From positions 62,001 to 126,000 of the forward strand of contig QOZQ01000001.1 in assembly GCA_003576695.1 (NCBI GenBank): DNA of 64,000 nt. Direction: 5' to 3'. A program made the translations under genes and the position numbers. This DNA is from Taklimakanibacter lacteus (GTDB taxonomy: Bacteria > Pseudomonadota > Alphaproteobacteria > Rhizobiales > Aestuariivirgaceae). A model generated the notes under the pieces. It did no database searches. It had not been told where the DNA came from and saw nothing but the letters and a program-made list of their open reading frames with translations. Of the stretch, positions 1-64,000 are shown piece after piece (positions within the stretch are counted from its first letter, which is position 1; the number at the start of each line of letters is the position of its first letter).

Positions 1-703
1 AGACATAGCGCGCATGCGATGCCGAGCCCTTGGCGAGGACGCCGCCCGCATAAGGGGCGGCATTGAGAACGGCGATTCCCTTCTCCCCGGCAAAAGCGAT
101 CATCTCTTCGGCATTGCGGTTGGCAAGGGTGAAGCGGTTATGGGTGATGAGGGCGTCGAAATCCCAGTCGCGCAGCAGCGGCATCATGATGTCGACGCGC
201 CCGGCGGCGAGGCCGACCGTCTCGGCCAGCCCTTCCTCCTTCATGCGGAAGAGCTCGGCCAGTGCCCCTTTTGGCCCGGTCACCTCGGAGAGGCTCGCGG
301 CGTGTTCGGGGTCATGCACATGAAGAAGCTGGATCTTCCCCACATTCAGGGCCTTCAGGCTTTCTTCCAGCGATCGGCGGGCACGGGCGCCGTCGAAGCG
401 GCCGGTCTCCATGTCGCGATCAAGCTTGGTGGAGATGACGAAGCCCGGCGGCAGTCCGCCCCGTTCGCGGATCACGTCGCCAATCCGCTCTTCGCTGCGG
501 CCGAAGCCATAATTGCGCGAGGTGTCGATGAAATTCACCGGGCCATCGAAAATGGCGCGCACCGTGGCGCGCGCCTGCTCAACCGCAACGTCATGGCCGT
601 AAGTGTCGGGCATGCCGCCAAGGGGCGCCAGACCAAAGCAGAGCCTGCTGACGGAGATGCCGGTGCTGCCCAGGGGAAGCTTCGCGAGGGGATCTTGAGT
701 CAT
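1..703 (-). CDS. aldo/keto reductase, partial (C-terminus beyond window)
   Basis: Reading from an ATG at 703 down to the window edge gives 234 codons without a stop. The protein begins MTQDPLAKLPLGSTGISVSR, typical of the D-threo-aldose/L-fucose dehydrogenase branch of aldo/keto reductases. The catalytic tetrad is visible: Asp in FIDTS, Tyr in RNYGFG, Lys in ISTKLD and His in LLHVHD. It would reduce or oxidise a sugar or small carbonyl with NAD(P)H in the cytoplasm. It lies about 40 bases after doeB in the same direction, so it is probably the last visible gene of the ectoine operon, although no aldo/keto reductase is a standard step there. The C-terminal part of the barrel and the cofactor-binding end are cut off. 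Family is confident; substrate is unknown. Confidence 0.85.
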   Translation of the reverse strand, partial: MTQDPLAKLPLGSTGISVSRLCFGLAPLGGMPDTYGHDVAVEQARATVRAIFDGPVNFIDTSRNYGFGRSEERIGDVIRERGGLPPGFVISTKLDRDMETGRFDGARARRSLEESLKALNVGKIQLLHVHDPEHAASLSEVTGPKGALAELFRMKEEGLAETVGLAAGRVDIMMPLLRDWDFDALITHNRFTLANRNAEEMIAFAGEKGIAVLNAAPYAGGVLAKGSASHARYV

Positions 704-743
704 TCGATGTCGCTTTCCGATAAAGATGGAATCGAAGCGAAAT

Positions 744-1736
744 CTATCCCTCCCTGACCGCGATCACCAGCATGCAGTCGCCGCTTTTGATGAGGCCGGG
801 GAAGTGGCGCGCGGTGAGGATGCCGTCCCGTTTCGCGTGATAATCGACAGGCGCCACGCCGGTGCGATCGACGGGCCATATTTTGGCAAGGAGATCGCCC
901 TGCTTCACCTCGGCGCCCAGATCGGCGCAGATCTCGAAGAGGCCGTCATGCTCGCTGAAAGTGAAGCAGTCGCCATCCGGCATGTCGAGCATGATCGAGA
1001 GCGAGGTCTCGACCTCACCCTTCAGGATGCCGGCGTGGATGAGCACATTGCTCAAGCCACGCTTGGCGATGGCATTGGATCTCGCCGAGGACGAGCCGCC
1101 GCCGCCAAGCTCGGTCGACAGGAAGATCCTGCCTTGCGCCTCGACCGAATTGTCGAACATGCCGACGCTGTCGATCTCGAGCAGCATCACGGAATAGGGC
1201 GCCGAAAAAGCCCGCAAGGCGGCGCGGCAGCGCTTCTCCAAGGCCTTATCGGGCAGATGATGGATGCAGGCGAAGGGCAGGAAATCGAGCGTCTTGCCGC
1301 CGGCATGGATATCGACCACGAGATCGGCCATGGGCGCCAGGATGCGCTCGAAATAATCGGCGATCTTCTCGGTCACCGTGCCGTCGGGCCGGCCGGGGAA
1401 GGAGCGGTTCATATTGCCGCGATCGATCGGCGAGGTGCGCGTCGCGGCGCGAAAGGCCGGGTAGTTCATGGCCGGCACGATGATGACGCGGCCCGAGAGC
1501 TTCGCCGGGTCGATCCGGTAAGCGAGGTCCATGAGCGCCACCGGGCCTTCATATTCATCGCCGTGATTGGCGCCGGTGAGGAGCGCCGTCGGACCCTTGC
1601 CGTTCCTCGCCACCGTGATCGGGATCATCACCGAGCCCCAGGCCGAATCGTCGCGGCTGTAAGGCAGGCGGAGAAATCCGTGCTGGACGCCGTCCTTGTC
1701 GAAATCGACGGTCGCGCTGATCGGGCTCGGCTTCAT
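744..1736 (-). CDS. doeB: N-alpha-acetyl-L-2,4-diaminobutyrate deacetylase, DoeB-type
   Basis: A 330-residue zinc hydrolase of the succinylglutamate desuccinylase/aspartoacylase family. In ectoine breakdown DoeB (EutE) removes acetate from N-alpha-acetyl-diaminobutyrate, the product of ectoine hydrolase. Zinc ligands are seen in GANHGDEYEG (His and Glu, near residue 58) and in VVDIHAGG (His); the catalytic Glu is in LSTELGGGG. The ATG at 1736 (MKPSPISATVDFDKDG) is chosen because it sits one base after the stop of the upstream gntR gene; the open frame extends further but would run far into gntR. It is the fifth enzyme or transport step in the ehu operon. The aminotransferase and dehydrogenase (doeC/doeD) that follow in other species are not in this window. 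Confidence 0.9.
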   Translation of the reverse strand: MKPSPISATVDFDKDGVQHGFLRLPYSRDDSAWGSVMIPITVARNGKGPTALLTGANHGDEYEGPVALMDLAYRIDPAKLSGRVIIVPAMNYPAFRAATRTSPIDRGNMNRSFPGRPDGTVTEKIADYFERILAPMADLVVDIHAGGKTLDFLPFACIHHLPDKALEKRCRAALRAFSAPYSVMLLEIDSVGMFDNSVEAQGRIFLSTELGGGGSSSARSNAIAKRGLSNVLIHAGILKGEVETSLSIMLDMPDGDCFTFSEHDGLFEICADLGAEVKQGDLLAKIWPVDRTGVAPVDYHAKRDGILTARHFPGLIKSGDCMLVIAVREG

Positions 1737-1737
1737 T

Positions 1738-2424
1738 TCAGGTCTTTCGATATTGCTGCATGCGCCTGACCCACATGGAGATGTGGCTGCGGCGGATATA
1801 GCCGACGCTTTCCCAGTCGCCGAGCTCCATGGCGGCCAGGATATCGGCCACCTCGCGGCGGAAGACCGAGACCTCATCGGACAGATCGAGATGCGGGGCG
1901 GCCCTGAGCCAGACGCGATTGGTGAGGAAATAGAGGCGCTCGGAAATCTCGCGCAAGGGCGCGTTGCCGATCATGGCCGCCAGCTCATGGAAGAAATCCA
2001 TATTGAGGCGGGCATAGGCCTTGGGTTCGGGCACCTTGATGAGCTCATCGCAGCGGCCGAGCAAGGCGCGGACGCGGGCCAGATCCTCGGTCGAGCGCGG
2101 CAAGGGATCGAGCTTGCCCATGAGGGCGGCAAGCTCCATGCGCAGGCGGTAGACGGGCAGCAGCGCGTCGAGATCGACATCGATGACGAAAGTGCCGACG
2201 CCATGCCGGCTCTCCAGCAGGCCCTCGCCTTCGAGGCGCGCCAGCACGCGGCGCAAAGGCGTGCGCGAGACGCCGAATTCGCGCGCCAGCTCCTCCTCGG
2301 CAAGCCTGGCCCCCGGCTCATATTCGATGAGGCAGATGCGGTCGCGGATGGTGTTATAGATGCGCTCGAAACGCTCGCGCGCCAGCGTCAGCGGTCTGTC
2401 GTCATTATCGGCGGCAAAGCTCAT
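1738..2424 (-). CDS. GntR family (FCD domain) transcriptional regulator
   Basis: A 228-residue regulator: winged helix-turn-helix at residues about 15-80 (motif EEELAREFGVSRTPLRRVL) and an all-helical FCD ligand-binding domain to the end (RxxLE-like and HxxL regions at DFFHELAAMIGN). The ATG overlaps the stop of ehuA (ATGA), with a GGAGG-type ribosome site just upstream, so it is translationally coupled. It most likely controls the ehu/doe genes. Note that the well-studied ectoine regulator EnuR is a MocR-type GntR with an aminotransferase domain; this one is the different FCD type. A candidate target with the GntR-like core GTATAC is in the ehuB-doeA intergenic region near 5711. Confidence 0.88.
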   Translation of the reverse strand: MSFAADNDDRPLTLARERFERIYNTIRDRICLIEYEPGARLAEEELAREFGVSRTPLRRVLARLEGEGLLESRHGVGTFVIDVDLDALLPVYRLRMELAALMGKLDPLPRSTEDLARVRALLGRCDELIKVPEPKAYARLNMDFFHELAAMIGNAPLREISERLYFLTNRVWLRAAPHLDLSDEVSVFRREVADILAAMELGDWESVGYIRRSHISMWVRRMQQYRKT

Positions 2425-3200
2425 CCGGCCTCCAGGACGGCGTGCAGGAACTGCCTGGTCCGCTCGTTCTTCGGATTTCCGAAGAATTCTTTGGGCGGGC
2501 CCTGCTCGCAGATCTTGCCTTGATAGAAGAAGCAGATTCGGTCGGCAAATTCCTTGGCGAAGCCCATCTGGTGGGTGACCATGAGCATGGTCAGATCATG
2601 TTCGCTGCCGAGCCTGCGGATCACCTGAAGCACCTCGCCGACGAGCTCCGGGTCGAGAGCCGACGTCACCTCGTCAAACAGCATGATTTTCGGGCGCATG
2701 GCAAGGGCCCGCGCAATGGCGACGCGCTGCTGCTGGCCGCCGGAGAGCTGGGAGGGATAGTGGGCCTTCTTCTGGCCAAGGCCCACCATCTCCAGGAGCT
2801 CGGCGGCGCGCGCTTCCGCTTCCGCCTTTTTCATGCCCAGCACCGTCATCGGCGCCTCGATGCAATTGGCCATGGCGGTCATATGCGGGAAGAGGTTGAA
2901 GGACTGGAAGACCATGCCGATCTGGCTGCGGATCTTGCGGATATGGGCCTGGTCGGCAGGCACCAGCCGGCCGTTGCGCTCCATATGGGTCAAGGGCTCG
3001 CCTTCGACCCAGATGACCCCGTCATCGATCGTCTCGAGGGTCATCAGCATGCGCAGGACCGTGGTCTTGCCGGAGCCGGACGGGCCGATGATGGCGACCT
3101 TCTCACCACGATGGATGTCGAGCTCGAGCGAATCGAGCACCGTCAGCGGGCCATAGCGCTTCGAGACCTTGTCGAAACGCACCATCGGTTTGTCGGTCAT
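2421..3200 (-). CDS. ehuA: ectoine/hydroxyectoine ABC transporter ATP-binding protein
   Basis: A 259-residue polar-amino-acid type ABC ATPase. Walker A is GPSGSGKT (residues 39-46), signature LSGGQQQR, Walker [13 protein letters not shown] and switch His in VTHQMGF. Together with EhuC and EhuD it energises uptake of ectoine and hydroxyectoine delivered by EhuB. The ATG at 3200 overlaps the stop of ehuD (ATGA), which decides the start; the open frame continues upstream only as antisense of ehuD in another frame. The stop likewise overlaps the start of the gntR gene. Assignment to Ehu, rather than a generic amino acid importer, rests on the complete ehuBCDA order beside doeA and doeB. Confidence 0.92.
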
Positions 3201-3853
3201 CGCGCGGGTCTCCGGTTGAGCAGGCGTTCGGCGGCACGGATGAAGGCGGCGGAAACGAGACTCATGATGAGGAAGAAGATGCCGACCAGGGTTATCGGCT
3301 CGGTATAGCGGAAGGTCTCCGAGCCGATGATCTTGGCGGTCTGCATCAGCTCGAGCACGGCGATGGCGGAGAGGAGCGGCGTCTCCTTGAACAGAGCGAC
3401 GAGATAGTTGCCGAGCGCCGGGACAATGGGCGGGATGGCTTGCGGGATGATGATATCCTTGAAGGTCGTCCAGGCGCTCAAATTGAGCGCGGTCGAGGCC
3501 TCCCATTGGCCGCGATGGATATTGTCGAAACCTGCGCGATAGACCTCCGAGCAATAGGCGGCATAGTGGATGCCGAGCGCCAGGACGCCGGCGGTAAAGG
3601 CATCGAGCGTCACGCCGAAGGATGGGAAGACGAAATAGAGGAAGAATATCTGGATCAACAACGGCGTCGAGCGGATGAGCTCGACCAGGACCGAGATCGG
3701 CCAGGCGGTCCAGGGAATGGCGATGCGCACAAGGGCGAGCACGAGGCCGAGGACGGCCGCGAGCACGAAGCCGATCAGCGTCGCCTCGATCGAGATGACG
3801 GCCGCCTTGGCGAGGGTCGGCAGGATTTCGAGGGTGAAGGCCCAGTCCCACAT
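3197..3853 (-). CDS. ehuD: ectoine/hydroxyectoine ABC transporter permease EhuD
   Basis: A 218-residue inner-membrane permease of the HisMQ/glutamine type with about five hydrophobic segments and the ABC-coupling EAA region (RGQWEASTALNLSAW, near residue 120, followed by IIIPQAIPPIVPALG). It starts at the ATG at 3853, whose last base is shared with the ehuC stop, so the two permeases are coupled. It pairs with EhuC to form the membrane channel. Length and motif spacing are normal for the family. Confidence 0.92.
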   Translation of the reverse strand: MWDWAFTLEILPTLAKAAVISIEATLIGFVLAAVLGLVLALVRIAIPWTAWPISVLVELIRSTPLLIQIFFLYFVFPSFGVTLDAFTAGVLALGIHYAAYCSEVYRAGFDNIHRGQWEASTALNLSAWTTFKDIIIPQAIPPIVPALGNYLVALFKETPLLSAIAVLELMQTAKIIGSETFRYTEPITLVGIFFLIMSLVSAAFIRAAERLLNRRPAR

Positions 3854-4581
3854 CACACCGTCCTCCCGCGCGCCAGGCCCTTCGACATGCGGCCCTCGAG
3901 ATAGCGCATGCCGATGGTGATCACGAGCGACATGGCAAGATAGATGAGGAGGACAAGGGTGAAGATCGGTATGGTCTTCATCGTCGTCTGGTTCATCTGC
4001 TGCGCCTTGAAGGCGAGGTCGGACAAGGTGATGAGGGAGACGAGCGCCGTCGACTTCAGGAGCTCGATGAAGAGATTGCCCCAGGGCGGGATCATGGCGA
4101 TGAAGGCCTGCGGCAGGATGATCCGGCGCAGCATCTGGGCGCGCGTCATGTTGAGAGCGGTCGCCGCTTCCCACTGGCCGCGCGCCACCGAGGTGACGGC
4201 GCCGCGCACGCATTCGGCCCCATAGGCGCCGACATTGAGGCCGAGGCCCAGCACCGCGACCGTGAAGGGCTCGAGACTGATGCCGAATTGCGGCAGCACG
4301 AAAAAGAGCCAGAACAACTGCACCAGCGCCGAGGTGCCGCGAAAGATCTCGATATAGAGATTGGCGAGCCAGCGTATGGGTGCGGGGCCGTAGAGCTTGC
4401 CGAGGGCCGCGAGCACGCCCATGGCGACGGCGAGGAGGCAGCCCAGCACCGTGATCTTGGCGGTGAGCAGGGCGCCCTCCAGCAATCCCGGCAGGAAGAG
4501 ACTATAGGCCGGCTTCAGCGCCAGAAAGGCGATCAGCAATATGGACGCCACCAGCATGACGATGAGCGTGCGAATGCCCAT
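3853..4581 (-). CDS. ehuC: ectoine/hydroxyectoine ABC transporter permease EhuC
   Basis: A 242-residue HisMQ-type permease. It opens with an N-terminal membrane segment (residues 5-22), then further hydrophobic helices and the EAA loop RGQWEAATALNMTRAQ around residue 135. It is the first permease after ehuB. The roughly 170-base gap from ehuB (4582-4754) holds a 112-base palindromic repeat, so the binding-protein message may be differentially stabilised relative to the permeases. Function follows from family and neighbours. Confidence 0.92.
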   Translation of the reverse strand: MGIRTLIVMLVASILLIAFLALKPAYSLFLPGLLEGALLTAKITVLGCLLAVAMGVLAALGKLYGPAPIRWLANLYIEIFRGTSALVQLFWLFFVLPQFGISLEPFTVAVLGLGLNVGAYGAECVRGAVTSVARGQWEAATALNMTRAQMLRRIILPQAFIAMIPPWGNLFIELLKSTALVSLITLSDLAFKAQQMNQTTMKTIPIFTLVLLIYLAMSLVITIGMRYLEGRMSKGLARGRTV

Positions 4582-4607
4582 GCGCGTGCCCTTTCATTCT
4601 CGAAGTC

Positions 4608-4719
4608 CCTCACGCTGAGGTGCCCGGCGCAGCCGGGCCTCGAAGCGCCCGTCAGGATAAAGCGAGACTATTGCAACATACCCTTCGAGGCTCGCTGCGC
4701 TCGCACCTCAGGGTGAGGG
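4608..4719. repeat. 112-bp double-palindrome intergenic element (family A, copy 1)
   Basis: The outer ends are CCTCACGCTGAGG and CCTCAGGGTGAGG, with inner hairpin arms GCCCGGCGCAGCCGGGC and CGAGGCTCGCTGCGCTCG. Two further copies of the same length are at 27753-27864 and 45354-45465. The architecture (about 110 bases, two large palindromes, intergenic) resembles the rhizobial RIME-type elements. It lies between ehuB and ehuC. Confidence 0.85.
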
Positions 4720-4754
4720 GAATGAATGCATCACCTCACCCTTTGCATGAGAGA

Positions 4755-5627
4755 TCATTCGCCCTTGCAAAGCTGTTCCATCGTCTTGTTCGGCAGATAA
4801 TCCTTGCCGAAGCCCAAAGGCGTGACGAGGGCGAGATGTTCCGGCGTGCCGAGGAACGCCTTCAGCTCCTTGTTGAAGGCTTCATAGAGGTCGGTGTCCT
4901 CCTTGCGGAAGCCGAAGCCGCCATGGCCCTTCACCGATTTGCCGGCGACCTCACCGAAGGGCGTCGTCGATTCCACCCCTTCACCCTTCTTGGCCATGTC
5001 GGCGATCGACAGCGCGGTGAGCGCTGCGCCATCGGCGCGATCGGACTGGACGGCGGCGACGAGGCTCGATTGGTCGGGCAGGATCACCAATTGATCCTGG
5101 GCGACGCCGGCATCCTTGGCGTAGCCGACTTCGACGGCGCCGGCCATGACGGCGAGCTTGAGCGCGCTATTGTCCTTGAAAGTCGAATAGTCCTTGATGG
5201 CCTTGGGATTGCCCTTCCTCACCAGCATGGCCTGGCCGATGCCGTAGGAGGGTTCCGAGAAGGCGATCTCGTTGCAGCGCTTGGGATTGATGAACATGCC
5301 GGCGGCAATGATGTCGAAGCGGCCGGCCTTGAGGCCCGGAATGAGCGAGCCGAATTCGGTGAGCACGCCATCGACCTGGGCGATGCCCATCTTGGCGAGC
5401 ACCGCCTTGGCGACTTCGGGCGCCTCGCCGGTCAGCTTGCCGTCGGGCGTCGCAAAGCCGAAAGGCGCTTCATTGGCGAAGCCGATGCGGATGAAGCCCT
5501 GCGCCTTGGCGCGCTCGAGCGTGGTTTCGGCCAAGGCGGAAGGAGCCAGCGCAAGGCTCGAAACCGCGAGCGTGAGGCCGGCGGTCCCTTGCAGCAGATG
5601 GCGGCGGGTGATGATCGTCCTGGACAT
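4755..5627 (-). CDS. ehuB: ectoine/hydroxyectoine substrate-binding protein EhuB
   Basis: A 290-residue periplasmic solute-binding protein of family 3. The N-terminus has a twin-arginine (TRRHLLQG, residues 8-15), a hydrophobic core and an ALA-E cleavage site near residue 33, so export may be by Tat. The mature part starts TTLERAKAQGFIRIGFANEAPFG, the usual beginning of this family, and contains ERCNEIAFSEP-like sequence (KRCNEIAFSEPSYG). It captures ectoines for the EhuCDA channel. It is the promoter-proximal gene of the minus-strand operon and diverges from doeA across 216 bases. Confidence 0.92.
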   Translation of the reverse strand: MSRTIITRRHLLQGTAGLTLAVSSLALAPSALAETTLERAKAQGFIRIGFANEAPFGFATPDGKLTGEAPEVAKAVLAKMGIAQVDGVLTEFGSLIPGLKAGRFDIIAAGMFINPKRCNEIAFSEPSYGIGQAMLVRKGNPKAIKDYSTFKDNSALKLAVMAGAVEVGYAKDAGVAQDQLVILPDQSSLVAAVQSDRADGAALTALSIADMAKKGEGVESTTPFGEVAGKSVKGHGGFGFRKEDTDLYEAFNKELKAFLGTPEHLALVTPLGFGKDYLPNKTMEQLCKGE

Positions 5628-5706
5628 GCGTTTCTCCCTGAAACATGAGCGATTTCAGCCCCGGTGACTGGTGATGAGCTTCGGCTCATTCTTGCCGGGC
5701 GCGTCT

Positions 5707-5750
5707 TGTTGTATACATCTTATCTGGACATGCTGCAAGGGAAGATGTAA
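5707..5750. promoter_or_regulatory. candidate GntR operator region between ehuB and doeA
   Basis: The divergent gap contains TTGTATACAT around 5709-5718, which matches the GTATAC core known for FCD-type GntR operators. It also has a perfect 8-base inverted repeat, TACATCTT at 5714-5721 and AAGATGTA at 5742-5749. Placement between the two ectoine transcription units fits control by the GntR protein encoded at 1738-2424. Binding is inferred only. Confidence 0.5.
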
Positions 5751-5843
5751 TATCGCGCAAAATAAACAAAACTCGGCTTGCAAAGGTCGCTATAGCCCTT
5801 TGTTGTGCACATTATGGCCGGAAATCAGGGATAGAGGCGGAAA

Positions 5844-7022
5844 TTGAGCAAAACAGCTTTCTCGCGCGCCGAATATGCAAAGCGGCTCTCGGACGTCAAA
5901 GCCCGCATGGAAAAAGCGGGCTTCGACCTCATCATCTGCCAGGACCCGGCCAATATGTGCTGGCTGTCGGGCTTCGACGGCTGGTCCTTCTATGTGCCGC
6001 AATGCGTGCTCGTCCATCTGGAAGAAGAGACGCCGATCTGGTTCGGGCGCGCCCAGGACGCCAAGAGCGCCCATCTCACCACCTATCTTCCGGCCCGTAA
6101 TATCATTCCTTTCTCGGAGAAGCTGATCCAGCATGCGGTGGGCCATCCCTATGACGAGCTCGCCGAGCTCGTCCGCGCGCGCGGCTGGGCGCAAGCGCGC
6201 ATCGGCGTCGAGATGGATGCACATTATTATACGGCGCGCTGCCATGCGCATCTGACCCAGGGATTGCCCGATGCCCAGTTCCGCAACAATGGCGATCTCG
6301 TCAACTGGGCCAGGCTCGTCAAATCGGATGCCGAGATCGCGCTGATGCGCGAAGCGGGCCGCATCTGCACCCATGCGATCAACCGTGCGGTCGAAAAGAT
6401 GAAGCCCGGCGTGCCGCAATATCACGTCATTGCCGATATCTATCATGCCCAGACGATGGGCGTTGACGGCATTGGCGGCGACTATGCCGCGATCTGTCCC
6501 CTGATGCCGGTGGGCGAGGGCACCAGCACGCCGCATCTCACCTGGACGGACGAGCCTTTGCCGAAATCAGGCCTGGTGATGCTCGAGATCGCCGGCGCCC
6601 GGCGGCGCTATCACGCGCCGCTCACCCGCACCATGCATCTGGGCAAGCCGCCGCAAAAGATCGCCGATCTCGCCAAGGTCGTCGTCGAAGGCGTCGATGC
6701 CGGACTTGCCACAGCCAGGACCGGCAAAAAAGCGGCGGAAGTCGAAGCCGCCTGGCAGGCGGTGTTGCGCAGGCACGGACTCAAGAAGGAAAGCCGGGTC
6801 GGCTATTCGATCGGCCTTGCCTATCCGCCCGACTGGGGCGAGCGGACCGTGAGCCTGAGGCCCGGCGATGAGACCGAGCTCAAGGCCGGCATGTGCTTCC
6901 ATATCCAGTCCGGCATGTGGCTGGAAGACTATGGCGTCGCCATTTCCGAATCCTTCGTGGTGACGGACAAAGGCGGCGAGCGCCTGTGCGATGCCGCGCG
7001 CGAGCTGATCGTCATCGACTGA
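5844..7022 (+). CDS. doeA: ectoine hydrolase DoeA (EutD)
   Basis: A 392-residue M24-fold (creatinase-like) hydrolase that opens the ectoine ring to N-alpha-acetyl-diaminobutyrate. It has a creatinase N-terminal domain to about residue 165 and a pita-bread domain after it. The usual metal-ligand aspartates of M24 peptidases are replaced: the strand reads VMLEIAGARRRYHAPLTRTM, as expected for the creatinase-like, non-metallopeptidase branch. The start is TTG at 5844, chosen because GAGG at 5834-5837 is correctly spaced; no ATG is nearby in frame. It diverges from ehuB and is followed after one base by a second M24 gene. Confidence 0.9.
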   Translation: MSKTAFSRAEYAKRLSDVKARMEKAGFDLIICQDPANMCWLSGFDGWSFYVPQCVLVHLEEETPIWFGRAQDAKSAHLTTYLPARNIIPFSEKLIQHAVGHPYDELAELVRARGWAQARIGVEMDAHYYTARCHAHLTQGLPDAQFRNNGDLVNWARLVKSDAEIALMREAGRICTHAINRAVEKMKPGVPQYHVIADIYHAQTMGVDGIGGDYAAICPLMPVGEGTSTPHLTWTDEPLPKSGLVMLEIAGARRRYHAPLTRTMHLGKPPQKIADLAKVVVEGVDAGLATARTGKKAAEVEAAWQAVLRRHGLKKESRVGYSIGLAYPPDWGERTVSLRPGDETELKAGMCFHIQSGMWLEDYGVAISESFVVTDKGGERLCDAARELIVID

Positions 7023-7023
7023 C

Positions 7024-8172
7024 ATGCATGCCAATCCCTTCAGCGCGTGGGAAATCGAGCAGCGCATCGCGCGGGTGCGCGCCGAGCTCGAGCGCCGCAA
7101 GCTCGATGCGGCGGTCTTCGCAAGCCCGGAAAATGTCTTCTATCTGACCGGCCTCGATCATTGGGGTTATTTCGCGCCGCATCTTCTCATCGTGCCGTCA
7201 GCGGGAGAGAATGTGCTCGTCACCCGTGCCATGGAGCGGGTCTCGGTCGAGAAGCAGGTAGCGTCGGCGCGGTTTCGCGGCCATCCCGACAGCGAGACGG
7301 CCGCCGACATGGCGGCGCGGGTGCTCGATGAGATGAAGCTCGCCGGCAAGGCGATCGGGCTCGAATTCTGGACATCGGGCCTGAGCTTCGGCCTCGCCGC
7401 ATCGCTGCGGGAGCAGGTCGAAGCGCGATGGTCCGATGTATCAGGCCTCGTCGATCACATGCGGCTGGTGAAGAGCAGTGAAGAGCAAGCGCTGATGCGG
7501 CGCGCGGCGTCGATCAGCGACAAGGCGGCGGAAGCGGCGATCGCCGCCATTGCCGATGGCGCGCGTGAAAGCGATGTCGCCGCCGCCTGTGTTGCCGAGA
7601 TGATCCGTGCCGGCGGCCATCCGCCGGGCTTCGGGCCGTTCATCCGGCCTGGCCATCGGCTGGGCGAAGAGCATGCCACCTGGGGCGATGGGTGTTACAA
7701 GAAAGGCGAGCCGGTCTTTCTCGAATTGTCGGGTTGCGTGTCGCGCTATCATGCGCCGCTTGGTCGTCTCGTCCATATTGGCGAGATTCGCGATGATGAC
7801 GGCCACATCGCCACGATCGTGCGGCAGGCCTTCAACGCGGTTGTGGCGGCGATCAGGCCCGGCACGACGGCCAGATCCGTCTACGCGGCCTGGCAGCAAG
7901 TGGTCGATGAGGCGGGCCTCAAGCATTACCGGCGTCATCATTGCGGCTATTGCGTCGGCATCGGCCAGCCGCCCTCCTGGACCGGCGGCAATTCGGTGAC
8001 GGGGCTCAGGCATGATTCCGATCTCGAGATCACGACCGGCATGAGCTTCCACATCCTGTCCTGGCTCATGGGCAGCGGCAAAGGCGACGACTTCCTGTCC
8101 AATACAGTGCTGCTGACGGACAAGGGACCCGAAGTGCTGACGCGGCTCAAGACCGGGCCGATTGTGATTTAA
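7024..8172 (+). CDS. second M24-family hydrolase, DoeA-like
   Basis: A 382-residue M24-fold protein, clearly related in plan to DoeA: N-terminal creatinase domain (ENVFYLTGLDHWGYFAPH) and C-terminal catalytic-fold domain. As in DoeA the metal-binding aspartates are missing (VFLELSGCVSRYHAPLGRLV), so it is unlikely to be an ordinary Xaa-Pro aminopeptidase. The ATG follows the doeA stop by one base, indicating an operon. It may act on hydroxyectoine or on a related cyclic amidine, but that is inference. The role is not known from sequence alone. Confidence 0.75.
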   Translation: MHANPFSAWEIEQRIARVRAELERRKLDAAVFASPENVFYLTGLDHWGYFAPHLLIVPSAGENVLVTRAMERVSVEKQVASARFRGHPDSETAADMAARVLDEMKLAGKAIGLEFWTSGLSFGLAASLREQVEARWSDVSGLVDHMRLVKSSEEQALMRRAASISDKAAEAAIAAIADGARESDVAAACVAEMIRAGGHPPGFGPFIRPGHRLGEEHATWGDGCYKKGEPVFLELSGCVSRYHAPLGRLVHIGEIRDDDGHIATIVRQAFNAVVAAIRPGTTARSVYAAWQQVVDEAGLKHYRRHHCGYCVGIGQPPSWTGGNSVTGLRHDSDLEITTGMSFHILSWLMGSGKGDDFLSNTVLLTDKGPEVLTRLKTGPIVI

Positions 8173-8201
8173 AGAACGATAAGTTTAGTTCGCGCACGAA
8201 A

Positions 8202-8235
8202 TCTCCCTCCCCGCGCTACGCGCGGCGGAGGGAGA
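8202..8235. terminator. hairpin between converging genes
   Basis: The arms TCTCCCTCC (8202-8210) and GGAGGGAGA (8227-8235) are perfect complements around a GC-rich loop. The hairpin lies between the ends of the M24 gene (8172) and the thiolase gene (8249), so it could terminate both. No clear T-run follows. Confidence 0.6.
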
Positions 8236-8248
8236 AACGCATCGCGGT

Positions 8249-9451
8249 CTAGGCCTTCTCGATCGCCAGTGCCACGCCCTGGCCGACACCGACACAGAGC
8301 GTCACCAGAGCGCGTTTCGCGCCGCGCTGCTTGAGCTCGAGCGCGGCGGTGCCGGCGATGCGGGCGCCCGACGCGCCAAGCGGATGGCCGAGCGCGATGG
8401 CGCCGCCATTCGGATTGAAGCTCTCATCGCCGGCATCGATGCCGAGCGCGCGGGTGACGGCAAGAACCTGCGACGCGAAGGCCTCGTTCAGCTCGATCAC
8501 GTCGAAATCGGAAATCCTCAAACTGAGCCGCTCACGCAGTTTCGTGACGGCCGGAACCGGCCCCATGCCCATGATACGCGGCGCCACACCGGCGCTGGCC
8601 GCGCCGGTGATGCGCGCCCATGGTGTGAGACCATATTTCGCAATCGCCGTCTCCGACGCGATCAGCAAGGCGGCGGCGCCGTCATTGACGCCGGACGAAT
8701 TGCCGGCCGTGACGGTGCCCGCAGTGCGGAAAGGGGTCGGCAGTTTCGCCAGCTTCTCGACCGTCGTGCCGGCACGGGGATGCTCATCGACGGCGACCGA
8801 CAGGGTCTCGCTTTTCTTCTGTTGGACTGATACGGCGATGATCTCCTGCGCGAAGCGGCCGCTTTCCTGTGCCTTGACCGCGCGGGCCTGGCTTTGTGCC
8901 GCGTAAGCATCCTGGTCGGCGCGCGAGACCTGGTAGTCGGCAGCGACATTCTCGGCCGTCTCCGGCATGGAATCGATCCCATATTGCGCCTTCATTAATG
9001 GATTGACGAAGCGCCAGCCGATGGTCGTGTCATAAATCTCCGTCCCGCGCGCGAAAGCGGTCTCGGCCTTGGGCACCACGAAGGGTGCCCGCGACATGGA
9101 TTCGACGCCGCCGGCAATGACGAGATCGGCTTCGCCCGATTTGACCTGGCGCGCGGCGGCGATGACCGCATCGAGCCCCGACGCGCAGAGCCGGTTGACG
9201 GTCAGCCCGGGCACGGTGTCGGGCAGGCCCGCCAGCAAGGAGGCCATGCGCGCCACATTGCGGTTGTCCTCGCCCGCCTGATTGGCGCAGCCCAGGATCA
9301 CTTCGTCATAGGCGTCCGCATCGATGTTCTTGTGCCGCTCGATGAGGGCGCGGATGGGAAGGGAGGCCAGATCGTCGGTGCGCACCGAAGACAGCACGCC
9401 GCCATAGCGGCCGATCGGGGTGCGGATATAGTCGACAATGAAAGCCTGCAT
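8249..9451 (-). CDS. pcaF: acetyl-CoA acyltransferase, 3-oxoadipyl-CoA thiolase type
   Basis: A 400-residue thiolase. It has the acyl-enzyme Cys in NRLCASGLDAV (near residue 90), the NEAFA motif (ELNEAFASQVL), and the His and Cys of the C-terminal sites in GGAIALGHPLGASGARI and VTLCVGVGQGVAL. The N-terminus (IVDYIRTPIGRYGG) is characteristic of PcaF/PaaJ 3-oxoadipyl-CoA thiolases. It is tied to the upstream transporter by a one-base gap. No other beta-ketoadipate genes are present, so it may instead cleave the ring-derived 3-oxoacyl-CoA of the anthraniloyl-CoA pathway found elsewhere in the window. The symbol reflects the closest named type, not proven function. Confidence 0.85.
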   Translation of the reverse strand: MQAFIVDYIRTPIGRYGGVLSSVRTDDLASLPIRALIERHKNIDADAYDEVILGCANQAGEDNRNVARMASLLAGLPDTVPGLTVNRLCASGLDAVIAAARQVKSGEADLVIAGGVESMSRAPFVVPKAETAFARGTEIYDTTIGWRFVNPLMKAQYGIDSMPETAENVAADYQVSRADQDAYAAQSQARAVKAQESGRFAQEIIAVSVQQKKSETLSVAVDEHPRAGTTVEKLAKLPTPFRTAGTVTAGNSSGVNDGAAALLIASETAIAKYGLTPWARITGAASAGVAPRIMGMGPVPAVTKLRERLSLRISDFDVIELNEAFASQVLAVTRALGIDAGDESFNPNGGAIALGHPLGASGARIAGTAALELKQRGAKRALVTLCVGVGQGVALAIEKA

Positions 9452-9452
9452 C

Positions 9453-10277
9453 TCAGCTCTCCTTGAGCCAGCCATCGCTGACTTCCGGCAAGGGAATGGA
9501 ATCGCGCAGCAGCCTTGTATAGGCATGCTGCGGCTTTTCAAAGATCGCCGCCGTTGCGGCATCCTCGACGATCTCGCCCTTGCGCATGACGATGACGCGG
9601 TCGCAGAGCCGCCGCACCACCGACAGGTCATGGCTGATGAAGGCCATGGTGAAGCTCATCCGGCGGCGCAGATCCATGAGCAGATCGAGGATCTGCGCCT
9701 GGCTCGACACATCGAGTCCGGAAACGATCTCATCCGCCAGGATGAAGCGAGGCTTCAGCGCCACGGCACGGGCAATGCCGACGCGCTGGCGCTGGCCGCC
9801 CGATAGTTCATGCGGATAGCGGCCGGCGAAACTCTCAGGCAGGCCGACCTGCGCGAGAGCCTCATGGGCGAGCTTTCGGGCTTCGCTTCCGTCTCTCGCG
9901 ACGTTGTGCAGCAGAAGCGGCGAGGCGATGATGGCGCCCACCGTCTTGCGTGGATTGAGCGAGGAGAACGGATCCTGGAAGATGATCTGGAGATCGCGGC
10001 GCAAGGGGCGCATGGCCTCGTCATCGAGCCTGGCAATGTCGCGCCCGGCAAAGACGATGCTGCCGCGATCGGGCTTCAAGAGGCGGACCAAGGTACGGCC
10101 GAGCGAGGTCTTGCCCGATCCCGATTCACCCACAATGCCGGTGATGGCGCCCTCGGGAAGAGCGAAGGAGAGACCCTTGAGGATCTCGATGCGTGGCGCG
10201 GCGCCGAAGAGCGGCTTGCGGGTGAGATCAGGCAAGGTGAGATAGAGGTCTCTCGCCTGGAACAGCGCCTCAGCCAT
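9453..10277 (-). CDS. ABC transporter ATP-binding protein, OppF/DppF type
   Basis: A 274-residue ATPase of the peptide/nickel ABC family. Walker A GESGSGKT near residue 51, IIFQDPFSSLNPR Q-loop, signature LSGGQRQR and Walker B FILADEIVSGLD are all seen. The C-terminal EKPQHAYTRLL segment is typical of OppD/OppF proteins. The start at 10277 overlaps the end of the partner ATPase by 8 bases. It supplies half of the ATPase dimer for the importer encoded at 9453-14724. The C-terminal peptide ends one base before the thiolase ATG. Confidence 0.9.
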   Translation of the reverse strand: MAEALFQARDLYLTLPDLTRKPLFGAAPRIEILKGLSFALPEGAITGIVGESGSGKTSLGRTLVRLLKPDRGSIVFAGRDIARLDDEAMRPLRRDLQIIFQDPFSSLNPRKTVGAIIASPLLLHNVARDGSEARKLAHEALAQVGLPESFAGRYPHELSGGQRQRVGIARAVALKPRFILADEIVSGLDVSSQAQILDLLMDLRRRMSFTMAFISHDLSVVRRLCDRVIVMRKGEIVEDAATAAIFEKPQHAYTRLLRDSIPLPEVSDGWLKES

Positions 10278-11157
10278 GGTGGCGCTCCTTCAGCCAGGCC
10301 GCATCGGTGTCGGCCACTTCGCGCGCCAGTGCCGCGAGCAGCTCGGGCGAGGCGGGCTTGAGCGACTCATCCGGGCGGTCATAGCGCGGTGTCGCCGCCA
10401 TCAATGCCCGCGTATAGGCATGCTGTGGTTTCTCGAAGAGCTGGCGCACGCTTGCCTGCTCCACGACCTTGCCAGCATAGAGCACGCTCGCCGTCTGGCA
10501 TAATTTGGCGACGACGCCGAGATTATGCGTGATGAAGAGCAAAGCGGTGCCGTGGCGCGCCTGCATGTCGGCAATGAGCGCCAGGATCTGCTTCTGCACC
10601 GTGACATCAAGCGCCGTCGTCGGCTCGTCGGCGACGATGAGACGGGGCTCGGCGGCAAAGGCCGCGGCGATGAGGACGCGCTGGCGCATGCCGCCCGACA
10701 ATTCATGCGGGTAAAGGCGCAGCACCCGCTCGGGCTCGGCGATCTTCACCTCGCCGAGGAGCGCCAGAGCGCGGGCGCGCGCTTCATTCGTCTTCATGCC
10801 CAGAATGTGGATCAGCCGGTCGGTGATCTGCGGCTCGATGCGGCGCGAGGGATTGAGGGCCGTGAGCGGGTCCTGCGGGATGAAGGCGGCACGCTTGCCG
10901 ATGAAGCTGCGGCGCGGCCCCTGCGACATGGCGTTGAGATCTTCGCCGGCGAGCGCCACGCGCCCTTCGAGGATTTCGATCGAATTGGGCAATATGCCGA
11001 AGACGGCGCGCGCGATCATGCTCTTGCCGGCGCCCGATTCACCGACCAGCGCGTGGACCTCGCCGGGATTGACCTTGATCGACACGCGGCGCAGCAGGCG
11101 CGCGCCTTCACGGAGCGCGACACTCAGGCCCTCTATGTCGAGATAGGGCGCCGTCAT
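10270..11157 (-). CDS. ABC transporter ATP-binding protein, OppD/DppD type
   Basis: A 295-residue peptide-family ATPase. It shows Walker A GESGAGKS, a Q-loop at FIPQDPLTALNPS, signature LSGGMRQR and Walker B LIVADEPTTALD. The typical EKPQHAYTRALMAATPR C-terminal region is present. The ATG at 11157 overlaps the stop of the second permease (ATGA). It forms the heterodimeric motor with the OppF-type subunit. Confidence 0.9.
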   Translation of the reverse strand: MTAPYLDIEGLSVALREGARLLRRVSIKVNPGEVHALVGESGAGKSMIARAVFGILPNSIEILEGRVALAGEDLNAMSQGPRRSFIGKRAAFIPQDPLTALNPSRRIEPQITDRLIHILGMKTNEARARALALLGEVKIAEPERVLRLYPHELSGGMRQRVLIAAAFAAEPRLIVADEPTTALDVTVQKQILALIADMQARHGTALLFITHNLGVVAKLCQTASVLYAGKVVEQASVRQLFEKPQHAYTRALMAATPRYDRPDESLKPASPELLAALAREVADTDAAWLKERHHG

Positions 11158-12002
11158 CTGAGCACCGGGTCGAAACGTTCCTTCAGCCCTTCGCCGAACT
11201 GGCTGAAGGCAAGGACGGTCAGGAACAGGGCGATCATCGGAAAGACCAGCACCCACCAGGCCTGGTAGATGATGCCGCGCCCTTCCGCGATCATGCTGCC
11301 CCAGGTCGCCTGGTCGGTCGAGACCGAGAGATTGACATAAGAGAGGATGGCCTCGACGATCACCGCGATGCCCATTTCAAGCGACAGCAAAACGATGATC
11401 GCCGGCAGCACATTGGGCAACACTTCGCGGAAGAGCGTCGCCAGGGAGGTGCGGCCCATGGCGCGGGCACTTTCGACATAATCCATCCGGCGCTGCTGCA
11501 TCGTCTCGGCACGCACCACGCGGCAGAAGCGGGTCCAGTCGATGATGGCGATGGCGATGATCACCGACTGCAGGCTCGGATTGAAGAAAGCGACCAGCAG
11601 GATCGAGAGCAGGACCGGCGGGAAAGCCATCCAGATGTCGACGATGCGCGAGATGATGCGGTCGGCCCAGCCGCCGAAGAAGCCGGCGAGCAGGCCGAGG
11701 GCCGAACCCAGGATGCAGGCGGCGAGACCCGCGCCCATGGCGACAATGAGCGCCGGGCGTGTCGCCGAGATGAGGCGGGACAGCACATCGCGGCCGAGGC
11801 TGTCGGTGCCGAGGAGATAACCCGGCTCGTGGCCGGCTATCCAGGCCGGCGGCAATTTGCCGAGCATCAGGTCCTGGGCCAGGGGATCATGCGGCGAGAT
11901 CAAAGGCGCGAAGATCGCGGCAAGTGCTATGAGCGTGAGCCACCCGCCCGAGAGCCACAGGCGAGGCCCGGTCCTGACCGTGATGGCGCGCGCGTCAGCC
12001 AT
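11154..12002 (-). CDS. ABC transporter permease, DppC type
   Basis: A 282-residue inner-membrane permease with the N-terminal OppC/DppC membrane segment (WLTLIALAAIFAPLISP), the GTDSLGRDVLSRL motif and an EAA loop at ESARAMGRTSLATLFREVLPN. The ATG at 12002 is chosen because it overlaps the preceding stop by 8 bases; a farther upstream start at 12029 would overlap more and lacks support. It pairs with the DppB-type subunit. Confidence 0.88.
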   Translation of the reverse strand: MADARAITVRTGPRLWLSGGWLTLIALAAIFAPLISPHDPLAQDLMLGKLPPAWIAGHEPGYLLGTDSLGRDVLSRLISATRPALIVAMGAGLAACILGSALGLLAGFFGGWADRIISRIVDIWMAFPPVLLSILLVAFFNPSLQSVIIAIAIIDWTRFCRVVRAETMQQRRMDYVESARAMGRTSLATLFREVLPNVLPAIIVLLSLEMGIAVIVEAILSYVNLSVSTDQATWGSMIAEGRGIIYQAWWVLVFPMIALFLTVLAFSQFGEGLKERFDPVLR

Positions 12003-12999
12003 GGCGGAGCCTCGGATTGAGCAGCGCATAGCTCAGATCGACCAGCAGATTGATGGCGACGAAGAGCAGAGCGAAGACAAGGACGATGCCCTGGATCAGC
12101 GGCAGGTCGCGGTTGATCACCGCATCGATCGCCATATTGCCGAGGCCCTCATAGGAGAAGAGCCGCTCGACGATCACCGTGCCGCCGATCAGGAAGGTGA
12201 ATTGCACGCCGGCCAGCGTCAGGGTCGGGATGACGGCATTACGCAAGGCTTCCGAGAGCAGCACGCGCGTCTCCGAGAAGCCCTTGGTGCGGGCCAGCAT
12301 CACATAGTCCTGCTGCATCGCCTCCTTGAGCGAGGTCTTGAGAAGCTGGGCGATGACGGCGGCGAGCGGCAAGGCCAGCGCCAATGCCGGCATCAGCATG
12401 TGGCGCAGGAGATCGAGCAGGATGTCGAGGCGCAGGCGCAATAGGCTCTCGATCAGATAGAAGCCCGAGACGAAAGGCAGATCGAGGGTGGGCGAGACGC
12501 GGCCCGATATGGCGAAGACCGGGAAGGCGACGCCGAAGAGCAAGATGAGGGTCAGGCCCCAGAGGAAATCCGGCATGGCGAGGCTCGCGCCATTGGCGAG
12601 GTCGATGCCGGTCTCGGCGGCGGTGCCGCGGAAGCGCGCCGCGGTGATGGCGAGCGCCCCGCCCAGAGCGACGGCGATGAGAAGCGCCAGGGTCGCGAGT
12701 TCCAGCGTCGCCGGCAGGCGGCCGAAGATGAGCCCCATCACATCCTGGCGCAACGAGATGGAGGTGCCGAAATCGCCCTGCAAGGCGCGGCCGAGCCAGA
12801 TCCAGAATTGCGTCAGGATCGGCTTGTCGAGGCCATAATGGGCGGTGAGGAGGGCGATGTCGGCGTCGGACGCGCCCGGCGGCAGCATCATGGCGATCGG
12901 ATTGCCGGGAACGACGCGCACCAGGATGAAGACGATAAAGGCCACGCCGAACAGCGTGACCATAGTGGAGCCGATGCGGATCAGCAGATTTCGGCCCAT
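11995..12999 (-). CDS. ABC transporter permease, DppB type
   Basis: A 334-residue permease with the DppB-type N-terminus (IGSTMVTLFGVAFIVFILVR, then VVPGNP) and an EAA loop at LARTKGFSETRVLLSEALRNA. It forms the translocation pore with the DppC-type subunit. The 192-base gap to the binding-protein gene holds a palindromic repeat (13026-13182). Confidence 0.9.
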   Translation of the reverse strand: MGRNLLIRIGSTMVTLFGVAFIVFILVRVVPGNPIAMMLPPGASDADIALLTAHYGLDKPILTQFWIWLGRALQGDFGTSISLRQDVMGLIFGRLPATLELATLALLIAVALGGALAITAARFRGTAAETGIDLANGASLAMPDFLWGLTLILLFGVAFPVFAISGRVSPTLDLPFVSGFYLIESLLRLRLDILLDLLRHMLMPALALALPLAAVIAQLLKTSLKEAMQQDYVMLARTKGFSETRVLLSEALRNAVIPTLTLAGVQFTFLIGGTVIVERLFSYEGLGNMAIDAVINRDLPLIQGIVLVFALLFVAINLLVDLSYALLNPRLRHG

Positions 13000-13025
13000 A
13001 CCAATTCAGACCTTGCATCATTTTT

Positions 13026-13182
13026 CCCCTTCGCCCGCGCGCAGCGTGGGAGAAGGTGCCCGAAGGGCGGATGAGGGCTCTTTCTTACAGCGAGTCTCGA
13101 TCTCAAAAATATACCTGCTGAGGCAAAGAGCCCTCACCCGGCCTTCGGCCACCCTCTCCCATCCTTCGGACGGGAGAGGGGG
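13026..13182. repeat. double-hairpin intergenic element (family B, copy 1)
   Basis: A 157-base element bounded by two hairpins (CCCCTTCGCCCGCG to GTGGGAGAAGG, and CCCTCTCCCATCC to GGACGGGAGAGGG), with GGGCTCTTT and AAAGAGCCC forming a further inverted pair inside. Related copies are at 17466-17625, 19781-20007 and 63861 to the window end. It separates the binding-protein gene from the permeases. Confidence 0.85.
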
Positions 13183-13191
13183 AATTTTGAT

Positions 13192-14724
13192 TTAGGCCGG
13201 TGACATCAGCGCTGGCAAGAGCGCGCCTGAGACATGCGGCGTGACCTTGACCGACTTGGCATGGATGATCGGCTGCACATATTGCAACAATGGGATCACA
13301 TAGCCCTGCTCGGCGATGTATTTGTCGACCGCCTTCCAGCCCTCGATGCGCCTGGTCTCGTCCTTCTCGCCCCACAGCGGGATGATCATGTCGATGAGGT
13401 CCTTCGAGTCCCATACCGAATGCGGGCTCGGGCCGAACATGGCGAAGCCGGTCGAGGTGGTGGGATCGCCGATCGAATTGCCCCAGTTGTAGAAGGCGGC
13501 CGGCGCCAGCGTGTCGGCGCCACGCAATTCATAATGCTTGGCGATCTCATAGATCTCGATCTCGGCCTCGATGCCGACCTTGCGCCACATGCCGACGATC
13601 GCCTGGATCATCTCATAATCCTTGGGCTTGAAGCCCTTGGTGGTCTGGATCTTGAACTTCACCGGCTTGTCGGGGCCGAAGCCCGAGGCGGCAAGCAATT
13701 GCTTCGCCTTCTCCGGATCGTAGCCGACCTTGATCGAGGCATCGTAGGCCGCATATTGCGGCGTCTCCAGCGTGTCGATCGGAATGCCATAGCCATTGAG
13801 CAGGCGGTCGATGATGAGCTTCTTGTCGATCGCGTGATGGGCGGCGAGGCGGACATTCTTGTCGAGCATCACATCGATGTCGTTCAGGAAGATCATGCCG
13901 ATATCGGAGATCGGCGTGGTGATGCCGGCAAGGCCGTCCTTGGCCTTCAGGCGGTCGAACTCGTCATAGGGGATTTCGAGCGTCACCTGCGAGGAGCCGG
14001 ATTCGACTTCCGCCACGCGGCTCGATGAATCGGGCACGAATTTGATGATGACGGTTTCGAAAGCGGGCTTGCCGCCCCAGTAATTCGGATTGGCCTTGAG
14101 GCGCACGAAGGCGTTGCGCTCGAACTTCTCCATCATATAGGGGCCGGTGCCGATCGGCGCCTTCTCGAAGCCTTCGGCGCCCACTTTCTCGTAATAGGCC
14201 TTGGGCAGCACATAGCCGGTGAGGAAGGACATCCATTTGAACAGGACCGGCTCGAACTCCTTCACATCGGCGGTGATCTTGTTGCCCTCGACCTTGAAGT
14301 TGCCGATCTTGCTCCACACGAACTGGATCGGGTTGCCGGTCTCAGGCTTGCCGGCACGCTCAAGCGACCAGGCGACGTCCTCGGCGGTGAAGGGCGAGCC
14401 GTCATGCCAGGTGACGCCGTCCCTCACTTCCATCATGATCTTCGATCTGTCGTCGTTCCATCCCCATTTGGTGACGAGGCCCGGCGCGAAAGAGAGGTCG
14501 GGATTCTGCGCGATATACATGTCGAAGACCGACTGATAGATCGCCTGGATGGTCGGGTTGACGGCCGAGGGGCCGACGGTCGGGTCCCAGGAGGGCAAGT
14601 TCACATTATAGGAGATGGTGAGCTCGGAGCCTTGCGCTGAAACAGTTGCGCCGGGCAGACCGGCCACCAGTGCCGCACCGCCAGCCAAGCCGAATTTCAA
14701 CAGATCACGTCTGGATGTCGTCAT
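13192..14724 (-). CDS. peptide-type ABC transporter substrate-binding protein
   Basis: A 510-residue periplasmic binding protein of family 5 (DppA/OppA type). The N-terminus has a Tat motif (TSRRDLLKFG, residues 3-12) and signal region ending around AQG at residue 32. The body contains the family pattern VRDGVTWHDGSPFTAEDVAW and SLERAGKPETGNPI. The start at 14724 is supported by GGGAGAGGAAC just upstream. The substrate is unknown. A palindrome shared with the anthranilate-pathway operons lies 47 bases before the gene, so a tryptophan- or indole-related compound is a reasonable guess. Confidence 0.88.
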   Translation of the reverse strand: MTTSRRDLLKFGLAGGAALVAGLPGATVSAQGSELTISYNVNLPSWDPTVGPSAVNPTIQAIYQSVFDMYIAQNPDLSFAPGLVTKWGWNDDRSKIMMEVRDGVTWHDGSPFTAEDVAWSLERAGKPETGNPIQFVWSKIGNFKVEGNKITADVKEFEPVLFKWMSFLTGYVLPKAYYEKVGAEGFEKAPIGTGPYMMEKFERNAFVRLKANPNYWGGKPAFETVIIKFVPDSSSRVAEVESGSSQVTLEIPYDEFDRLKAKDGLAGITTPISDIGMIFLNDIDVMLDKNVRLAAHHAIDKKLIIDRLLNGYGIPIDTLETPQYAAYDASIKVGYDPEKAKQLLAASGFGPDKPVKFKIQTTKGFKPKDYEMIQAIVGMWRKVGIEAEIEIYEIAKHYELRGADTLAPAAFYNWGNSIGDPTTSTGFAMFGPSPHSVWDSKDLIDMIIPLWGEKDETRRIEGWKAVDKYIAEQGYVIPLLQYVQPIIHAKSVKVTPHVSGALLPALMSPA

Positions 14725-14770
14725 GTTCCTCTCCCTGTCGCCCTGTTTGCCGGGCATCACCTGTTGCAAG

Positions 14771-14791
14771 ATACTTTAGGTCTAAAATAAA
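14771..14791. promoter_or_regulatory. candidate regulon operator, upstream of transporter/thiolase operon
   Basis: The site contains TTTAG, two bases, then CTAAA, flanked as ATAC and AATAA. It matches the site at 24214-24234 (opposite orientation) at about 16 of 21 positions and resembles those at 47632 and 49465. It sits upstream of the binding-protein gene on the minus strand. Confidence 0.55.
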
Positions 14792-14891
14792 ACCCCCGCA
14801 AGGGCAGGCGCATTCCCTCACTGGCGCGTTTCCTATCGCCAAAGTCGAGCAACCCCGGATCGGGTCCGGGGCAAGCTTTGGCGGGAAGCGC

Positions 14892-16460
14892 TCATTTGGC
14901 CAGCATCTTCGCCAGCATGAAACCCGACCCGGCGCCGACACCGGCGCCCGGCCAGGTCGAGGCGCCGACGAGATAGAGTCCCTCGACCGGCGTTTTGTAA
15001 CGCGACCATCCGGCCACCGGCCGGAACAGGAAATTCTGGCTCAGATGATGGCTGCCGCCCAGATTGTCGCCGCCCAAGAGATTGGGATTCTCGCTTTCGA
15101 GATCGAGCGGCGAGAAGACGGCGCGGCCCAGGACCTTGCCGCCGAAGCCCGGCGCATAGGATTCGAGAATGCCCATCACCCGGTCGGCATAGGCTTCCTT
15201 GACCGCGGCCCAGTCGGTGCCGGTGATCCGGTTCAGGGCATCGCCGCGAATAGAGGCCGGAACGACGCGCACCTGCAGCTAGAGAATGTGCTTACCTTCC
15301 GGCGCGCGGCTCGGGTCAATGGCGGTGGGCTGGCCCACCACGACGACCGGCTCTCCCGGCAGCAATCCGGCCAGCGCCTCATTATATGTACGGCTCATCA
15401 TGTCGAGCGAAGGGGCGAGATGGACATAGGCGAAGCGCTTGAGCTCCTCTCCGGCCGTCCAGTCAGGCAGATCCCCGCAAGCGATGTGGATCATCATGGT
15501 GCCGGGGCCGGGCCGGAAGCTCTTCATGCGCTGGTCGATCTCTGCATTGCCGCTGCCGCCCGGCAACAATCTGCCGAAGACAGTCTGCGGGAGCGCATTG
15601 GCGATCACCGCGCGCTTTGCCGTGAATATGCGGCCATCAACCAGCGTGACACCCGCGGCCCGATTGCCGTTCCGGTCGATGCGCAGGACCTCGGCATCGA
15701 GATGGATCTCGCCGCCCAGCTCCTGCAAATAGCCGGTCAGCGCCTTGATCATGACATCGGCGCCGCCTTTGCCCAGCGCCATGCCGAAAGCCTGGTCGGC
15801 CATGGCTTCGAGATAGGGGAAGAGCGCGCCCCCCGCTATATCGGGTGAGAAATCGAGATGCATGCCCCAGGCGGCGAGCGTCGCCTTGATCTTCCCGGAC
15901 TCGAAATTCTGATCGAGGAAGGCGCGGGGAGACGACACGAGCAGCCGCAGTGTGTCGATGATCCATGAGAGACCTTGCGCGCGCCAGGCTTTCCAGCCGA
16001 TCGACAGGAGATCACGCGAGGGCATCGGGCTGCCGAGGAGCGAGAATATATGCGGCGCGTCGCGGCCGAAGCTCTCGCTCATGCGCCGCCAGGTCTCGCC
16101 ATCCGAGGCTGAGAGAGACGTGGCGCGGGCAATGTTCTTCGTCCTGTCCTGCGAGACGCCGAACCAGCTCCGATCGGCGAAAGGCGTGGCGAAGCAATCA
16201 CTGGCGCCGGCGAAGGCCAGTCCATGCCGCATCAGCGCCTCGCCATGCAGGCGCATGAAGGATGAGCCCGCGAAGAGGCCCAGATTCATGGCGAAGAGGT
16301 CATGGCGGAAGCCGGGAAGCGTCACCTCCCGCGTCTGGACAGCGCCACCCGGCATCTTGTTGCGCTCGAAGACGCCCACCTTCCAGCCGTGCCTGGCCAG
16401 ATGAACCGCCGCGGCCAGGCCATTATGGCCGCTGCCGATAATGATGGCGTCATAGCTCAT
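14892..16460 (-). pseudogene. phytoene-dehydrogenase-like FAD oxidoreductase with in-frame amber codon
   Basis: Reading from the ATG at 16460 gives an NAD(P)/FAD oxidoreductase (GSGHNGLAAAVHLARHGW, residues 9-26; GGGAV-like FAD region PGGAVQTRE). The frame stops at TAG (complement of CTA, 15279-15281) and continues in the same frame to 14892 with the family C-terminus (GASTWPGAGVGAGSGFMLA). In the neighbouring paralogue at 17654-19234 the matching residue is Trp (PEGAAIL-W-LQ versus PEGKHIL-stop-LQ), so a single TGG to TAG change explains the break. Without the stop it would be about 522 residues, normal for the family. It could be a recent inactivation, a sequencing error or a suppressed codon. 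Confidence 0.8.
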
Positions 16461-16475
16461 GCATTTCCTTCCCAG

Positions 16476-16500
16476 GGCATATACTGGCATATGCATATAA
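16476..16500. promoter_or_regulatory. AT-rich palindrome in divergent promoter region
   Basis: GGCATAT occurs twice in direct orientation (from 16476 and 16486) and overlaps the perfect palindrome ATATGCATAT (16489-16498). It lies just upstream of the FAD oxidoreductase start at 16460 and faces the cyclase gene at 16669. It is a candidate operator for the MarR protein encoded at 19239, by position only. Confidence 0.35.
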
Positions 16501-16590
16501 TCTGTCCATGAGATTCCTCTGCAAAGGGAATTATGGCCAAATGTTACTTGCAATTGCATGCTTTGGGCATAGGATGCGGGCATAGGTTTG

Positions 16591-16638
16591 GCGCGTGATC
16601 GGACGGAAAACCGGTATCCCCTTTTCCTGATCACGCGC
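16591..16638. repeat. palindromic element with GAAAACCGG core (family D, copy 1)
   Basis: Perfect 10-base arms, GCGCGTGATC (16591-16600) and GATCACGCGC (16629-16638), enclose a core with GGAAAACCGG and CTTTTCC. This matches a short repeat scattered in many Hyphomicrobiales genomes; a second relative is at 33481-33525. It lies in the leader of the cyclase-family gene. Confidence 0.7.
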
Positions 16639-16668
16639 TGAATTAAAAAACCGCAGCGGAGGAGCAGG

Positions 16669-17454
16669 ATGGCGCAGAAAGATCTCACTTCATTGGCCGA
16701 AGCCCTTTTGTCGGGATCCGTCGAGGTCATCGATCTCTCGGCCCCTCTCGGCCCCGACACGCCCTTGATCAAACTGCCGCCCGAGATCGGCAAGAACACG
16801 CCCAAGATCGAGGTGCACAATATTTCCAACTATGACCAGAACGGCCCCTTCTGGTCATGGAACTGGCTCAAGCTCGGTGAGCATTCGGGCACGCATTTCG
16901 ATGCGCCGGTGCACTGGATCTCCGGCAAGGATTATCGCGACGGCTCGACCGACAAGATCCCGGCGAAGAATTTCGTCGCCCCCGCCAATGTCATCGACTG
17001 CAGCGCCGAAGCGAAGAAGAACCCGGATTTCCTGCTCTCGGCCGATGGCGTGCGCGCCTGGGAGAAGAAGCATGGCGATATCGCCAAGGGCACATGGGTG
17101 CTGATGCGCACCGACTGGTACACGCGCAATGGCAGCGAGAAGGATTTCCTCAATGCCGATGACAAGGGGCCGCATTCGCCGGGCCCGACTGCCGACTGCA
17201 TCGAATATATATTGTCGAAAGGCGCCATTGGCTGGGGCAGCGAAACGGTCGGCACCGATGCGGGCTCGGCCGGCGGCATGACGCCGCCTTTCCCGGCCCA
17301 TACCCTGATGCACAAGTCGAACCGCTACGGGCTCGCGAGCCTGTGCAATCTCGACAAGCTGCCGCCCAAGGGCGCGATCCTGATCGCCGCGCCGCTCAAG
17401 ATCGTCAACGGCACCGGCAGCCCGTTGCGCGTCCTGGCGCTGGTCGCGCGCTGA
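16669..17454 (+). CDS. cyclase family metal-dependent hydrolase (isatin hydrolase / kynurenine formamidase fold)
   Basis: A 261-residue protein with the family metal-binding motif HSGTHFDAPVHW (near residue 70). Members hydrolyse amide or lactam bonds using Mn or Zn: KynB cleaves N-formylkynurenine, isatin hydrolase opens isatin to isatinate. The length, about 260 residues, is nearer isatin hydrolases than the shorter KynB proteins (about 210). GGAGGAGCAGG precedes the ATG. Neighbours are FAD oxidoreductases and a MarR regulator, then an indolepyruvate-type oxidoreductase. No other formamidase gene accompanies kynU and kynA at 51-53 kb, so it might fill that step. Family is secure; the exact substrate is open. 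Confidence 0.85.
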   Translation: MAQKDLTSLAEALLSGSVEVIDLSAPLGPDTPLIKLPPEIGKNTPKIEVHNISNYDQNGPFWSWNWLKLGEHSGTHFDAPVHWISGKDYRDGSTDKIPAKNFVAPANVIDCSAEAKKNPDFLLSADGVRAWEKKHGDIAKGTWVLMRTDWYTRNGSEKDFLNADDKGPHSPGPTADCIEYILSKGAIGWGSETVGTDAGSAGGMTPPFPAHTLMHKSNRYGLASLCNLDKLPPKGAILIAAPLKIVNGTGSPLRVLALVAR

Positions 17455-17465
17455 GAAATTTAGTT

Positions 17466-17625
17466 CCCCTCTCCTGTTGCGAAGCAATGGGAGAGGGTGC
17501 CCGGAGGGCGGGTGAGGGCTCTTTGCCTCAGCAAGGAACATTCGTTGAGACTAGAGCAGACTTCACGAAAGAGCCCTCATCCGGCCGTTGGCCACCTTCT
17601 CCCATGCTGCGCACGGGAGAAGGGG
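17466..17625. repeat. double-hairpin intergenic element (family B, copy 2)
   Basis: A 160-base element of the same plan as 13026-13182: end hairpins CCCTCTCC to GGGAGAGGG and CCTTCTCCC to GGGAGAAGG, with the inner inverted pair GGGCTCTTT and AAAGAGCCC. It sits between the cyclase gene and the second FAD oxidoreductase. Confidence 0.85.
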
Positions 17626-17653
17626 AAAGAGAGGAGAGACTCTGGAGCACAGC

Positions 17654-19234
17654 ATGGCCGATCCTGACTATGTGATCGTCGGCAGCGGCATCAATGCACT
17701 GGTCGCGGCGGCCTTGCTCGGCCGCAAGGGCAAGCGCGTGCTGATCCTCGAGCGCAATGAGCGGATCGGCGGCTGCATCCGGACCGAGGAGATCACGGCA
17801 CCTGGCTATATCCATGATGTGATGGCGACGACCTTCGTCCTCTTCATCACATCGCCTGCCTATGCCGCACTCGCCGCCGATCTCGGCAAGCATGGGCTCG
17901 ATTTCTGCCATACGGATCACCCGTCAGGCGTGCTTCTGCCGGATGGGCGATCGGTTGTCCTCAGCATGAAGCGTAGCATCAATGAAGCGGCCTTCGATCA
18001 GCTCGCATCGGGTGACGGCGCCCGGCATGCCGCCGATGTCGGCGGGATCGAACGCAACGCGCCTTTGCTCTTCGCGCTGCTCGGCGGGCAATTGTGGAGC
18101 TGGCCGACGGCGAAATTGCTGGCACGCGAAGGCTGGAAGAGGGGGCCGCGCGCGCTCGCCCAGTTCTTCGGCGAGGCGCTGGTCACGGCACGCGCCTGGC
18201 TCGAAGCGAGTTACCGGTCCGATGTCACGCACGCATTGTGGGCGCCCTGGGTGCTGCATACGGGGCTTGGGCCCGAGAGTGCCTACTCCGCGCAGATCGC
18301 CAAGGTCATCGCCTTCGCGCTCGAAGCGGCGGGGGCGCCCATCGTCAAGGGCGGCGGACAGAAACTGCTCGATGCCTTTGCCGCCATGATCGGCGCGGCA
18401 GGCGGCGAGATCAGGACCGGAGCCGAAGTCGCAAGCCTGCTGCCGGGCAGCGGCGGCAGCGTGCGCGGCGTGCGGCTTGCCGATGGCAGCGAGATCACCG
18501 CCGGTTCCGGCGTCATCTGCTCGGTCACGCCGAACCAGCTCTATGAGCGCCTGCTCAGGGACTTCGCCGTGCCGGACGACCTCAAGCAGGCGGTGCAGAG
18601 CTATCGCTATGGCAAGGGCAATTTCCAGCTCCATTACGCGCTGAAGGCGAGGCCGCAATGGATCGCGGCCGGCCTCGACAAGGTGGCGCTGCTGCATCTG
18701 ACGCCCGGCCTCGATGGCGTGTCGAAAGCGGCGAACGAGGCCGAACGCGGCATGCTGCCGGAAGTGCCCACGATCTGTGTCGGCCAGCCGCATGCCCTCG
18801 ATCCGAGCCGCTGCCCGGAAGGGGCGGCGATCCTGTGGCTGCAGCTGCCGGAAGCGCCGCGCCATCTCAAGGGCGATGCGGCGGGCAGGATCGTGGTTCC
18901 GCCGGACGGCAAATGGACGGAGGACGTGCGCGAGGCCTATGCAGACCGCATCGAAGCGATCCTCGCCCACCACATCGGCAATTTCAGCGAGATCAAGCTC
19001 AAGCGGCGTGCCTATTCGCCCGCCGATCTCGAAGCGATGAACATCAATCTCGTCGGCGGTGATCCCTATGGCGGCTTCTGCGGCATCGACCAGTCCTTCC
19101 TGTGGCGGCCGTTCAAATCGAGCGTCAATCACCGCACTTTCATTCCCAATCTCTATCATATTGGCGCCTCCACCCATCCCGGTGCCGGTCTCGGCGGCGG
19201 ATCGGGCTTCATGCTGGCGCAAGCTTTGAGGTGA
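17654..19234 (+). CDS. phytoene-dehydrogenase-like FAD-dependent oxidoreductase
   Basis: A 526-residue flavoprotein. The N-terminal dinucleotide fold (VIVGSGINALVAAALLGRKG, residues 7-26) is followed by ERNERIGGCIRTEE, and the C-terminus carries the conserved HIGASTHPGAGLGGGSGFM FAD-binding segment. Such enzymes desaturate or dehydrogenate hydrophobic or alicyclic substrates. It is a paralogue of the broken gene at 14892-16460. The ATG at 17654 is preceded by GGAG; the frame extends into the repeat upstream but that part is non-coding in style. The MarR gene begins 4 bases after the stop. Substrate unknown. Confidence 0.85.
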   Translation: MADPDYVIVGSGINALVAAALLGRKGKRVLILERNERIGGCIRTEEITAPGYIHDVMATTFVLFITSPAYAALAADLGKHGLDFCHTDHPSGVLLPDGRSVVLSMKRSINEAAFDQLASGDGARHAADVGGIERNAPLLFALLGGQLWSWPTAKLLAREGWKRGPRALAQFFGEALVTARAWLEASYRSDVTHALWAPWVLHTGLGPESAYSAQIAKVIAFALEAAGAPIVKGGGQKLLDAFAAMIGAAGGEIRTGAEVASLLPGSGGSVRGVRLADGSEITAGSGVICSVTPNQLYERLLRDFAVPDDLKQAVQSYRYGKGNFQLHYALKARPQWIAAGLDKVALLHLTPGLDGVSKAANEAERGMLPEVPTICVGQPHALDPSRCPEGAAILWLQLPEAPRHLKGDAAGRIVVPPDGKWTEDVREAYADRIEAILAHHIGNFSEIKLKRRAYSPADLEAMNINLVGGDPYGGFCGIDQSFLWRPFKSSVNHRTFIPNLYHIGASTHPGAGLGGGSGFMLAQALR

Positions 19235-19238
19235 TAAG

Positions 19239-19739
19239 ATGGTCGGACGCTTCGGAACCGCGCTGCTCAAACCATCCAATGCCGATCAGGACGCCATCCC
19301 CTCGATCGGCGAGATCGGGCTCAATCATTTCGCGCCCTATCTGATCAACCGCATTTCGGCGCGCTGGAATGCCGATCTGCAGGAAGCGCTGAAGCCCTTC
19401 GACCTGACCACCGCCAAGATGCGCACGCTCGCCGTGCTGTCGATCACGCCCGGCATGACGGCCAACGACCTGGCGCTGCACACGATCACCGAGCAGTCGA
19501 CCATGAGCCGCACGCTCGATGCGATGGAAGAGCAGGGGCTGGTCAAGAGCCGGCCACGCAAGGGCGATCTCAGGGTGCGCGAGGTCTATCTGACGGAGAA
19601 GGGCCGGCAGCTTTTCGCCGAATTCTGGCCCTCGATGTACAAGCGCTATTCCGACATGTTCAACGGTGTGAGCGAGGCCGAATATGAGGCGTTCATCTCG
19701 ACCCTGCACAAGATGCTGCAGAATGTGAGCCAGGGATGA
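19239..19739 (+). CDS. MarR family transcriptional regulator
   Basis: A 166-residue winged-helix regulator. The helix-turn-helix lies around residues 70-95 (MTANDLALHTITEQSTMSRTLDAMEEQGL) and the wing follows (KSRPRKGDLRVREVYLTEKG). GAGGTGATAAG before the ATG also spans the stop of the FAD oxidoreductase gene, so the two are co-translated. It likely senses an aromatic compound and controls the adjacent FAD oxidoreductase/cyclase genes. It is one of three MarR-like regulators in the window, so which one binds the shared operator sites is unresolved. Confidence 0.88.
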   Translation: MVGRFGTALLKPSNADQDAIPSIGEIGLNHFAPYLINRISARWNADLQEALKPFDLTTAKMRTLAVLSITPGMTANDLALHTITEQSTMSRTLDAMEEQGLVKSRPRKGDLRVREVYLTEKGRQLFAEFWPSMYKRYSDMFNGVSEAEYEAFISTLHKMLQNVSQG

Positions 19740-19780
19740 TGAAACTCATAAGCGGTCTTGCACACCTCTTTGTTTCATTT

Positions 19781-20007
19781 CCCCTTCTCCCGTCCGAAGG
19801 ATGGGAGAAGGTGCCCGACCTTGCTTCGCCGAAGCGGAAGTTATCTGCTTTGTCGGGGCGAAGCCTCGGCTTCGCGAAGGCAAGAGGGCGGATGAGGGCT
19901 CTTTCTCGAAGTACGCGAGACTCCAAAAGGCTTAGCCCCTTGCTGGCAAAGAGCCCTCACCCGGCCTTCGGCCACCCTCTCCCATTGCTTCGCAACGGGC
20001 GAGGGGG
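19781..20007. repeat. expanded family B element (copy 3), with extra hairpin to 20050
   Basis: This 330-base gap (19740-20069) contains a family B element of about 227 bases. Compared with copies 1 and 2 it carries an extra insert of about 70 bases beginning CTTGCTTCGCCGAAGCGG; the same insert begins in the copy at 63861. A separate short hairpin CCTTCCCC/GGGGAAGG is at 20029-20050, 19 bases before iorA. No gene is seen here. Confidence 0.8.
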
Positions 20008-20069
20008 AAAGTTGGAAATAGCTCGCCACCTTCCCCGCAGAGGGGGAAGGATAAGATAGGACGACCCCC

Positions 20070-22232
20070 ATGGCCGAACGATCCTTCGCGAAAGAAGTCC
20101 AGCAGCTCAAGATCGGCGCCGGCGAGGAATTCCGCGGCGAGGGCATCCTTGCCATCACCAAGGCGCTCCTGCAATGCGGCGTCGGCTATGTCGTCGGCTA
20201 TCAGGGGGCGCCCATCTCGCATCTCATGGATGTGCTCGCCGATGCGCAGGACATATTGGGCGATCTCGGCGTCCATTTCGAGGCGAGCGCCAGCGAGGCG
20301 GCGGCGGCCGCGGCCCTTGCCGCGTCGGTCCACTATCCGATCCGTGGTGCGGCCACCTGGAAATCGACGGTCGGCACCAATGTCGCCTCAGATGCGCTCG
20401 CCAATCTCTCCTCGGGCGGCGTCACCGGCGGCGCCCTCATCATCGTCGGCGAGGACTATGGCGAAGGCTCCTCGATCATGCAGGAGCGCAGCCATTCCTT
20501 CGCGATGAAGTCGCAGATCTGGCTGCTCGATCCCAAGCCCAATCTCGAATCGATCGTGAAGGCGGTGGAAGACGGCTTCGAATTGTCGGAAGCGACCAAT
20601 ACGCCGGTCATGCTCGAGGTGCGCATCCGCTCGTGCCATGTGCATGGCCGCTTCATCGCCAAGGACAATCAGCGCCCGCAGATGTCGGTCAAGGACGCGC
20701 TCGAGGCGCCACGCCGCGACACGCAGCGCATCGTGCTGCCGCCCGCCTCCTTCCTGCATGAGCAGGAGAAGATCAGGAAGCGCTGGCCGGCGGCGATCGA
20801 GTTCATCAAATCGCGCAAGCTCAATGAAATGGTGGGGCCGAAACGCGGCGGCGTCGGCATCGTGCTGCAGGGCGGCATGTATAACAGCGTCATCCGCGCG
20901 CTGCAGCGGCTGGGCCTTGCCGATCTCTATGGCTCCTCGATGGTGCCGCTCTATATCCTCAATGTCACCTATCCGCTGGTCGATGACGAGTTCCTCGCCT
21001 TCTGCAAGAACAAGGACGCGGTGCTGGTGGTCGAGGAAGGCCAGCCCGATCATCTCGAACAGGCCTTCGGCCATATGCTGCACAAGGCGGAATCGCTGAC
21101 GCGCCTGCATGGCAAGGACTATCTGCCGATGGCCGGCGAATATACCGGCCAGGCGATGCTCGACGGCCTGTCCGGCTTCCTGCGCGACAAGGCGCCGGAG
21201 CTGTTGAGCGCCAAGATCAGACTGCCCAATGCACCGACGGCACCGCCCGATGTCTCGCATCTCGCGCAAGTGGTGCCGATGCGCCCGCCCGGCTTCTGCA
21301 CCGGTTGCCCGGAACGGCCGATCTTCTCGGCCATGAAGCTGGTGGAGAGGGAACTCGGCCAGCATCATGTCGCCGCCGATATAGGCTGCCATCTGTTCTC
21401 GATCATGCCGCCCTTCAATATCGGCGCCACCACCATGGGCTATGGGCTGGGGCCTGCTTCGGCGTCGGCCTTCAATGTGCCGGCGAAGAAGCGCTCGATC
21501 GCCATCATGGGCGATGGCGGCTTCTGGCATAATGGTCTCGCCTCGGGCATCGGCAATGCCGTCTTCAACAAGAATGACGGCGTCATCCTGGTGGTCGACA
21601 ATTACTATTCGGCGGCGACCGGGGGCCAGGACATCCTCTCGTCCCGCGCCAGCAACAAGACGCGTTCCACCCGGCATCCGATCGAGGATGCGGTGAAAGG
21701 GGTGGGCGTCAACTGGGTGCGCCGGATCGACCGCACCTATGATGTGAGCCTCATGCGCGACACGCTGCGCGAGGCGCTGACCACCGGGGAGAAGGGGCCC
21801 AAGGTCATCGTCGCGTCATCGGAATGCATGCTGAACAAGCAGCGGCGCGAGAAGCCGCTCATCGCCAAGGCGATCCAAGACGGCAAGCGCGTGGTGAAGC
21901 CCCGCTTCGGCGTCGATGAGGATGTGTGCACCGGCGATCATGCCTGCATCAGGCTGTCGGGCTGCCCGTCGCTCAGTGTGAAGCAGCTGGACGATCCGCT
22001 GCGCGACGACCCGGTGGCGGCGATCGACCAGTCCTGCGTCGGCTGCGGCAATTGCGGCGAGGTGGCGGATGCGGCGGTGCTGTGTCCCTCCTTCTACCGC
22101 GCCGATGTGATCAGCAATCCCAGCCGGCTTGACCGGTTCCTGGCCGGCTTGCGGCAGAAGGTGATCGGCTTCCTGCAGCGGCGGCGCGACCGCAAGTCGC
22201 TCATCTTCGCCAAAGCGGAGGCGGCACCATGA
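20070..22232 (+). CDS. iorA: indolepyruvate:ferredoxin oxidoreductase, alpha-type (thiamine/Fe-S) subunit
   Basis: A 720-residue 2-oxoacid:ferredoxin oxidoreductase subunit. It has an N-terminal pyrimidine-binding domain, the IorA motif PGFCTGCPERP (near residue 406) and a thiamine diphosphate motif MGDGGFWHNGLASGIGN (near 480). The C-terminal ferredoxin domain starts near 617. Its first cluster reads CTGDHACIRLSGCP, where the usual second Cys of CxxCxxC is Asp; its second cluster is complete (CVGCGNCGEVADAAVLCP). The enzyme oxidatively decarboxylates an aryl 2-oxoacid to the acyl-CoA with ferredoxin as acceptor. Indolepyruvate is the family substrate; isatinate is an alternative suggested by context. 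The stop overlaps the iorB start. Confidence 0.88.
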   Translation: MAERSFAKEVQQLKIGAGEEFRGEGILAITKALLQCGVGYVVGYQGAPISHLMDVLADAQDILGDLGVHFEASASEAAAAAALAASVHYPIRGAATWKSTVGTNVASDALANLSSGGVTGGALIIVGEDYGEGSSIMQERSHSFAMKSQIWLLDPKPNLESIVKAVEDGFELSEATNTPVMLEVRIRSCHVHGRFIAKDNQRPQMSVKDALEAPRRDTQRIVLPPASFLHEQEKIRKRWPAAIEFIKSRKLNEMVGPKRGGVGIVLQGGMYNSVIRALQRLGLADLYGSSMVPLYILNVTYPLVDDEFLAFCKNKDAVLVVEEGQPDHLEQAFGHMLHKAESLTRLHGKDYLPMAGEYTGQAMLDGLSGFLRDKAPELLSAKIRLPNAPTAPPDVSHLAQVVPMRPPGFCTGCPERPIFSAMKLVERELGQHHVAADIGCHLFSIMPPFNIGATTMGYGLGPASASAFNVPAKKRSIAIMGDGGFWHNGLASGIGNAVFNKNDGVILVVDNYYSAATGGQDILSSRASNKTRSTRHPIEDAVKGVGVNWVRRIDRTYDVSLMRDTLREALTTGEKGPKVIVASSECMLNKQRREKPLIAKAIQDGKRVVKPRFGVDEDVCTGDHACIRLSGCPSLSVKQLDDPLRDDPVAAIDQSCVGCGNCGEVADAAVLCPSFYRADVISNPSRLDRFLAGLRQKVIGFLQRRRDRKSLIFAKAEAAP

Positions 22233-23761
22233 ACATGCAGCTGCCGCGCCAGAACCAGATCATCAAGCTCGCCATCCTGGCGGTCGGTGGGCAGGGCGGC
22301 GGCGTCGTCTCGGACTGGATCGTGCATCTCGCCGAAACGAATGGCTGGTATGCCCAGGCGACCTCGGTGCCGGGCGTGGCGCAGCGCACCGGTGCCACCA
22401 TCTATTATGTCGAGATGGTGCCCGATCGCGGCAGAACGCCGGTGCTGGCGCTGATGCCGTCGCCGGGCGATGTCGATATCGTCATTGCGGCCGAGCTGAT
22501 GGAAGCCGGGCGCGCCATGATGCGGGGCCTGGTGACGCCGGAGCGCACCACGCTCATCGCCTCCTCGCACCGCGCCTATGCGGTGTCGGAAAAAGTGGCA
22601 TCGGGCAACGGCATTGCCGATGCGGGCAAGGTCATCGAGACGGCGCGGAAAACGGCGCGCCGTTTCGTCGCCGCCGATCTCGAGGCGATCGCGGTGAAGA
22701 ATGGCAGCGTCATCTCGGCCAGCCTGTTCGGCGCGCTGGCGGCGGCCGATGTCCTGCCTTTCACGCCGGAGAGTTTCGAAGAGACGATCAAGAGCGGCGG
22801 CAAGGGGATTGCCGCCAGTCTCAGGGCTTTTCGCGAGGCCTATGACGCGGCGCTGGCGCCTGTCCCCGAGCCTGCCGGGGCCGAGCCGGTCAGCGCTGCG
22901 CCCGTGCCTACGGGACCTGAGAAGCTCACAAGGCAGTATCGCGAGCTCATCGCCCGCATCGACGGCGAACTGCCGGCGGAGGCGCGCGACATGGCGCATG
23001 CCGGTCTCGCCAAGGTGATCGCCTTCCAGGATCTCGCCTATGGCGAGGAATATCTCGGCCGGCTGGTGAGGATCTCGGCGCTCGATCATGATCTGGGCGG
23101 TGACGGCAAGGACCGGGCGCTGACGCGCGAAGCCGCCAAATATATCGCCAATGCGATGGCCTATGACGATGTGATCCGGGTGGCGCGCATCAAGACGCAG
23201 AGCGAGCGCTTCCATCGGGTGCGCGACGAGGTCCGGGTGCGCGACGAGCAGGTGCTCAAGATCACCGAATTCATGCATCCGCGTATGGAAGAGGTCTGCG
23301 GCATGCTGCCGGCGCGACTTGGCCGCTTCATCGAAGTCAGGCCGCGTCTGTTCAAGGCGCTCGACCGCATCGTCAATCGTGGCCGGCATGTGCGCACCGA
23401 CAAGGTCTCCTGGTTCGCGACGCTCTATGTGCTGGGTGGCCTGTCGCGCCTGCGCCGAAGGCTGCTGCGCCACCAGGTGGAGCAGGGCCATCTCGAACGC
23501 TGGCTCGGCGAGACGGAACGGGTCGCGCGCCTGAACTATGATCTCGGCGTCGAGATCCTGCGCTGTCGCCGGCTGATCAAGGGTTATAGCGACACGCATG
23601 CGCGCGGCCTCACGCGCTATGACCGGGTGCTGTCGGCGCTGCCGATGCTGGAGCAGCGGCAAGATGGCGCCGACTGGCTGCGCCGCCTGCGCGATGCGGC
23701 GCTGAAGGACGAGGACGGCACGGCGCTCGCCGGCGCGCTCAAGACGGTGGAGAGTCTTTAG
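22229..23761 (+). CDS. iorB: indolepyruvate:ferredoxin oxidoreductase, beta-type subunit with C-terminal extension
   Basis: A 510-residue protein. Residues 1-205 form the gamma-type POR/IOR domain (LAVGGQGGGVVSDWIVHLAE, VPGVAQRTGATIYYVEM). A Pro/Ala-rich linker at about 208-230 is followed by an Arg-rich helical region of about 280 residues. Ordinary IorB subunits are about 200 residues; the extension resembles the DUF6537-type region found in fused proteobacterial IOR proteins. The ATG overlaps the iorA stop (ATGA) and GGAGG is upstream, so the subunits are coupled. It completes the oxidoreductase encoded with iorA. Confidence 0.85.
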   Translation: MNMQLPRQNQIIKLAILAVGGQGGGVVSDWIVHLAETNGWYAQATSVPGVAQRTGATIYYVEMVPDRGRTPVLALMPSPGDVDIVIAAELMEAGRAMMRGLVTPERTTLIASSHRAYAVSEKVASGNGIADAGKVIETARKTARRFVAADLEAIAVKNGSVISASLFGALAAADVLPFTPESFEETIKSGGKGIAASLRAFREAYDAALAPVPEPAGAEPVSAAPVPTGPEKLTRQYRELIARIDGELPAEARDMAHAGLAKVIAFQDLAYGEEYLGRLVRISALDHDLGGDGKDRALTREAAKYIANAMAYDDVIRVARIKTQSERFHRVRDEVRVRDEQVLKITEFMHPRMEEVCGMLPARLGRFIEVRPRLFKALDRIVNRGRHVRTDKVSWFATLYVLGGLSRLRRRLLRHQVEQGHLERWLGETERVARLNYDLGVEILRCRRLIKGYSDTHARGLTRYDRVLSALPMLEQRQDGADWLRRLRDAALKDEDGTALAGALKTVESL

Positions 23762-23952
23762 TCGGTCTTCTTCCGCTGCGGCATGTGATTCTTGAGCGAA
23801 AATTTACCAGCTTTCGGGAATTTGGAACCAATTCATCGCCTGCGCATTAGGATGGGTTACGCGTTGTGGACAGTCTTTGCCGACAGGAAGCGCAAGACTT
23901 CAATCCGCGTGTCACTCAGGGACGGTCAGCTCATCTGTAATGGAGCTAGCCC

Positions 23953-24153
23953 ATGAGATGCGACATTCGAGAGCCCTATATATTGAAAGCGATGGGGCAG
24001 GCCTTCTCCCAGGTCGTCACCGATAAAGGATATATCGGCGAGTATGAACGGCAGGACATTGCCGATCGGATCGTGGCCGGAGCATCGGCCGGAGAAACCA
24101 GCGTCGAAAGACTCGTCGCCTTTGCCATTGCCGGGCCGGGCCTGAACGACTGA
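23953..24153 (+). CDS. small hypothetical protein (66 aa)
   Basis: An open frame of 66 codons beginning MRCDIREPYILKAMGQAF, with GGAG nine bases before the ATG. The composition is that of a folded soluble protein with an acidic middle; there is no signal or membrane segment. I do not recognise it. The 191 bases before it show no gene, and a hairpin at 24184-24204 follows it, consistent with a single small transcript. Confidence 0.5.
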   Translation: MRCDIREPYILKAMGQAFSQVVTDKGYIGEYERQDIADRIVAGASAGETSVERLVAFAIAGPGLND

Positions 24154-24183
24154 TCTGGGCGCAGGCGCGCTTGAGCGCGGTTA

Positions 24184-24204
24184 CCCTCCCCGCAAGGGGG
24201 AGGG
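24184..24204. terminator. GC-rich hairpin after the 66-aa gene
   Basis: The arms CCCTCCCC and GGGGAGGG enclose a GCAA-type tetraloop. It is 30 bases beyond the stop at 24153 and just before the candidate operators of the VOC operon, so it probably ends the preceding transcript. Confidence 0.55.
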
Positions 24205-24213
24205 AGATCCCTG

Positions 24214-24234
24214 ATTACTTCAAACCTAAAGCAT
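24214..24234. promoter_or_regulatory. candidate regulon operator 1, upstream of VOC/monooxygenase operon
   Basis: The site begins ATTACTTCAA and ends CTAAAGCAT. It matches the site at 47632-47652 at 17 or 18 of 21 positions in the same orientation, and the site at 14771 in the opposite orientation. It lies about 100 bases before the VOC gene. Confidence 0.6.
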
Positions 24235-24246
24235 TGTCCCAAAATT

Positions 24247-24265
24247 AGTTTAGTTCTATAGTAAT
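24247..24265. promoter_or_regulatory. candidate regulon operator 2, adjacent to the first
   Basis: This weaker copy, AGTTTAG followed five bases later by ATAGTAAT, matches the palindrome at 49465-49486 at about 14 of 19 positions. It is centred about 32 bases (three helical turns) from the first site, a spacing that would allow cooperative binding. Confidence 0.4.
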
Positions 24266-24330
24266 TCCAGGTGCCCCTCGGCAGACACCGGACCTTGGCC
24301 CGGCACCGGCCTGTCCTTGAGGAACGCAAC

Positions 24331-24924
24331 ATGCTGAAGAGATTTGCCGCGTCGTTGTCGCTTGCCTTCTGCCTCATCACGCCCGCCACCGCCGGATCGC
24401 TGCCTGGAATGCGCGGCCATGACCATACCGGCGTCACGGTTCCCGACATCAAGCAGGCGCTCGATTTCTTCACCAATGTGCTGGGCTGCCAGCATGCGAT
24501 GACCTTCGGTCCCTTCTCCGACGACAAGGGAACCTTCATGCAGGACCTGCTCGATGTTCACCCGCGCGCCAAGATCGAGCAGATCTCGCTGGTGCGCTGC
24601 GGCTATGGCTCCAATATCGAGCTCTTTCAATATTCATCGCCCGACCAGAAGGTGGCGACGCCGAAGAACAGCGATATCGGCGGCTATCACATCGCCTTCT
24701 ATGTCGATGACATCAAAGCCGCGGCCGACTATTTGAAGGCCAATAATGTACGCACCATGATGGGACCGCTGCCGGTCGACCAGGGGCCGGCGGCCGGCCA
24801 GTCCATCCTCTATTTCATGGCACCCTGGGGCCTGCAGTTCGAGCTCATCAGCTATCCACAGGGCATGGCATATGAAAAGGATGGCGGCACGGTATTATGG
24901 TCGCCCAAGGACCCGGCGAAATAG
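24331..24924 (+). CDS. VOC (glyoxalase/bleomycin-resistance) family protein with signal peptide
   Basis: A 197-residue protein with a Sec signal (MLKRFAASLSLAFCLITPATA, cleavage near residue 21) followed by a single vicinal-oxygen-chelate domain: DHTGVTVPDIKQALDFFTNVLG at the start and GGYHIAFYVDDIKAAADYL in the second half. His and Glu residues in DHTG and LQFELISY could bind a metal. GAGGAA precedes the ATG. It opens the operon containing the fused CoA-ester monooxygenase and RidA, 18 bases upstream of the former. A periplasmic VOC protein beside a cytoplasmic CoA pathway is odd; a role in substrate handling outside the cell membrane is only a guess. Confidence 0.8.
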   Translation: MLKRFAASLSLAFCLITPATAGSLPGMRGHDHTGVTVPDIKQALDFFTNVLGCQHAMTFGPFSDDKGTFMQDLLDVHPRAKIEQISLVRCGYGSNIELFQYSSPDQKVATPKNSDIGGYHIAFYVDDIKAAADYLKANNVRTMMGPLPVDQGPAAGQSILYFMAPWGLQFELISYPQGMAYEKDGGTVLWSPKDPAK

Positions 24925-24942
24925 CCGGGCGCGAGCTGAGCG

Positions 24943-27300
24943 ATGCGGATCAAGGTGATTGGCGGCGGCCCCGGCGGCCTCTATTTCGCCCTTCTGACCA
25001 AGAAGGCGAAGCCCGAATGGGATATCGAGGTCATCGAGCAGAACCGGGATGACGACACATTCGGATTCGGTGTCGTCTTCTCCGACGACACGCTCGATGA
25101 GTTCCTGTCGCATGACCTCCCGTCCTATGACCGCATCCGCGAGAAATTCGCCTATTGGGACGACGTGGCGATCCACTACAAGGACAATGAGATCCGCTGT
25201 GGCGGCAACGGCTTCTGCGGCCTGTCGCGCATCACCTTGCTGAAGCTCCTGCATGCGCGCTGCCGCGAGGAAGGGGTGTCGCTCACTTTCAGCCGGCGCA
25301 TCGATCCGGACGAGATCGAGCAGCTCTGCTCATCCGCCGATATCGTGGTGGCCGCGGACGGCATCAATTCGGTGATCCGCGAGCGCTACAAGGAGCATTT
25401 CAAGCCGGCCGTGTCGGTCAAGGCCAACCGCTTCTGCTGGATGGGCTCGACCCGGCCGATGGGCGAGTTCAATTACTTCTTCAAGCAGACGCCGCATGGC
25501 GTGGTCTGCGCCCATACCTATCAATATGAGAAAGGCAAATCGACCTGGGTCTTCGAAATGGACGAGGCCTGCTGGCATGCCCATGGCTTCACGGAGACGG
25601 ACGAGGAGGACTCGCGCGCCAAGCTCGAGGCGCTCTACGCGCAAGAGCTCGACGGTCATCCTTTGCTTCTCAACCGTTCGCATTGGCGGCGCTTCCCGCG
25701 CATCTTCTGCGAGAACTGGAGCCACAAGAACATCGTGCTTCTCGGCGATGCCAAAGCCTCGGCGCATTTCTCCATCGGCTCCGGCACCAAGCTTGCGATG
25801 GAATGCGCCATAGCCTTGTCCTGCGCGGTGGTGGATCATGGCGCGGCCAGCCCGAAAAAGGCCTTCGCCGCCTATGATGCGGCGCGGCGCGTGCCGTGCC
25901 AGGTCGTCCAGCACAATGCCGATGTGTCGCTGGCCTGGTTCGAGCATATGAAGCGCTCCTTCGACATGGAGCCGATGCAGTTCGCCATGGTGGTGATGTG
26001 CCGTGCCAAGACGATCACCTATGACAATCTGCTGATCCGCGATCCGGGCTTCGTCAGGAAAGCGGATGACGAGTGGTATGAGCGCTATTACCGCGAGACG
26101 GGCCTGGACTACCGCACATCGCGCCCGACACCGATGTTCACCAAATTCCGCTTGCGCCAGATGGAAGTGGCGAACCGGGTGGTGATGTCGCCGATGGCGC
26201 AATATTCGGCCGACCGGGAGGGCAATCTCACCGACTGGCATTTCGTGCATTATTGCTCGCATGCGCTGGGCGGCATGGGGCTCATCTTTGCCGAAATGAC
26301 CTGTCCCTCGCCCGATGCGCGCATCACCCTGGGCTGCACCGGCCTGTGGAGCGACCATCAGGAGGCGCAGTGGAAGCGCATCGTCGATTTCGTCCATGCG
26401 AATTCAAGTGCGAAGATCTGCATGCAACTCGGCCACGCCGGCCGCAAGGGCTCGACCCAGCTCGGCTGGGAAGAGGCCGATCATCCCATTGCGGAAGAGA
26501 GCGACAACTGGCCGCTCGTCTCGGCTTCGCCCATTCCCTATTTCGAGAAGATCAGCGACCTGCCGGCGGAGCTCGACCGCGCCGGCATGGCGCGCATCAA
26601 GGCCGAGTTCGTATCGGCGACGGAGCGTGCCGCGCGTGCCGGCTTCGACATGCTCGAGCTCCATTGCGCGCATGGCTATCTCTTCGCCTCCTTCATCTCG
26701 CCGCTCACCAACAAGCGCGCCGACGAGTATGGCGGCTCGATCGAGAACCGCCTGCGCTATCCGCTCGAAGTCTTCGCCGCGATGCGCGAAGCCTGGCCCG
26801 AGGAGCGTCCGATGTCGGTGCGCATCTCGGCATCGGACTGGAGGGATGGCGGCATTGCCGAGGCCGATCTTTTCGTGATCGCCGAGAAGTTCCGCGATGC
26901 GGGCTGCGATCTCATCGATGTGTCCTCCGGCCAGACCGTGCCCGACCAGAAGCCCGTCTATGGCCGCATGTATCAAGTGCCTTTCGCGGAAGCGATCCGC
27001 AATGTGCCGAAAATGGCGACCATGGCGGTGGGCGCCATCACCGAGCCGGCGCAAGTGAACACCATCCTTCACACCAGGCGCGCGGATCTGGTGGCGCTGG
27101 CCAGGCCGCATCTGTGGAATCCCTATTTCGCCCATCAGGCGCAGGCCTGGTATGGCGCCAAGGATGAGAGCTGGCCGCAACAATATCTGCCCGGCCGCAA
27201 CCAGGCCTTCCGCGAGCAGGAGCGGCTGCGGCAGAAGCAGATGGAACTGCAGACCAAGGCGCGGCCGAAACGTCATGCGCTGAATGAGGGGAACGCATGA
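24943..27300 (+). CDS. fused flavin monooxygenase / old-yellow-enzyme, 2-aminobenzoyl-CoA (or salicylyl-CoA 5-) hydroxylase type
   Basis: A 785-residue natural fusion. Residues 1-385 form an aromatic-ring FAD monooxygenase ([15 protein letters not shown] at 5-19; GDAKASAHF at about 268). Residues 390-785 form an old-yellow-enzyme reductase ([21 protein letters not shown], active-site [23 protein letters not shown]). This architecture is known from 2-aminobenzoyl-CoA monooxygenase/reductase, which hydroxylates and then reduces the aromatic ring of anthraniloyl-CoA; database relatives are often named salicylyl-CoA 5-hydroxylase. The 2-aminobenzoate-CoA ligase, kynureninase and tryptophan dioxygenase in this window favour anthraniloyl-CoA. 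RidA follows by two bases. The start ATG has only a weak ribosome site. Confidence 0.88.
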
Positions 27301-27301
27301 C

Positions 27302-27724
27302 ATGAACGATATCAAGAAACATACGGCGCCGCCGCTGCATCGCATCCTGCAGCCGCCGGGATGGCCGAGGCCTCGCGGCTATGCCAATGGCATATTGGCG
27401 CAAGGCCGCATGATCTTCACGGGCGGGCTCGTCGGCTGGAACGAGGAGGGCGTGTTCGCGGAAGGCTTCGTGCCGCAAGTGCGCCAGACGCTTCTCAATA
27501 TAAAGGCGGTGCTGAAGGAAGCGGGCGCCAGGCCCGAACATCTGGTGCGGCTCACCTGGTATGTCACCTCGGTCAAAGAATATCTGGCCGACCCCAAGGG
27601 CCTGGGGGGCGCCTATCGCGAGATCATCGGGCCCTATTATCCGGCCATGGCGACGGTCGAGGTGACGCGGCTCGTCGAGGAGAAGGCGCTGGTCGAGATC
27701 GAGGCGACGGCGGTTATTCCTTAG
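27302..27724 (+). CDS. RidA/YjgF family enamine/imine deaminase
   Basis: A 140-residue RidA-fold protein (FTGGLVGWNEEG, VRQTLLNIKAVLKEAGARPEHLVRLTWYV, YYPAMATVEVTRLVEEKALVEIEATAV). Such proteins hydrolyse reactive enamines or imines to ketones and ammonia. The product of the preceding monooxygenase/reductase, a 2-amino-cyclohexene-carboxyl-CoA, is an enamine, so a RidA here would plausibly release the ring nitrogen as ammonia. It starts two bases after the monooxygenase stop and ends the operon; a family A repeat follows. The family is certain, the substrate inferred. Confidence 0.88.
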   Translation: MNDIKKHTAPPLHRILQPPGWPRPRGYANGILAQGRMIFTGGLVGWNEEGVFAEGFVPQVRQTLLNIKAVLKEAGARPEHLVRLTWYVTSVKEYLADPKGLGGAYREIIGPYYPAMATVEVTRLVEEKALVEIEATAVIP

Positions 27725-27752
27725 AGCAGGGTGAGGCGAGATCGCTCAGTAT

Positions 27753-27864
27753 CCTCACCCTGAGGTGCGAGTGCAGCGAGCCTCGAAGGGTGTGCTTCAG
27801 CATTCTCGCTCTATCCTGAGGGACGCTTCGAGGCCCGCCTATGGCGGGCACCTCAGCGTGAGGG
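27753..27864. repeat. 112-bp double-palindrome element (family A, copy 2)
   Basis: It has the same length and ends as copies 1 and 3 (CCTCACCCTGAGG to CCTCAGCGTGAGG). It lies between the ends of the converging ridA and mttB-like genes and may serve as a bidirectional terminator. Confidence 0.85.
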
Positions 27865-27894
27865 ATGTTGAGAAAGGGTTGCTCTGAAGTTGTC

Positions 27895-29430
27895 CTACGC
27901 ATCGATCGGCGCGCCGCCTTCGCGGGTCCGCCTTGCAATGAAATCATCCAACGCGTCAATCACCGCGATGTCGAGGCCCGGCGCTTCGAAATCGGCGAGC
28001 TTCTGCTTCCAGATCCGGTTGGCGCGTTCGGTCGCGGTCTTGGCGCCGGTCTCGGTCCAGCGGCCGAAATTCGACCAGTCGGAGACGAGGGGCTCGTAGA
28101 ACGCGGTCTGGTAACGCTGCATCGTGTGCTGCGTCGCGAAGAAATGGCCGCCAGGGCCGACATCGCGAATGGCGTCGAAGGCGAGATCGTCTTCATCGGC
28201 GGATACGGGCTGGAACATTTCGGCGAAGGATTGCAGGAGCTCGAGATCGGTGATCAGTTTCTCGAAAGATGCCGTGAGACCGCCCTCCAACCATCCGGCA
28301 CCGTGCAGCAGGACATTGCAACCCGCCATGACGGCGCCCCATACGCTCATCTGCGTTTCGTAATCGGCCTGGACATCGGGCGCATTGGAGGCGGTTCCGG
28401 CGGAAGACCGCCATGGAAGACCGATGCGGCGCGCCAGCTGACCCGCCCCGAAGGATGTCTTGACATGCTCGGGCGTGCCGAAAGCGGGCGAGCCCGAGCG
28501 CATGTCGACATTGGAGGCAAAGCTGCCATAGAGGATCGGCGCGCCCGGACGGACGATCTGATACAGGGTTATCGCCGCGAGCGCCTCGGCATGCTGCAGC
28601 GACAGCGCCCCCGCAATGGTGATGGGCGCCATCGCGCCCGCCAGGCAGAAGGGTGTCGCAATGAGAACCTGGCCCGCTTCGGCAAAATCGATGAGGCCTT
28701 GCGTCATCGGAACGTCCAGCTGCAGCGGCGAGTTCGTGTTGATAACCGTGTAGCAGCAGGGCGTGCGGGAAAACTCATCCGGCGACAGGCCGCGGGCGAT
28801 GCGGACCATCTCGAAACTGTCGCGCACCTGGCCGGCGCCGCGGCAGAATACCCAGGGCACCTTGTCGCTCAAGGTGAGAGCGGCCCGCATCGTCGCATAG
28901 TGGCGCAGATGCACCGGGACATCCTGCGGCTCCATGACCGCTGCAAGCATATGCAGGATGGGGAAGCTCTGGGTCAGCCTCACGAAATTCTCGAGATCGG
29001 CCAATGTGCCCGGGCGCTTGCCATTGTCGATATCGCTGGCATGGGGCGCGCCGGCGACCGAGAGAAATGCCACATTGCGCCCGCCCAGCGTGACATTCCT
29101 GGCCGCGGTTCCACCGGCGAGCTCGATGGTGCGCGGGGCGCTCGCCAGCGCGCTTTCGACCAGGCCCTTGTCGAAGCGCACGATCATCGTCTCCTCATCG
29201 ACGCTGGCGCCGGCGGCCTTGAGCCGCGCCCTGCCGCCCATATGGAGCACGCGCATGCCGATGTCCTGGAGGATGCGCAAGGCGTTCTGATGGATAGCCT
29301 CGACCTGGTCGTCGCTGAAGACACGGATCGGATCGAAAGGATTTGCGAGCCGCGTATAGTCGGTCATGCGGCCGGAGGCGCCCGGGCGCGGCCTTCTCCT
29401 GCGCTTGTGGTCGGGTCCGGCTATGTCCAT
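27895..29430 (-). CDS. trimethylamine methyltransferase (MttB) superfamily protein, non-pyrrolysine
   Basis: A 511-residue MttB-superfamily corrinoid methyltransferase. The frame is continuous with no internal TAG, so it belongs to the non-pyrrolysine branch, which includes glycine betaine methyltransferases (MtgB). Recognisable segments are NALRILQDIGMRVLH near the start and GAPILYGSFASNVDMRSG in the barrel. It would move a methyl group from a quaternary amine to a corrinoid carrier; no corrinoid protein is encoded nearby. The ATG at 29430 is preferred for its GAGGG ribosome site; an ATG at 29469 would overlap the palindromic operator candidate. The dimethylglycine-dehydrogenase-like gene at 30333 suggests a betaine pathway. 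Confidence 0.82.
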   Translation of the reverse strand: MDIAGPDHKRRRRPRPGASGRMTDYTRLANPFDPIRVFSDDQVEAIHQNALRILQDIGMRVLHMGGRARLKAAGASVDEETMIVRFDKGLVESALASAPRTIELAGGTAARNVTLGGRNVAFLSVAGAPHASDIDNGKRPGTLADLENFVRLTQSFPILHMLAAVMEPQDVPVHLRHYATMRAALTLSDKVPWVFCRGAGQVRDSFEMVRIARGLSPDEFSRTPCCYTVINTNSPLQLDVPMTQGLIDFAEAGQVLIATPFCLAGAMAPITIAGALSLQHAEALAAITLYQIVRPGAPILYGSFASNVDMRSGSPAFGTPEHVKTSFGAGQLARRIGLPWRSSAGTASNAPDVQADYETQMSVWGAVMAGCNVLLHGAGWLEGGLTASFEKLITDLELLQSFAEMFQPVSADEDDLAFDAIRDVGPGGHFFATQHTMQRYQTAFYEPLVSDWSNFGRWTETGAKTATERANRIWKQKLADFEAPGLDIAVIDALDDFIARRTREGGAPIDA

Positions 29431-29457
29431 GACACCCTCGCGGCTGGAAGTCCGATC

Positions 29458-29479
29458 TTCTGAACACATATGTACAGAA
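29458..29479. promoter_or_regulatory. 22-bp near-palindrome upstream of the mttB-like gene
   Basis: The arms TTCTGAACACA and TATGTACAGAA pair at 9 of 11 positions. The right half, ATGTACAGAAA, recurs exactly at 30288-30298 upstream of the 30333 gene. These are candidate binding sites for the TetR protein encoded between them. Confidence 0.55.
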
Positions 29480-29557
29480 AACCGGGTGTCGGTTCAAGCT
29501 CGACCTTTGAAGGAGGCGACGGGTGTCAAATCGGCATGAAGACCGAGGGAAGTATCG

Positions 29558-30229
29558 TCAGCGTCCTCGTCGGCGCTTTCGCTGGGCGCGTGTCGCCAGG
29601 GCGTCCTGTACGAAATTGCGAAAGCGATCGACATCGGCCCGAGCCGGCTCCTCGCCGGTGAACGCCCGCAAATAGGCTTCTATATGCGAAAGGCGTGCTT
29701 CCATGGTTTCCTTGAGCTCGAGCGCATAGTAGCCGACCTGCACATAGTACAGGATGCGGGCGCGAATAAACGCATCCTCCTCATCAAAGCCATGGCGCTG
29801 AAACATCTGCTTGATCGCGACAAGCCGGGCATCGTCGGCCTTTTCGACCAAGGCCCTGACCACGTTCGATTTTGTCGCCCAGTTGCGGACCGCAATGTCG
29901 AGACGGGGGCTGTAGGTCGTCTCGCTCACCCAGCACTCGAAAATATGCAGCACGCCTTGCACCGCCGTCCTGGAGGGCCTGCCGGCGTGCTCGATGATGG
30001 CCGAGGTATTGGTCGACATCCAGTGCTGGAGGAGATGGTCCAGAAGGTCCTTGCGGTTCCTGAAATACCAGTAGAAGCTCGATCGCGAGACCTTCAGTTT
30101 CCTGGCCAGCGGCAGGACCAGGACGGCGTCGACCCCATCGCTGATGAGGGTCGCGAGAGCCTGGTTGAGCCAGTCGTCCCTGGTCGCCTTGAGCGTGCTG
30201 CGCGCCGGCCGCATGGATTTTTTCAGCAT
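29558..30229 (-). CDS. TetR/AcrR family transcriptional regulator
   Basis: A 223-residue TetR-type repressor. The N-terminal helix-turn-helix (NQALATLISDGVDAV, then LARKLKVSRSSFYWYFRNR, residues about 20-65) is classic, and the rest is a helical ligand-binding domain; the tail is Arg/Lys-rich. The ATG at 30229 is preferred to an upstream GTG at 30235 because AGG lies at a proper distance. It is placed between the mttB-like gene and the divergent dehydrogenase gene, and likely controls both through the repeated ATGTACAGAAA half-sites. Confidence 0.88.
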   Translation of the reverse strand: MLKKSMRPARSTLKATRDDWLNQALATLISDGVDAVLVLPLARKLKVSRSSFYWYFRNRKDLLDHLLQHWMSTNTSAIIEHAGRPSRTAVQGVLHIFECWVSETTYSPRLDIAVRNWATKSNVVRALVEKADDARLVAIKQMFQRHGFDEEDAFIRARILYYVQVGYYALELKETMEARLSHIEAYLRAFTGEEPARADVDRFRNFVQDALATRAQRKRRRGR

Positions 30230-30274
30230 GCCCACCTGATTCGCACGGATTGCCCCACATCACAAGGCGGCTCG

Positions 30275-30298
30275 TCTGTAGACATAGATGTACAGAAA
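30275..30298. promoter_or_regulatory. TetR operator candidate upstream of the dehydrogenase gene
   Basis: The arms TCTGTA (30275-30280) and TACAGA (30291-30296) are perfect complements spaced by 10 bases. The right half (ATGTACAGAAA) is identical to that at 29469-29479. The site lies 35 bases before the ATG at 30333 and also upstream of the divergent TetR gene. Confidence 0.55.
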
Positions 30299-30332
30299 TT
30301 GTAGGAACCCCTGCTGAGAGAGGGACAGGCAG

Positions 30333-32771
30333 ATGCAGAAGCATGCAAGGGTGGTGGTTGTCGGCGGGGGCTGTGTCGGGGCCGGGATCCTTTATGGCCT
30401 CACCAGGCGCGGCTGGACGGATGTGGTTCTGCTCGAGCGCACCCAGCTCACCGCCGGCTCCACCTGGCATGCGGCCGGGCTGGTGCCGTCCTATACACGG
30501 AACTTCAATATCGGGCGGATGATCGCCAGGACGATCGAGATCTATGAAGGCCTCGAGGCCGATACCGGCCAGAGCGTCGGCTGGCATAAGTGCGGCCAGC
30601 TGCGCCTGGCGAACACGAAAGGCCGGCTCGATGAGTTCAAGAGCTATATGGGTGTCGCCGAGGCGCAGGGCACGCGGGCCGAGCTTCTGACACCCGCCGA
30701 GGCCCGCAAGCTCTGGCCGCTCATCGGCGGCGAGAACATGCTCGCCGCGCTCTACAATCCGGATGACGGTCATATCGCGCCGGCGGATGTGACGCAGGCC
30801 ATGGCCAAGGGGGCGCGCGATCGCGGCGCCAAGGTCTATCTCGAAACGGAAGTCAAAGGCTTCGAGCGGACGCCCGGCGGCGAGTGGAAGATCACCACCA
30901 ATCGCGGCGACATCACCTGCGAGCATGTCGTCTGCGCGACCGGGAATTATGCGCGCCAGACCGGCGCGCTGCTGGGGCTCGACATCCCGGCCATCCCGAT
31001 CATCCATCAATACTGGATCACCGAGCCCGTTCCGGAGCTGGTCGAGCGCAAGCAGAAAGGCCAGCCCGAAATGCCGATCCTGCGCGATGAGGATGTCGAA
31101 GGCTATATCAGGCAGGAAGGCGACGGGCTGATGTTCGGTCCCTATGAGCGGACCGAGAAGCTCAAGCTCTTCGCCGAGGACGGGGTGCCGGAATGGTTCG
31201 GCGCCGATCTGCTGGAAGAGGACTTCGATTCCGTTTCGGTGAACTGGGAACGCGCCGTCGAATTGCTCCCGGCGCTGGGGCGTGCCGGCATCAAGGCCAA
31301 TGTGCGCGGGCCATTCCAGATGACCGCCGACGAACTGCCTTTGATGGGACCGGCCTGGGGGCTCAGGAATGTCTGGCTGGCCGAGGGCGTGCCGGGCGGA
31401 ATCCTGTGGGGCGGCGCCATCGGCTATTACCTCTCCGAGCGGATCGTCGAAGGCGCCAACAGTCTCGACACGTCCGATCTCGATCCGCGGCGCTTCGGCG
31501 ACTATGCCAACAAGAACTGGACGAAAGAGAAAGTCCGCGAGGCCTGGGGCACGCATGCGCTGCTGCATTATCCGGGCGAAAGCCTGCCGGCGGCGCGCCC
31601 GCAGAAGACCGCACCCTCCTATGACCGCCTGAGCGAGCTCGGCGCCCAATGGGGCGTGCTCAATGGCTGGGAATTTCCCAACTGGTATCTACCCAAAGGC
31701 GTCGAGGTCAACGGCGCCTATAGCTGGCGCTGGACGGATTACGACAAATATATCGGCGAGGAAGTGCGCGCGGTGCGAAACGCCGTCGGTCTCGTCGAGA
31801 TGACGCCGATGACGAAGTTCGAGGTGTCGGGTCCCAAAGCGCGCCAATGGCTGGACGGCATTCTCGCCAGCCGGCTGCCGCAAGCGGGCCGGGTCAATCT
31901 CAGCCACCAGCTGACGAAGACCGGCGGCGTCCAGGCGGAATATGTCGTGGCCTGTCTCGCTCCCGACAGGTTCTATCTCATCTCGACGCCGCGCGCCGAG
32001 CGCTGGAATTTCGACGAGCTGTCGAAGCTCCTGCCGGCGGATGGCGGTGTCGAGCTGCGCAATGTCACCAATGACCGCGGCTGCTTCACCATTGTCGGGC
32101 CGAATGCGCGGAAGCTGCTGCAGGCGCTGACCGAAATCGATCTCTCCAACGAAGCCTTCCCCTGGTTCACGGTGCGCTCGGGCACGGTCGGGCTTGCCAG
32201 CGATGTGCGCCTGCTCAGGGTCAATTATGAGGGCGAGCTCGGCTGGGAGCTCTATCATCCGCTGTGCTACCAGCGCCATTTGCTCGACCAGTTATTGGTG
32301 GCAGGCGTGGCGCATGGGCTGAGGCCCGTCGGTCTCTATGCGCTTGAATCATTGCGGCTGGAAAAGTCGTACAAGGCGATGTTCCGCGACCTCAATCCGG
32401 AACTCTCCGCCTGGGAAAGCGGCATCGATCGCTTCATCGCGCTCGACAAGGGCGACTTCATCGGCCGTGACGCGCTTGTCCGGCAGAAGGAGAAGGGCGT
32501 TGCAAGGCGCCTCGCGATGCTCGCCATCGAAAGCCAGGGCGCCAGCTCGATCATCCATGAAGGCGTCTATCAGAAGGGCCAGCTGGTGGGCCGCGTGACC
32601 TCGGGCGGCTTCTCCCACACGCTGGGCTATGATCTGGCCTTCGCGCTTCTTCCCATCAATCTAAGCGAGATCGGCACGCCGCTCGAAGTGCCGATCCTGG
32701 GCGAGATGCGCAAGGCGCGGGTGATCGCCGATTCACCCTACGATCCCAAGTCCCTCCGCAGCCGGAGCTAA
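30333..32771 (+). CDS. dimethylglycine/sarcosine dehydrogenase-like FAD oxidoreductase with GcvT domain
   Basis: An 812-residue protein. Residues 1-370 are a DAO-type FAD domain (VVVVGGGCVGAGILYGL; AGSTWHAAGLVPSYTRNFN with the His typical of covalent flavin attachment in this family). After an FAO-type linker, residues about 430-800 form the folate-binding GcvT domains (FEVSGPKARQWLDGIL; EGELGWELYHP). These enzymes demethylate dimethylglycine or sarcosine, passing the one-carbon unit to tetrahydrofolate. It is divergent from the TetR gene and opposite the MttB-like gene, so the set may degrade glycine betaine or a related methylamine. GAGGG precedes the ATG. Confidence 0.88.
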   Translation: MQKHARVVVVGGGCVGAGILYGLTRRGWTDVVLLERTQLTAGSTWHAAGLVPSYTRNFNIGRMIARTIEIYEGLEADTGQSVGWHKCGQLRLANTKGRLDEFKSYMGVAEAQGTRAELLTPAEARKLWPLIGGENMLAALYNPDDGHIAPADVTQAMAKGARDRGAKVYLETEVKGFERTPGGEWKITTNRGDITCEHVVCATGNYARQTGALLGLDIPAIPIIHQYWITEPVPELVERKQKGQPEMPILRDEDVEGYIRQEGDGLMFGPYERTEKLKLFAEDGVPEWFGADLLEEDFDSVSVNWERAVELLPALGRAGIKANVRGPFQMTADELPLMGPAWGLRNVWLAEGVPGGILWGGAIGYYLSERIVEGANSLDTSDLDPRRFGDYANKNWTKEKVREAWGTHALLHYPGESLPAARPQKTAPSYDRLSELGAQWGVLNGWEFPNWYLPKGVEVNGAYSWRWTDYDKYIGEEVRAVRNAVGLVEMTPMTKFEVSGPKARQWLDGILASRLPQAGRVNLSHQLTKTGGVQAEYVVACLAPDRFYLISTPRAERWNFDELSKLLPADGGVELRNVTNDRGCFTIVGPNARKLLQALTEIDLSNEAFPWFTVRSGTVGLASDVRLLRVNYEGELGWELYHPLCYQRHLLDQLLVAGVAHGLRPVGLYALESLRLEKSYKAMFRDLNPELSAWESGIDRFIALDKGDFIGRDALVRQKEKGVARRLAMLAIESQGASSIIHEGVYQKGQLVGRVTSGGFSHTLGYDLAFALLPINLSEIGTPLEVPILGEMRKARVIADSPYDPKSLRSRS

Positions 32772-32953
32772 CTCTTCGGTCTGGTGACGCAGTAGCCGAT
32801 CCGGGCAATCTCGTCCGATATGATTCTCGGGACCACCTTGCGATTGGCGAGCAGCCGCCACTTTGCAACCGATGCCGTTTTTGGCAGCCCGGTTCCCTGC
32901 AGCACCGTCAGACGAATGTCCGTTCTGTCGACATGGCGGTACACATCATACAT
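32768..32953 (-). CDS. small hypothetical protein (61 aa)
   Basis: An open frame of 61 codons, basic, beginning MYDVYRHVDRTDIRLTVLQG. A GGAAAG lies 10 bases upstream. No signal, membrane or known motif is visible. The stop overlaps the end of the dehydrogenase gene by four bases on the opposite strand. The codon pattern is consistent with coding, but I do not recognise the family. Confidence 0.5.
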   Translation of the reverse strand: MYDVYRHVDRTDIRLTVLQGTGLPKTASVAKWRLLANRKVVPRIISDEIARIGYCVTRPKS

Positions 32954-33031
32954 GGCATGTCGCTTTCCCGGGCAAGCCCTGGACGCCCAGTGACCGAACC
33001 GGCCGACGGCCGATTTGATGGAGCGTGCAGG

Positions 33032-33349
33032 TCATGCCGGCGGCTTGGCCGGCAAGTCCCCGGCCGGCGCGGCGTTGCCTGATGGAGATGAGCGGAAGAT
33101 GTCGCGGGGCGGCCGTGCCGGCTTTTCCTTGGGCTTGGGCATGGGGATCAGCCCCTCACGCTGGGCTTTCTTGCGCGCAAGCTTCCTGATCCGGCGTATC
33201 GCCTCGGCCTTCTCGCGCGCTTTCCGTTCGGACGGTTTTTCGTAAGCCGAACGCTTCTTGATCTCCCGGAAGACCCCCTCGCGCTGCATTTTCTTTTTCA
33301 GGACCTTGAGCGCCTGGTCGACATTGTTGTCGCGGACGAATACTTGCAT
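33032..33349 (-). CDS. rpsU: 30S ribosomal protein S21
   Basis: A 105-residue S21 protein. The N-terminal half is the conserved part ([20 protein letters not shown], then [20 protein letters not shown]). The last 35-40 residues are a Pro/Lys/Ala-rich tail longer than in E. coli S21 (71 residues), as common in alphaproteobacteria. The ATG at 33349 starts at the conserved MQVFVRDNN; upstream in-frame sequence is leader. It acts in mRNA binding by the small subunit. Its neighbour is a cold-shock protein in the same direction. Confidence 0.95.
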
Positions 33350-33480
33350 GAAGGCCTCCCGGCTAAAGTGAAAGATGGCTGGCAGAACAGCCGGCACATA
33401 AGCGGTCTGCTCTGCCAAATCGCGCTAGAGCGCCAGACGTTCTAATCGAATCGCCTCGGCGCTCTATCTCTTTGATTTGC

Positions 33481-33525
33481 GCATCGGATTATCCGAAAAC
33501 CGCTTCGCACTTTTCGGTCCGATGC
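33481..33525. repeat. palindromic element with GAAAACCGC core (family D, copy 2)
   Basis: GCATCGGA and TCCGATGC form 8-base arms around CCGAAAACCGC and CTTTTCGG. It is the same type as 16591-16638. It starts just after the cspA stop and may end that transcript. A further inverted pair, TAGAGCGCC and GGCGCTCTA, is at 33426-33467 in the rpsU leader. Confidence 0.7.
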
Positions 33526-33526
33526 T

Positions 33527-33739
33527 CTAGGCCGCCTGTTCCAGATGGTCTGCCGAGGCCTTGCCGGTGCGGCGGTCGGTGACCAACTCAAACTGGACCT
33601 TCTGGCCTTCCCTGAGCGTTCCCAGGTTGGCGCGCTCGACGGCGCTGATATGGACGAAAACGTCCTTGCTCCCGTCCTCGGGCTGAATGAAGCCAAAGCC
33701 TTTCTGGGTATTGAAGAATTTAACAGTTCCTACCGGCAT
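33527..33739 (-). CDS. cold-shock protein, CspA family
   Basis: A 70-residue single cold-shock domain with both RNA-binding motifs, KGFGFIQ (RNP1) and VFVHI (RNP2). It binds single-stranded RNA and DNA and melts RNA structure. The 200 bases upstream (33740-33940) carry no gene and could form the long leader usual for csp mRNAs, though no specific structure is evident. Confidence 0.95.
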
Positions 33740-33940
33740 GATTCATAACCTTTCAAATGCAGGGGTATTGCGGAAACGCATCATCGCGTCCGCTCAAACG
33801 ATCGATGTTCAGGAGAGAGGTCGTCAGTTGACGCCGGGTTTGCCCCGTGCGTGTGACCGATAATCAATGCGGCCGAAACTCGAAGGACCCTATATGGGCG
33901 CAATCCCGCGACTATGCAAGCAATTACAGCCGGCCCCGGT

Positions 33941-34153
33941 TCAGTTCGCGGCGGCAGGCTCGCGCGCGGCTCGTTTCACCCATTCGAGGTCCTGACGGCG
34001 ATTGCCTTCGGAGGTGGTGTGCTGGCCGTAACGCACATAGACGAAATGCAGATCGAAACCGGTGATGATGCCCATATTGGCGGCAGGCCCGCGCCGACGC
34101 GTGCCCGTAAAGAGCACTTCGCGACCGATATCTTTCTCGACAGGTTCAATCAT
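33941..34153 (-). CDS. small conserved-type hypothetical protein (70 aa)
   Basis: A 70-codon frame starting ATG at 34153 with GGGGA upstream. The protein (MIEPVEKDIGREVLFTGTRR; GIITGFDLHFVYVRYG; RRQDLEWV) is a beta-rich domain resembling small proteins, often plasmid-, phage- or chromosome-borne in alphaproteobacteria, that end in a VRYG...RREDLEW motif. The function is unknown. The longer frame to 34486 is rejected because the upstream part overlaps another small gene in a different frame. Confidence 0.65.
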   Translation of the reverse strand: MIEPVEKDIGREVLFTGTRRRGPAANMGIITGFDLHFVYVRYGQHTTSEGNRRQDLEWVKRAAREPAAAN

Positions 34154-34188
34154 CGTTCCCCAATTCCGCACCACGCGCCGATCGGGCG

Positions 34189-34356
34189 TCACTTCGCCTC
34201 TTGAGATTTCTTGTTCTCCTCGGTCTCGCGAGCCAGCCGCAATTTGCGCAAGCGAGCCGTCTTCGATTGAAGCTGAGCCTTTTCGGCGGCGACGATCTTC
34301 ATTGCCGCGATATGGATCAACTCCGCCTTGGATTCCCTGGCTGTGCGGCTTACCAT
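34189..34356 (-). CDS. small hypothetical protein (55 aa)
   Basis: A 55-codon frame starting ATG at 34356, preceded by GGAG. The product (MVSRTARESKAELIHIAAMK; AEKAQLQSKTARLRKLRLAR) is a basic, probably helical or coiled-coil peptide. It ends 35 bases before the 70-aa gene in the same direction, suggesting a two-gene unit. I do not recognise a named family. Confidence 0.55.
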   Translation of the reverse strand: MVSRTARESKAELIHIAAMKIVAAEKAQLQSKTARLRKLRLARETEENKKSQEAK

Positions 34357-34486
34357 GTCTCCGCTCTTTCATGTCGCGGGAGCATGCTCCAGCCCTCGAG
34401 CGCCGAAATGCCCCGATGACGGCAATGTCGCACAATGCCGGCGCCAGGAACACATCTAATTTCTCACCCGAGGGCAGGTTGATCAT

Positions 34487-35167
34487 TCACGCTGCCTGCC
34501 TCGCCGGGTCGCGGCTGAAGATCTCTCTCACCTTGTCGGCGATCGCATGGCCCAGATCCTTGTTGTTCCCGGCGGTGAAGTGGATGCCGTCGCAGCCATC
34601 CGTCGTGATGAAGTCGCCGGCATTCAGGAAATCCACCTTCATGAAATCGGCCATGGCGCGATATTGCTGCGCGAGCCCCTTCGTCTTGGCCGTGCCGCCT
34701 TCGAACATGCCTTGAAAATAGGGATGCGGCATGTCGGTCAGCGGCGGCGGCGCCACGACGAGCGCCTTGGGTGCGGGATAAGGCGTGCCGATGCCGCCAC
34801 CCCCGGTGAGGATCTGGCCCACCAGTTTCGACATGCCCATGGCGATCTCATAGGGCGTGCGCCGGAAATAGGATTTCGTGTCGTTGGTGCCGAGCAGCAC
34901 GATGACGAGGTCGAGCGGCAAGTGGCTCGCAATGGCGGAGGGCAAATAGGCGCTGCCATTCAAACGGGCATCGTTCGGATCATCGAGGCTCGTGGTGCGG
35001 GCGCTCAATCCTTCCTCGATGATGCGATAGCCCTCGCCCAGTTGCGCCGCCATGGCGCCGGTCCAGCGCTCGGCATACGAATAACGGAGTGTCGGCGAGC
35101 CGTCCTCGACGGGAATCCAGCCCCAGGTCAATGAATCCCCGAAACAAAGTATCGATTTCTGCTCCAT
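34487..35167 (-). CDS. SGNH/GDSL hydrolase (esterase)
   Basis: A 226-residue SGNH hydrolase. Block I is FGDSLTWGW (catalytic Ser), block III is LGTNDTKS (Asn) and the Asp/His pair is in DGIHFTAGN near the C-terminus. No signal peptide is present, so it is cytoplasmic. The ATG at 35167 (MEQKSILCFGDS) is 32 bases after the sugar permease stop, and the gene closes the sugar transporter operon. It may remove acetyl groups from an imported carbohydrate. It is a paralogue of the gene at 40072. Confidence 0.88.
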   Translation of the reverse strand: MEQKSILCFGDSLTWGWIPVEDGSPTLRYSYAERWTGAMAAQLGEGYRIIEEGLSARTTSLDDPNDARLNGSAYLPSAIASHLPLDLVIVLLGTNDTKSYFRRTPYEIAMGMSKLVGQILTGGGGIGTPYPAPKALVVAPPPLTDMPHPYFQGMFEGGTAKTKGLAQQYRAMADFMKVDFLNAGDFITTDGCDGIHFTAGNNKDLGHAIADKVREIFSRDPARQAA

Positions 35168-35199
35168 AGTCTTCTCCTCGACTTTCAAGTTTGTCTGGT

Positions 35200-36153
35200 T
35201 CAGGGCTTCGCTATGCGCATCCCGTAGAAGATTGCCGCCAACAGGATGATGAGGCCCTGGATGATCAGCTTGCCGGGTTCGTCGACACCCAATGTCGTCA
35301 TGAGAATGAACAGCAAAGCGAAGGACAGGACGCCGAAGAAAGGCCCCCAAACGCCGCCTTCGCCACGTCCGAAGACGACACCACCCAGGATGGTCGCCGC
35401 CACCGACAGGATGGGCAGATCGAGGCCGACACGCACGCTGCCCACGGCGATCGAGGCAGTCTGCACCAAGGCGGCAATGGCCGCCATCAGCCCGGCCAGG
35501 ATATGGGCGACGATCACCGTCCGCTCGACCGGCACGCCGGAAAAATGCGCCGCCGTCAGATTCTCGCCGACCGAGGCCACGAAGCGTCCGAAGACCATGC
35601 GCGACAGGAAAAGTGCCATCAGGATGGTGAGCGCGATCCACAGGAGGACCGGTGTCGGCACGCCGGCGAGCTTGGTGTTGTAGGCCGTGGCGAATATCGC
35701 GGGCACGTCGCCGGGCGGCTTGCCGCTGGACAGATACTGCACGAAGCCGACCAGCACGATGCTCACCGCCAGCGTGACGATCACCGCCGAGACGCGCCTC
35801 TTGGCGATCATGATGCCGTTGAAGGTGCCGATGATCAGGCCGGTCGCGATCGCCATGGCGATGAAAAGGGCCATGGACGTGCCGGGAAACAGGCCTGAGG
35901 AAATATAGTAGTTGATCAGCAGGATGATGCCGCCTCCCGAGAGGTCGATACTGCGCACCCGCATGACCAGGAGCTGGCCCAGGACCAGGATGCCCAAAGG
36001 AACGATCTGGCGGATGAAGATGCCAAGGATATTGGCATTCATCATATGCGGGCGCAGGACCGCGAGCGTGACCAGCAGGATCGCGAAGACGAAATAGGCC
36101 GGCGGTATGCGCCGGATGCGTTGCCATGCCTTGTCGGCGAGAGTCACGGCCAT
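35200..36153 (-). CDS. ribose-type sugar ABC transporter permease (second)
   Basis: A 317-residue RbsC-type permease with about eight to ten hydrophobic segments. It contains the family regions RSIDLSGGGIILL, GTFNGIMIAKRRVSAVIVTLA and VGENLTAAHFSGVPV. It starts one base after the first permease stop. It probably forms a heterodimeric channel with that permease. The RSIDLSGGG segment departs slightly from the usual GGIDLSVG. Confidence 0.88.
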   Translation of the reverse strand: MAVTLADKAWQRIRRIPPAYFVFAILLVTLAVLRPHMMNANILGIFIRQIVPLGILVLGQLLVMRVRSIDLSGGGIILLINYYISSGLFPGTSMALFIAMAIATGLIIGTFNGIMIAKRRVSAVIVTLAVSIVLVGFVQYLSSGKPPGDVPAIFATAYNTKLAGVPTPVLLWIALTILMALFLSRMVFGRFVASVGENLTAAHFSGVPVERTVIVAHILAGLMAAIAALVQTASIAVGSVRVGLDLPILSVAATILGGVVFGRGEGGVWGPFFGVLSFALLFILMTTLGVDEPGKLIIQGLIILLAAIFYGMRIAKP

Positions 36154-36154
36154 C

Positions 36155-37117
36155 TCACAAGCCCATCCGCTTGCGCGACTGCAATCCGACCACGAGCAGC
36201 AGGATCAGGCCTTTGATCGTCGTCTGGATGAAGGGCGAGACATTTGTGAGATTCATGCCATTGGCGAGAAGAGCCATGACCAGTGCGCCGATCACGGTTC
36301 CATGCAGCGCGCCGACCCCGCCCGACAATTGCGTGCCCCCGATCGCCACAGCGGTGATCGCGTCGAGCTCGAAGAGAAGGCCGACATTGGGATCGCCCGA
36401 GACGATGCGACCGGCCAGGAATATGCCGGCAAGGGCCGCGAAACAGGAGCAGGTGACATAGGCGAGGAGGATGTTGCGCCGCTCGGCGACGCCGAAATTA
36501 TGCGGCACCTTCTCCATCCCCGCGGCGATGCCGCCACCAATGGCGAAGAGGTGGAGTCCGAAACGCGAACCGTGGAGAACCTTCCAGGCCACGAGCAGCA
36601 CCGCGATGCCCCAGAAGACCGGCAGAGGAATGCCGAGAAGCGAACCCGATACGGAAGCGATGACCACATCCGGGACTGTCCCACCCGATACGGGACGCAG
36701 GATGCGCGTGATGCCGAGCACGACATATTGCATCGACAGCGTTGCAATGATCGGATGGACATTCAATCTCGTGATGACAATGCCGTTGATGGCGCCGATC
36801 GCAGCCGCCAGCAGGAAGACGGCGGGAATCAGGAGGTAGGCCGGGCCGTCCAGTGCCAGGATCGCGGTCGTGAAGCTGATCACCGAGCCGACGGACAGAT
36901 CGAGCCCGCCGATCACGATGACGAACATCTGCCCGATCGCGGTGATGATCAGCGGCATGGCCTGGGTGATCAGGTTGAACAGATTGTCGGCACTGGTGAA
37001 TTGCTGCGCCGTCAGGCTGAGGCCGAGAGCGATGGCAAGTGCTATCAGCAGGGGCAGGCTCCACAGGCCCTGGCGCGTGCCCTGGCCGGTGAGGAGCTTG
37101 AGATATGCCGGCTTCAT
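36155..37117 (-). CDS. ribose-type sugar ABC transporter permease (first)
   Basis: A 320-residue RbsC-type permease with the canonical GGLDLSVGSVISFTTAI segment, INGIVITRLNVHPIIATL and GGTQLSGGVGALHGTVIGA. The start is the ATG at 37117 (MKPAYLKLLTGQGTRQG), 13 bases after the ATPase stop. The longer frame to 37219 would overlap the ATPase gene and is not supported. Confidence 0.88.
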   Translation of the reverse strand: MKPAYLKLLTGQGTRQGLWSLPLLIALAIALGLSLTAQQFTSADNLFNLITQAMPLIITAIGQMFVIVIGGLDLSVGSVISFTTAILALDGPAYLLIPAVFLLAAAIGAINGIVITRLNVHPIIATLSMQYVVLGITRILRPVSGGTVPDVVIASVSGSLLGIPLPVFWGIAVLLVAWKVLHGSRFGLHLFAIGGGIAAGMEKVPHNFGVAERRNILLAYVTCSCFAALAGIFLAGRIVSGDPNVGLLFELDAITAVAIGGTQLSGGVGALHGTVIGALVMALLANGMNLTNVSPFIQTTIKGLILLLVVGLQSRKRMGL

Positions 37118-37130
37118 GCCGGTCAGACGG

Positions 37131-38636
37131 TCAGGCGACGAGGGCGGCATCGAGGATCCTGTGCTCGGTTGCCTCGGCGGCCGGCATCTCGCCGACCAGC
37201 GTGTTGGCGTGCATGACATAGATGCGGTCGCACAGGCCGATCAGCTCGATGGTCTCGCGCGACAGGACGATCACGGCGCCTCCTTTGGCTGCAAATCGCC
37301 GCAGCAGTTTGTATATCTCGGACTTGGCGCCGACATCGACGCCACGCGTCGGCTCCTCGATAAGCAAGACATTCATATCGGCGGCGAGATAGCGGCCGAG
37401 CAGTACCTTCTGCTGGTTGCCGCCCGACAATGAACTGACGAGCGCTTCGGCGCCGGCCGATTTCACCTGCAGGCTTGTCAATGTCTCGGCGATCTCGCGC
37501 CGATAGGGCTTTGCCGGGGCCAGCTGCGGCTGGCCGGCATGCAGGGCCATGGTGATGTTGTGGCTGATCGGCAGGCCGAGGAACAGGCCTTCGTCCTTGC
37601 GGTCCTCGGGAACAAAGCCGATGCGCGCGGCCTGGAGCTGGCGAATACCGGAAGCGGCGGAAACCGGCAGAGCGATCTTCGTTCCGCCAAGGATCACGGT
37701 TCCGGCAACTGGGTGGAACTGGCCGATCAGGGCTCGCAGCAGCTTTTGCTGTCCCTGACCCTCGAGTCCCGCCAGAGCGATGATCTCGCCCTTGCGGAGC
37801 GAAAGCGAAAAAGGCTTCGAAGCGCTGTCGATCCGGAAGTCGCTTATATCGACGACAATCTCGCCGAAGGCGGTGGCGCGCGGCGGGAACAGATCCTTGA
37901 GCTCGCGGCCGACCATCATCGCAATGAGCTGGCCGGGCTTCACTTCGGCGACGGTTCTGGTGCCGATGAGCTCGCCATCCTTGAGCACGGTCACCGTATC
38001 GCAGATCGCGAAGATCTCCTCCATGCGATGGGAGATATAGACGATGGCCTTGCCGGCATCGCGCAGCCGCCGGATCTGCCGGTTGAGCATCTCGACATCG
38101 GCGGCATTGAGGGCGGCGGTCGGCTCGTCGAGAATGAAGACGTTTGCCTCGGCCTTGATGCCATGGGCGATCTCGACGAATTGCCGCTCGGCGATGGTGA
38201 GATCGGAGACCAGCGTTTCGGGATCGAGGTCGAGCCCCAATTCGCCGAGCGCGCGTCTGGCGAGCTGGTTCATCCCCCGATAATCGACGGTGCGGAGCCA
38301 GCCGGTCGGTTCGCGGCCGAGAAACATGTTCTCGGCGATCGTGAGATTGGGCAGGAGCGAAAGTTCCTGGAATACGGTCGAGATGCCGGCCGCAATCGCA
38401 TCCTTCGGCCGGGCAAAGGCGACGGTTTCACCCTTCAGGCGGATCTCGCCTTCATCCGGCTGATGAACGCCGGCAAGGATCTTCATCAATGTCGATTTGC
38501 CGGCGCCATTCTCGCCCATCAGCGCATGGACGGTGCCCGGCATAAGCTCAAGCGAGACGCCCTTCAAAGCGACGCTGCCGCCAAAGGTCTTCGAGATGTC
38601 CGACATTTCGACGAGACTGGCCATGGCGCTATCCAT
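37131..38636 (-). CDS. sugar ABC transporter ATP-binding protein (RbsA/XylG type)
   Basis: A 501-residue double ATPase. The N-terminal half has Walker A GENGAGKST and Walker B VFILDEPTAAL. The C-terminal half has signature LSGGNQQK and Walker B VLLIEEPTRGVD, with a degenerate second Walker A (AGLEGQGQQK) as in this family. The start at 38636 (MDSAMASLVEM) is a compromise; 38624 is also possible. A perfect hairpin at 38651-38679 immediately upstream argues against starting further out. Confidence 0.88.
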   Translation of the reverse strand: MDSAMASLVEMSDISKTFGGSVALKGVSLELMPGTVHALMGENGAGKSTLMKILAGVHQPDEGEIRLKGETVAFARPKDAIAAGISTVFQELSLLPNLTIAENMFLGREPTGWLRTVDYRGMNQLARRALGELGLDLDPETLVSDLTIAERQFVEIAHGIKAEANVFILDEPTAALNAADVEMLNRQIRRLRDAGKAIVYISHRMEEIFAICDTVTVLKDGELIGTRTVAEVKPGQLIAMMVGRELKDLFPPRATAFGEIVVDISDFRIDSASKPFSLSLRKGEIIALAGLEGQGQQKLLRALIGQFHPVAGTVILGGTKIALPVSAASGIRQLQAARIGFVPEDRKDEGLFLGLPISHNITMALHAGQPQLAPAKPYRREIAETLTSLQVKSAGAEALVSSLSGGNQQKVLLGRYLAADMNVLLIEEPTRGVDVGAKSEIYKLLRRFAAKGGAVIVLSRETIELIGLCDRIYVMHANTLVGEMPAAEATEHRILDAALVA

Positions 38637-38650
38637 GCATATCCGGATTT

Positions 38651-38679
38651 CCTTCTCCCGCATGGCGTGCGGGAGAAGG
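38651..38679. repeat. 12-bp perfect intercistronic hairpin
   Basis: The arms CCTTCTCCCGCA and TGCGGGAGAAGG enclose five bases. It lies between the binding-protein stop (38698) and the ATPase start, where such hairpins commonly stabilise or partly terminate the abundant binding-protein mRNA. Confidence 0.65.
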
Positions 38680-38697
38680 GGAAGTGTTGGCGATGAC

Positions 38698-39774
38698 TTA
38701 CTTCACCGCGTAATATTGCTTGAGTTGCTCTTCCGTCAGCTCAGACGGCCACCACACATTCGCCGAGAGATTCTCGCGATAGTATGTCTTGACCTTCTCG
38801 AGATCCCAGCCGTCGGGGTTGTAGTCGTAGTGCTTCTTCAGTTCCTTGCCTTCGAGCAGGGCGACAGCGGCGCGAATGCCGGCGGCACCCTGCGAGGGGC
38901 TGTATTCGGCCGAGATCGACTTGAAGCCGTCCTTGATCCACTGGCCGAAGAAGCCGTTATTGCCTTCACCGGTGATCGGCGGGATGGGGGCGCCAAACTG
39001 CTTGAACACATCGACACAGGCGCGCGTCATATCGGCGCCCGACGACCAGATGCCGTCGACCTGCGGGTTGTTCAGATAAAGCGTCTCGCAGACCTTCTTG
39101 GTCTTGTCATACTGCCAGTCGCCATGCTCCTCGACGATGATCTTGATGTCGGTGCCCTTGAGCGACTGGAGCAGCCCATTATAACGGTTGGTGTCCTCGG
39201 GATGGCCGGCGAGACCGCGCAGCACCCAGATATTGCCTTTGCCGCCCAGTTCCTTGACCAGGAAGTCACCCATGACCTTGCCGAAATGCTCGGCACCGCC
39301 CTGGATCTCGGTGGTGAAGGCGTCGGTCTCGATGCGGCCGGTATGCAGGATCACCGGAATGCCGGCGGCGACCGCCTTCCGGATGCTGGCATCGGCCGAG
39401 GTCGAGGTGACGGGCTGCACGATGATGGCGTCGACCTTCTGGGCGATCAGATCCTCGATATCGGCCACCTGCTTCTTCTGGTCGAAGCCGGCATCGAGCA
39501 GGATGAACTTGCTGATCCGCTTGTCCTTCGCCGCGGCCGCCTCGGTTTCATGCGCGACCTGCACGGTCCAGGTATTGGCATTGACACCGAAATGACTCAT
39601 GCCGATGACCCAGGGCGGGTCCCTCCTGAACTTGCCGGCTTCGATAGCGGGGTTGTCGCCCTGGCGCGCGGTGACGCCATCCATCAGATGGACGTCTTCG
39701 GCAAAAGTCGGCGATGCCAGGAATGTCGCGGCGAGCAGGGCGCCCGCGACCACGGATTTCATCAGGATTCTCAT
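38698..39774 (-). CDS. sugar ABC transporter substrate-binding protein (ribose-type)
   Basis: A 358-residue periplasmic binding protein of the LacI-like family (peripla_BP_4). The signal peptide is residues 1-26 (MRILMKSVVAGALLAATFLA, cleavage near TFA-ED). The body shows WVIGMSHFGVNANTWTVQV and DIEDLIAQKVDAIIVQP. The start at 39774 is fixed by GGAGGA six bases upstream. It is the first gene of the minus-strand operon SBP-ATPase-permease-permease-SGNH hydrolase. The ligand is unknown; the linked esterases suggest an acetylated sugar. Confidence 0.9.
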   Translation of the reverse strand: MRILMKSVVAGALLAATFLASPTFAEDVHLMDGVTARQGDNPAIEAGKFRRDPPWVIGMSHFGVNANTWTVQVAHETEAAAAKDKRISKFILLDAGFDQKKQVADIEDLIAQKVDAIIVQPVTSTSADASIRKAVAAGIPVILHTGRIETDAFTTEIQGGAEHFGKVMGDFLVKELGGKGNIWVLRGLAGHPEDTNRYNGLLQSLKGTDIKIIVEEHGDWQYDKTKKVCETLYLNNPQVDGIWSSGADMTRACVDVFKQFGAPIPPITGEGNNGFFGQWIKDGFKSISAEYSPSQGAAGIRAAVALLEGKELKKHYDYNPDGWDLEKVKTYYRENLSANVWWPSELTEEQLKQYYAVK

Positions 39775-39941
39775 AGACAGTCCTCCCATGGGCTTTTCCT
39801 CAGGCCGTCGCTCCCTGCCTTGTTCTGGATACATCTTCCCCTTCGCCGGACATCGCTTTGGATGTGCCGGCGCGGCTGGGAAAACTTCTTCGGAGTGACG
39901 TTCGGGGGCAGAAAACACGTTGTCTGAAGGCTTGTCAATAG

Positions 39942-39962
39942 TTATTCATGTTGAATGAATAA
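39942..39962. promoter_or_regulatory. 21-bp palindrome in divergent promoter region
   Basis: TTATTCAT (39942-39949) and ATGAATAA (39955-39962) are perfect inverted repeats around GTTGA. TTGTC is just upstream. The element sits in the 297-base gap between the divergent binding-protein gene (39774) and SGNH gene (40072) and is the best candidate operator for the ROK repressor encoded at 40776. No gene is seen in this gap. Confidence 0.6.
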
Positions 39963-40071
39963 TTGGCAGCTTGCGCCCTTGCCCCCCGGGTGGCATCGTC
40001 AGAGCAGCGCTCCGGTTGACGGGGAGCGTCCACTAGCTATTGATTTTACTGAAGTTTCTTGGAGATCAGCG

Positions 40072-40725
40072 GTGCGCACGGTTCTCTGCTTCGGAGATTC
40101 GAACACTCATGGACAAATTCCCGGCGGCACCCCACTCGACCGTTATGGCTGGACGCAGCGCTGGCCCGGCGTGCTGGCCCGGGCGCTTGGCCCCAAATGG
40201 TATGTCATCGAAGAAGGCTTGAGCGGACGCACAACGGTCCGCGACGATCCCATCGAAGGCGTGCACAAGAACGGCCGGCGATATCTGCGTCCCTGCCTGC
40301 AAAGCCACGCGCCGCTCGATCTCGTCATCATCATGCTCGGCACCAACGACCTGAAGGCGCGCTTCCAGCAGCCGCCTTCCGAAGTGGCCATGGGCATCGG
40401 CTGCCTGATCCATGATATCAAGGAGCTGGCGCCGGGGCCTGGCGGGCATGTGTCCGAAGTGATGATCGTCGCGCCACCGCCGATGCTCGATGATATCAAG
40501 GAGTGGGAGCCAATCTTCTCGGGTGCTCCGGAGAAGTCCAGGCGGCTGGCGCTTGAATTCGAGATCATGGCCGATTCGCTGGAAGTGCATTTCTTCGATG
40601 CGGGCTCGGTGATCACCTGCGATCCGCTCGATGGCTTTCATATCAATGCGGAGGCGCATGAGGCGCTGGGTGTGGCCCTTGCGCATGAGGTTGAAACGAT
40701 CGGATGGAGCGATCATGAGCGCTGA
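40072..40725 (+). CDS. SGNH/GDSL hydrolase (esterase)
   Basis: A 217-residue cytoplasmic SGNH hydrolase. Block I is FGDSNTHGQ, block III is LGTNDLKA and the C-terminal Asp/His are in DPLDGFHINAEAH. The start is taken as GTG at 40072 because GGAG is seven bases upstream and the protein then begins VRTVLCFGDSN at the family start; an ATG at 39955 lies inside the palindromic operator. It shares IEEGLS-RTT and SH-PLDLVI with the paralogue at 34487. It is likely an acetyl-carbohydrate esterase (inference). Confidence 0.88.
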   Translation: MRTVLCFGDSNTHGQIPGGTPLDRYGWTQRWPGVLARALGPKWYVIEEGLSGRTTVRDDPIEGVHKNGRRYLRPCLQSHAPLDLVIIMLGTNDLKARFQQPPSEVAMGIGCLIHDIKELAPGPGGHVSEVMIVAPPPMLDDIKEWEPIFSGAPEKSRRLALEFEIMADSLEVHFFDAGSVITCDPLDGFHINAEAHEALGVALAHEVETIGWSDHER

Positions 40726-40775
40726 AGAGTTCAGGCTCGTATCGGCAGGATTTCGCAGGTCTGGAGATGACGTGA

Positions 40776-41879
40776 ATGCCTGACATGCGATTTGCACCGC
40801 CGAACCCGCTCAGGATCGCGGACCGGGCGGCGGGCCTGAACGCCACCAGCGTGCGCAGCTATAACGAGCGCCTGCTCCTGTCGCTGCTGCTGCAGAACAA
40901 CGGCATCACCCGCCTCGAGATCGGCGAAAGCACCGGCCTCTCGGCGCAGACCGTCTCGGTCCTCGTCCGCTCGCTCGAGCAGGAAGGGCTCGTCGTCAAG
41001 GGCAAGGCGCAGAAGGGTCGCGTCGGACCACCGACGACTCCCGTCTCGCTCAACCCGGAAGGCGCCTATTCGGTCGGGATCAGCATCGGCAACAAGCGCT
41101 CGCATATCGTCCTCATCGATTTCGTGGGGACGATCCGCTTCCATGCGACGCTGCCCAATCCTGAGCCCAACAGCAAAAGCAATCATCCGGAATTCCTCGA
41201 GACGATCCAGCGTGCGCTCGAAGCCCTGCCCAAGGGAACGCAGGATCGGTTGGCGGGCATCGGTCTGGCTCTGCCGGAGTCGCGGTCGGGCCTCGTAGCC
41301 GGCCGCTCGGAATCGAAACACAAATATGCGGCGCTCCAGGACGAGATCGAGAAGGAGATCGGCCATGCCGTGTTCGTGCAAAACGACATCACGGCGGCGG
41401 CGGCCGGCGAAAGCATGTTCGGTTCGGCGAAACCTCATGCCGATCACCTCTATTTCTATCTCGGGCACGAGCTGCACAGCCGGCTCGTCCTCAACCACCA
41501 GATCTATAATGGCAATTCGCCCCTGAGCTTCGACATTGGACTGAGCGCGCTCGAACGCCGTGTCATCGCCGGGCGCCTTCCCGCCGAGCCCATATGGGAC
41601 AGGCCGCTGAGCTGGCCGGATTATGGCGAAGCGTTGCTGAGATGGGAGGATGAGCTCATTGACTCCATGCGCGGATCGATCGCCGCCCTGGCGCAGTTCG
41701 TCGAGATCAAGACCGTGATCCTGTCCTCCTATATTCCGGAGGATATCTGTCGCGATCTCTGCGCGAAGCTTGGCGCGCTGCTGCCGAATGTGATGGTTGT
41801 CGCCGGCAAATCCTCGCCGTCGCCTAAGGCCGTAGGCGCGGCAAGCCTGCCTTTCAGCTCGCGATTCATGGTCGAATAG
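40776..41879 (+). CDS. ROK family transcriptional repressor
   Basis: A 367-residue XylR/NagC-like protein. The N-terminal winged helix (NNGITRLEIGESTGLSAQTV, residues 41-60) is followed by a ROK sugar-kinase-fold domain (VGISIGNKRSHIVLIDFVG; VQNDITAAAAGE). The zinc-binding CxCGxxGC motif of most ROK proteins is absent (region NGNSPLSFDIGLSALERR). It likely represses the flanking sugar transporter and esterases in the absence of the sugar. It begins 50 bases after the SGNH gene in the same direction. Confidence 0.88.
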   Translation: MPDMRFAPPNPLRIADRAAGLNATSVRSYNERLLLSLLLQNNGITRLEIGESTGLSAQTVSVLVRSLEQEGLVVKGKAQKGRVGPPTTPVSLNPEGAYSVGISIGNKRSHIVLIDFVGTIRFHATLPNPEPNSKSNHPEFLETIQRALEALPKGTQDRLAGIGLALPESRSGLVAGRSESKHKYAALQDEIEKEIGHAVFVQNDITAAAAGESMFGSAKPHADHLYFYLGHELHSRLVLNHQIYNGNSPLSFDIGLSALERRVIAGRLPAEPIWDRPLSWPDYGEALLRWEDELIDSMRGSIAALAQFVEIKTVILSSYIPEDICRDLCAKLGALLPNVMVVAGKSSPSPKAVGAASLPFSSRFMVE

Positions 41880-41884
41880 CGGCT

Positions 41885-43957
41885 CTACCCCTTGTCGGCG
41901 AATCTCCGCTTGGCGTCGGCAAGCTGCTTCAATAGGCCCGAGGGTTTCCAGAACCAGGTATCGTCGCGGGCCAGCGCCTCGATGCGGCGCAGGACTTCGG
42001 CCAGGCCCATCTCGTCGGCCATGTGCATCGGGCCGCCGCGCCAGCGCGGGAAGCCATAGCCATTGACCATCACCACATCGATGTCGCCGGACCGCAGGGC
42101 AATGCCCTCATCCAGGATGCGCGCGCCTTCATTGATCATGGCGAGGAGGATGCGGTCCATGATCTCATCCGAGGTGAAGGACCGCGATACGATCCCCTTG
42201 CGCGTGCGCTCGGCGGCGATGATGGCGAGGGCTTCGTCATCGGGTACCGGCACGCCGCCTGAATAGTTGTAATAGCCGCGACCGGCCTTGCGGCCGAGAT
42301 GGCCGCGCTCGCAGATGAGATCACCGATCTCGACATAGCGCTCGCGTGGATCGCGGCGAGGCGCCAGCGCCCTGCGGTTGGCCCAGCCGATATCGAGGCC
42401 CGCCATGTCCTGCATCTCGAACACGCCCATGGGGAGCCCGAAATTCTTGAAGGCGGCATCCACTTCAGCCGGCGCCGCCCCATCCTCGATCAGGTAATCG
42501 GCCTGCTTGCGATAGGCGGAAAGTATGCGGTTGCCAATGAAGCCGTCGCAGACGCCGGCTCTGACCGCGATCTTGCCCAGCCTGCGGCCCAGCGCGAAGC
42601 CGGTCGCTACGGCTTCGGGTCGCGCTTTCGGCGGCACCACGACCTCGAGCAATTTCATGATGTGAGCGGGCGAGAAGAAATGCAGGCCGATGACGCGTTC
42701 CGGCCGCGCCGTCACGGCGGCGATGGCGCCGACATCGAGATAGGAGGTGTTGGTGGCGAGCACCGCCTCCGGCTTCGCGACCTTGTCGAGCTCGCGGAAG
42801 ATCGCCTGCTTGACCGCGAGATCCTCGAAGGCGGCTTCGATGACGAGATCCGCCTCGGCCAGATCGGCATAGGAGGCGCTGGCATGCAAACGGCCCGCGG
42901 CGATGGCATCATAGTCCGCCTGCGCGAGCTTGCCGCGTTCGACCGAAGCCTTGAGCAAGCCCAAGGCGCGGTTCCTCGCGCCTTCCGCCGAAGCTGCGTC
43001 GCGCTCGATCAAGGTGACGTTCATGCCGGCGAGCAGGGCAGAAGCGGCAATGCCGGTGCCCATGAGCCCGCCGCCTACGACACCCAGTCCCGCGACCGGC
43101 AGAGGCCTGGCATCGGCCTCGGGTATCTTGCCGATCTCGCGTTCGGCGAAGAAGATGTGGCGCAGTGCCCGCGCCTGCCCGGAGTTGCGCAATCCGGCGA
43201 AGATCTCCGCCTCGCGCGCCATGCCCTGTGCAAAATCCATATGAGCGGTCTCTGCCAGGAGATCGAGAGCGCTGACCGGGCTGATCTGGCCGCGGGCGCG
43301 GGTGGCGATCTGCTGGCGCGCTTTGGCAAAGATTTCAGGCGCCGTGGCTGCCGGCGGGCGATCCGAAAGGCGCGGGATCGGCGCTGCGATCTTCTCCATC
43401 AGGAGCTTGCGGGCGCTGCCGAGGAGATCACCTTCGGCCACGGCATCGGCGATGCCGAGCTTCAAGGCTTCGGCCGCATCGACACGGCGCCCGCTGGTGA
43501 TCATGTCGATCGAAGCTTGAATGCCGATGAGACGCGGCAGGCGCTGCGTACCGCCGGCGCCCGGAATGATGCCGAGCGTCACCTCCGGCAAGCCCACGAA
43601 AGCGCTTCTGTGCATCACGCGATAATGGCAGCCGAGCGCCAGCTCGAAGCCGCCGCCCAGCGCCGTGCCATGAATGGCGGCGACGACAGGTTTGTCGAGC
43701 GCCTCGATGCCGGCGATCACATCGCGCAGCATGGGCGGCGCCGGCGGCTTGCCGAATTCGCGGATATCGGCGCCGGCGACGAAGGTCCTGCCGGCGCAGC
43801 TGAGGATGATGCCGCGAATGGAGGCATCCGCCGCAATCTTCGCCATTGAATCGGCGAGGCCCTGCCGCACCGCCTGCGATACGGCATTGACCGGCGGATT
43901 GTCGATGGTGATGACCGCAATGCCATCCGCATGGGAGAGCGATACCGGTGTCGTCAT
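41885..43957 (-). CDS. FadJ-like enoyl-CoA hydratase / 3-hydroxyacyl-CoA dehydrogenase
   Basis: A 690-residue bifunctional beta-oxidation enzyme. The N-terminal crotonase domain ([43 protein letters not shown] with the catalytic Glu) is followed by an NAD-binding domain ([15 protein letters not shown], near residue 290) and the dehydrogenase domain ([16 protein letters not shown]). It hydrates an enoyl-CoA and oxidises the 3-hydroxyacyl-CoA. The start ATG at 43957 begins [16 protein letters not shown]; farther upstream lies a repeat. It is the last gene of the SDR-MarR-ECH-ACAD operon and probably acts after ring reduction and cleavage of anthraniloyl-CoA. Confidence 0.9.
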
Positions 43958-44020
43958 GGTGTGGTGCCCGCCATTGCAGGACAGAAGCATGAGTCGGGCG
44001 CGAATACTCTCCGTCCATTC

Positions 44021-44120
44021 GTCATCCCGGCGAAAGCCGGGATCCAATAAACTGTCGCAAGGCGGGCAATCCTTCCGACTTGGAAAGAATTCAGGGGATC
44101 CCGGCTTTCGCCGGGATGAC
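44021..44120. repeat. element with perfect 25-bp inverted ends (family C)
   Basis: GTCATCCCGGCGAAAGCC (then GGGATCC) at 44021-44045 is perfectly inverted at 44096-44120, enclosing 50 unrelated bases. Such GTCATCCCGGC...GCCGGGAT palindromes are widespread interspersed repeats in proteobacteria. It separates the acyl-CoA dehydrogenase and FadJ-like genes. Confidence 0.85.
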
Positions 44121-44174
44121 GGAAACTGGGTCGGATGCAGATTTGCATGGAGCGATCTTAAATGATTCCAAATG

Positions 44175-45344
44175 TCAGGTTTTGCTTGGAAGAAGCGAGC
44201 GGGCGATGATGACCTTCTGAACGGCGCTCGCCCCTTCATAGATGCGCAAGGCGCGGATCTCGCGATAGAGCTGCTCCGGCCGCGATCCCGACTTGACGCC
44301 GAGACCGCCGAAAAGCTGCACCGCCGTGTCGATCACGCGCTGCGCCGCTTCGGTGGCGGCGTATTTCGCCATGGCGGCTTCGCGGGTGATGCGCGCCGCC
44401 CCCTGGTCCTTGGTCCAGGCGGCGCGATAGACCATGAGCGCCGAGGCATCGACATCGAGCGCCATGTCGGCGAGCTGGCCCTGAACCATCTGCAGATCGG
44501 CGAGCACGCCCCCCATCATGCGCCTTGTCGCGACATGCACCAGCGCTTCATCAAGTGCCCGGCGTGCAAAGCCCAGAGCGGCGGCGCCGACGGTGGAGCG
44601 GAAGATATCGAGCGTCGCCATGGCGATCTTGAAGCCGTCGCCTGCCTTGCCGATGCGGTTCTCGATGGGAATGCGGCAGTTCTCGAAACGCAGCCGCGCC
44701 AGGGGATGGGGCGAGATCGTCTCTAGCCGCTCGGCAATGGTGAGCCCCGGCGTGTCGGCCTCGACCATGAAGGCGCTCAGGCCCCTGGCGCCCGGCGCCT
44801 CGCCGGTGCGGGCGAAGACGACATAGCGATCGGCAATGCCGCCATTGGAAATCCAGGTCTTCTCGCCCTCGATCACCACATGCGCGTTGCCATCGGGCCG
44901 GGCGGCGCAGGCGAGGGCTGCGACATCCGACCCGGCGTCCGGCTCGGACAGCGCGAAGGCCGAGATCGCCTTGCCCTCGGCAATGGGCGGAAGCCACTTG
45001 CGCTTCTGCTCCTCCGTCCCGAATAAAGTGACGGGGCCGGTGCCAAGGCCCTGCATGGCGAAAGCGAAATCGGCAAGCCCGTCGGCATGGCTCAGCGTCT
45101 CGCGGATGAGGCAGAGCGAGCGCACATCGAATTTCTCGGCAAGCCCGCCATAAGGCGCCGTCACCGAATAGCGCAGCAGCCCGTGCTCGCCCAGCGCCTT
45201 GACCAGCTTCCGGCAGGTGCCGTCGGGATCGTGATGATCGACGAGACCCGGCACGATGGACCTGGCGAAATCGGCGACGTCAACCTCGAGCGCTCGATGC
45301 TTCTCTTCGAAAAAAGGCCAGGCAAGGAAGCTCTTGTCACCCAT
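44175..45344 (-). CDS. acyl-CoA dehydrogenase
   Basis: A 389-residue acyl-CoA dehydrogenase: helical N-domain, FAD/substrate strand region [17 protein letters not shown] and [19 protein letters not shown], then the C-terminal helical domain with [21 protein letters not shown]. The usual catalytic carboxylate would lie at the IYEGAS segment. It oxidises an acyl-CoA with electron transfer flavoprotein. The ATG at 45344 ([17 protein letters not shown]) is used; a family A repeat lies just upstream, in the gap from the enoyl-CoA hydratase gene. Confidence 0.9.
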
Positions 45345-45353
45345 CACATAATA

Positions 45354-45465
45354 CCCTCGTGCTGAGGTGCGAGCGAAGCGAGCCTCGAAGCATGATCCAG
45401 GCACAGAGGTTTTGCCGCCTGCCACCCTTCGAGGCCCGGCTGCGCCGGGCACCTCAGGGTGAGGG
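45354..45465. repeat. 112-bp double-palindrome element (family A, copy 3)
   Basis: It has the same length and palindromic ends as copies 1 and 2 (CCCTCGTGCTGAGG to ACCTCAGGGTGAGGG) with the inner hairpin GCCCGGCTGCGCCGGGC. It is inserted within the beta-oxidation operon between the acyl-CoA dehydrogenase and enoyl-CoA hydratase genes. Confidence 0.85.
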
Positions 45466-45493
45466 TTGTGGGGTTGTTTGAATTCACCATTCG

Positions 45494-46327
45494 CTAGTCG
45501 CCCTTGAAGACGGGCTTCTGCTTCGCCGCAAAAGCCTCATAGGCGCGGCGGAAATCCTCGGTCTTCATGCACAGTGCCTGGGCGATGGCTTCCGCCTCGA
45601 CCGCATCATCGATGCTCATCGCCCATTCGGCCTGCAGCATCCGCTTGGTCACGCCATTGGCGAAGGTCGGGCCTTCGGCGAGCTGGCGCGCCAGCTTCAT
45701 GGCTTCATCGAGAAGGGAGGCCGGGTCGACGAGCCGGTTGAAGAAGCCCCAACGCTCGCCTTCGACGCCGCCGAGCGACCTACCGGTATAGAGCAGTTCG
45801 GAGGCGCGTCCCTGGCCGATCAAACGCGGCAACATGGCGCAAGCGCCCATGTCGCAGCCGGCCAGGCCGACGCGGTTGAACAGGAAGGCGACCTTTGCCG
45901 CCTCGGTGCCGAGCCTCAAGTCGGAAGCCATGGCGATGATGGCGCCCGCACCGGCGCAGATGCCGTCGATGGCGGAAATGATCGGCTGCGGGCAGGCGCG
46001 CATCGCCTTGACCAGATCGCCCGTCATCTCGGTGAAGCGCAGCAATTGCGGCACGCTCATCCGGGTCAAGGGCCCGATGATCTCGAACACATCGCCACCG
46101 GAGGAGAAATTGCCGCCTGACCCTGAGATCACGAAAGCATGAACGCTGTCATCCTTGCGGGCGGCGGCGAAAATGGCGGTGAGCTCGTCATAGGAGTCGA
46201 AAGTGAGCGGGTTCTTCTTCTCCGGCCGGTTGAGGGTGATCTCGGCAACGCCGCTCCTGACGGTGAGCAGCACATGCTGCGCCTTGTAGGCGGCAAGGGG
46301 CGGAAGGATGGCGTGACTTCGGTTCAT
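45494..46327 (-). CDS. enoyl-CoA hydratase/isomerase family protein
   Basis: A 277-residue crotonase. It has the oxyanion-hole segment [11 protein letters not shown] and the [21 protein letters not shown] block, with [21 protein letters not shown] in place of the usual EV-L-G-P-GG-QRL, so the standard second catalytic Glu is not obvious. Such variants act on cyclic or aromatic-derived CoA esters. The ATG overlaps the MarR stop. It probably works on the reduced ring of anthraniloyl-CoA. Confidence 0.88.
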
Positions 46328-46848
46328 GTCTCCTGCCTCGCCATGATGCTCTGCCTTGTCGAATCCTTGAGCGTGGCGAGCAGCTCCATCAGCCTGTCGA
46401 TGTCCTTTTGCGGCATGCGCTCGAAATAATTGGCGATCCAGTCGCTGTGGACCCTGGCCATGCGGCGGAATTCGCGCCGGCCCTTGTCGGTGAGGCGGAT
46501 GACCTGGGCGCGGCGGTCGCCGCTCGCCGTGGTGCGGGTGATGTGGCCCGATTTCACCAGGCCTTCCACCAGGCTGGTGATATTGCCGGCCGAGACCATC
46601 AGGCGCTTCGACACTTCGCCCAGCACAAGGCCTTCATCGCTGCGGTCGAGCTGCGCCAATATGTCGAAGCGCGGCAGGCTGAAATCGAATTCGGACATGA
46701 GATGGCGGCGGATGTCGTTCTCGATGAGCCGCGAGCAGGAGAAAAGCCTGAGCCACAGGCGCAATTCCATGATGTGATCGGCGGGCCGCGCCGATACGGT
46801 CGTTTCGGCGTCGATCCAGACCGGGTCCTGCTCTTCCGGATGGCTCAC
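46324..46848 (-). CDS. MarR family transcriptional regulator (candidate regulator of the anthranilate regulon)
   Basis: A 174-residue MarR protein with a winged helix ([20 protein letters not shown], about residues 93-112; then [20 protein letters not shown]). It starts at GTG 46848, overlapping the SDR stop, and its stop overlaps the enoyl-CoA hydratase ATG, so it is embedded in the operon. MarR proteins of this kind often bind the CoA thioester of the aromatic substrate. It is the leading candidate for binding the CTTTAG-type palindromes found upstream of four operons in the window. Confidence 0.88.
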
Positions 46849-47591
46849 AGCTCACCTCCGGCCACGGTGATCGCCTGGCCGGTCACGGCGGAAGCCCCGT
46901 CCGAGCACAGCCAGAGCACGGCATTGGCGACTTCCTCCGGCGTGATCAGGCGGCCCGAGGGATTGGTGCTGGCGAAATGATCGATCGCCTTGTCGCTGCT
47001 GAGGCCGGTCTTCTCGGCGATCCGGTCGGCGGCGCGGGCGATGAGATCGGTGTCGGTATAGCCCGGGCAAATCGCATTGACGGTGATCTTCGTCTTGATG
47101 AGCTCGGCCGCCAGCGCCCGCGTCAGCCCGATGAGCGCATGCTTGGCGGCGCAATAGGCCGAGACATAGGCATAGCCCTTGAGGCCGGCGATCGAGGCGA
47201 TGTTGACGATGCGGCCGCTTGGCTGCGCCATCATGCCGGGCAGAGCCGCGCGTGACGCGGTGAAAGCACTCTCAACATTCACCGCCATCATGCGGCGGAG
47301 GAGATCGAGCTTCGTCGCCGCGAAGGGCGCCGATTCGGCCGCACCGGCATTGTTGACCACGATATGATAGGGGCCGGTCTCGGCAATGGCGGCGCTGAGG
47401 GCGGCCTCATCCGTGACATCAACGGCGCGCGAGTTGCGGGCGACGCCGTCCTTCACGGCCTTGGCCAGCGTTTCGCCTGAGCGGCCCATGATGGTGACAT
47501 CATAGCCCTTGGCGCTGAGCCCCATGGCTATGGCGCGCCCGATACCCCGGCTGCCGCCTGTGACAAGTGCTTTCTGGTCCGGCATTCCCAT
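46845..47591 (-). CDS. short-chain dehydrogenase/reductase (SDR)
   Basis: A 248-residue classical SDR with the cofactor motif TGGSRGIGRAIAMG, NNAG (VVNNAGAAES), catalytic Ser region NIASIAGLKGY and the YxxxK active site (SAYCAAKHALIG). It oxidises or reduces an alcohol/ketone, probably the 5-oxo or hydroxy group of a ring CoA intermediate. Three in-frame starts are possible (GTG 47600, ATG 47591, ATG 47585); 47591 is chosen without strong ribosome-site evidence. It opens the SDR-MarR-ECH-ACAD-FadJ operon. Confidence 0.88.
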   Translation of the reverse strand: MGMPDQKALVTGGSRGIGRAIAMGLSAKGYDVTIMGRSGETLAKAVKDGVARNSRAVDVTDEAALSAAIAETGPYHIVVNNAGAAESAPFAATKLDLLRRMMAVNVESAFTASRAALPGMMAQPSGRIVNIASIAGLKGYAYVSAYCAAKHALIGLTRALAAELIKTKITVNAICPGYTDTDLIARAADRIAEKTGLSSDKAIDHFASTNPSGRLITPEEVANAVLWLCSDGASAVTGQAITVAGGEL

Positions 47592-47631
47592 CGCTTTCAC
47601 AATATACAGCGATAGTAGGGGCGGAGCGAAA

Positions 47632-47652
47632 ATTATTTCAAGTCTAAAGCAT
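47632..47652. promoter_or_regulatory. candidate regulon operator, upstream of SDR/MarR operon
   Basis: The site begins ATTATTTCAA and ends CTAAAGCAT. It nearly repeats the site at 24214-24234 and, inverted, aligns with 49465-49486 at about 15 of 19 positions. It lies about 40 bases upstream of the SDR start and just before the end of the LLM gene, which reads the same way. Confidence 0.6.
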
Positions 47653-47654
47653 CC

Positions 47655-48776
47655 TCATGCCGCAGCGACCCGCAGATCCTCGCGCCTCAGGCCCTTGTCG
47701 GCAAGGATCGGCAGCACCGTGTCGCGGAAATAGGGGAATTCCTCGACATAATCGACAAAGGACAGTGTCGTTCCCTTGAAGCCTGCCTCATGCAGCGCGA
47801 TGAGGCCATCCGCCACCTGCTCGGGCGTGCCGACGAGCGGGAAGCCGCCATGCCCGGCCGCCATGCGGTCGCGGATCAGGGCCAGGAGATCATGCGGGAA
47901 GGAATGCGCATGGGCGAATTGCAGGCGCACCAGATTGTCGACCGCTTCCCAGTCGGCATGCTCGCGGCCGAAATGCTCGAGATAATCCTTCGCTTCCTGC
48001 TCGCTCGGCCGGCAGACGACATGCGAGAAGGTGAGGACATCGACGGCTCGGCCATTGCCGCGGCCAAGCTCCTTGAGCTGCGCGATCTCGTCGCGCGAAC
48101 GGGCGAGATCGATGGCCGGGGTGAACAGGAAATGGGCGTTACGGGTCGCGAAATTGCGGCCTTCGCCCGAGCCTGCCGCATTGATGATGGGCAGCGGGCT
48201 CAAGGGCTTCGGCTCGCCCAAAACCTGCTTCAGCTGGAAATAGGTGCCGTTCCAGTCGAAGCTCTTCTCCTCCCGCCACAGCGCCTTGACGATGTCGAAC
48301 CATTCCTGCGCATAGCCGTAGCGGACCTCGTGCTTGTCGGGCAGCGTCAGGCCCAGCGCCTCATATTCGGGCTTGTTCCAGCCCGCCACAATATTGAGGC
48401 CGATGCGGCCATTGCTGATACGGTCGATGGTGGCGAGCTGCTTGGCCGACACCACGGGATGATTGGCGGCGGTATGAATGGTGGCGAAGACGGTGATGTC
48501 CTGCGTGTGGGCGAGAAGGCCCGCCGCCCAGGTGATCGTCTCCAGGACGTTGTGATGGAAATTCGTCTCGCCGCCATAGCCGATCCAGCGGGCGATCGGC
48601 AGCATGAAATCGATGCCGGCCTGATCGAGCAGGCGCGCCAGCTTCAGATTGTTCTCCCAGCTGTTGTCCCAGCGCTCGGCGACCTTGGTGACGGTCATGC
48701 CGCTCGAGCAATTGGAGGCGAAGGTGCCGAGCAGGAACTGATCCTTGTCGAACATGCGGTTGGGCGAGCGTGTCAT
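47655..48776 (-). CDS. LLM class flavin-dependent monooxygenase
   Basis: A 373-residue luciferase-like protein using FMN. It has the N-terminal family pattern FLLGTFASNCSSGMTVTKV and ARWIGYGGETNFHHNVLETI, with SNGRIGLNIVAGWNKPEYEALG in the middle, as in the RutA/alkane-sulfonate-monooxygenase-type group. It would hydroxylate or cleave a small heteroatom compound with reduced FMN supplied by a separate reductase. AGGAAG precedes the ATG. It diverges from the winged-helix gene at 48896. Its place in the anthranilate pathway is not clear. Confidence 0.85.
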   Translation of the reverse strand: MTRSPNRMFDKDQFLLGTFASNCSSGMTVTKVAERWDNSWENNLKLARLLDQAGIDFMLPIARWIGYGGETNFHHNVLETITWAAGLLAHTQDITVFATIHTAANHPVVSAKQLATIDRISNGRIGLNIVAGWNKPEYEALGLTLPDKHEVRYGYAQEWFDIVKALWREEKSFDWNGTYFQLKQVLGEPKPLSPLPIINAAGSGEGRNFATRNAHFLFTPAIDLARSRDEIAQLKELGRGNGRAVDVLTFSHVVCRPSEQEAKDYLEHFGREHADWEAVDNLVRLQFAHAHSFPHDLLALIRDRMAAGHGGFPLVGTPEQVADGLIALHEAGFKGTTLSFVDYVEEFPYFRDTVLPILADKGLRREDLRVAAA

Positions 48777-48811
48777 TGCCGGCTTCCTCCTGGTTTTGTT
48801 TATAGTTTATG

Positions 48812-48824
48812 ATAGAAAATCTAT
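48812..48824. promoter_or_regulatory. AT-rich inverted repeat in divergent region
   Basis: ATAGA and TCTAT flank AAA within a strongly AT-rich tract (48797-48838) between the divergent LLM and winged-helix genes. It is a candidate promoter/operator for both, and differs from the CTTTAG-type sites. Confidence 0.4.
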
Positions 48825-48895
48825 TATAAAATCGATATGGACGCAACCTGCGTGCTTGCGCCATCCTCCAGGTCCGGAGCAGGAGCAGACTCGCC

Positions 48896-49453
48896 ATGGC
48901 GCAGAAGAAGAAGCCGGAAAAGAAAAGCGGCGAGGGCCTCGACCGGCGCTGGCACCTGGCCAACACGGCCTTCGAGATCGAGGTGACGGAAGCGGAATAT
49001 TCGCTGATGCGGGCCTATGAGGGTTTCGGCCGCTGGCAGCAGGAATGCCTGGGCTCGGTGATCGAGCATGCGCTGAGCGGGCCGGAAAACGCGCTGCTCC
49101 ATATCATCCGCATGCATGACCGGGCGAAGAGCATCAAGGATCTCGCCTGGATGACCAATCGCGACGACATCCCCAATATCCAATACAGCCTGCGCAAGCT
49201 GATCAAAGCGGGGCTGGTGCGCCGTTCGGGCAGCGGGCGTGCCGGTGTCACCTATTCGGCGACCGAGCGCGGCGTCGCGGTCACCGACCATTATGCGAAT
49301 GTGCGCAAATCGCTCCTGGTCCAGGCATTGTCCAACGTGCCCGATTTCGACACAAGGCTGTCGGAAGCGGCGCGCACCTTCGAGCTGCTCACCGGCATCT
49401 ATGAGCAAGTGGCGCGCATCGCCGCCACGCATCGCCGGGTGAAGCGCGATTGA
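48896..49453 (+). CDS. winged-helix (MarR-like) DNA-binding protein
   Basis: A 185-residue regulator. A Lys-rich N-terminus precedes a MarR-like winged helix (LAWMTNRDDIPNIQYSLRKLIKAGLVRRSGSGRAG, residues 82-116), which is the predicted-MarR subtype with an unusually placed recognition helix. It precedes the CoA ligase operon by 73 bases and diverges from the LLM gene. It may regulate the LLM gene or the ligase operon. Confidence 0.85.
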   Translation: MAQKKKPEKKSGEGLDRRWHLANTAFEIEVTEAEYSLMRAYEGFGRWQQECLGSVIEHALSGPENALLHIIRMHDRAKSIKDLAWMTNRDDIPNIQYSLRKLIKAGLVRRSGSGRAGVTYSATERGVAVTDHYANVRKSLLVQALSNVPDFDTRLSEAARTFELLTGIYEQVARIAATHRRVKRD

Positions 49454-49464
49454 CATTGAAAGTC

Positions 49465-49486
49465 ATTACTTTAGAATTAAAGTAAT
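49465..49486. promoter_or_regulatory. perfect palindromic operator candidate upstream of ligase-kynU-kynA
   Basis: ATTACTTTA (49465-49473) and TAAAGTAAT (49478-49486) are perfect inverted repeats around GAAT. It is the best-formed member of the set also seen at 14771, 24214, 24247 and 47632. It lies 41 bases before the ligase ATG. Confidence 0.65.
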
Positions 49487-49526
49487 ACGCGGCGCGATCA
49501 TTCGCACTAACCCGCGGGGACCCGAA

Positions 49527-51145
<1,619 letters not shown>

Positions 51146-51149
<4 letters not shown>

Positions 51150-52381
51150 TCTCGCGACAGGAAGCTCAAGAGCTCGACGTAGCCGATCCGCTGCGCGCCA
51201 GGCGCGATCTCTTCATCATCCCCGACAAGACGCTCTATCTCGACGGCAATTCGCTCGGCCCCCTGCCGCGTCATGTGGCGAAGCGCCTGGCCGGGGCGGT
51301 GAGCGAGGAATGGGGACAGAGCCTCATCCGTGGCTGGAATGCGCATGGCTGGTTCGACCTGCCGCGTAGCCTGGGCGACCGGATCGGCAAGCTCATCGGC
51401 GCTCCGCCCGGCAGCGTCATCGCCGCCGATTCGACCTCGATCAATCTGGTGAAAGTGCTGACCGCGGCCTTGAAGCTCAGGCCCGGACGCAAAGTCATCC
51501 TCTCCGACAGCGGCAATTTTCCGAGCGATCTCTATGTGGCGCAGGGCATCATCAAGGCGCTGGGCGGGAATGATGAATTGCGCGTCGTGGCGCCCGAGGC
51601 GGTCGAGGCCGCCATCGATGACGATCTCGCGGTGCTGATGCTGACCGAGGTCGACTACCGCACCGGGCGCAGGCACGACATGAAGAAGCTCATCGCCAGG
51701 GCGCATCAGAAAGGCGGCCTCGCGATCTGGGATCTCTGCCATTCGGCCGGCGCCTTTGCGGTCGATCTGATCGGCGGCAACGCCGATTTCGCGGTGGGCT
51801 GCGGCTATAAATATCTCAATGGCGGGCCGGGCGCGCCGGCCTTCGCCTATGTCAGGCCCGATCTCCAGGACAAGGTCGAGCCTTCGCTCGCCGGCTGGAT
51901 GGGCCATGCCGCACCCTTCGCCTTCGATCTGGATTATCGTCCGGCGCGCGGTATTGACCGGCTGCGCGCGGGCACGCCCGGCGTCCTGTCGATGATCGCC
52001 ATGGATTGCGCCCTCGATGTGTGGGAGGGCGTCGACATGCAGACGGTGCGCGACAAGTCGGTGCGACTCGCCGAGCTCTTCATCGCGGAAGTCGAGGGCC
52101 GCTGCGGCCGCCATGGGCTGAGGCTCGCGAGCCCCCGCAATGCGGATGAGCGCGGCAGCCAGGTGTCGTTCCATTGCGAGGACGGCTATGCGGTGATGCA
52201 GGCGCTCATCGCGCAGGGCGTGATCGGCGATTTCCGCGCTCCCGACATCATCCGCTTCGGCCTGACGCCGCTCTATATCGGCTTCACCGATGTGTGGGAT
52301 GCGGCGCGGATATTGGAGAAGGTGCTGGCCGAGCGCCTGTGGGACCGGCCCGAATTCAAGAAGCGGGCGGCCGTCACATGA
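51146..52381 (+). CDS. kynU: kynureninase
   Basis: A 411-residue PLP enzyme that cleaves kynurenine (or 3-hydroxykynurenine) to anthranilate and alanine. The N-terminal [12 protein letters not shown] motif, the [14 protein letters not shown] region and the PLP-lysine segment [16 protein letters not shown] (near residue 220) are typical. Its ATG overlaps the ligase stop and its stop overlaps the kynA ATG, so the three are one translation unit. Confidence 0.95.
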
Positions 52382-53217
52382 CGAAAGCGCCCTTCGATCC
52401 GAAGCAGGATGGGGCGCTCACCGATTTCGCGCGCCGCATGTCCTATGCCGACTATCTGCAGCTCGACAAGATATTGGCGGCGCAAGCGCCGCTGTCGAAG
52501 GCGCATGACGAGTTGCTGTTCATCATCCAGCATCAGACATCGGAACTGTGGATGAAGCTCGCCATTCATGAGCTCAGCGCCGCGTCACGCGCCATTGCCG
52601 AGGGCAATCTGCAGCCCGCCTTCAAGATGCTGGCGCGGGTGGCGCGCGTCATGGAGCAGCTCAATTCGGCCTGGGATGTGCTGCGCACCATGACGCCATC
52701 CGAATACACTCTGTTTCGCGAAAGCCTCGGCCAGTCCTCTGGCCTGCAGTCCTACCAGTACCGCGCCATCGAATATCTCGCCGGCAACAAGAATGTCGCG
52801 ATGCTGGCGCCGCATGAGCACAGGCAAGACCTTCATGGCTGGCTCGACGGCATCCGCCGCAAGCCCAGTATCTATGACGAGGCGATAGCACTCCTGGCGC
52901 GGCGCGACTTCGCCATCGCTTCGGCAGTGCTCGAGCGCGACAAGGCCCTGCCCTATGAGCGTCATGACAGCGTCAAGGCGGCCTGGGCCGAGATCTATCG
53001 CGATCCGGCGCGGCATTGGGAGCTCTATGAGCTCGCCGAGAAGCTCGTCGATTTCGAGGATTACTTCCGCCGCTGGCGCTTCAATCATGTGACGACGGTC
53101 GAGCGCGTCATCGGCTTCAAGCGCGGCACCGGCGGCACGTCGGGCGTCGCCTATTTGCGCCGCATGCTGGAGGTGGTGCTGTTTCCCGAATTATGGGATG
53201 TCCGGACGGAGCTTTGA
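52378..53217 (+). CDS. kynA: tryptophan 2,3-dioxygenase
   Basis: A 279-residue haem dioxygenase that opens the indole ring of tryptophan to N-formylkynurenine. Motifs are [20 protein letters not shown] (substrate site), [19 protein letters not shown] and the haem-ligand His with [18 protein letters not shown] near the C-terminus. The ATG at 52378 overlaps the kynU stop. It begins the pathway chemically although it is the last gene of the operon. A formamidase to link it to kynU is not adjacent. Confidence 0.95.
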
Positions 53218-53231
53218 TCGATCAATATGAA

Positions 53232-53266
53232 AACGGGCGCGTGGCGGGATGGGCCGCGCGCCCGTT
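53232..53266. terminator. bidirectional hairpin between converging genes
   Basis: AACGGGCGCG (53232-53241) and CGCGCCCGTT (53257-53266) form a perfect 10-bp stem, 14 bases after the kynA stop and just before the stop of the low-complexity gene on the other strand. Confidence 0.75.
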
Positions 53267-53274
53267 GTTCAATG

Positions 53275-54126
53275 TCACTTGCCAGCGAGCAGCGCGTCGA
53301 GCGCCGCCTTGGCTTCGGGGCTCACCGGCTTCTTGTTGGCGGCGGCGTTGAGCGCGTCGGTCTCGGCCTGCTCGGCCGTGGCTGCCGCATCCTTCGCGGC
53401 CTGCACCGCGGCATCGGCAGCCGCGGCATCAGCTATGGCCTGATCTTCAGTGGCCTGTGCCGTATCGGCAGCGACCTGCGCATCATCGACAGCCTGCTGG
53501 GCTGCGGCCTTCTCGGCGTCCGACGCATCGGTGGGCAGAGCGGCCTGAGCCGCCTGGGCATCGGCGAGCGCCTGATCGGCTGCGTCAGAAGCCACCGTGG
53601 CATCGGTGACGGCCTGGCTTGCCGCTGCCGCTGCCGCTTCGGCGTCCGTAACGGCCTGATCCGCTGCCGCTGAAGCCGCAGCCGCCTGCTGATAGGCGGC
53701 AATCTTGCCGACCCGCGAATTGGGAGAGGCATTCTTCAGCGCTGTCGGCGAGGCATGAGCGGCGTTAAGCGCGCCAAGCTGTGCGTTGATATTCTTCTCC
53801 TTGGTCGCGCCTTTTGCCTTGCCTTTGTTGCCTTCGAGCGAAGCACTCTTGGCGCTGCCGCCGGAGGACTTGCCGGCATTTCCTGAACTGCCCTTGCTTC
53901 CGCCGTTGCCGCCATTGCTTTGGCCGCCAGCATTGCCGCCGCCATTGCCGTTGCCGCCGCCGTTGCCGCCGCCATTACCGCCACCGTTACCACCGCCATT
54001 GCCGCCTCTTTCGGCAAGGGCCTGGTCATAGGAGAGAAGGCTCGACTTGCTGAGGAGAGAAGGTCCGGCGATGAGCAGTGCGGACAGAGACGCGACAAAC
54101 AGCGCGCTACGCGAAGTGATTTTCAT
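53275..54126 (-). CDS. secreted low-complexity Gly/Asn- and Ala/Asp-rich protein
   Basis: A 283-residue protein with an N-terminal signal or anchor segment (residues 8-26). Three regions follow: a Gly/Asn repeat (NGGG units, about 41-66), a Gly/Ser/Lys linker ending in a conserved-looking stretch (LGALNAAHASPTALKNASPNSR, residues about 117-138), and a long Ala/Asp/Gln-rich helical region (about 145-265) with heptad-like character (AADQAVTDAEAAA). Related Hyphomicrobiales proteins share the ASPNSR-type segment. It is probably exported to the envelope or cell surface. The function is unknown. GAGGG precedes the ATG. Confidence 0.75.
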   Translation of the reverse strand: MKITSRSALFVASLSALLIAGPSLLSKSSLLSYDQALAERGGNGGGNGGGNGGGNGGGNGNGGGNAGGQSNGGNGGSKGSSGNAGKSSGGSAKSASLEGNKGKAKGATKEKNINAQLGALNAAHASPTALKNASPNSRVGKIAAYQQAAAASAAADQAVTDAEAAAAAASQAVTDATVASDAADQALADAQAAQAALPTDASDAEKAAAQQAVDDAQVAADTAQATEDQAIADAAAADAAVQAAKDAAATAEQAETDALNAAANKKPVSPEAKAALDALLAGK

Positions 54127-54343
54127 GGGACGCCCTCAATTAGTTGCAATTGGCGCTTGTATCACCACCGCCAGCATTACGTAGAAGCAACCTTGAGGGA
54201 TGAGTTAAGGGCGCATGAACTCAACGCATTGAGTTTTAGATAAAGATCAGAAACTGACCTTGAGCAAATCCTGCCAGAGTTGAAGACTTTGACGATAAGG
54301 ATCTGCTCCAGGATATCGAATTGGCGCGGATCCTTTCGGATGT

Positions 54344-55534
54344 TCAAAGCCTGCCGCGATTCCAGCCGCGGCCGTCATCGCCATAGGGCTCGTAGCCGGT
54401 CCTGGTCACCGCGACCGTATCCTCGAGCTTCACATAGCCGCGCTTGGGATGCGGCAAGGTCGTCTCGATCGAGATGACCATGCCTTCCTCGAGCGGCAGA
54501 TCCTCGTCGTAAGCGGGATAGGGAACAGGGCCGGTGCCGGTGAGGCGGGGTGCCTCATGCGGGATCATGCCCATGCCATGGGCGCAGAAATGCATGATGC
54601 TTCGATGCGGCACCGTCCTGAACACCTTGTCGGCCTCGACATATATATCGCCGCCACGAGCGCCGGCGCGGATCGGCTTCCGTGCCGCCTGCTGCACCAG
54701 GTCGACCTCGGCGAGGAGATCCTTCAGCTCCTGGTCGGGCTCGCCGAGCAGGGCCATGCGGCAGAGATCGCCAATATAGCCTTTGTAATTGCCGCCGGAA
54801 TCGAGCGACAGCACCTCGCCCCTGTTCCAGGTGTCGGGCGAGGGCGAGCGGTTGTGGCTCGAGCCCACCGTGATCAGGCAGTATTCGAAAGTGAGACCGC
54901 GCTTCACCTCCTCGAGCCGCAGCGCCTCGCTCAACTGCTTCTTGGACGAGCCCGGGCCATGCGAGCCCATCACCGCCAGCATGGCGGAGACGACGCCTTC
55001 AGAGGCCTTCCTGAGCAATGCGAGCTCTTCCGGCGTCTTGACGGCACGCAGTCTTTCCAGCGGCAGAAGCGCATCGACGATTTCGCAATTGGGCATCGCC
55101 TGGCGCAGAGCGGAATGGGCGTCGGCCGGCAGGAAGCCCATCTCGACGCCAATGGTGCGGATGGGGCCGAGCTTTTTCAGATGCGCCGCGGTGAGCGCCA
55201 TCACATCCTGGGTGCCCCAGGATTTCGTCTCGACGGTCGCCGGCCAGAACTTGTCGAGCTGGCGCTCATAGGTCTCGAGCCCGTTGCCGAAATAGGCGGC
55301 CTGGTCGGGGCGGCCCTTGCGGTAGATCATCACCGGCAGATAGCGGCTGACCCCGATCGCATCCATGAAATCGAAGAAGAAGAAGCGATAGCCGCCGAGC
55401 AGATACTGGATATTGTGCTTGGAGGTGACGACGAGGACGTCGATGCCGGCCTTGTCGAGCAAAGCATCGAGCTTGGCCTGGTCGAAGGGCACGGGCCGCG
55501 AAGCCCGGTTTTCCTGCAGGCGCGCCATCGTCAT
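54344..55534 (-). CDS. M24 family metallopeptidase (Xaa-Pro peptidase-like)
   Basis: A 396-residue M24 protein. Unlike the two M24 proteins at 5844 and 7024 it keeps the metal ligands: Asp pair in LSLDSGGNYKGYIGDLCRM, His in CAHGMGMIPHEA, and Glu in ISIETTL and KLEDTVAV. It is therefore a likely dipeptidase or Xaa-Pro aminopeptidase, or a related amide hydrolase. The ATG at 55534 has GGGAG upstream. It diverges from the mutarotase gene at 55613. Confidence 0.85.
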   Translation of the reverse strand: MTMARLQENRASRPVPFDQAKLDALLDKAGIDVLVVTSKHNIQYLLGGYRFFFFDFMDAIGVSRYLPVMIYRKGRPDQAAYFGNGLETYERQLDKFWPATVETKSWGTQDVMALTAAHLKKLGPIRTIGVEMGFLPADAHSALRQAMPNCEIVDALLPLERLRAVKTPEELALLRKASEGVVSAMLAVMGSHGPGSSKKQLSEALRLEEVKRGLTFEYCLITVGSSHNRSPSPDTWNRGEVLSLDSGGNYKGYIGDLCRMALLGEPDQELKDLLAEVDLVQQAARKPIRAGARGGDIYVEADKVFRTVPHRSIMHFCAHGMGMIPHEAPRLTGTGPVPYPAYDEDLPLEEGMVISIETTLPHPKRGYVKLEDTVAVTRTGYEPYGDDGRGWNRGRL

Positions 55535-55612
55535 GTTCCCATCTCCCTGGCCGATCGGCTCCATGTTATTCATATGAGAATAGCCGGATCGGCACGGGAA
55601 AGGAAACAGCGA

Positions 55613-55942
55613 ATGCGAAGGATGGGACTCGTCATCGGCTTGAGGCCCGAGGTCATCGCGGAATACAAGCGCATCCATGAAAAGGTGTGGCCCGAGATTC
55701 TCGATCTCATCAGCCGCTGCAATATCCGCAACTACACGATCTTCCTGCGCGAGCCGGAAAACCTGCTGTTCGCGAGTTGGGAATATCATGGCCGGGATTT
55801 CGCCGCCGATATGGCGGTGATGCGCGCCGATCCGCGCATGCAGGAGTGGTGGCGGATCACCGATCCGATGCAGGTGCCGCTCGCCTCGCGCAAGAAGAGC
55901 GAATGGTGGGCCCCGATGGAGGAAGTGTTCCATCACGATTGA
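55613..55942 (+). CDS. rhaU: L-rhamnose mutarotase
   Basis: A 109-residue protein of the RhaM/RhaU family (GLVIGLRPEVIAEYKRIHEK; WPEILDLISRCNIRNYTIFL; WWRITDPMQVPLASR). It interconverts the anomers of L-rhamnose. AGGA lies eight bases before the ATG at 55613; the long frame upstream is antisense to the M24 gene and is not used. The rhamnose-type transporter lies 3 kb downstream. In Rhizobium the mutarotase rhaU belongs to the rhamnose operon; here it is separated. Confidence 0.85.
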   Translation: MRRMGLVIGLRPEVIAEYKRIHEKVWPEILDLISRCNIRNYTIFLREPENLLFASWEYHGRDFAADMAVMRADPRMQEWWRITDPMQVPLASRKKSEWWAPMEEVFHHD

Positions 55943-56315
55943 CTGCCCGAGCTTTCCGCCGGATGCGCTACTTTAAGTTGATCAAGAGGGACGCGTGAGC
56001 CTCATGGGTGCCTGGGGCCGGCTCCAACGCCCCCCGGACCCGGCCCTGACGTTGCGCGGTGCTTTGCTTCCGACGAAGGCTCGATCGAAGACGGGGATTT
56101 CGATCTGGACGGCTTCGCCATTCGGCGCGGCCCGGTATGGCAAGCGCGAATCGGAATTCGACGGGGCAGTTCGAAATCACCTCGAGGACTCCGGGTTTTC
56201 GCGGGCATCAAGTTCTGCAAAAAACGCGCCGCTCCAAGACGGTGCGGGCTTCTCTTCTGACGTGGTCGACTTGACGTGGTTGAATGTCGAGGTTTGGCCG
56301 CTGTATACCAGGCGC
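55943..56315. other. gap with no confident gene
   Basis: Some 370 bases between the mutarotase and the first GNAT gene. A frame is open from 55995 into the GNAT gene, but its early part (rich in Pro, Arg and Ala) does not look like a protein domain. Another short frame encodes an acidic stretch (DEGSIEDGDFDLDGFAIRRG, about 56078-56137) that could be a gene remnant. No operator or promoter stands out. Confidence 0.4.
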
Positions 56316-56873
56316 ATGGCGGCGCCTCACGCAACAAGCACAGCGATGCCCGACGGGCAACTCCAGACTCGTCGATTCGTCCTGCGCATCATCGGTCCCG
56401 ATGATGTGAGCGACGAATGGCTGAGATGGTTCAGCGACAGCGACCTCATGCGGCAGCGAAATGCACACGCCGTCAAGCTGAAGCGAGCCGATGTGCAACG
56501 CTACATTATCGCGGCGCAACGGCAGCGCCGTCTCGTCATCGGCATATATGAACGGCACAGCAGCCGGCATGTCGGCCTGTATGAATTGCAGATCAATCCG
56601 GAGCACAAAAATCTCACGATCGACGTGATCGTCGATCCGTGGCGCTTCGATCCGCACAGTGTATTGATGGAGACCGATGCGGTGCTGCTGGCCCATATGG
56701 CAAAGGCATACGGGGTGCAGAAAGCCGTCGCCAAGGTGGTCGAGACTTACAGCTCGGCGCTTCGCCATTTCGGGCATGCGCCCTGGATCAAGGAAGGAGT
56801 GCTGCGGTTCGAGCGCACATCGGTGGATGGCAGCCGGCGACTGGATGTAGTACAGTTCGGCATGCTTCTCTGA
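56316..56873 (+). CDS. GNAT family acetyltransferase
   Basis: A 185-residue N-acetyltransferase-like protein: LQTRRFVLRIIGPDDVSDEW opens the domain, YELQINPEHKNLTIDVIVDP is the central strand region, and TDAVLLAHMAKAYGVQKAVAKVVETYSSA corresponds to the acetyl-CoA binding and helix region, although the classic Q/RxxGxG/A loop is weak. The start is uncertain: ATG 56316 is used, 56346 is possible, and the frame is open back to 55995. It is 11 bases before a second GNAT gene and upstream of an acyl carrier protein. Confidence 0.65.
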   Translation: MAAPHATSTAMPDGQLQTRRFVLRIIGPDDVSDEWLRWFSDSDLMRQRNAHAVKLKRADVQRYIIAAQRQRRLVIGIYERHSSRHVGLYELQINPEHKNLTIDVIVDPWRFDPHSVLMETDAVLLAHMAKAYGVQKAVAKVVETYSSALRHFGHAPWIKEGVLRFERTSVDGSRRLDVVQFGMLL

Positions 56874-56884
56874 GGACTGGGCGA

Positions 56885-57574
56885 ATGGCAAGCCTACCTC
56901 CACCTTCATTTGTCATCGAGACCGAAAGATTTCTGCTCCGTCCGATGGTGCGAAGCGATGCCTCCGCCGCGCTGGAGACATGGATCGAGGATGCGATTGC
57001 AGCCGAGATGCTGAACACGAGGCCGCGGAAATGGAGCATGGAGGAGCAGATCGAGTATTTCGCCAAGTATGAAACCAAGCAGACGAATTGTCTCCTGGGG
57101 CTGTTTCCGAGAGGTCAGAAGGAGCCGATCGGCCTCTTCATAGTCAAGCTGCAGCCTGAAGAATCGATCATGCTTGTCACTCATCTGCTGGGCGATACGC
57201 AGTGGCGCGGCCGGGGCGCCTCGAGAGAAGCTTCCATCGGCATTTTTGAATATTTCTTCAACAAGCTCGACTACAAGAAGGCCAAGGCCAATGTGCAGCC
57301 GAGCAACCGTTCGATGATGTGGCTGCTGTTCAATGGCGGGTGGCGCCTGGAAGCGCGGCTGAACAAGCATCTGTGCCTGAAATCCTCCGGCGTAAGAGCC
57401 GATATACTGGTCTTCGGGATAATGTCCGACGAGTGGCGCGCGAGCAAAGATTCGGCCAAGACAGTGTCGAAGCGGCGCGCCATCCCACGGGCTGACAGCG
57501 ACGGCAGCAGGGCTCGAAACCTTGATGGTAATGCCGACGGAGGGCATCCACCTGGCATTTCGCGCTCGAGCTGA
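56885..57574 (+). CDS. GNAT family acetyltransferase (RimJ-like)
   Basis: A 229-residue protein. Residues 10-185 form a RimJ/RimL-type GNAT domain (FVIETERFLLRPMVRSDASA; GDTQWRGRGASREASIGIFEY, containing the acetyl-CoA loop WRGRGA; KAKANVQPSNRSMMWLLFNGGW). The last 45 residues are Arg/Ser/Asp-rich and unlike a GNAT domain, so the end may be a tail or follow a frameshift. GAGGACTGGG precedes the ATG. Confidence 0.75.
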   Translation: MASLPPPSFVIETERFLLRPMVRSDASAALETWIEDAIAAEMLNTRPRKWSMEEQIEYFAKYETKQTNCLLGLFPRGQKEPIGLFIVKLQPEESIMLVTHLLGDTQWRGRGASREASIGIFEYFFNKLDYKKAKANVQPSNRSMMWLLFNGGWRLEARLNKHLCLKSSGVRADILVFGIMSDEWRASKDSAKTVSKRRAIPRADSDGSRARNLDGNADGGHPPGISRSS

Positions 57575-57690
57575 TGGAGCTGGCCCCACATTCCTGTGCC
57601 TTCAAGGCCTATGGACGGGGAGCAGCTTGCCAAGCGGCGCCGTCGCATTGCCTCGTTCGACATAGAACTTTCATTATTGAGGTAGTCTGA

Positions 57691-57954
57691 ATGAACCGCG
57701 ATGAAGTGAAGATGGCGCTTCTGGATGTGCTTGTCGCCATGGAGCTGATCACACCCTCCGAGAAATCCGCTGCCCTGGGAGAGGGAGCCGCCGACATTCA
57801 CTTTGGCGGCCTCGGCATCGACAGCCTCGCCGTCGTCGATATGTGCGTTGCGGTAGAGGAGAAGATTGGCCGCGAGCTGCATGTGGAAGAAATCATCGAT
57901 AACCCGACGGTAGATCTCCTGGCCGCCCACCTGGGGAGCGCCGCCGACAAGTAA
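57691..57954 (+). CDS. acyl carrier protein
   Basis: An 87-residue acyl carrier protein. The phosphopantetheine attachment Ser is residue 45 in GGLGIDSLAVVDM; flanking helices and the acidic second helix (VDMCVAVEEKIGRELHVEEI) are typical. GAGGTAGTCTGA precedes the ATG. It is not beside fatty-acid synthesis genes and is longer than the housekeeping AcpP, so it is probably a dedicated carrier. With two GNAT enzymes upstream it may carry a small acyl or aminoacyl group for transfer (inference). Confidence 0.85.
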   Translation: MNRDEVKMALLDVLVAMELITPSEKSAALGEGAADIHFGGLGIDSLAVVDMCVAVEEKIGRELHVEEIIDNPTVDLLAAHLGSAADK

Positions 57955-58009
57955 CAGCCGCGCCACCCCTTGCCGGCAATATCGGCGGTCCGCCGGTCAT
58001 CGACGGGAG

Positions 58010-58798
58010 CTACTCCGCAGTCTCCTTGCCCAGCCTGGCAATGATGGTGCGGATTCCGGCATCCTCCAGCATGCGCGCCTGTTCGGATGTAAGCCCGTCA
58101 TCGGTGATGAGGGTCGAGATGCGCGACAGCGGCAATATGCTGTGGCGGGTGCGGATCGCGAATTTGCGGCTGTCGGCGAGGAGAACCACCTCATCGGCGC
58201 GCGACAGCAGGCGCTCGGTCTCGCGCGCGATCAGAGGATGCGATTCCATGATACCGTTGGGGCCGATGCCCTGGGCGCCGAAGAAGAGTTTCGAGGCATA
58301 GAAATCAGGTGGACCCGAGCCTTGCGCGTAGATGATGCCGGGCTCGCGATAGAGCTCGCCGCCGGCCAAAGTGAGATGGCAGGAGCCGTCTTCCCAAAGA
58401 CGCGCCGCGAGCGGCATGGAGTTGGTGTAGATCTTCACATTGCGCCGTGCCAGGCGCAGCGCGAAGAGATAGCAGGTGGTGCCGCCATGGATGATGATGG
58501 CATCGCCGTCGCGCACCAGGGTCTCAGCCTCGCGCGCAATGGCGCGCTTGGCCTCGACCGCCAGCATGCGGTTTTCCTCGAAAGGCCGCGCAGCGAGGCG
58601 TTGCGGCGACAGGTCATTTTCCGCCGCGGCGATACCGCCGAAGACTTTGCGCACGCCGCCCGTCTCATGCAGCTTGGCGATGTCGCGGCGGATGGTGGCG
58701 GGCGAGACCTTCAGCACATCGAGCAGGTCCTTCACCGTCGCGAAAGGCCGCTCCTTCAATTCGTCGAGGATGAGGCGGTGGCGCTCGCTTTCATCCAT
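58010..58798 (-). CDS. DeoR family transcriptional regulator (rhamnose-type)
   Basis: A 262-residue DeoR-type repressor: helix-turn-helix at residues 15-60 (ATVKDLLDVLKVSPATIRRD) followed by a sugar-phosphate-sensing domain (IIIHGGTTCYLFALRL; LTLAGGELYREPG; ADSRKF). It diverges from the transporter operon at 59219. In rhizobial rhamnose loci a DeoR repressor (RhaR) holds this position. The ATG at 58798 (MDESERHRLI) is chosen; the frame continues upstream through a hairpin repeat. Confidence 0.88.
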   Translation of the reverse strand: MDESERHRLILDELKERPFATVKDLLDVLKVSPATIRRDIAKLHETGGVRKVFGGIAAAENDLSPQRLAARPFEENRMLAVEAKRAIAREAETLVRDGDAIIIHGGTTCYLFALRLARRNVKIYTNSMPLAARLWEDGSCHLTLAGGELYREPGIIYAQGSGPPDFYASKLFFGAQGIGPNGIMESHPLIARETERLLSRADEVVLLADSRKFAIRTRHSILPLSRISTLITDDGLTSEQARMLEDAGIRTIIARLGKETAE

Positions 58799-59218
58799 GG
58801 CGGTGACCTCGTCCAATTTTCCCCCTCTCCCATTGCTTCGCAACGGGAGAGGGGGAAGGCGTCAGGTGATCGACGATGATCATAGACGTGAGCGCGCCGT
58901 CACGCCTTTTTGTCAGATGATTGCGATTCATGGCTTGACCATAATTGCTCACCATTGTTCAATCTTAATCACAGAGGGGCCCTCGTGCAACATCACATGC
59001 GGTCTCGAAACCTTTCCCGGCGGATCCGGATTGCCCCGCGGAAAACCAAGAAAAACGGCGAATCCGGATGGGAGGAAGGTTGTGATGCCGGGCAGAGGCG
59101 CCAGATGCTGGCCTGTCGTTCAGAGGGTAGCGACCCGGGAAGCCTCATCCGGCAGACTTCCAATTATGATTAACTGCAATCATCGTGATCATGGCTGCGC
59201 CGAGGGGGAGATGTCGTC
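58799..59218. promoter_or_regulatory. 420-base divergent promoter region between DeoR and transporter genes
   Basis: It contains a family B-type hairpin at 58817-58857 (CCCCCTCTCCC to GGGAGAGGGGG) in the DeoR leader. A possible promoter for the plus strand is TTGACC at 58935 with TTCAAT 17 bases on. GATGATTGC at 58916-58924 recurs inverted as GCAATCATC at 59176-59184, a candidate pair of DeoR sites bracketing the leader. ATCCGGAT occurs twice inside. The ribosome site is GAGGGGGAG before 59219. No gene is seen. Confidence 0.45.
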
Positions 59219-60727
59219 ATGACTCCGCTGGTCGCGCTCAAGGGAATCTCGAAATCCTTCGTCGGCGTGCGCGTCCTCAACAGCGTCGATTTCGATGTCA
59301 GGCCGGGCGAGGTGCATGCGCTTCTGGGAGAGAACGGCGCCGGCAAATCGACCCTCATCAAGATCATCGCCGGCGTGCATGCCCCCGATGCGGGCGAGAT
59401 CATCATCGGTGGCCAACCGGCCAAATTCGCCAATCCCGGCCAGGCGGTGAAGGCCGGCATCGCCATCGTCTATCAGGAATTGCTGCTCTTCCCCGAGCTC
59501 TCGGTCGCCGAGAACATCTTCCTCAATCATGCGCCCAGGCTCTCCTGGGGCGGGCTCGACTGGGCGCAGATGCGCGACAAGTCCCGCGCACTCCTGGATG
59601 ATCTCGATTCGCATCATCTCGATGTTGATGCCAAGGTCGGCTCGCTGTCGGTCGCCAACCGCCAGCGTGTCGAGATCGCCAAGGCGCTGTCGCAGAATGC
59701 CCGCGTCGTCGTCATGGACGAGCCGACCGCGTCGCTCGCCGAAGTCGATGTGCAGCAATTGCTGGCGATCGTCCGGCGCCTGCGCAGCCGCGGCGTCGGC
59801 ATCGTCTATGTCAGCCACAAATTGCCCGAGATCTTCGCACTCGCCGACCGGGTGAGCGTGCTGCGCGACGGCAATTATGTGGCTACCCGCGACATCAAGG
59901 ACGTCACCGAGCGCTCGCTCGTCGCGATGATGGTCGGCCGCTCGATCGACCAGCTCTTCCCCAAGGAAGAGGCGCAGATCGGCGCGCCGCGGCTCGAACT
60001 GCGCAACGTGTCGCATGGCAAGGCGGTGCGCGACATCTCCTTCACCTTGCGCGCGGGCGAAATTCTGGGCGTCGCCGGGCTCGTCGGCTCGGGCCGCACC
60101 GAAACCGCGCTCACCATTTTCGGCATCACGCCCGCCACAGCGGGCGAGATCCTGATCGACGGCAGGCCGGTGCAGATCAGGTCGCCGCAGCAGGCGCGCG
60201 ACCTCGGCATCGCCTATGTGCCGGAGGACCGGGGCCTGCAGGGGCTGGTCCGGCCGCAGACGATCGCCGAGAACATATCGCTCACCGTGCTCCGGAGGCT
60301 CTCCCGCGCCTTTATCGTCGATCGTGGCAAGGAGGTTACGCTCGCCCGCGACTTCATCAAGCGGCTCGGCATCCGGGCCCGCGGCCCGGGGCAGGCGGCG
60401 CGCCAATTGTCGGGCGGCAACCAGCAGAAGGTGGTCCTCGCCAAATGGCTCGCCGCCGAACCGCGGATCCTCATCATGGACGAGCCGACGCGCGGCATCG
60501 ATGTCGGCGCCAAGTCGGAGATCCATGCGCTGATGTCGAAACTCGCCCAGAGCGGCCTGGCGATCCTGATGATCTCGAGCGAATTGCCGGAGGTGCTGGG
60601 CATGAGCGACCGCGTGCTGGTCATGAATGGCGGGCGCATCGTCGCCGAGATCGATCGCAATGACGCGACGCCGGAAACGGTGGGCGCGGCGATGACGCTG
60701 GTGCGCGACCAGGAGGCGGCGGCATGA
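59219..60727 (+). CDS. rhaT: sugar ABC transporter ATP-binding protein (rhamnose type)
   Basis: A 502-residue RbsA-type double ATPase. The N-half has Walker A GENGAGKST and Walker B VVVMDEPTASLAE; the C-half has signature LSGGNQQKV and ILIMDEPTRGID, with the degenerate second Walker A (AGLVGSGRTE). It powers uptake through the two permeases that follow; its stop overlaps the next ATG by four bases. The rhamnose assignment rests on the DeoR regulator, the permease pair order and the mutarotase nearby; another pentose or deoxysugar is possible. Confidence 0.82.
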   Translation: MTPLVALKGISKSFVGVRVLNSVDFDVRPGEVHALLGENGAGKSTLIKIIAGVHAPDAGEIIIGGQPAKFANPGQAVKAGIAIVYQELLLFPELSVAENIFLNHAPRLSWGGLDWAQMRDKSRALLDDLDSHHLDVDAKVGSLSVANRQRVEIAKALSQNARVVVMDEPTASLAEVDVQQLLAIVRRLRSRGVGIVYVSHKLPEIFALADRVSVLRDGNYVATRDIKDVTERSLVAMMVGRSIDQLFPKEEAQIGAPRLELRNVSHGKAVRDISFTLRAGEILGVAGLVGSGRTETALTIFGITPATAGEILIDGRPVQIRSPQQARDLGIAYVPEDRGLQGLVRPQTIAENISLTVLRRLSRAFIVDRGKEVTLARDFIKRLGIRARGPGQAARQLSGGNQQKVVLAKWLAAEPRILIMDEPTRGIDVGAKSEIHALMSKLAQSGLAILMISSELPEVLGMSDRVLVMNGGRIVAEIDRNDATPETVGAAMTLVRDQEAAA

Positions 60728-61707
60728 GCGACATCGCCCTGCCGCGCCGGCGGCCGTCCTATTTCTCGCGCCTGTTCGAGGCCTATGGCCAGGAGATCGT
60801 CGTCCTGACCGCCATCGTCGTGCTGTTCATCGTCGTCGGCCTCGTCAATCCGCGCTTCCTCTCCAACACCAATCTCACCAGCATCTTCTCCGGCAATGCC
60901 TATATCGCGGTGGCGGCGATCGGCATGGCGATGGTCATCATCTCGGGCCATATCGATGTCTCGGTCGGCTCGCTCATCGGCGTGCTCGCCACCATCGCCG
61001 GCACGCTGGCGGTGTCGGGCTATCCGATATGGGTGGCCTGGACGGTGCCGGTGCTGGTCGGCATCGCGATCAACACCTGCCTCGGGGCGCTCATCGCCTA
61101 TATGCGCATCCCCTCGATCGTGGCGACGCTCGGCATGCTGTCGATCCTGAAAGGCGGCCTCATCAGCGCCACCGGCGGCACCTGGATCACCGGCATGCCG
61201 CCGCAATTCTTCATCGCCCAGGCGCGGCTCTTCGGTGTTCCCGCCCCGGTCTATTTCATGGCGATCCTCACCATCATCGTGGCGCTGTGGATGCGTTATT
61301 CGGCGACCGGGCGCTCGCTCTATGCGGTAGGCGGCAATGCGGAGGCCGCACGCGCCACCGGCCTCAACCCGGAGCGCACCTGCGTCCTCGCCTTCGCCCT
61401 GCATGGCTTCTTCGCCGGCATTGCCGCGCTTCTCTTCGCCACGCAATTGCAGGTCATCCAGTCGACGGTGCCGCCCAATCTCGAGCTCACCGTCATCACC
61501 GCGGCGGTGATCGGCGGCGTGTCGATCCTCGGCGGCACCGGCACCGTGATCGGCTCGACGCTGGCCGCCGTCCTCTTCGCCTGCATCGGCTCGGCGCTCA
61601 TCTTCCTCAGCGTCTCGGCCTATTGGCTGCGCGCGGTGCTGGGCCTCCTCATCCTCGCCACCGTGCTCGCCGACATGGCGCGGCGGCGCCGGAGCCTCGT
61701 GCGATGA
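60724..61707 (+). CDS. rhaP: sugar ABC transporter permease (rhamnose type, RhaP-like)
   Basis: A 327-residue RbsC-type permease with ISGHIDVSVGSLIGVLATIA, LGALIAYMRIPSIVATLGML and GGNAEAARATGLNPERT. The VISGHIDVSVGS segment replaces the usual GGIDLSVGS, as often seen in the first of paired permeases. ATGA overlaps join it to the ATPase and to the second permease. An inner-membrane channel subunit. Confidence 0.83.
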   Translation: MSDIALPRRRPSYFSRLFEAYGQEIVVLTAIVVLFIVVGLVNPRFLSNTNLTSIFSGNAYIAVAAIGMAMVIISGHIDVSVGSLIGVLATIAGTLAVSGYPIWVAWTVPVLVGIAINTCLGALIAYMRIPSIVATLGMLSILKGGLISATGGTWITGMPPQFFIAQARLFGVPAPVYFMAILTIIVALWMRYSATGRSLYAVGGNAEAARATGLNPERTCVLAFALHGFFAGIAALLFATQLQVIQSTVPPNLELTVITAAVIGGVSILGGTGTVIGSTLAAVLFACIGSALIFLSVSAYWLRAVLGLLILATVLADMARRRRSLVR

Positions 61708-62657
61708 CCGCGAGCTTGCGATCCCTCCTGTTGCGTCACGAGACGATCCTCGGCGTCCTGCTCATCCTGGCGCTCATCGCGCTTGCCTGGCAGTCCGACC
61801 GCTTCTTCACGGCAGACAACCTCCTCAATCAGGGGAGGCTGATGGCCGAGGTCGGGCTGGTGGCGCTCGCCATGACCTTCGTCATCGTCACCGGCGGCAT
61901 CGATCTGTCGGTCGGCTCGATCCTGGGGCTGGTCGCCATATTGCTCGGCGTGTTCTGGCAGAACATGGGCATCCCGCTGCCCATCGCCATGGTGCTCGGC
62001 ATCCTGGTGGGCGGCATTGCGGGCCTCGTCAACGGCATCATCATCACCCGCTTCGGCGTGCCGCCGCTGATCGCGACGCTGGCGACGCTGGCGCTCTATC
62101 GCGGCCTCGCCGAAGGCATCAGCCAGGCGCGCTCGGTCCGCGGCTATCCCGACTGGTTCTTCACTTTGGGCCAGGGCGAGGTCCTGGGCGTGCCGACGCA
62201 ATTGTGGATATTCGGCCTGCTGGCCCTCATCGCCGCCGTCATTCTCGGCCTTTCGACCTTCGGGCGCGCCACTTACGCGATCGGCTCCAATGCGGTGGCA
62301 TCGCGCTTCTCAGGCCTCAGCGTCGATCGCACGCTCCTCCTTATATATATGGCCTCAGGGCTCATAGCGGGTCTCGCCGCGGTGATCTTCGTGTCGCGCG
62401 TCTCGACAACGCGTTCCGACATGGGCACCGGGCTCGAGCTCGACGTCATCACCGCCGTCGTCCTCGGCGGCACCAGCATCTTCGGCGGGCGCGGCACCAT
62501 CATCGGCACGTTGCTCGGCCTCGTCCTGATGCAGGCGCTGAAGAACGGGCTGGCGCTTGCGGGCGTCAAGGGCGACGGCACCATCGTGGTGATCGGCGCC
62601 GTCCTCATCGGCACGATCCTCATCAGCAATATCTTTCGCAAGGATGCAGACGGTTGA
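61704..62657 (+). CDS. rhaQ: sugar ABC transporter permease (rhamnose type, RhaQ-like)
   Basis: A 317-residue RbsC-type permease with the canonical VTGGIDLSVGSILGL, VNGIIITRFGVPPLIATLA and GGTSIFGGRGTIIGTLLG. The ATG at 61704 overlaps the stop of the first permease (ATGA); the longer frame upstream overlaps that permease in a different frame and is rejected. The two permeases differ in sequence, consistent with a heterodimer. Confidence 0.83.
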   Translation: MTASLRSLLLRHETILGVLLILALIALAWQSDRFFTADNLLNQGRLMAEVGLVALAMTFVIVTGGIDLSVGSILGLVAILLGVFWQNMGIPLPIAMVLGILVGGIAGLVNGIIITRFGVPPLIATLATLALYRGLAEGISQARSVRGYPDWFFTLGQGEVLGVPTQLWIFGLLALIAAVILGLSTFGRATYAIGSNAVASRFSGLSVDRTLLLIYMASGLIAGLAAVIFVSRVSTTRSDMGTGLELDVITAVVLGGTSIFGGRGTIIGTLLGLVLMQALKNGLALAGVKGDGTIVVIGAVLIGTILISNIFRKDADG

Positions 62658-62730
62658 ACAAAAGGGAGGTCCGGATCTTCTTGGCCGTCAGCATAATCAA
62701 GGTCCGGATGTGAAGCGCAAGGAGCATGAA

Positions 62731-63837
62731 ATGATACGCAAAACATTGGTTGCTGCCGCTGCCCTCGCCGCCATGGCGGGGAGCGCCTTTGCCGCCTCGG
62801 CCTGGACCGGGGGAGACGATCTGCCGACCAACCCGCTTGCCTGCGACGGAACACCTGGTGCCGCCGTGGCCAAGCCCTATGACGGCGGCGAGCCGACGGG
62901 CGCGCCTGACCGCAAGGGCAAGAAGATCACCGTCGTCGATGTGCCGAAGCTCATCGGCATCGGCTATTTCAACGCGACGTCGAAGGGCATTGCGGACGCG
63001 GCCATGGAGCTCGGCAATGTCGAGGCCAAGACCGACGGCCCGACGCAGGCCAATATCGACCAGCAGATCACCTTCATCGACAACTACATCACCAGCGGCG
63101 TCGACGGCATATTGTTCGCCGCCAATGACCCGGTGGCGATCGCGCCGGTCCTGAAGAAGGCGCTGTCCAAGGGCATCAATGTCGTGGGCTATGACGCCAA
63201 TTCGCAGCCCGATGCGCGCCAGTGGTTCGTCAACCAGGCCGAGTTCAACGGCATCGCCAAGGCGCTGATCGACAATATGGCCAAGGAAATCGGCGAGGAG
63301 AGCGCCTTCGCCATCGTCACCTCGACCTTCACCACGCCCAACCAAGCACGCTGGATCGCCGAGATGGCGGCCTATGCGGAGAAATGCCATCCCAAGATGA
63401 AGTGGCTGGAGACGGTGGAAGCGCAGGAGGACAACGTGCTCTCCTTCAACCAGGCCACGACCCTCATCAACAAATATGGCGATGAGCTCAAGGGCATCTT
63501 CGGCATGACGAGCGTCGCCACGCCGGCTTCGGCGGAAGCGGTGACCCAGGCCAGCAAATGCGGCACGATCGCCGTCGTCGGCCTCGCCACGCCCAATGCG
63601 ATGAAGCCTTATGTGGAGAAGGACTGCGTCAAGTCGGTGGTGCTGTGGAACCCGGTCGACCTCGGCTACGCCGCCATGCATGTGCTGCGCGCGGTCGCCG
63701 ATGGCGACCTGAAGGCCGGCGCCACCTCGGTCAAGGCCGGCAAGCTCGGCGAGCTCCAGGTCATCAACGGCTCGGAGATCCTGCTCGGCGCGCCCTTCGT
63801 CTTCTCGAAGGAGAATATCGGTCAGTTCGACTTCTAG
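62731..63837 (+). CDS. rhaS: sugar ABC transporter substrate-binding protein (rhamnose type, RhaS-like)
   Basis: A 368-residue periplasmic protein of the LacI-like family. The signal peptide is residues 1-21 (KTLVAAAALAAMAGSAFAA). The mature protein has GYFNATSKGIADAAMELGN, IDNYITSGVDGILFAAND and GYDANSQPDARQWFVNQ. AAGGAG six bases before the ATG fixes the start. It follows the permeases, an order differing from transporter operons that begin with the binding protein. It captures the sugar, probably rhamnose, for RhaPQT. Confidence 0.85.
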   Translation: MIRKTLVAAAALAAMAGSAFAASAWTGGDDLPTNPLACDGTPGAAVAKPYDGGEPTGAPDRKGKKITVVDVPKLIGIGYFNATSKGIADAAMELGNVEAKTDGPTQANIDQQITFIDNYITSGVDGILFAANDPVAIAPVLKKALSKGINVVGYDANSQPDARQWFVNQAEFNGIAKALIDNMAKEIGEESAFAIVTSTFTTPNQARWIAEMAAYAEKCHPKMKWLETVEAQEDNVLSFNQATTLINKYGDELKGIFGMTSVATPASAEAVTQASKCGTIAVVGLATPNAMKPYVEKDCVKSVVLWNPVDLGYAAMHVLRAVADGDLKAGATSVKAGKLGELQVINGSEILLGAPFVFSKENIGQFDF

Positions 63838-63860
63838 GGAACCGAGCTCTCTCCGGTGTT

Positions 63861-64000
63861 TCCCCTCTCCCGTTGCGTAGCAATGGGAGAGGGTGCCCGA
63901 CCTTGCTCCGCCGAAGCGGAAGTTTTCTGCTTTGCAGGAGCGTAAACTTCGGGCTTCGCGAAGGCGAGCAGCGTGGGTGAGGGCAATTCAGCATGAAAGG
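63861..64000. repeat. family B element (copy 4, cut by window end)
   Basis: It begins with the hairpin CCCCTCTCCCGTTGC to GCAATGGGAGAGGG, then carries the same insert (TTGCTCCGCCGAAGCGGAAG...) found in the copy at 19781. It lies after the rhaS-like gene; the second half is outside the window. No gene is seen after 63837. Confidence 0.8.

Follow-up and report, generated by a model that had tools for sequence, protein, structure and literature searches.

Related operators before dispersed operons of a predicted CoA-dependent anthranilate regulon in Taklimakanibacter lacteus, with a MarR protein as proposed repressor

Genes and operators of the locus

The window, the whole stretch of 64,000 nucleotides that was analysed, contains one 22-bp operator in five copies, designated A, B1, B2, C and D. 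Operator A (14770-14791, minus strand) lies before an oligopeptide-type ABC transporter operon encoding a family-5 solute-binding protein (13192-14724, minus strand; start codon chosen by us) and permeases and ATPases of the oppB, oppC, oppD and oppF type (9453-12999, minus strand; family matches). This operon ends with a 3-oxoadipyl-CoA thiolase gene (8249-9451, minus strand; TIGR02430 647 bits, cut-off 597; start codon chosen, open frame to 9631). Operators B1 (24214-24235, plus strand) and B2 (24244-24265, plus strand), exactly 30 bp apart from centre to centre, precede genes for a VOC (glyoxalase-fold) protein (24331-24924; start codon chosen by us), a two-domain flavoprotein with FAD_binding_3 and Oxidored_FMN domains (24943-27300) and a RidA-family protein (27284-27724; PF01042 70 bits, cut-off 27.3), all on the plus strand. 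Operator C (47632-47653, minus strand) precedes an operon that begins with an SDR oxidoreductase gene (46845-47585; start codon chosen by us) and continues with genes for a MarR-family regulator (46324-46848; Pfam MarR_2 39 bits, cut-off 27; MarR 29.7 bits, cut-off 24.6) and, by family matches, an enoyl-CoA hydratase (ECH, 45494-46327), an acyl-CoA dehydrogenase (ACAD, 44175-45452) and an enoyl-CoA hydratase/3-hydroxyacyl-CoA dehydrogenase fusion (HCDH, 41885-44239), all on the minus strand. Operator D (49465-49486, plus strand) stands before plus-strand genes for a benzoate-CoA-ligase-family protein (49527-51149; TIGR02262 398 bits, cut-off 375), which is probably an anthranilate-CoA ligase, kynureninase (kynU, 51146-52381; TIGR01814 294 bits, cut-off 246) and tryptophan 2,3-dioxygenase (kynA, 52174-53217; TIGR03036 414 bits, cut-off 391).

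The two-domain flavoprotein is a probable 2-aminobenzoyl-CoA monooxygenase/reductase; its nearest NCBIfam model is salicylyl-CoA 5-hydroxylase, at 1030 bits below the cut-off of 1078. The 2-aminobenzoyl-CoA (abm) pathway is predicted from a two-domain flavin monooxygenase/reductase, assigned from its domains, plus a CoA ligase, assigned from its TIGR02262 match.

An earlier sequence-only reading had attached the five palindromes to the transporter plus thiolase, VOC-monooxygenase-RidA, SDR-MarR-beta-oxidation and ligase-kynU-kynA genes, and coordinates and profile matches agree with these assignments. The five places were also right, except that the second site near 24.2 kb, put at 24247, starts at 24244 in the common 22-bp frame used above. 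Its single operator family stood, but its count of four operons rises to at least five once a second kynU operon, located beyond the window, is included. Sites 24214 and 47632, said to agree at about 17 of 21 positions, were identical at 18 of 21 when counted by hand.

Sequence and distribution of the operator family

The consensus is about ATTATTTTA(A/G)G-C(T/C)TAAAATAAT. As palindromes alone the five sites are unexceptional, with 6-9 of 11 complementary pairs (half-width 11); 9 or 10 pairs are reached at 53 centres across the window, which include operator D but none of the other four sites. The exceptional feature is the AT-rich sequence common to the five sites in a window of 63% G+C. When a matrix from four sites was scored on the fifth, the sites obtained 25.2-34.3 bits (A 26.4, B1 28.4, B2 27.4, C 25.2 and D 34.3) and ranked 1-5 of 63,979 window positions, and the best non-site position reached 8.5-9.8 bits across the five trials. 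With the full matrix, operator A scored 30.6 bits. A matrix built without the window sites, from palindromes 5' of the monooxygenase gene in other genomes (picked with a self-set A+T weight, in loci selected for MarR), returned exactly the five sites as its top five in the window.

A matrix scan of the 5.78-Mb genome, a check set beforehand, showed that close matches to the motif are not as common elsewhere. The sole further strong site, the sixth, lies directly before a second kynureninase gene (kynU2) and was also recovered by the matrix built without window sites. Matches of 17-18 bits were found between long open frames (C12:101752 and C20:88319) and at the edge of one (C23:309403). They may be weak members or chance hits, and such strength is expected by chance in 5.8 Mb, because, per 1.48 Mb, control matrices average 7.7 matches at a threshold of 16 bits and 3.0 at a threshold of 18 bits. 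A tight pattern had seven matches in the genome; six are the described sites, and the remaining one is probably C1:576274, a 12.4-bit position fitting with 3 mismatches. A looser 18-bp pattern allowing up to 3 mismatches was not enriched over the whole genome (60 places vs 108 for the reversed control), and the motif signal resides in close matches, not loose ones. On this sequence evidence, one operator family precedes five operons: transporter-thiolase, VOC-monooxygenase-RidA, SDR-MarR-beta-oxidation, ligase-kynU-kynA and the second kynU. Bacterial arylformamidases belong to the PF04199 cyclase family; none of the three PF04199 genes of the genome lies under a strong site, and the one in the window (16669-17454) scores only 27 bits against the arylformamidase model, whose cut-off is 223 bits.

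Operators A, C and D were conserved in all four congeners (G001-G004). The B pair was present, with its 30-bp spacing kept, in G001, G002 (twice) and G003, the exception being G004, whose contig begins inside the VOC gene. Identical alignment columns among the congeners, with gap columns scored as not identical, made up 21/22, 38/44, 19/22 and 39/44 inside operators compared to 36/133, 69/154, 51/116 and 46/246 outside, respectively. The contrast is weaker at B2 because this operator lies in a leader conserved throughout.

The surroundings of orthologues of the 46324 MarR protein (80 named loci, about 1.48 Mb) contained 203 sites scoring at least 18 bits. These were spread over 74 loci, and the other 6 had no site at that score. 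The 31 control matrices, which include permutations near the true motif, averaged 3.0 sites at 18 bits, with a maximum of 35. The loci are not independent, 29 being titled Bradyrhizobium, and the 203 sites represent 131 distinct sequences. Homologues of window genes (monooxygenase, SDR, MarR, ligase or others) are preceded by 191 of the 203 sites, in a count that takes a site between divergent genes twice and in which distances run to where the tblastn match begins instead of to the start codon. SDR homologues are preceded by 69 sites, and none of the 203 lies inside an annotated homologue. Conservation before orthologous operons, on which the earlier proposal depended, was thus found both in the congeners and in distant genera. 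Its placing of the transporter and thiolase in the pathway is likewise favoured on comparative grounds, by site A in 4/4 congeners, the above-cut-off thiolase score and thiolase homologues (66-70%) after a monooxygenase-SDR-ECH-ACAD-HCDH run in loci L099-L101 of Ensifer and Mesorhizobium; a thiolase match occurs in 3 of the 80 loci. A kynU homologue was found in 12 loci, 4 with a site before kynU (20.1 bits each), 7 without (best 11.7 bits) and 1 cut off. Judged by gene content, the conserved core of the regulon is the 2-aminobenzoyl-CoA pathway, and the kyn genes are a variable addition.

Candidate regulators

The sites are most likely operators of one repressor, predicted to be the MarR protein encoded at 46324-46848. 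In many of the 80 loci they stand directly before the MarR gene or MarR operon, and they track orthologues of this protein in a survey of 100 genomes including its own, with statistics on the other 99 and cut-offs chosen after seeing the results: motif and control matches numbered 101 vs 30 in the 31 relatives with the MarR protein and 178 vs 175 in the 68 without. Co-occurrence alone cannot name the regulator, because the MarR protein accompanies the monooxygenase in all 27 relatives with a full-length monooxygenase at E <=1e-200. G012, an 82%-complete draft in which no full-length monooxygenase was found, has the MarR gene; of its two strong sites, which score 28.5 and 34.9 bits, one immediately precedes that gene. 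The predicted model of the protein has a mean pLDDT of 85.7, with an order of helices and strands, read by eye, that fits a winged helix. Its nearest solved sequence is 3boq (E 7.6e-21; 4.2e-32 with a profile), presumably from Silicibacter pomeroyi; 7kfo matched only at E 8.6e-5. The MarR protein, named earlier as the probable regulator, is the best-supported candidate on these comparisons. The earlier single regulon is likewise favoured by the confinement of close matches, conservation in congeners and recurrence in distant genera.

Binding of the sites by a winged-helix protein with an HTH_27 domain (48896-49453, plus strand), whose gene adjoins operator D, is very unlikely because three congeners keep the sites without a close orthologue (best match 26% in G002, none in G003, none in the 87%-complete G004), and this candidate was rejected. 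The four relatives with a match to it at E <=1e-30 have 14 motif vs 2 control matches, but all four also carry a 46324-type MarR protein; a homologue was found in 1 of the 80 named loci, at 38%, and in G069 the homologue and its luciferase-like partner are far from pathway genes. The 48896 gene moreover has a different palindrome, TTTATGATAG-N5-CTATTATAAA (48806-48830, no strand assigned), between it and the divergent gene of a luciferase-like monooxygenase (47655-48776, minus strand), and this is the probable own operator of the pair. The two-gene module sits between operators C and D, neither of which is lost; in G002-G004 the pair is not between them. The MarR protein encoded at 19239, between sites A and B, is IadR-like, would respond to an indole acid and is approximately 90% conserved in congeners. 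Its binding of the sites is nevertheless unlikely: it occurs in 3 of the 80 named MarR loci, whereas the motif occurs in 74, and the window matrix scan found no site before its gene or before the 19239-IorAB genes. It was rejected as rarely linked to the motif and nearest, among solved proteins, to 3cjn and 7kym, the latter of which we take to belong to the auxin-regulator set of the IadR/MarR_73 study. That the likeness arose by chance among AT-rich promoter palindromes would agree with the imperfect symmetry of single sites and with the loose pattern, which lacks genome-wide enrichment. Set against the leave-one-out scores, the 203 sites in MarR loci, the conservation in congeners and the recovery by the window-free matrix, its probability is negligible.

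Under repression by the 46324 MarR protein, a dimer would bind each operator and block RNA polymerase, because three operators overlap promoter-like -10 or -35 elements (read by eye); operator D overlies the -10 of an element TTGACA-N16-TAGAAT, also read by eye. The repressor would also limit its own operon. Anthranilate activated by the ligase would yield anthraniloyl-CoA, which would bind and release the repressor and so induce jointly the monooxygenase/reductase, beta-oxidation, thiolase, uptake and tryptophan-to-anthranilate enzymes. Anthraniloyl-CoA is probably the inducer, judging only from the shared genes. It is possible, with a lower likelihood, that the same MarR protein responds instead to free anthranilate or to a ring-reduced CoA intermediate formed later. 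These inducers are compatible with every regulon member found, and the available text of PMC5487221 indicates, for HcaR, that MarR regulators appear in some cases to bind the free acid. In contrast, CouR and FerC, from CoA-dependent aromatic pathways, respond to the CoA thioester according to the same text (PMC5487221), and the regulon includes the ligase.

Relation to known systems

Because the operators are conserved and recur beside MarR and pathway homologues, they most likely define the regulon of a CoA-dependent anthranilate pathway, repressed by the 46324 MarR protein and including two kynureninase operons and the transporter-thiolase operon. Such a regulon would link tryptophan, indole-acid and anthranilate breakdown and bring an oligopeptide-type transporter, together with a thiolase, into the anthranilate pathway. 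For the aerobic CoA-dependent pathway in many, mostly soil and plant-associated, bacteria, it would provide an operator, a gene list and a candidate regulator, with the 46324 protein as candidate sensor for anthraniloyl-CoA. In the accessible portions of the literature searched, no MarR regulator described for such a pathway was found.

CouR, FerC and HcaR are described in the available text of PMC5487221 as MarR repressors of aryl-CoA catabolism. As far as that text goes, the system proposed here resembles them in having a MarR repressor, a CoA-dependent aromatic pathway and a probable CoA-thioester inducer. The predicted operators stand before the operon of the regulator itself as well as before catabolic operons, as in repressors of the CouR/FerC kind, and the regulon has the aryl-CoA ligase (TIGR02262), two-domain monooxygenase and beta-oxidation genes of that kind. 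It differs in serving an anthranilate/2-aminobenzoyl-CoA pathway in several dispersed operons that include tryptophan degradation, and the 46324 protein is distant in sequence from CouR (6c28; E 2.9e-6).

MeqR2, a PaaX-related regulator of Arthrobacter Rue61a, responds to anthraniloyl-CoA. No PaaX family was among the Pfam matches of the 46324 protein. Quinaldine degradation in Rue61a, in the portion of PMC3534580 available, likewise runs through anthraniloyl-CoA, but its regulators are PaaX-related, unlike the 46324 MarR protein, and its cluster is plasmid-borne in an actinobacterium. KynR also controls kyn operons; in the available text of PMC4349456 it is an Lrp/AsnC regulator local to kyn and responsive to kynurenine, whereas here the operator found at the kyn operons is also that of the downstream anthranilate pathway, and no Lrp/AsnC match was found among the family matches of the 46324, 19239 and 48896 proteins. 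The anaerobic iaa locus ends at 2-aminobenzoyl-CoA, as given in the accessible part of PMC9613470. The same part presents IadR/MarR_73 as the MarR repressor of Variovorax auxin degradation, a route ending in anthranilate; unlike the role proposed for the 46324 protein, IadR/MarR_73 senses indole-3-acetate and controls one locus, and in the window it is the protein encoded at 19239, rather than the 46324 protein, that stands closer to that set.

Operators in the window and in the whole genome

The five palindromes proposed by the sequence-only reading were all read directly in the window and placed in one common 22-bp frame as operators A (14770-14791), B1 (24214-24235), B2 (24244-24265), C (47632-47653) and D (49465-49486). 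The likeness claimed between B1 and C stood, although 18 of 21 letters were counted as identical and not approximately 17. The palindromy of the five sites alone was ordinary, as 53 centres in the window had 9 or 10 of 11 complementary pairs and D was the only one of the five among them. In contrast, the sequence common to the five sites is out of the ordinary. When a symmetric matrix was trained on four operators and the fifth was scored among the 63,979 window positions, A, B1, B2, C and D were found at 26.4, 28.4, 27.4, 25.2 and 34.3 bits, respectively (rank 1-5), and the highest-scoring unrelated place reached 8.5-9.8 bits.

An independent matrix was made from 63 homologues, in named loci, of the two-domain flavoprotein monooxygenase (24943-27300), by taking for each the best AT-weighted palindrome in the 250 bp upstream; 31 distinct palindromes, each having 8 or more of 11 pairs, were used. 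On the window, its five highest scores fell on the five operators (D 33.4, A 30.5, B1 26.5, C 25.3 and B2 23.4 bits), followed by places of 9.3 and 2.4 bits.

The genome scan proposed as a check in the sequence-only reading was run on the 5.78-Mb genome (24 contigs, the window being contig 1, 62001-126000). An 18-bp pattern with up to three mismatches gave 60 places compared to 108 for the reversed control, showing no signal at this looseness. With one mismatch at most, six places were found, namely A, B1, C, D, C12:101752 (16.7 bits) and C6:157270; B2 was found at two mismatches. The tight 22-bp pattern gave seven matches compared to none for the control, so the close motif exceeds its control and the loose form does not. 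The site on contig C6, ATTATTTTAGTTATGAAATAAT, scored 29.6 bits (31.6 bits with the independent matrix) and lies 6 bp upstream of the start of kynU2, a second kynureninase gene whose product scored 237 bits against TIGR01814, just short of the 246 cut-off. This site is outside the window and falls within the predicted pathway. Under the same operator, kynU2 is followed by a luciferase-like monooxygenase gene, an aminotransferase gene and, from a branched-chain-type ABC transporter, genes for the binding protein and two ATPases, all in a second kynureninase operon (L018:7769-14208) whose substrate is perhaps a substituted kynurenine.

Conservation of the sites

Conservation at orthologous operons, the other check proposed from the sequence, was found within the genus. 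A precedes the SBP gene in all four congeners (G001-G004), and C, D and the kynU2 site were kept in all four. In G001, G002 and G003 the B pair keeps its 30-bp spacing, G002 having two copies; the G004 contig begins within the VOC gene. Invariant columns inside and outside the sites were 21/22 and 36/133 for A (window and G002-G004), 38/44 and 69/154 for B (window and G001-G003), 19/22 and 51/116 for the kynU2 site (five sequences), and 39/44 and 46/246 for the C-D region (G002-G004), where the outside columns were often gaps in two rows. In G002 (L179:1480-2955) the doubled B pair has one copy before the VOC gene and the other before the monooxygenase gene.

Beyond the genus, an alignment of 22 MarR orthologues was used to scan genome contigs, which gave at least 590 loci; the 80 best (1.48 Mb) were analysed, with titles including Mesorhizobium, Aminobacter, Ensifer, Bradyrhizobium (29/80), Microvirga, Bosea, Aurantimonas and Roseomonas. 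At 18 bits or more, the window matrix found 203 sites in 74 of the 80 loci, whereas 31 control matrices with permuted half-sites averaged 3.0 (maximum 35). At 25 bits there were 121 sites in 56 loci, compared to 0.23 (maximum 6). The 203 sites comprised 131 distinct sequences with the half-site A T T A (T/C) T T T A (A/G) G. None lay inside annotated homologues, which span 35% of the bases, and 191 had a window-gene homologue at most 350 bp downstream, 12 having no such assignment. When sites between divergent genes were entered for both, the genes behind them were monooxygenase (72), SDR (69), MarR (39), ligase (38), kynU (4) and four others (1 each), the first four being the most frequent in other lineages.

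The ligase and SDR operons of G002, G003 and G004 are divergent, with a start-to-start distance between D and C of 54, 55 and 62 bp, respectively. Between D and C, the window and G001 carry two divergent genes, for a luciferase-like monooxygenase (47655-48776) and the winged-helix protein at 48896 (module span in the window 47655-49453), with C directly after the stop codon of one module gene and D after that of the other. G069 also has this pair (76% and 63%), standing more than 0.5 Mb away from the MarR and monooxygenase genes of that genome. The simplest reading is that the module was inserted into an ancestral divergent promoter, although it may instead have been lost in G002-G004. Between the module genes, a separate palindrome (48806-48830), TTTATGATAG-N5-CTATTATAAA, differs at one position in G001, is unlike the operator family and is probably the module's own operator.

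The probable regulator

The product of the gene at 46324-46848 was found to belong to the MarR family, and its next-best match in its own genome had 25% identity. Among 99 relatives, the 31 that match this MarR (E of 1e-20 or better) had 101 tight-pattern matches compared to 30 for the control, and the other 68 had 178 compared to 175. As each of the 27 genomes that have a full-length monooxygenase also had the MarR, co-occurrence cannot separate this regulator from its locus. Two other candidates were weighed. The 48896 protein lies between two operators, but no close orthologue was found in G002, G003 or G004, where the sites persist, and a homologue occurred in 1 of the 80 loci. The IadR-like MarR at 19239 had homologues in only 3 of the 80. 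In G012 (a draft, 82% complete), where no full-length monooxygenase was found, the MarR gene is directly preceded by a 28.5-bit site and a binding-protein gene by a 34.9-bit site. The absence and rarity of the other candidates, together with G012, help to name the 46324 MarR as the most likely regulator. Its residues G88, N89 and T91 were invariant in both MarR alignments and lie in helix 87-99 of the model, taken as the recognition helix, in line with a conserved operator.

Predicted pathway, inducer and neighbouring genes

The regulon comprises tryptophan 2,3-dioxygenase and kynureninase, a benzoate-CoA-ligase-family protein, the two-domain flavoprotein (monooxygenase/reductase layout), RidA and SDR, and ECH, ACAD, an ECH/HCDH fusion and 3-oxoadipyl-CoA thiolase. 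From these families and from the 2-aminobenzoyl-CoA monooxygenase/reductase described in PMC3534580, we infer the route tryptophan, kynurenine, anthranilate, anthraniloyl-CoA, 2-amino-5-oxocyclohexenecarboxyl-CoA and beta-oxidation, with substrate specificities likewise presumed. The nearest named model of the flavoprotein was salicylyl-CoA 5-hydroxylase, scoring just under the cut-off.

Promoter-like elements identified by eye overlap three operators. At D, the -10 of TTGACA-N16-TAGAAT falls mid-operator, and TTGACA is kept in G002-G004; at C, TTGAAA is followed 18 bp on by TACTAT, with the -35 within the operator; at kynU2, the -10 of TTGCCG-N17-AATAAT is the operator end, 6 bp ahead of the start codon. 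Such positions would fit a repressor that blocks the polymerase.

Kyn genes were under a site in the window's genus (two operons), in four Bradyrhizobium loci (L108, L109, L114 and L115, 20.1 bits each) and in G093 (alpha/beta hydrolase-kynA-kynU), G017 and G031. Among the other eight named loci with a kynU homologue, seven had no site within 350 bp upstream and one was cut off. Since the core genes are usually under a site and kyn genes only in some lineages, anthranilate or anthraniloyl-CoA is more likely the inducer than kynurenine. CouR and FerC, which are MarR repressors in aryl-CoA catabolism (PMC5487221), offer an analogy that favours anthraniloyl-CoA; the anthranilate regulon, here known from sequence, would work like theirs, and a response to a CoA thioester is predicted. 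No described MarR regulator of this pathway was found in the sampled portions of the open-licence literature, and a new MarR regulon of CoA-dependent anthranilate catabolism is well supported. Its reach into tryptophan breakdown is unusual.

The region 16669-23761 encodes a cyclase-family protein, a second flavoprotein, the 19239 MarR and indolepyruvate ferredoxin oxidoreductase-like subunits, and suggests a route from an indole acid into anthranilate. Homologues adjoin the MarR and monooxygenase genes in Mesorhizobium L095 and L100, where weak but matching sites (19 bits; L095:2444 and L100:2928) precede a flavoprotein gene beside the IadR-like cluster. The amine oxidase/phytoene-desaturase-like flavoprotein gene at 14892-16829 (minus strand) has an in-frame stop at 15279-15281, past which homologous reading continues; the frame is open in G001, G003 and G004, and G002 has an apparent frame change elsewhere in the gene. 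Further along are an MTTB (trimethylamine methyltransferase-family) gene (27895-29469, minus strand, 524 aa), an adjoining TetR gene (29558-30235) and an adjoining GCV_T/FAD-oxidoreductase fusion gene (30333-32771).
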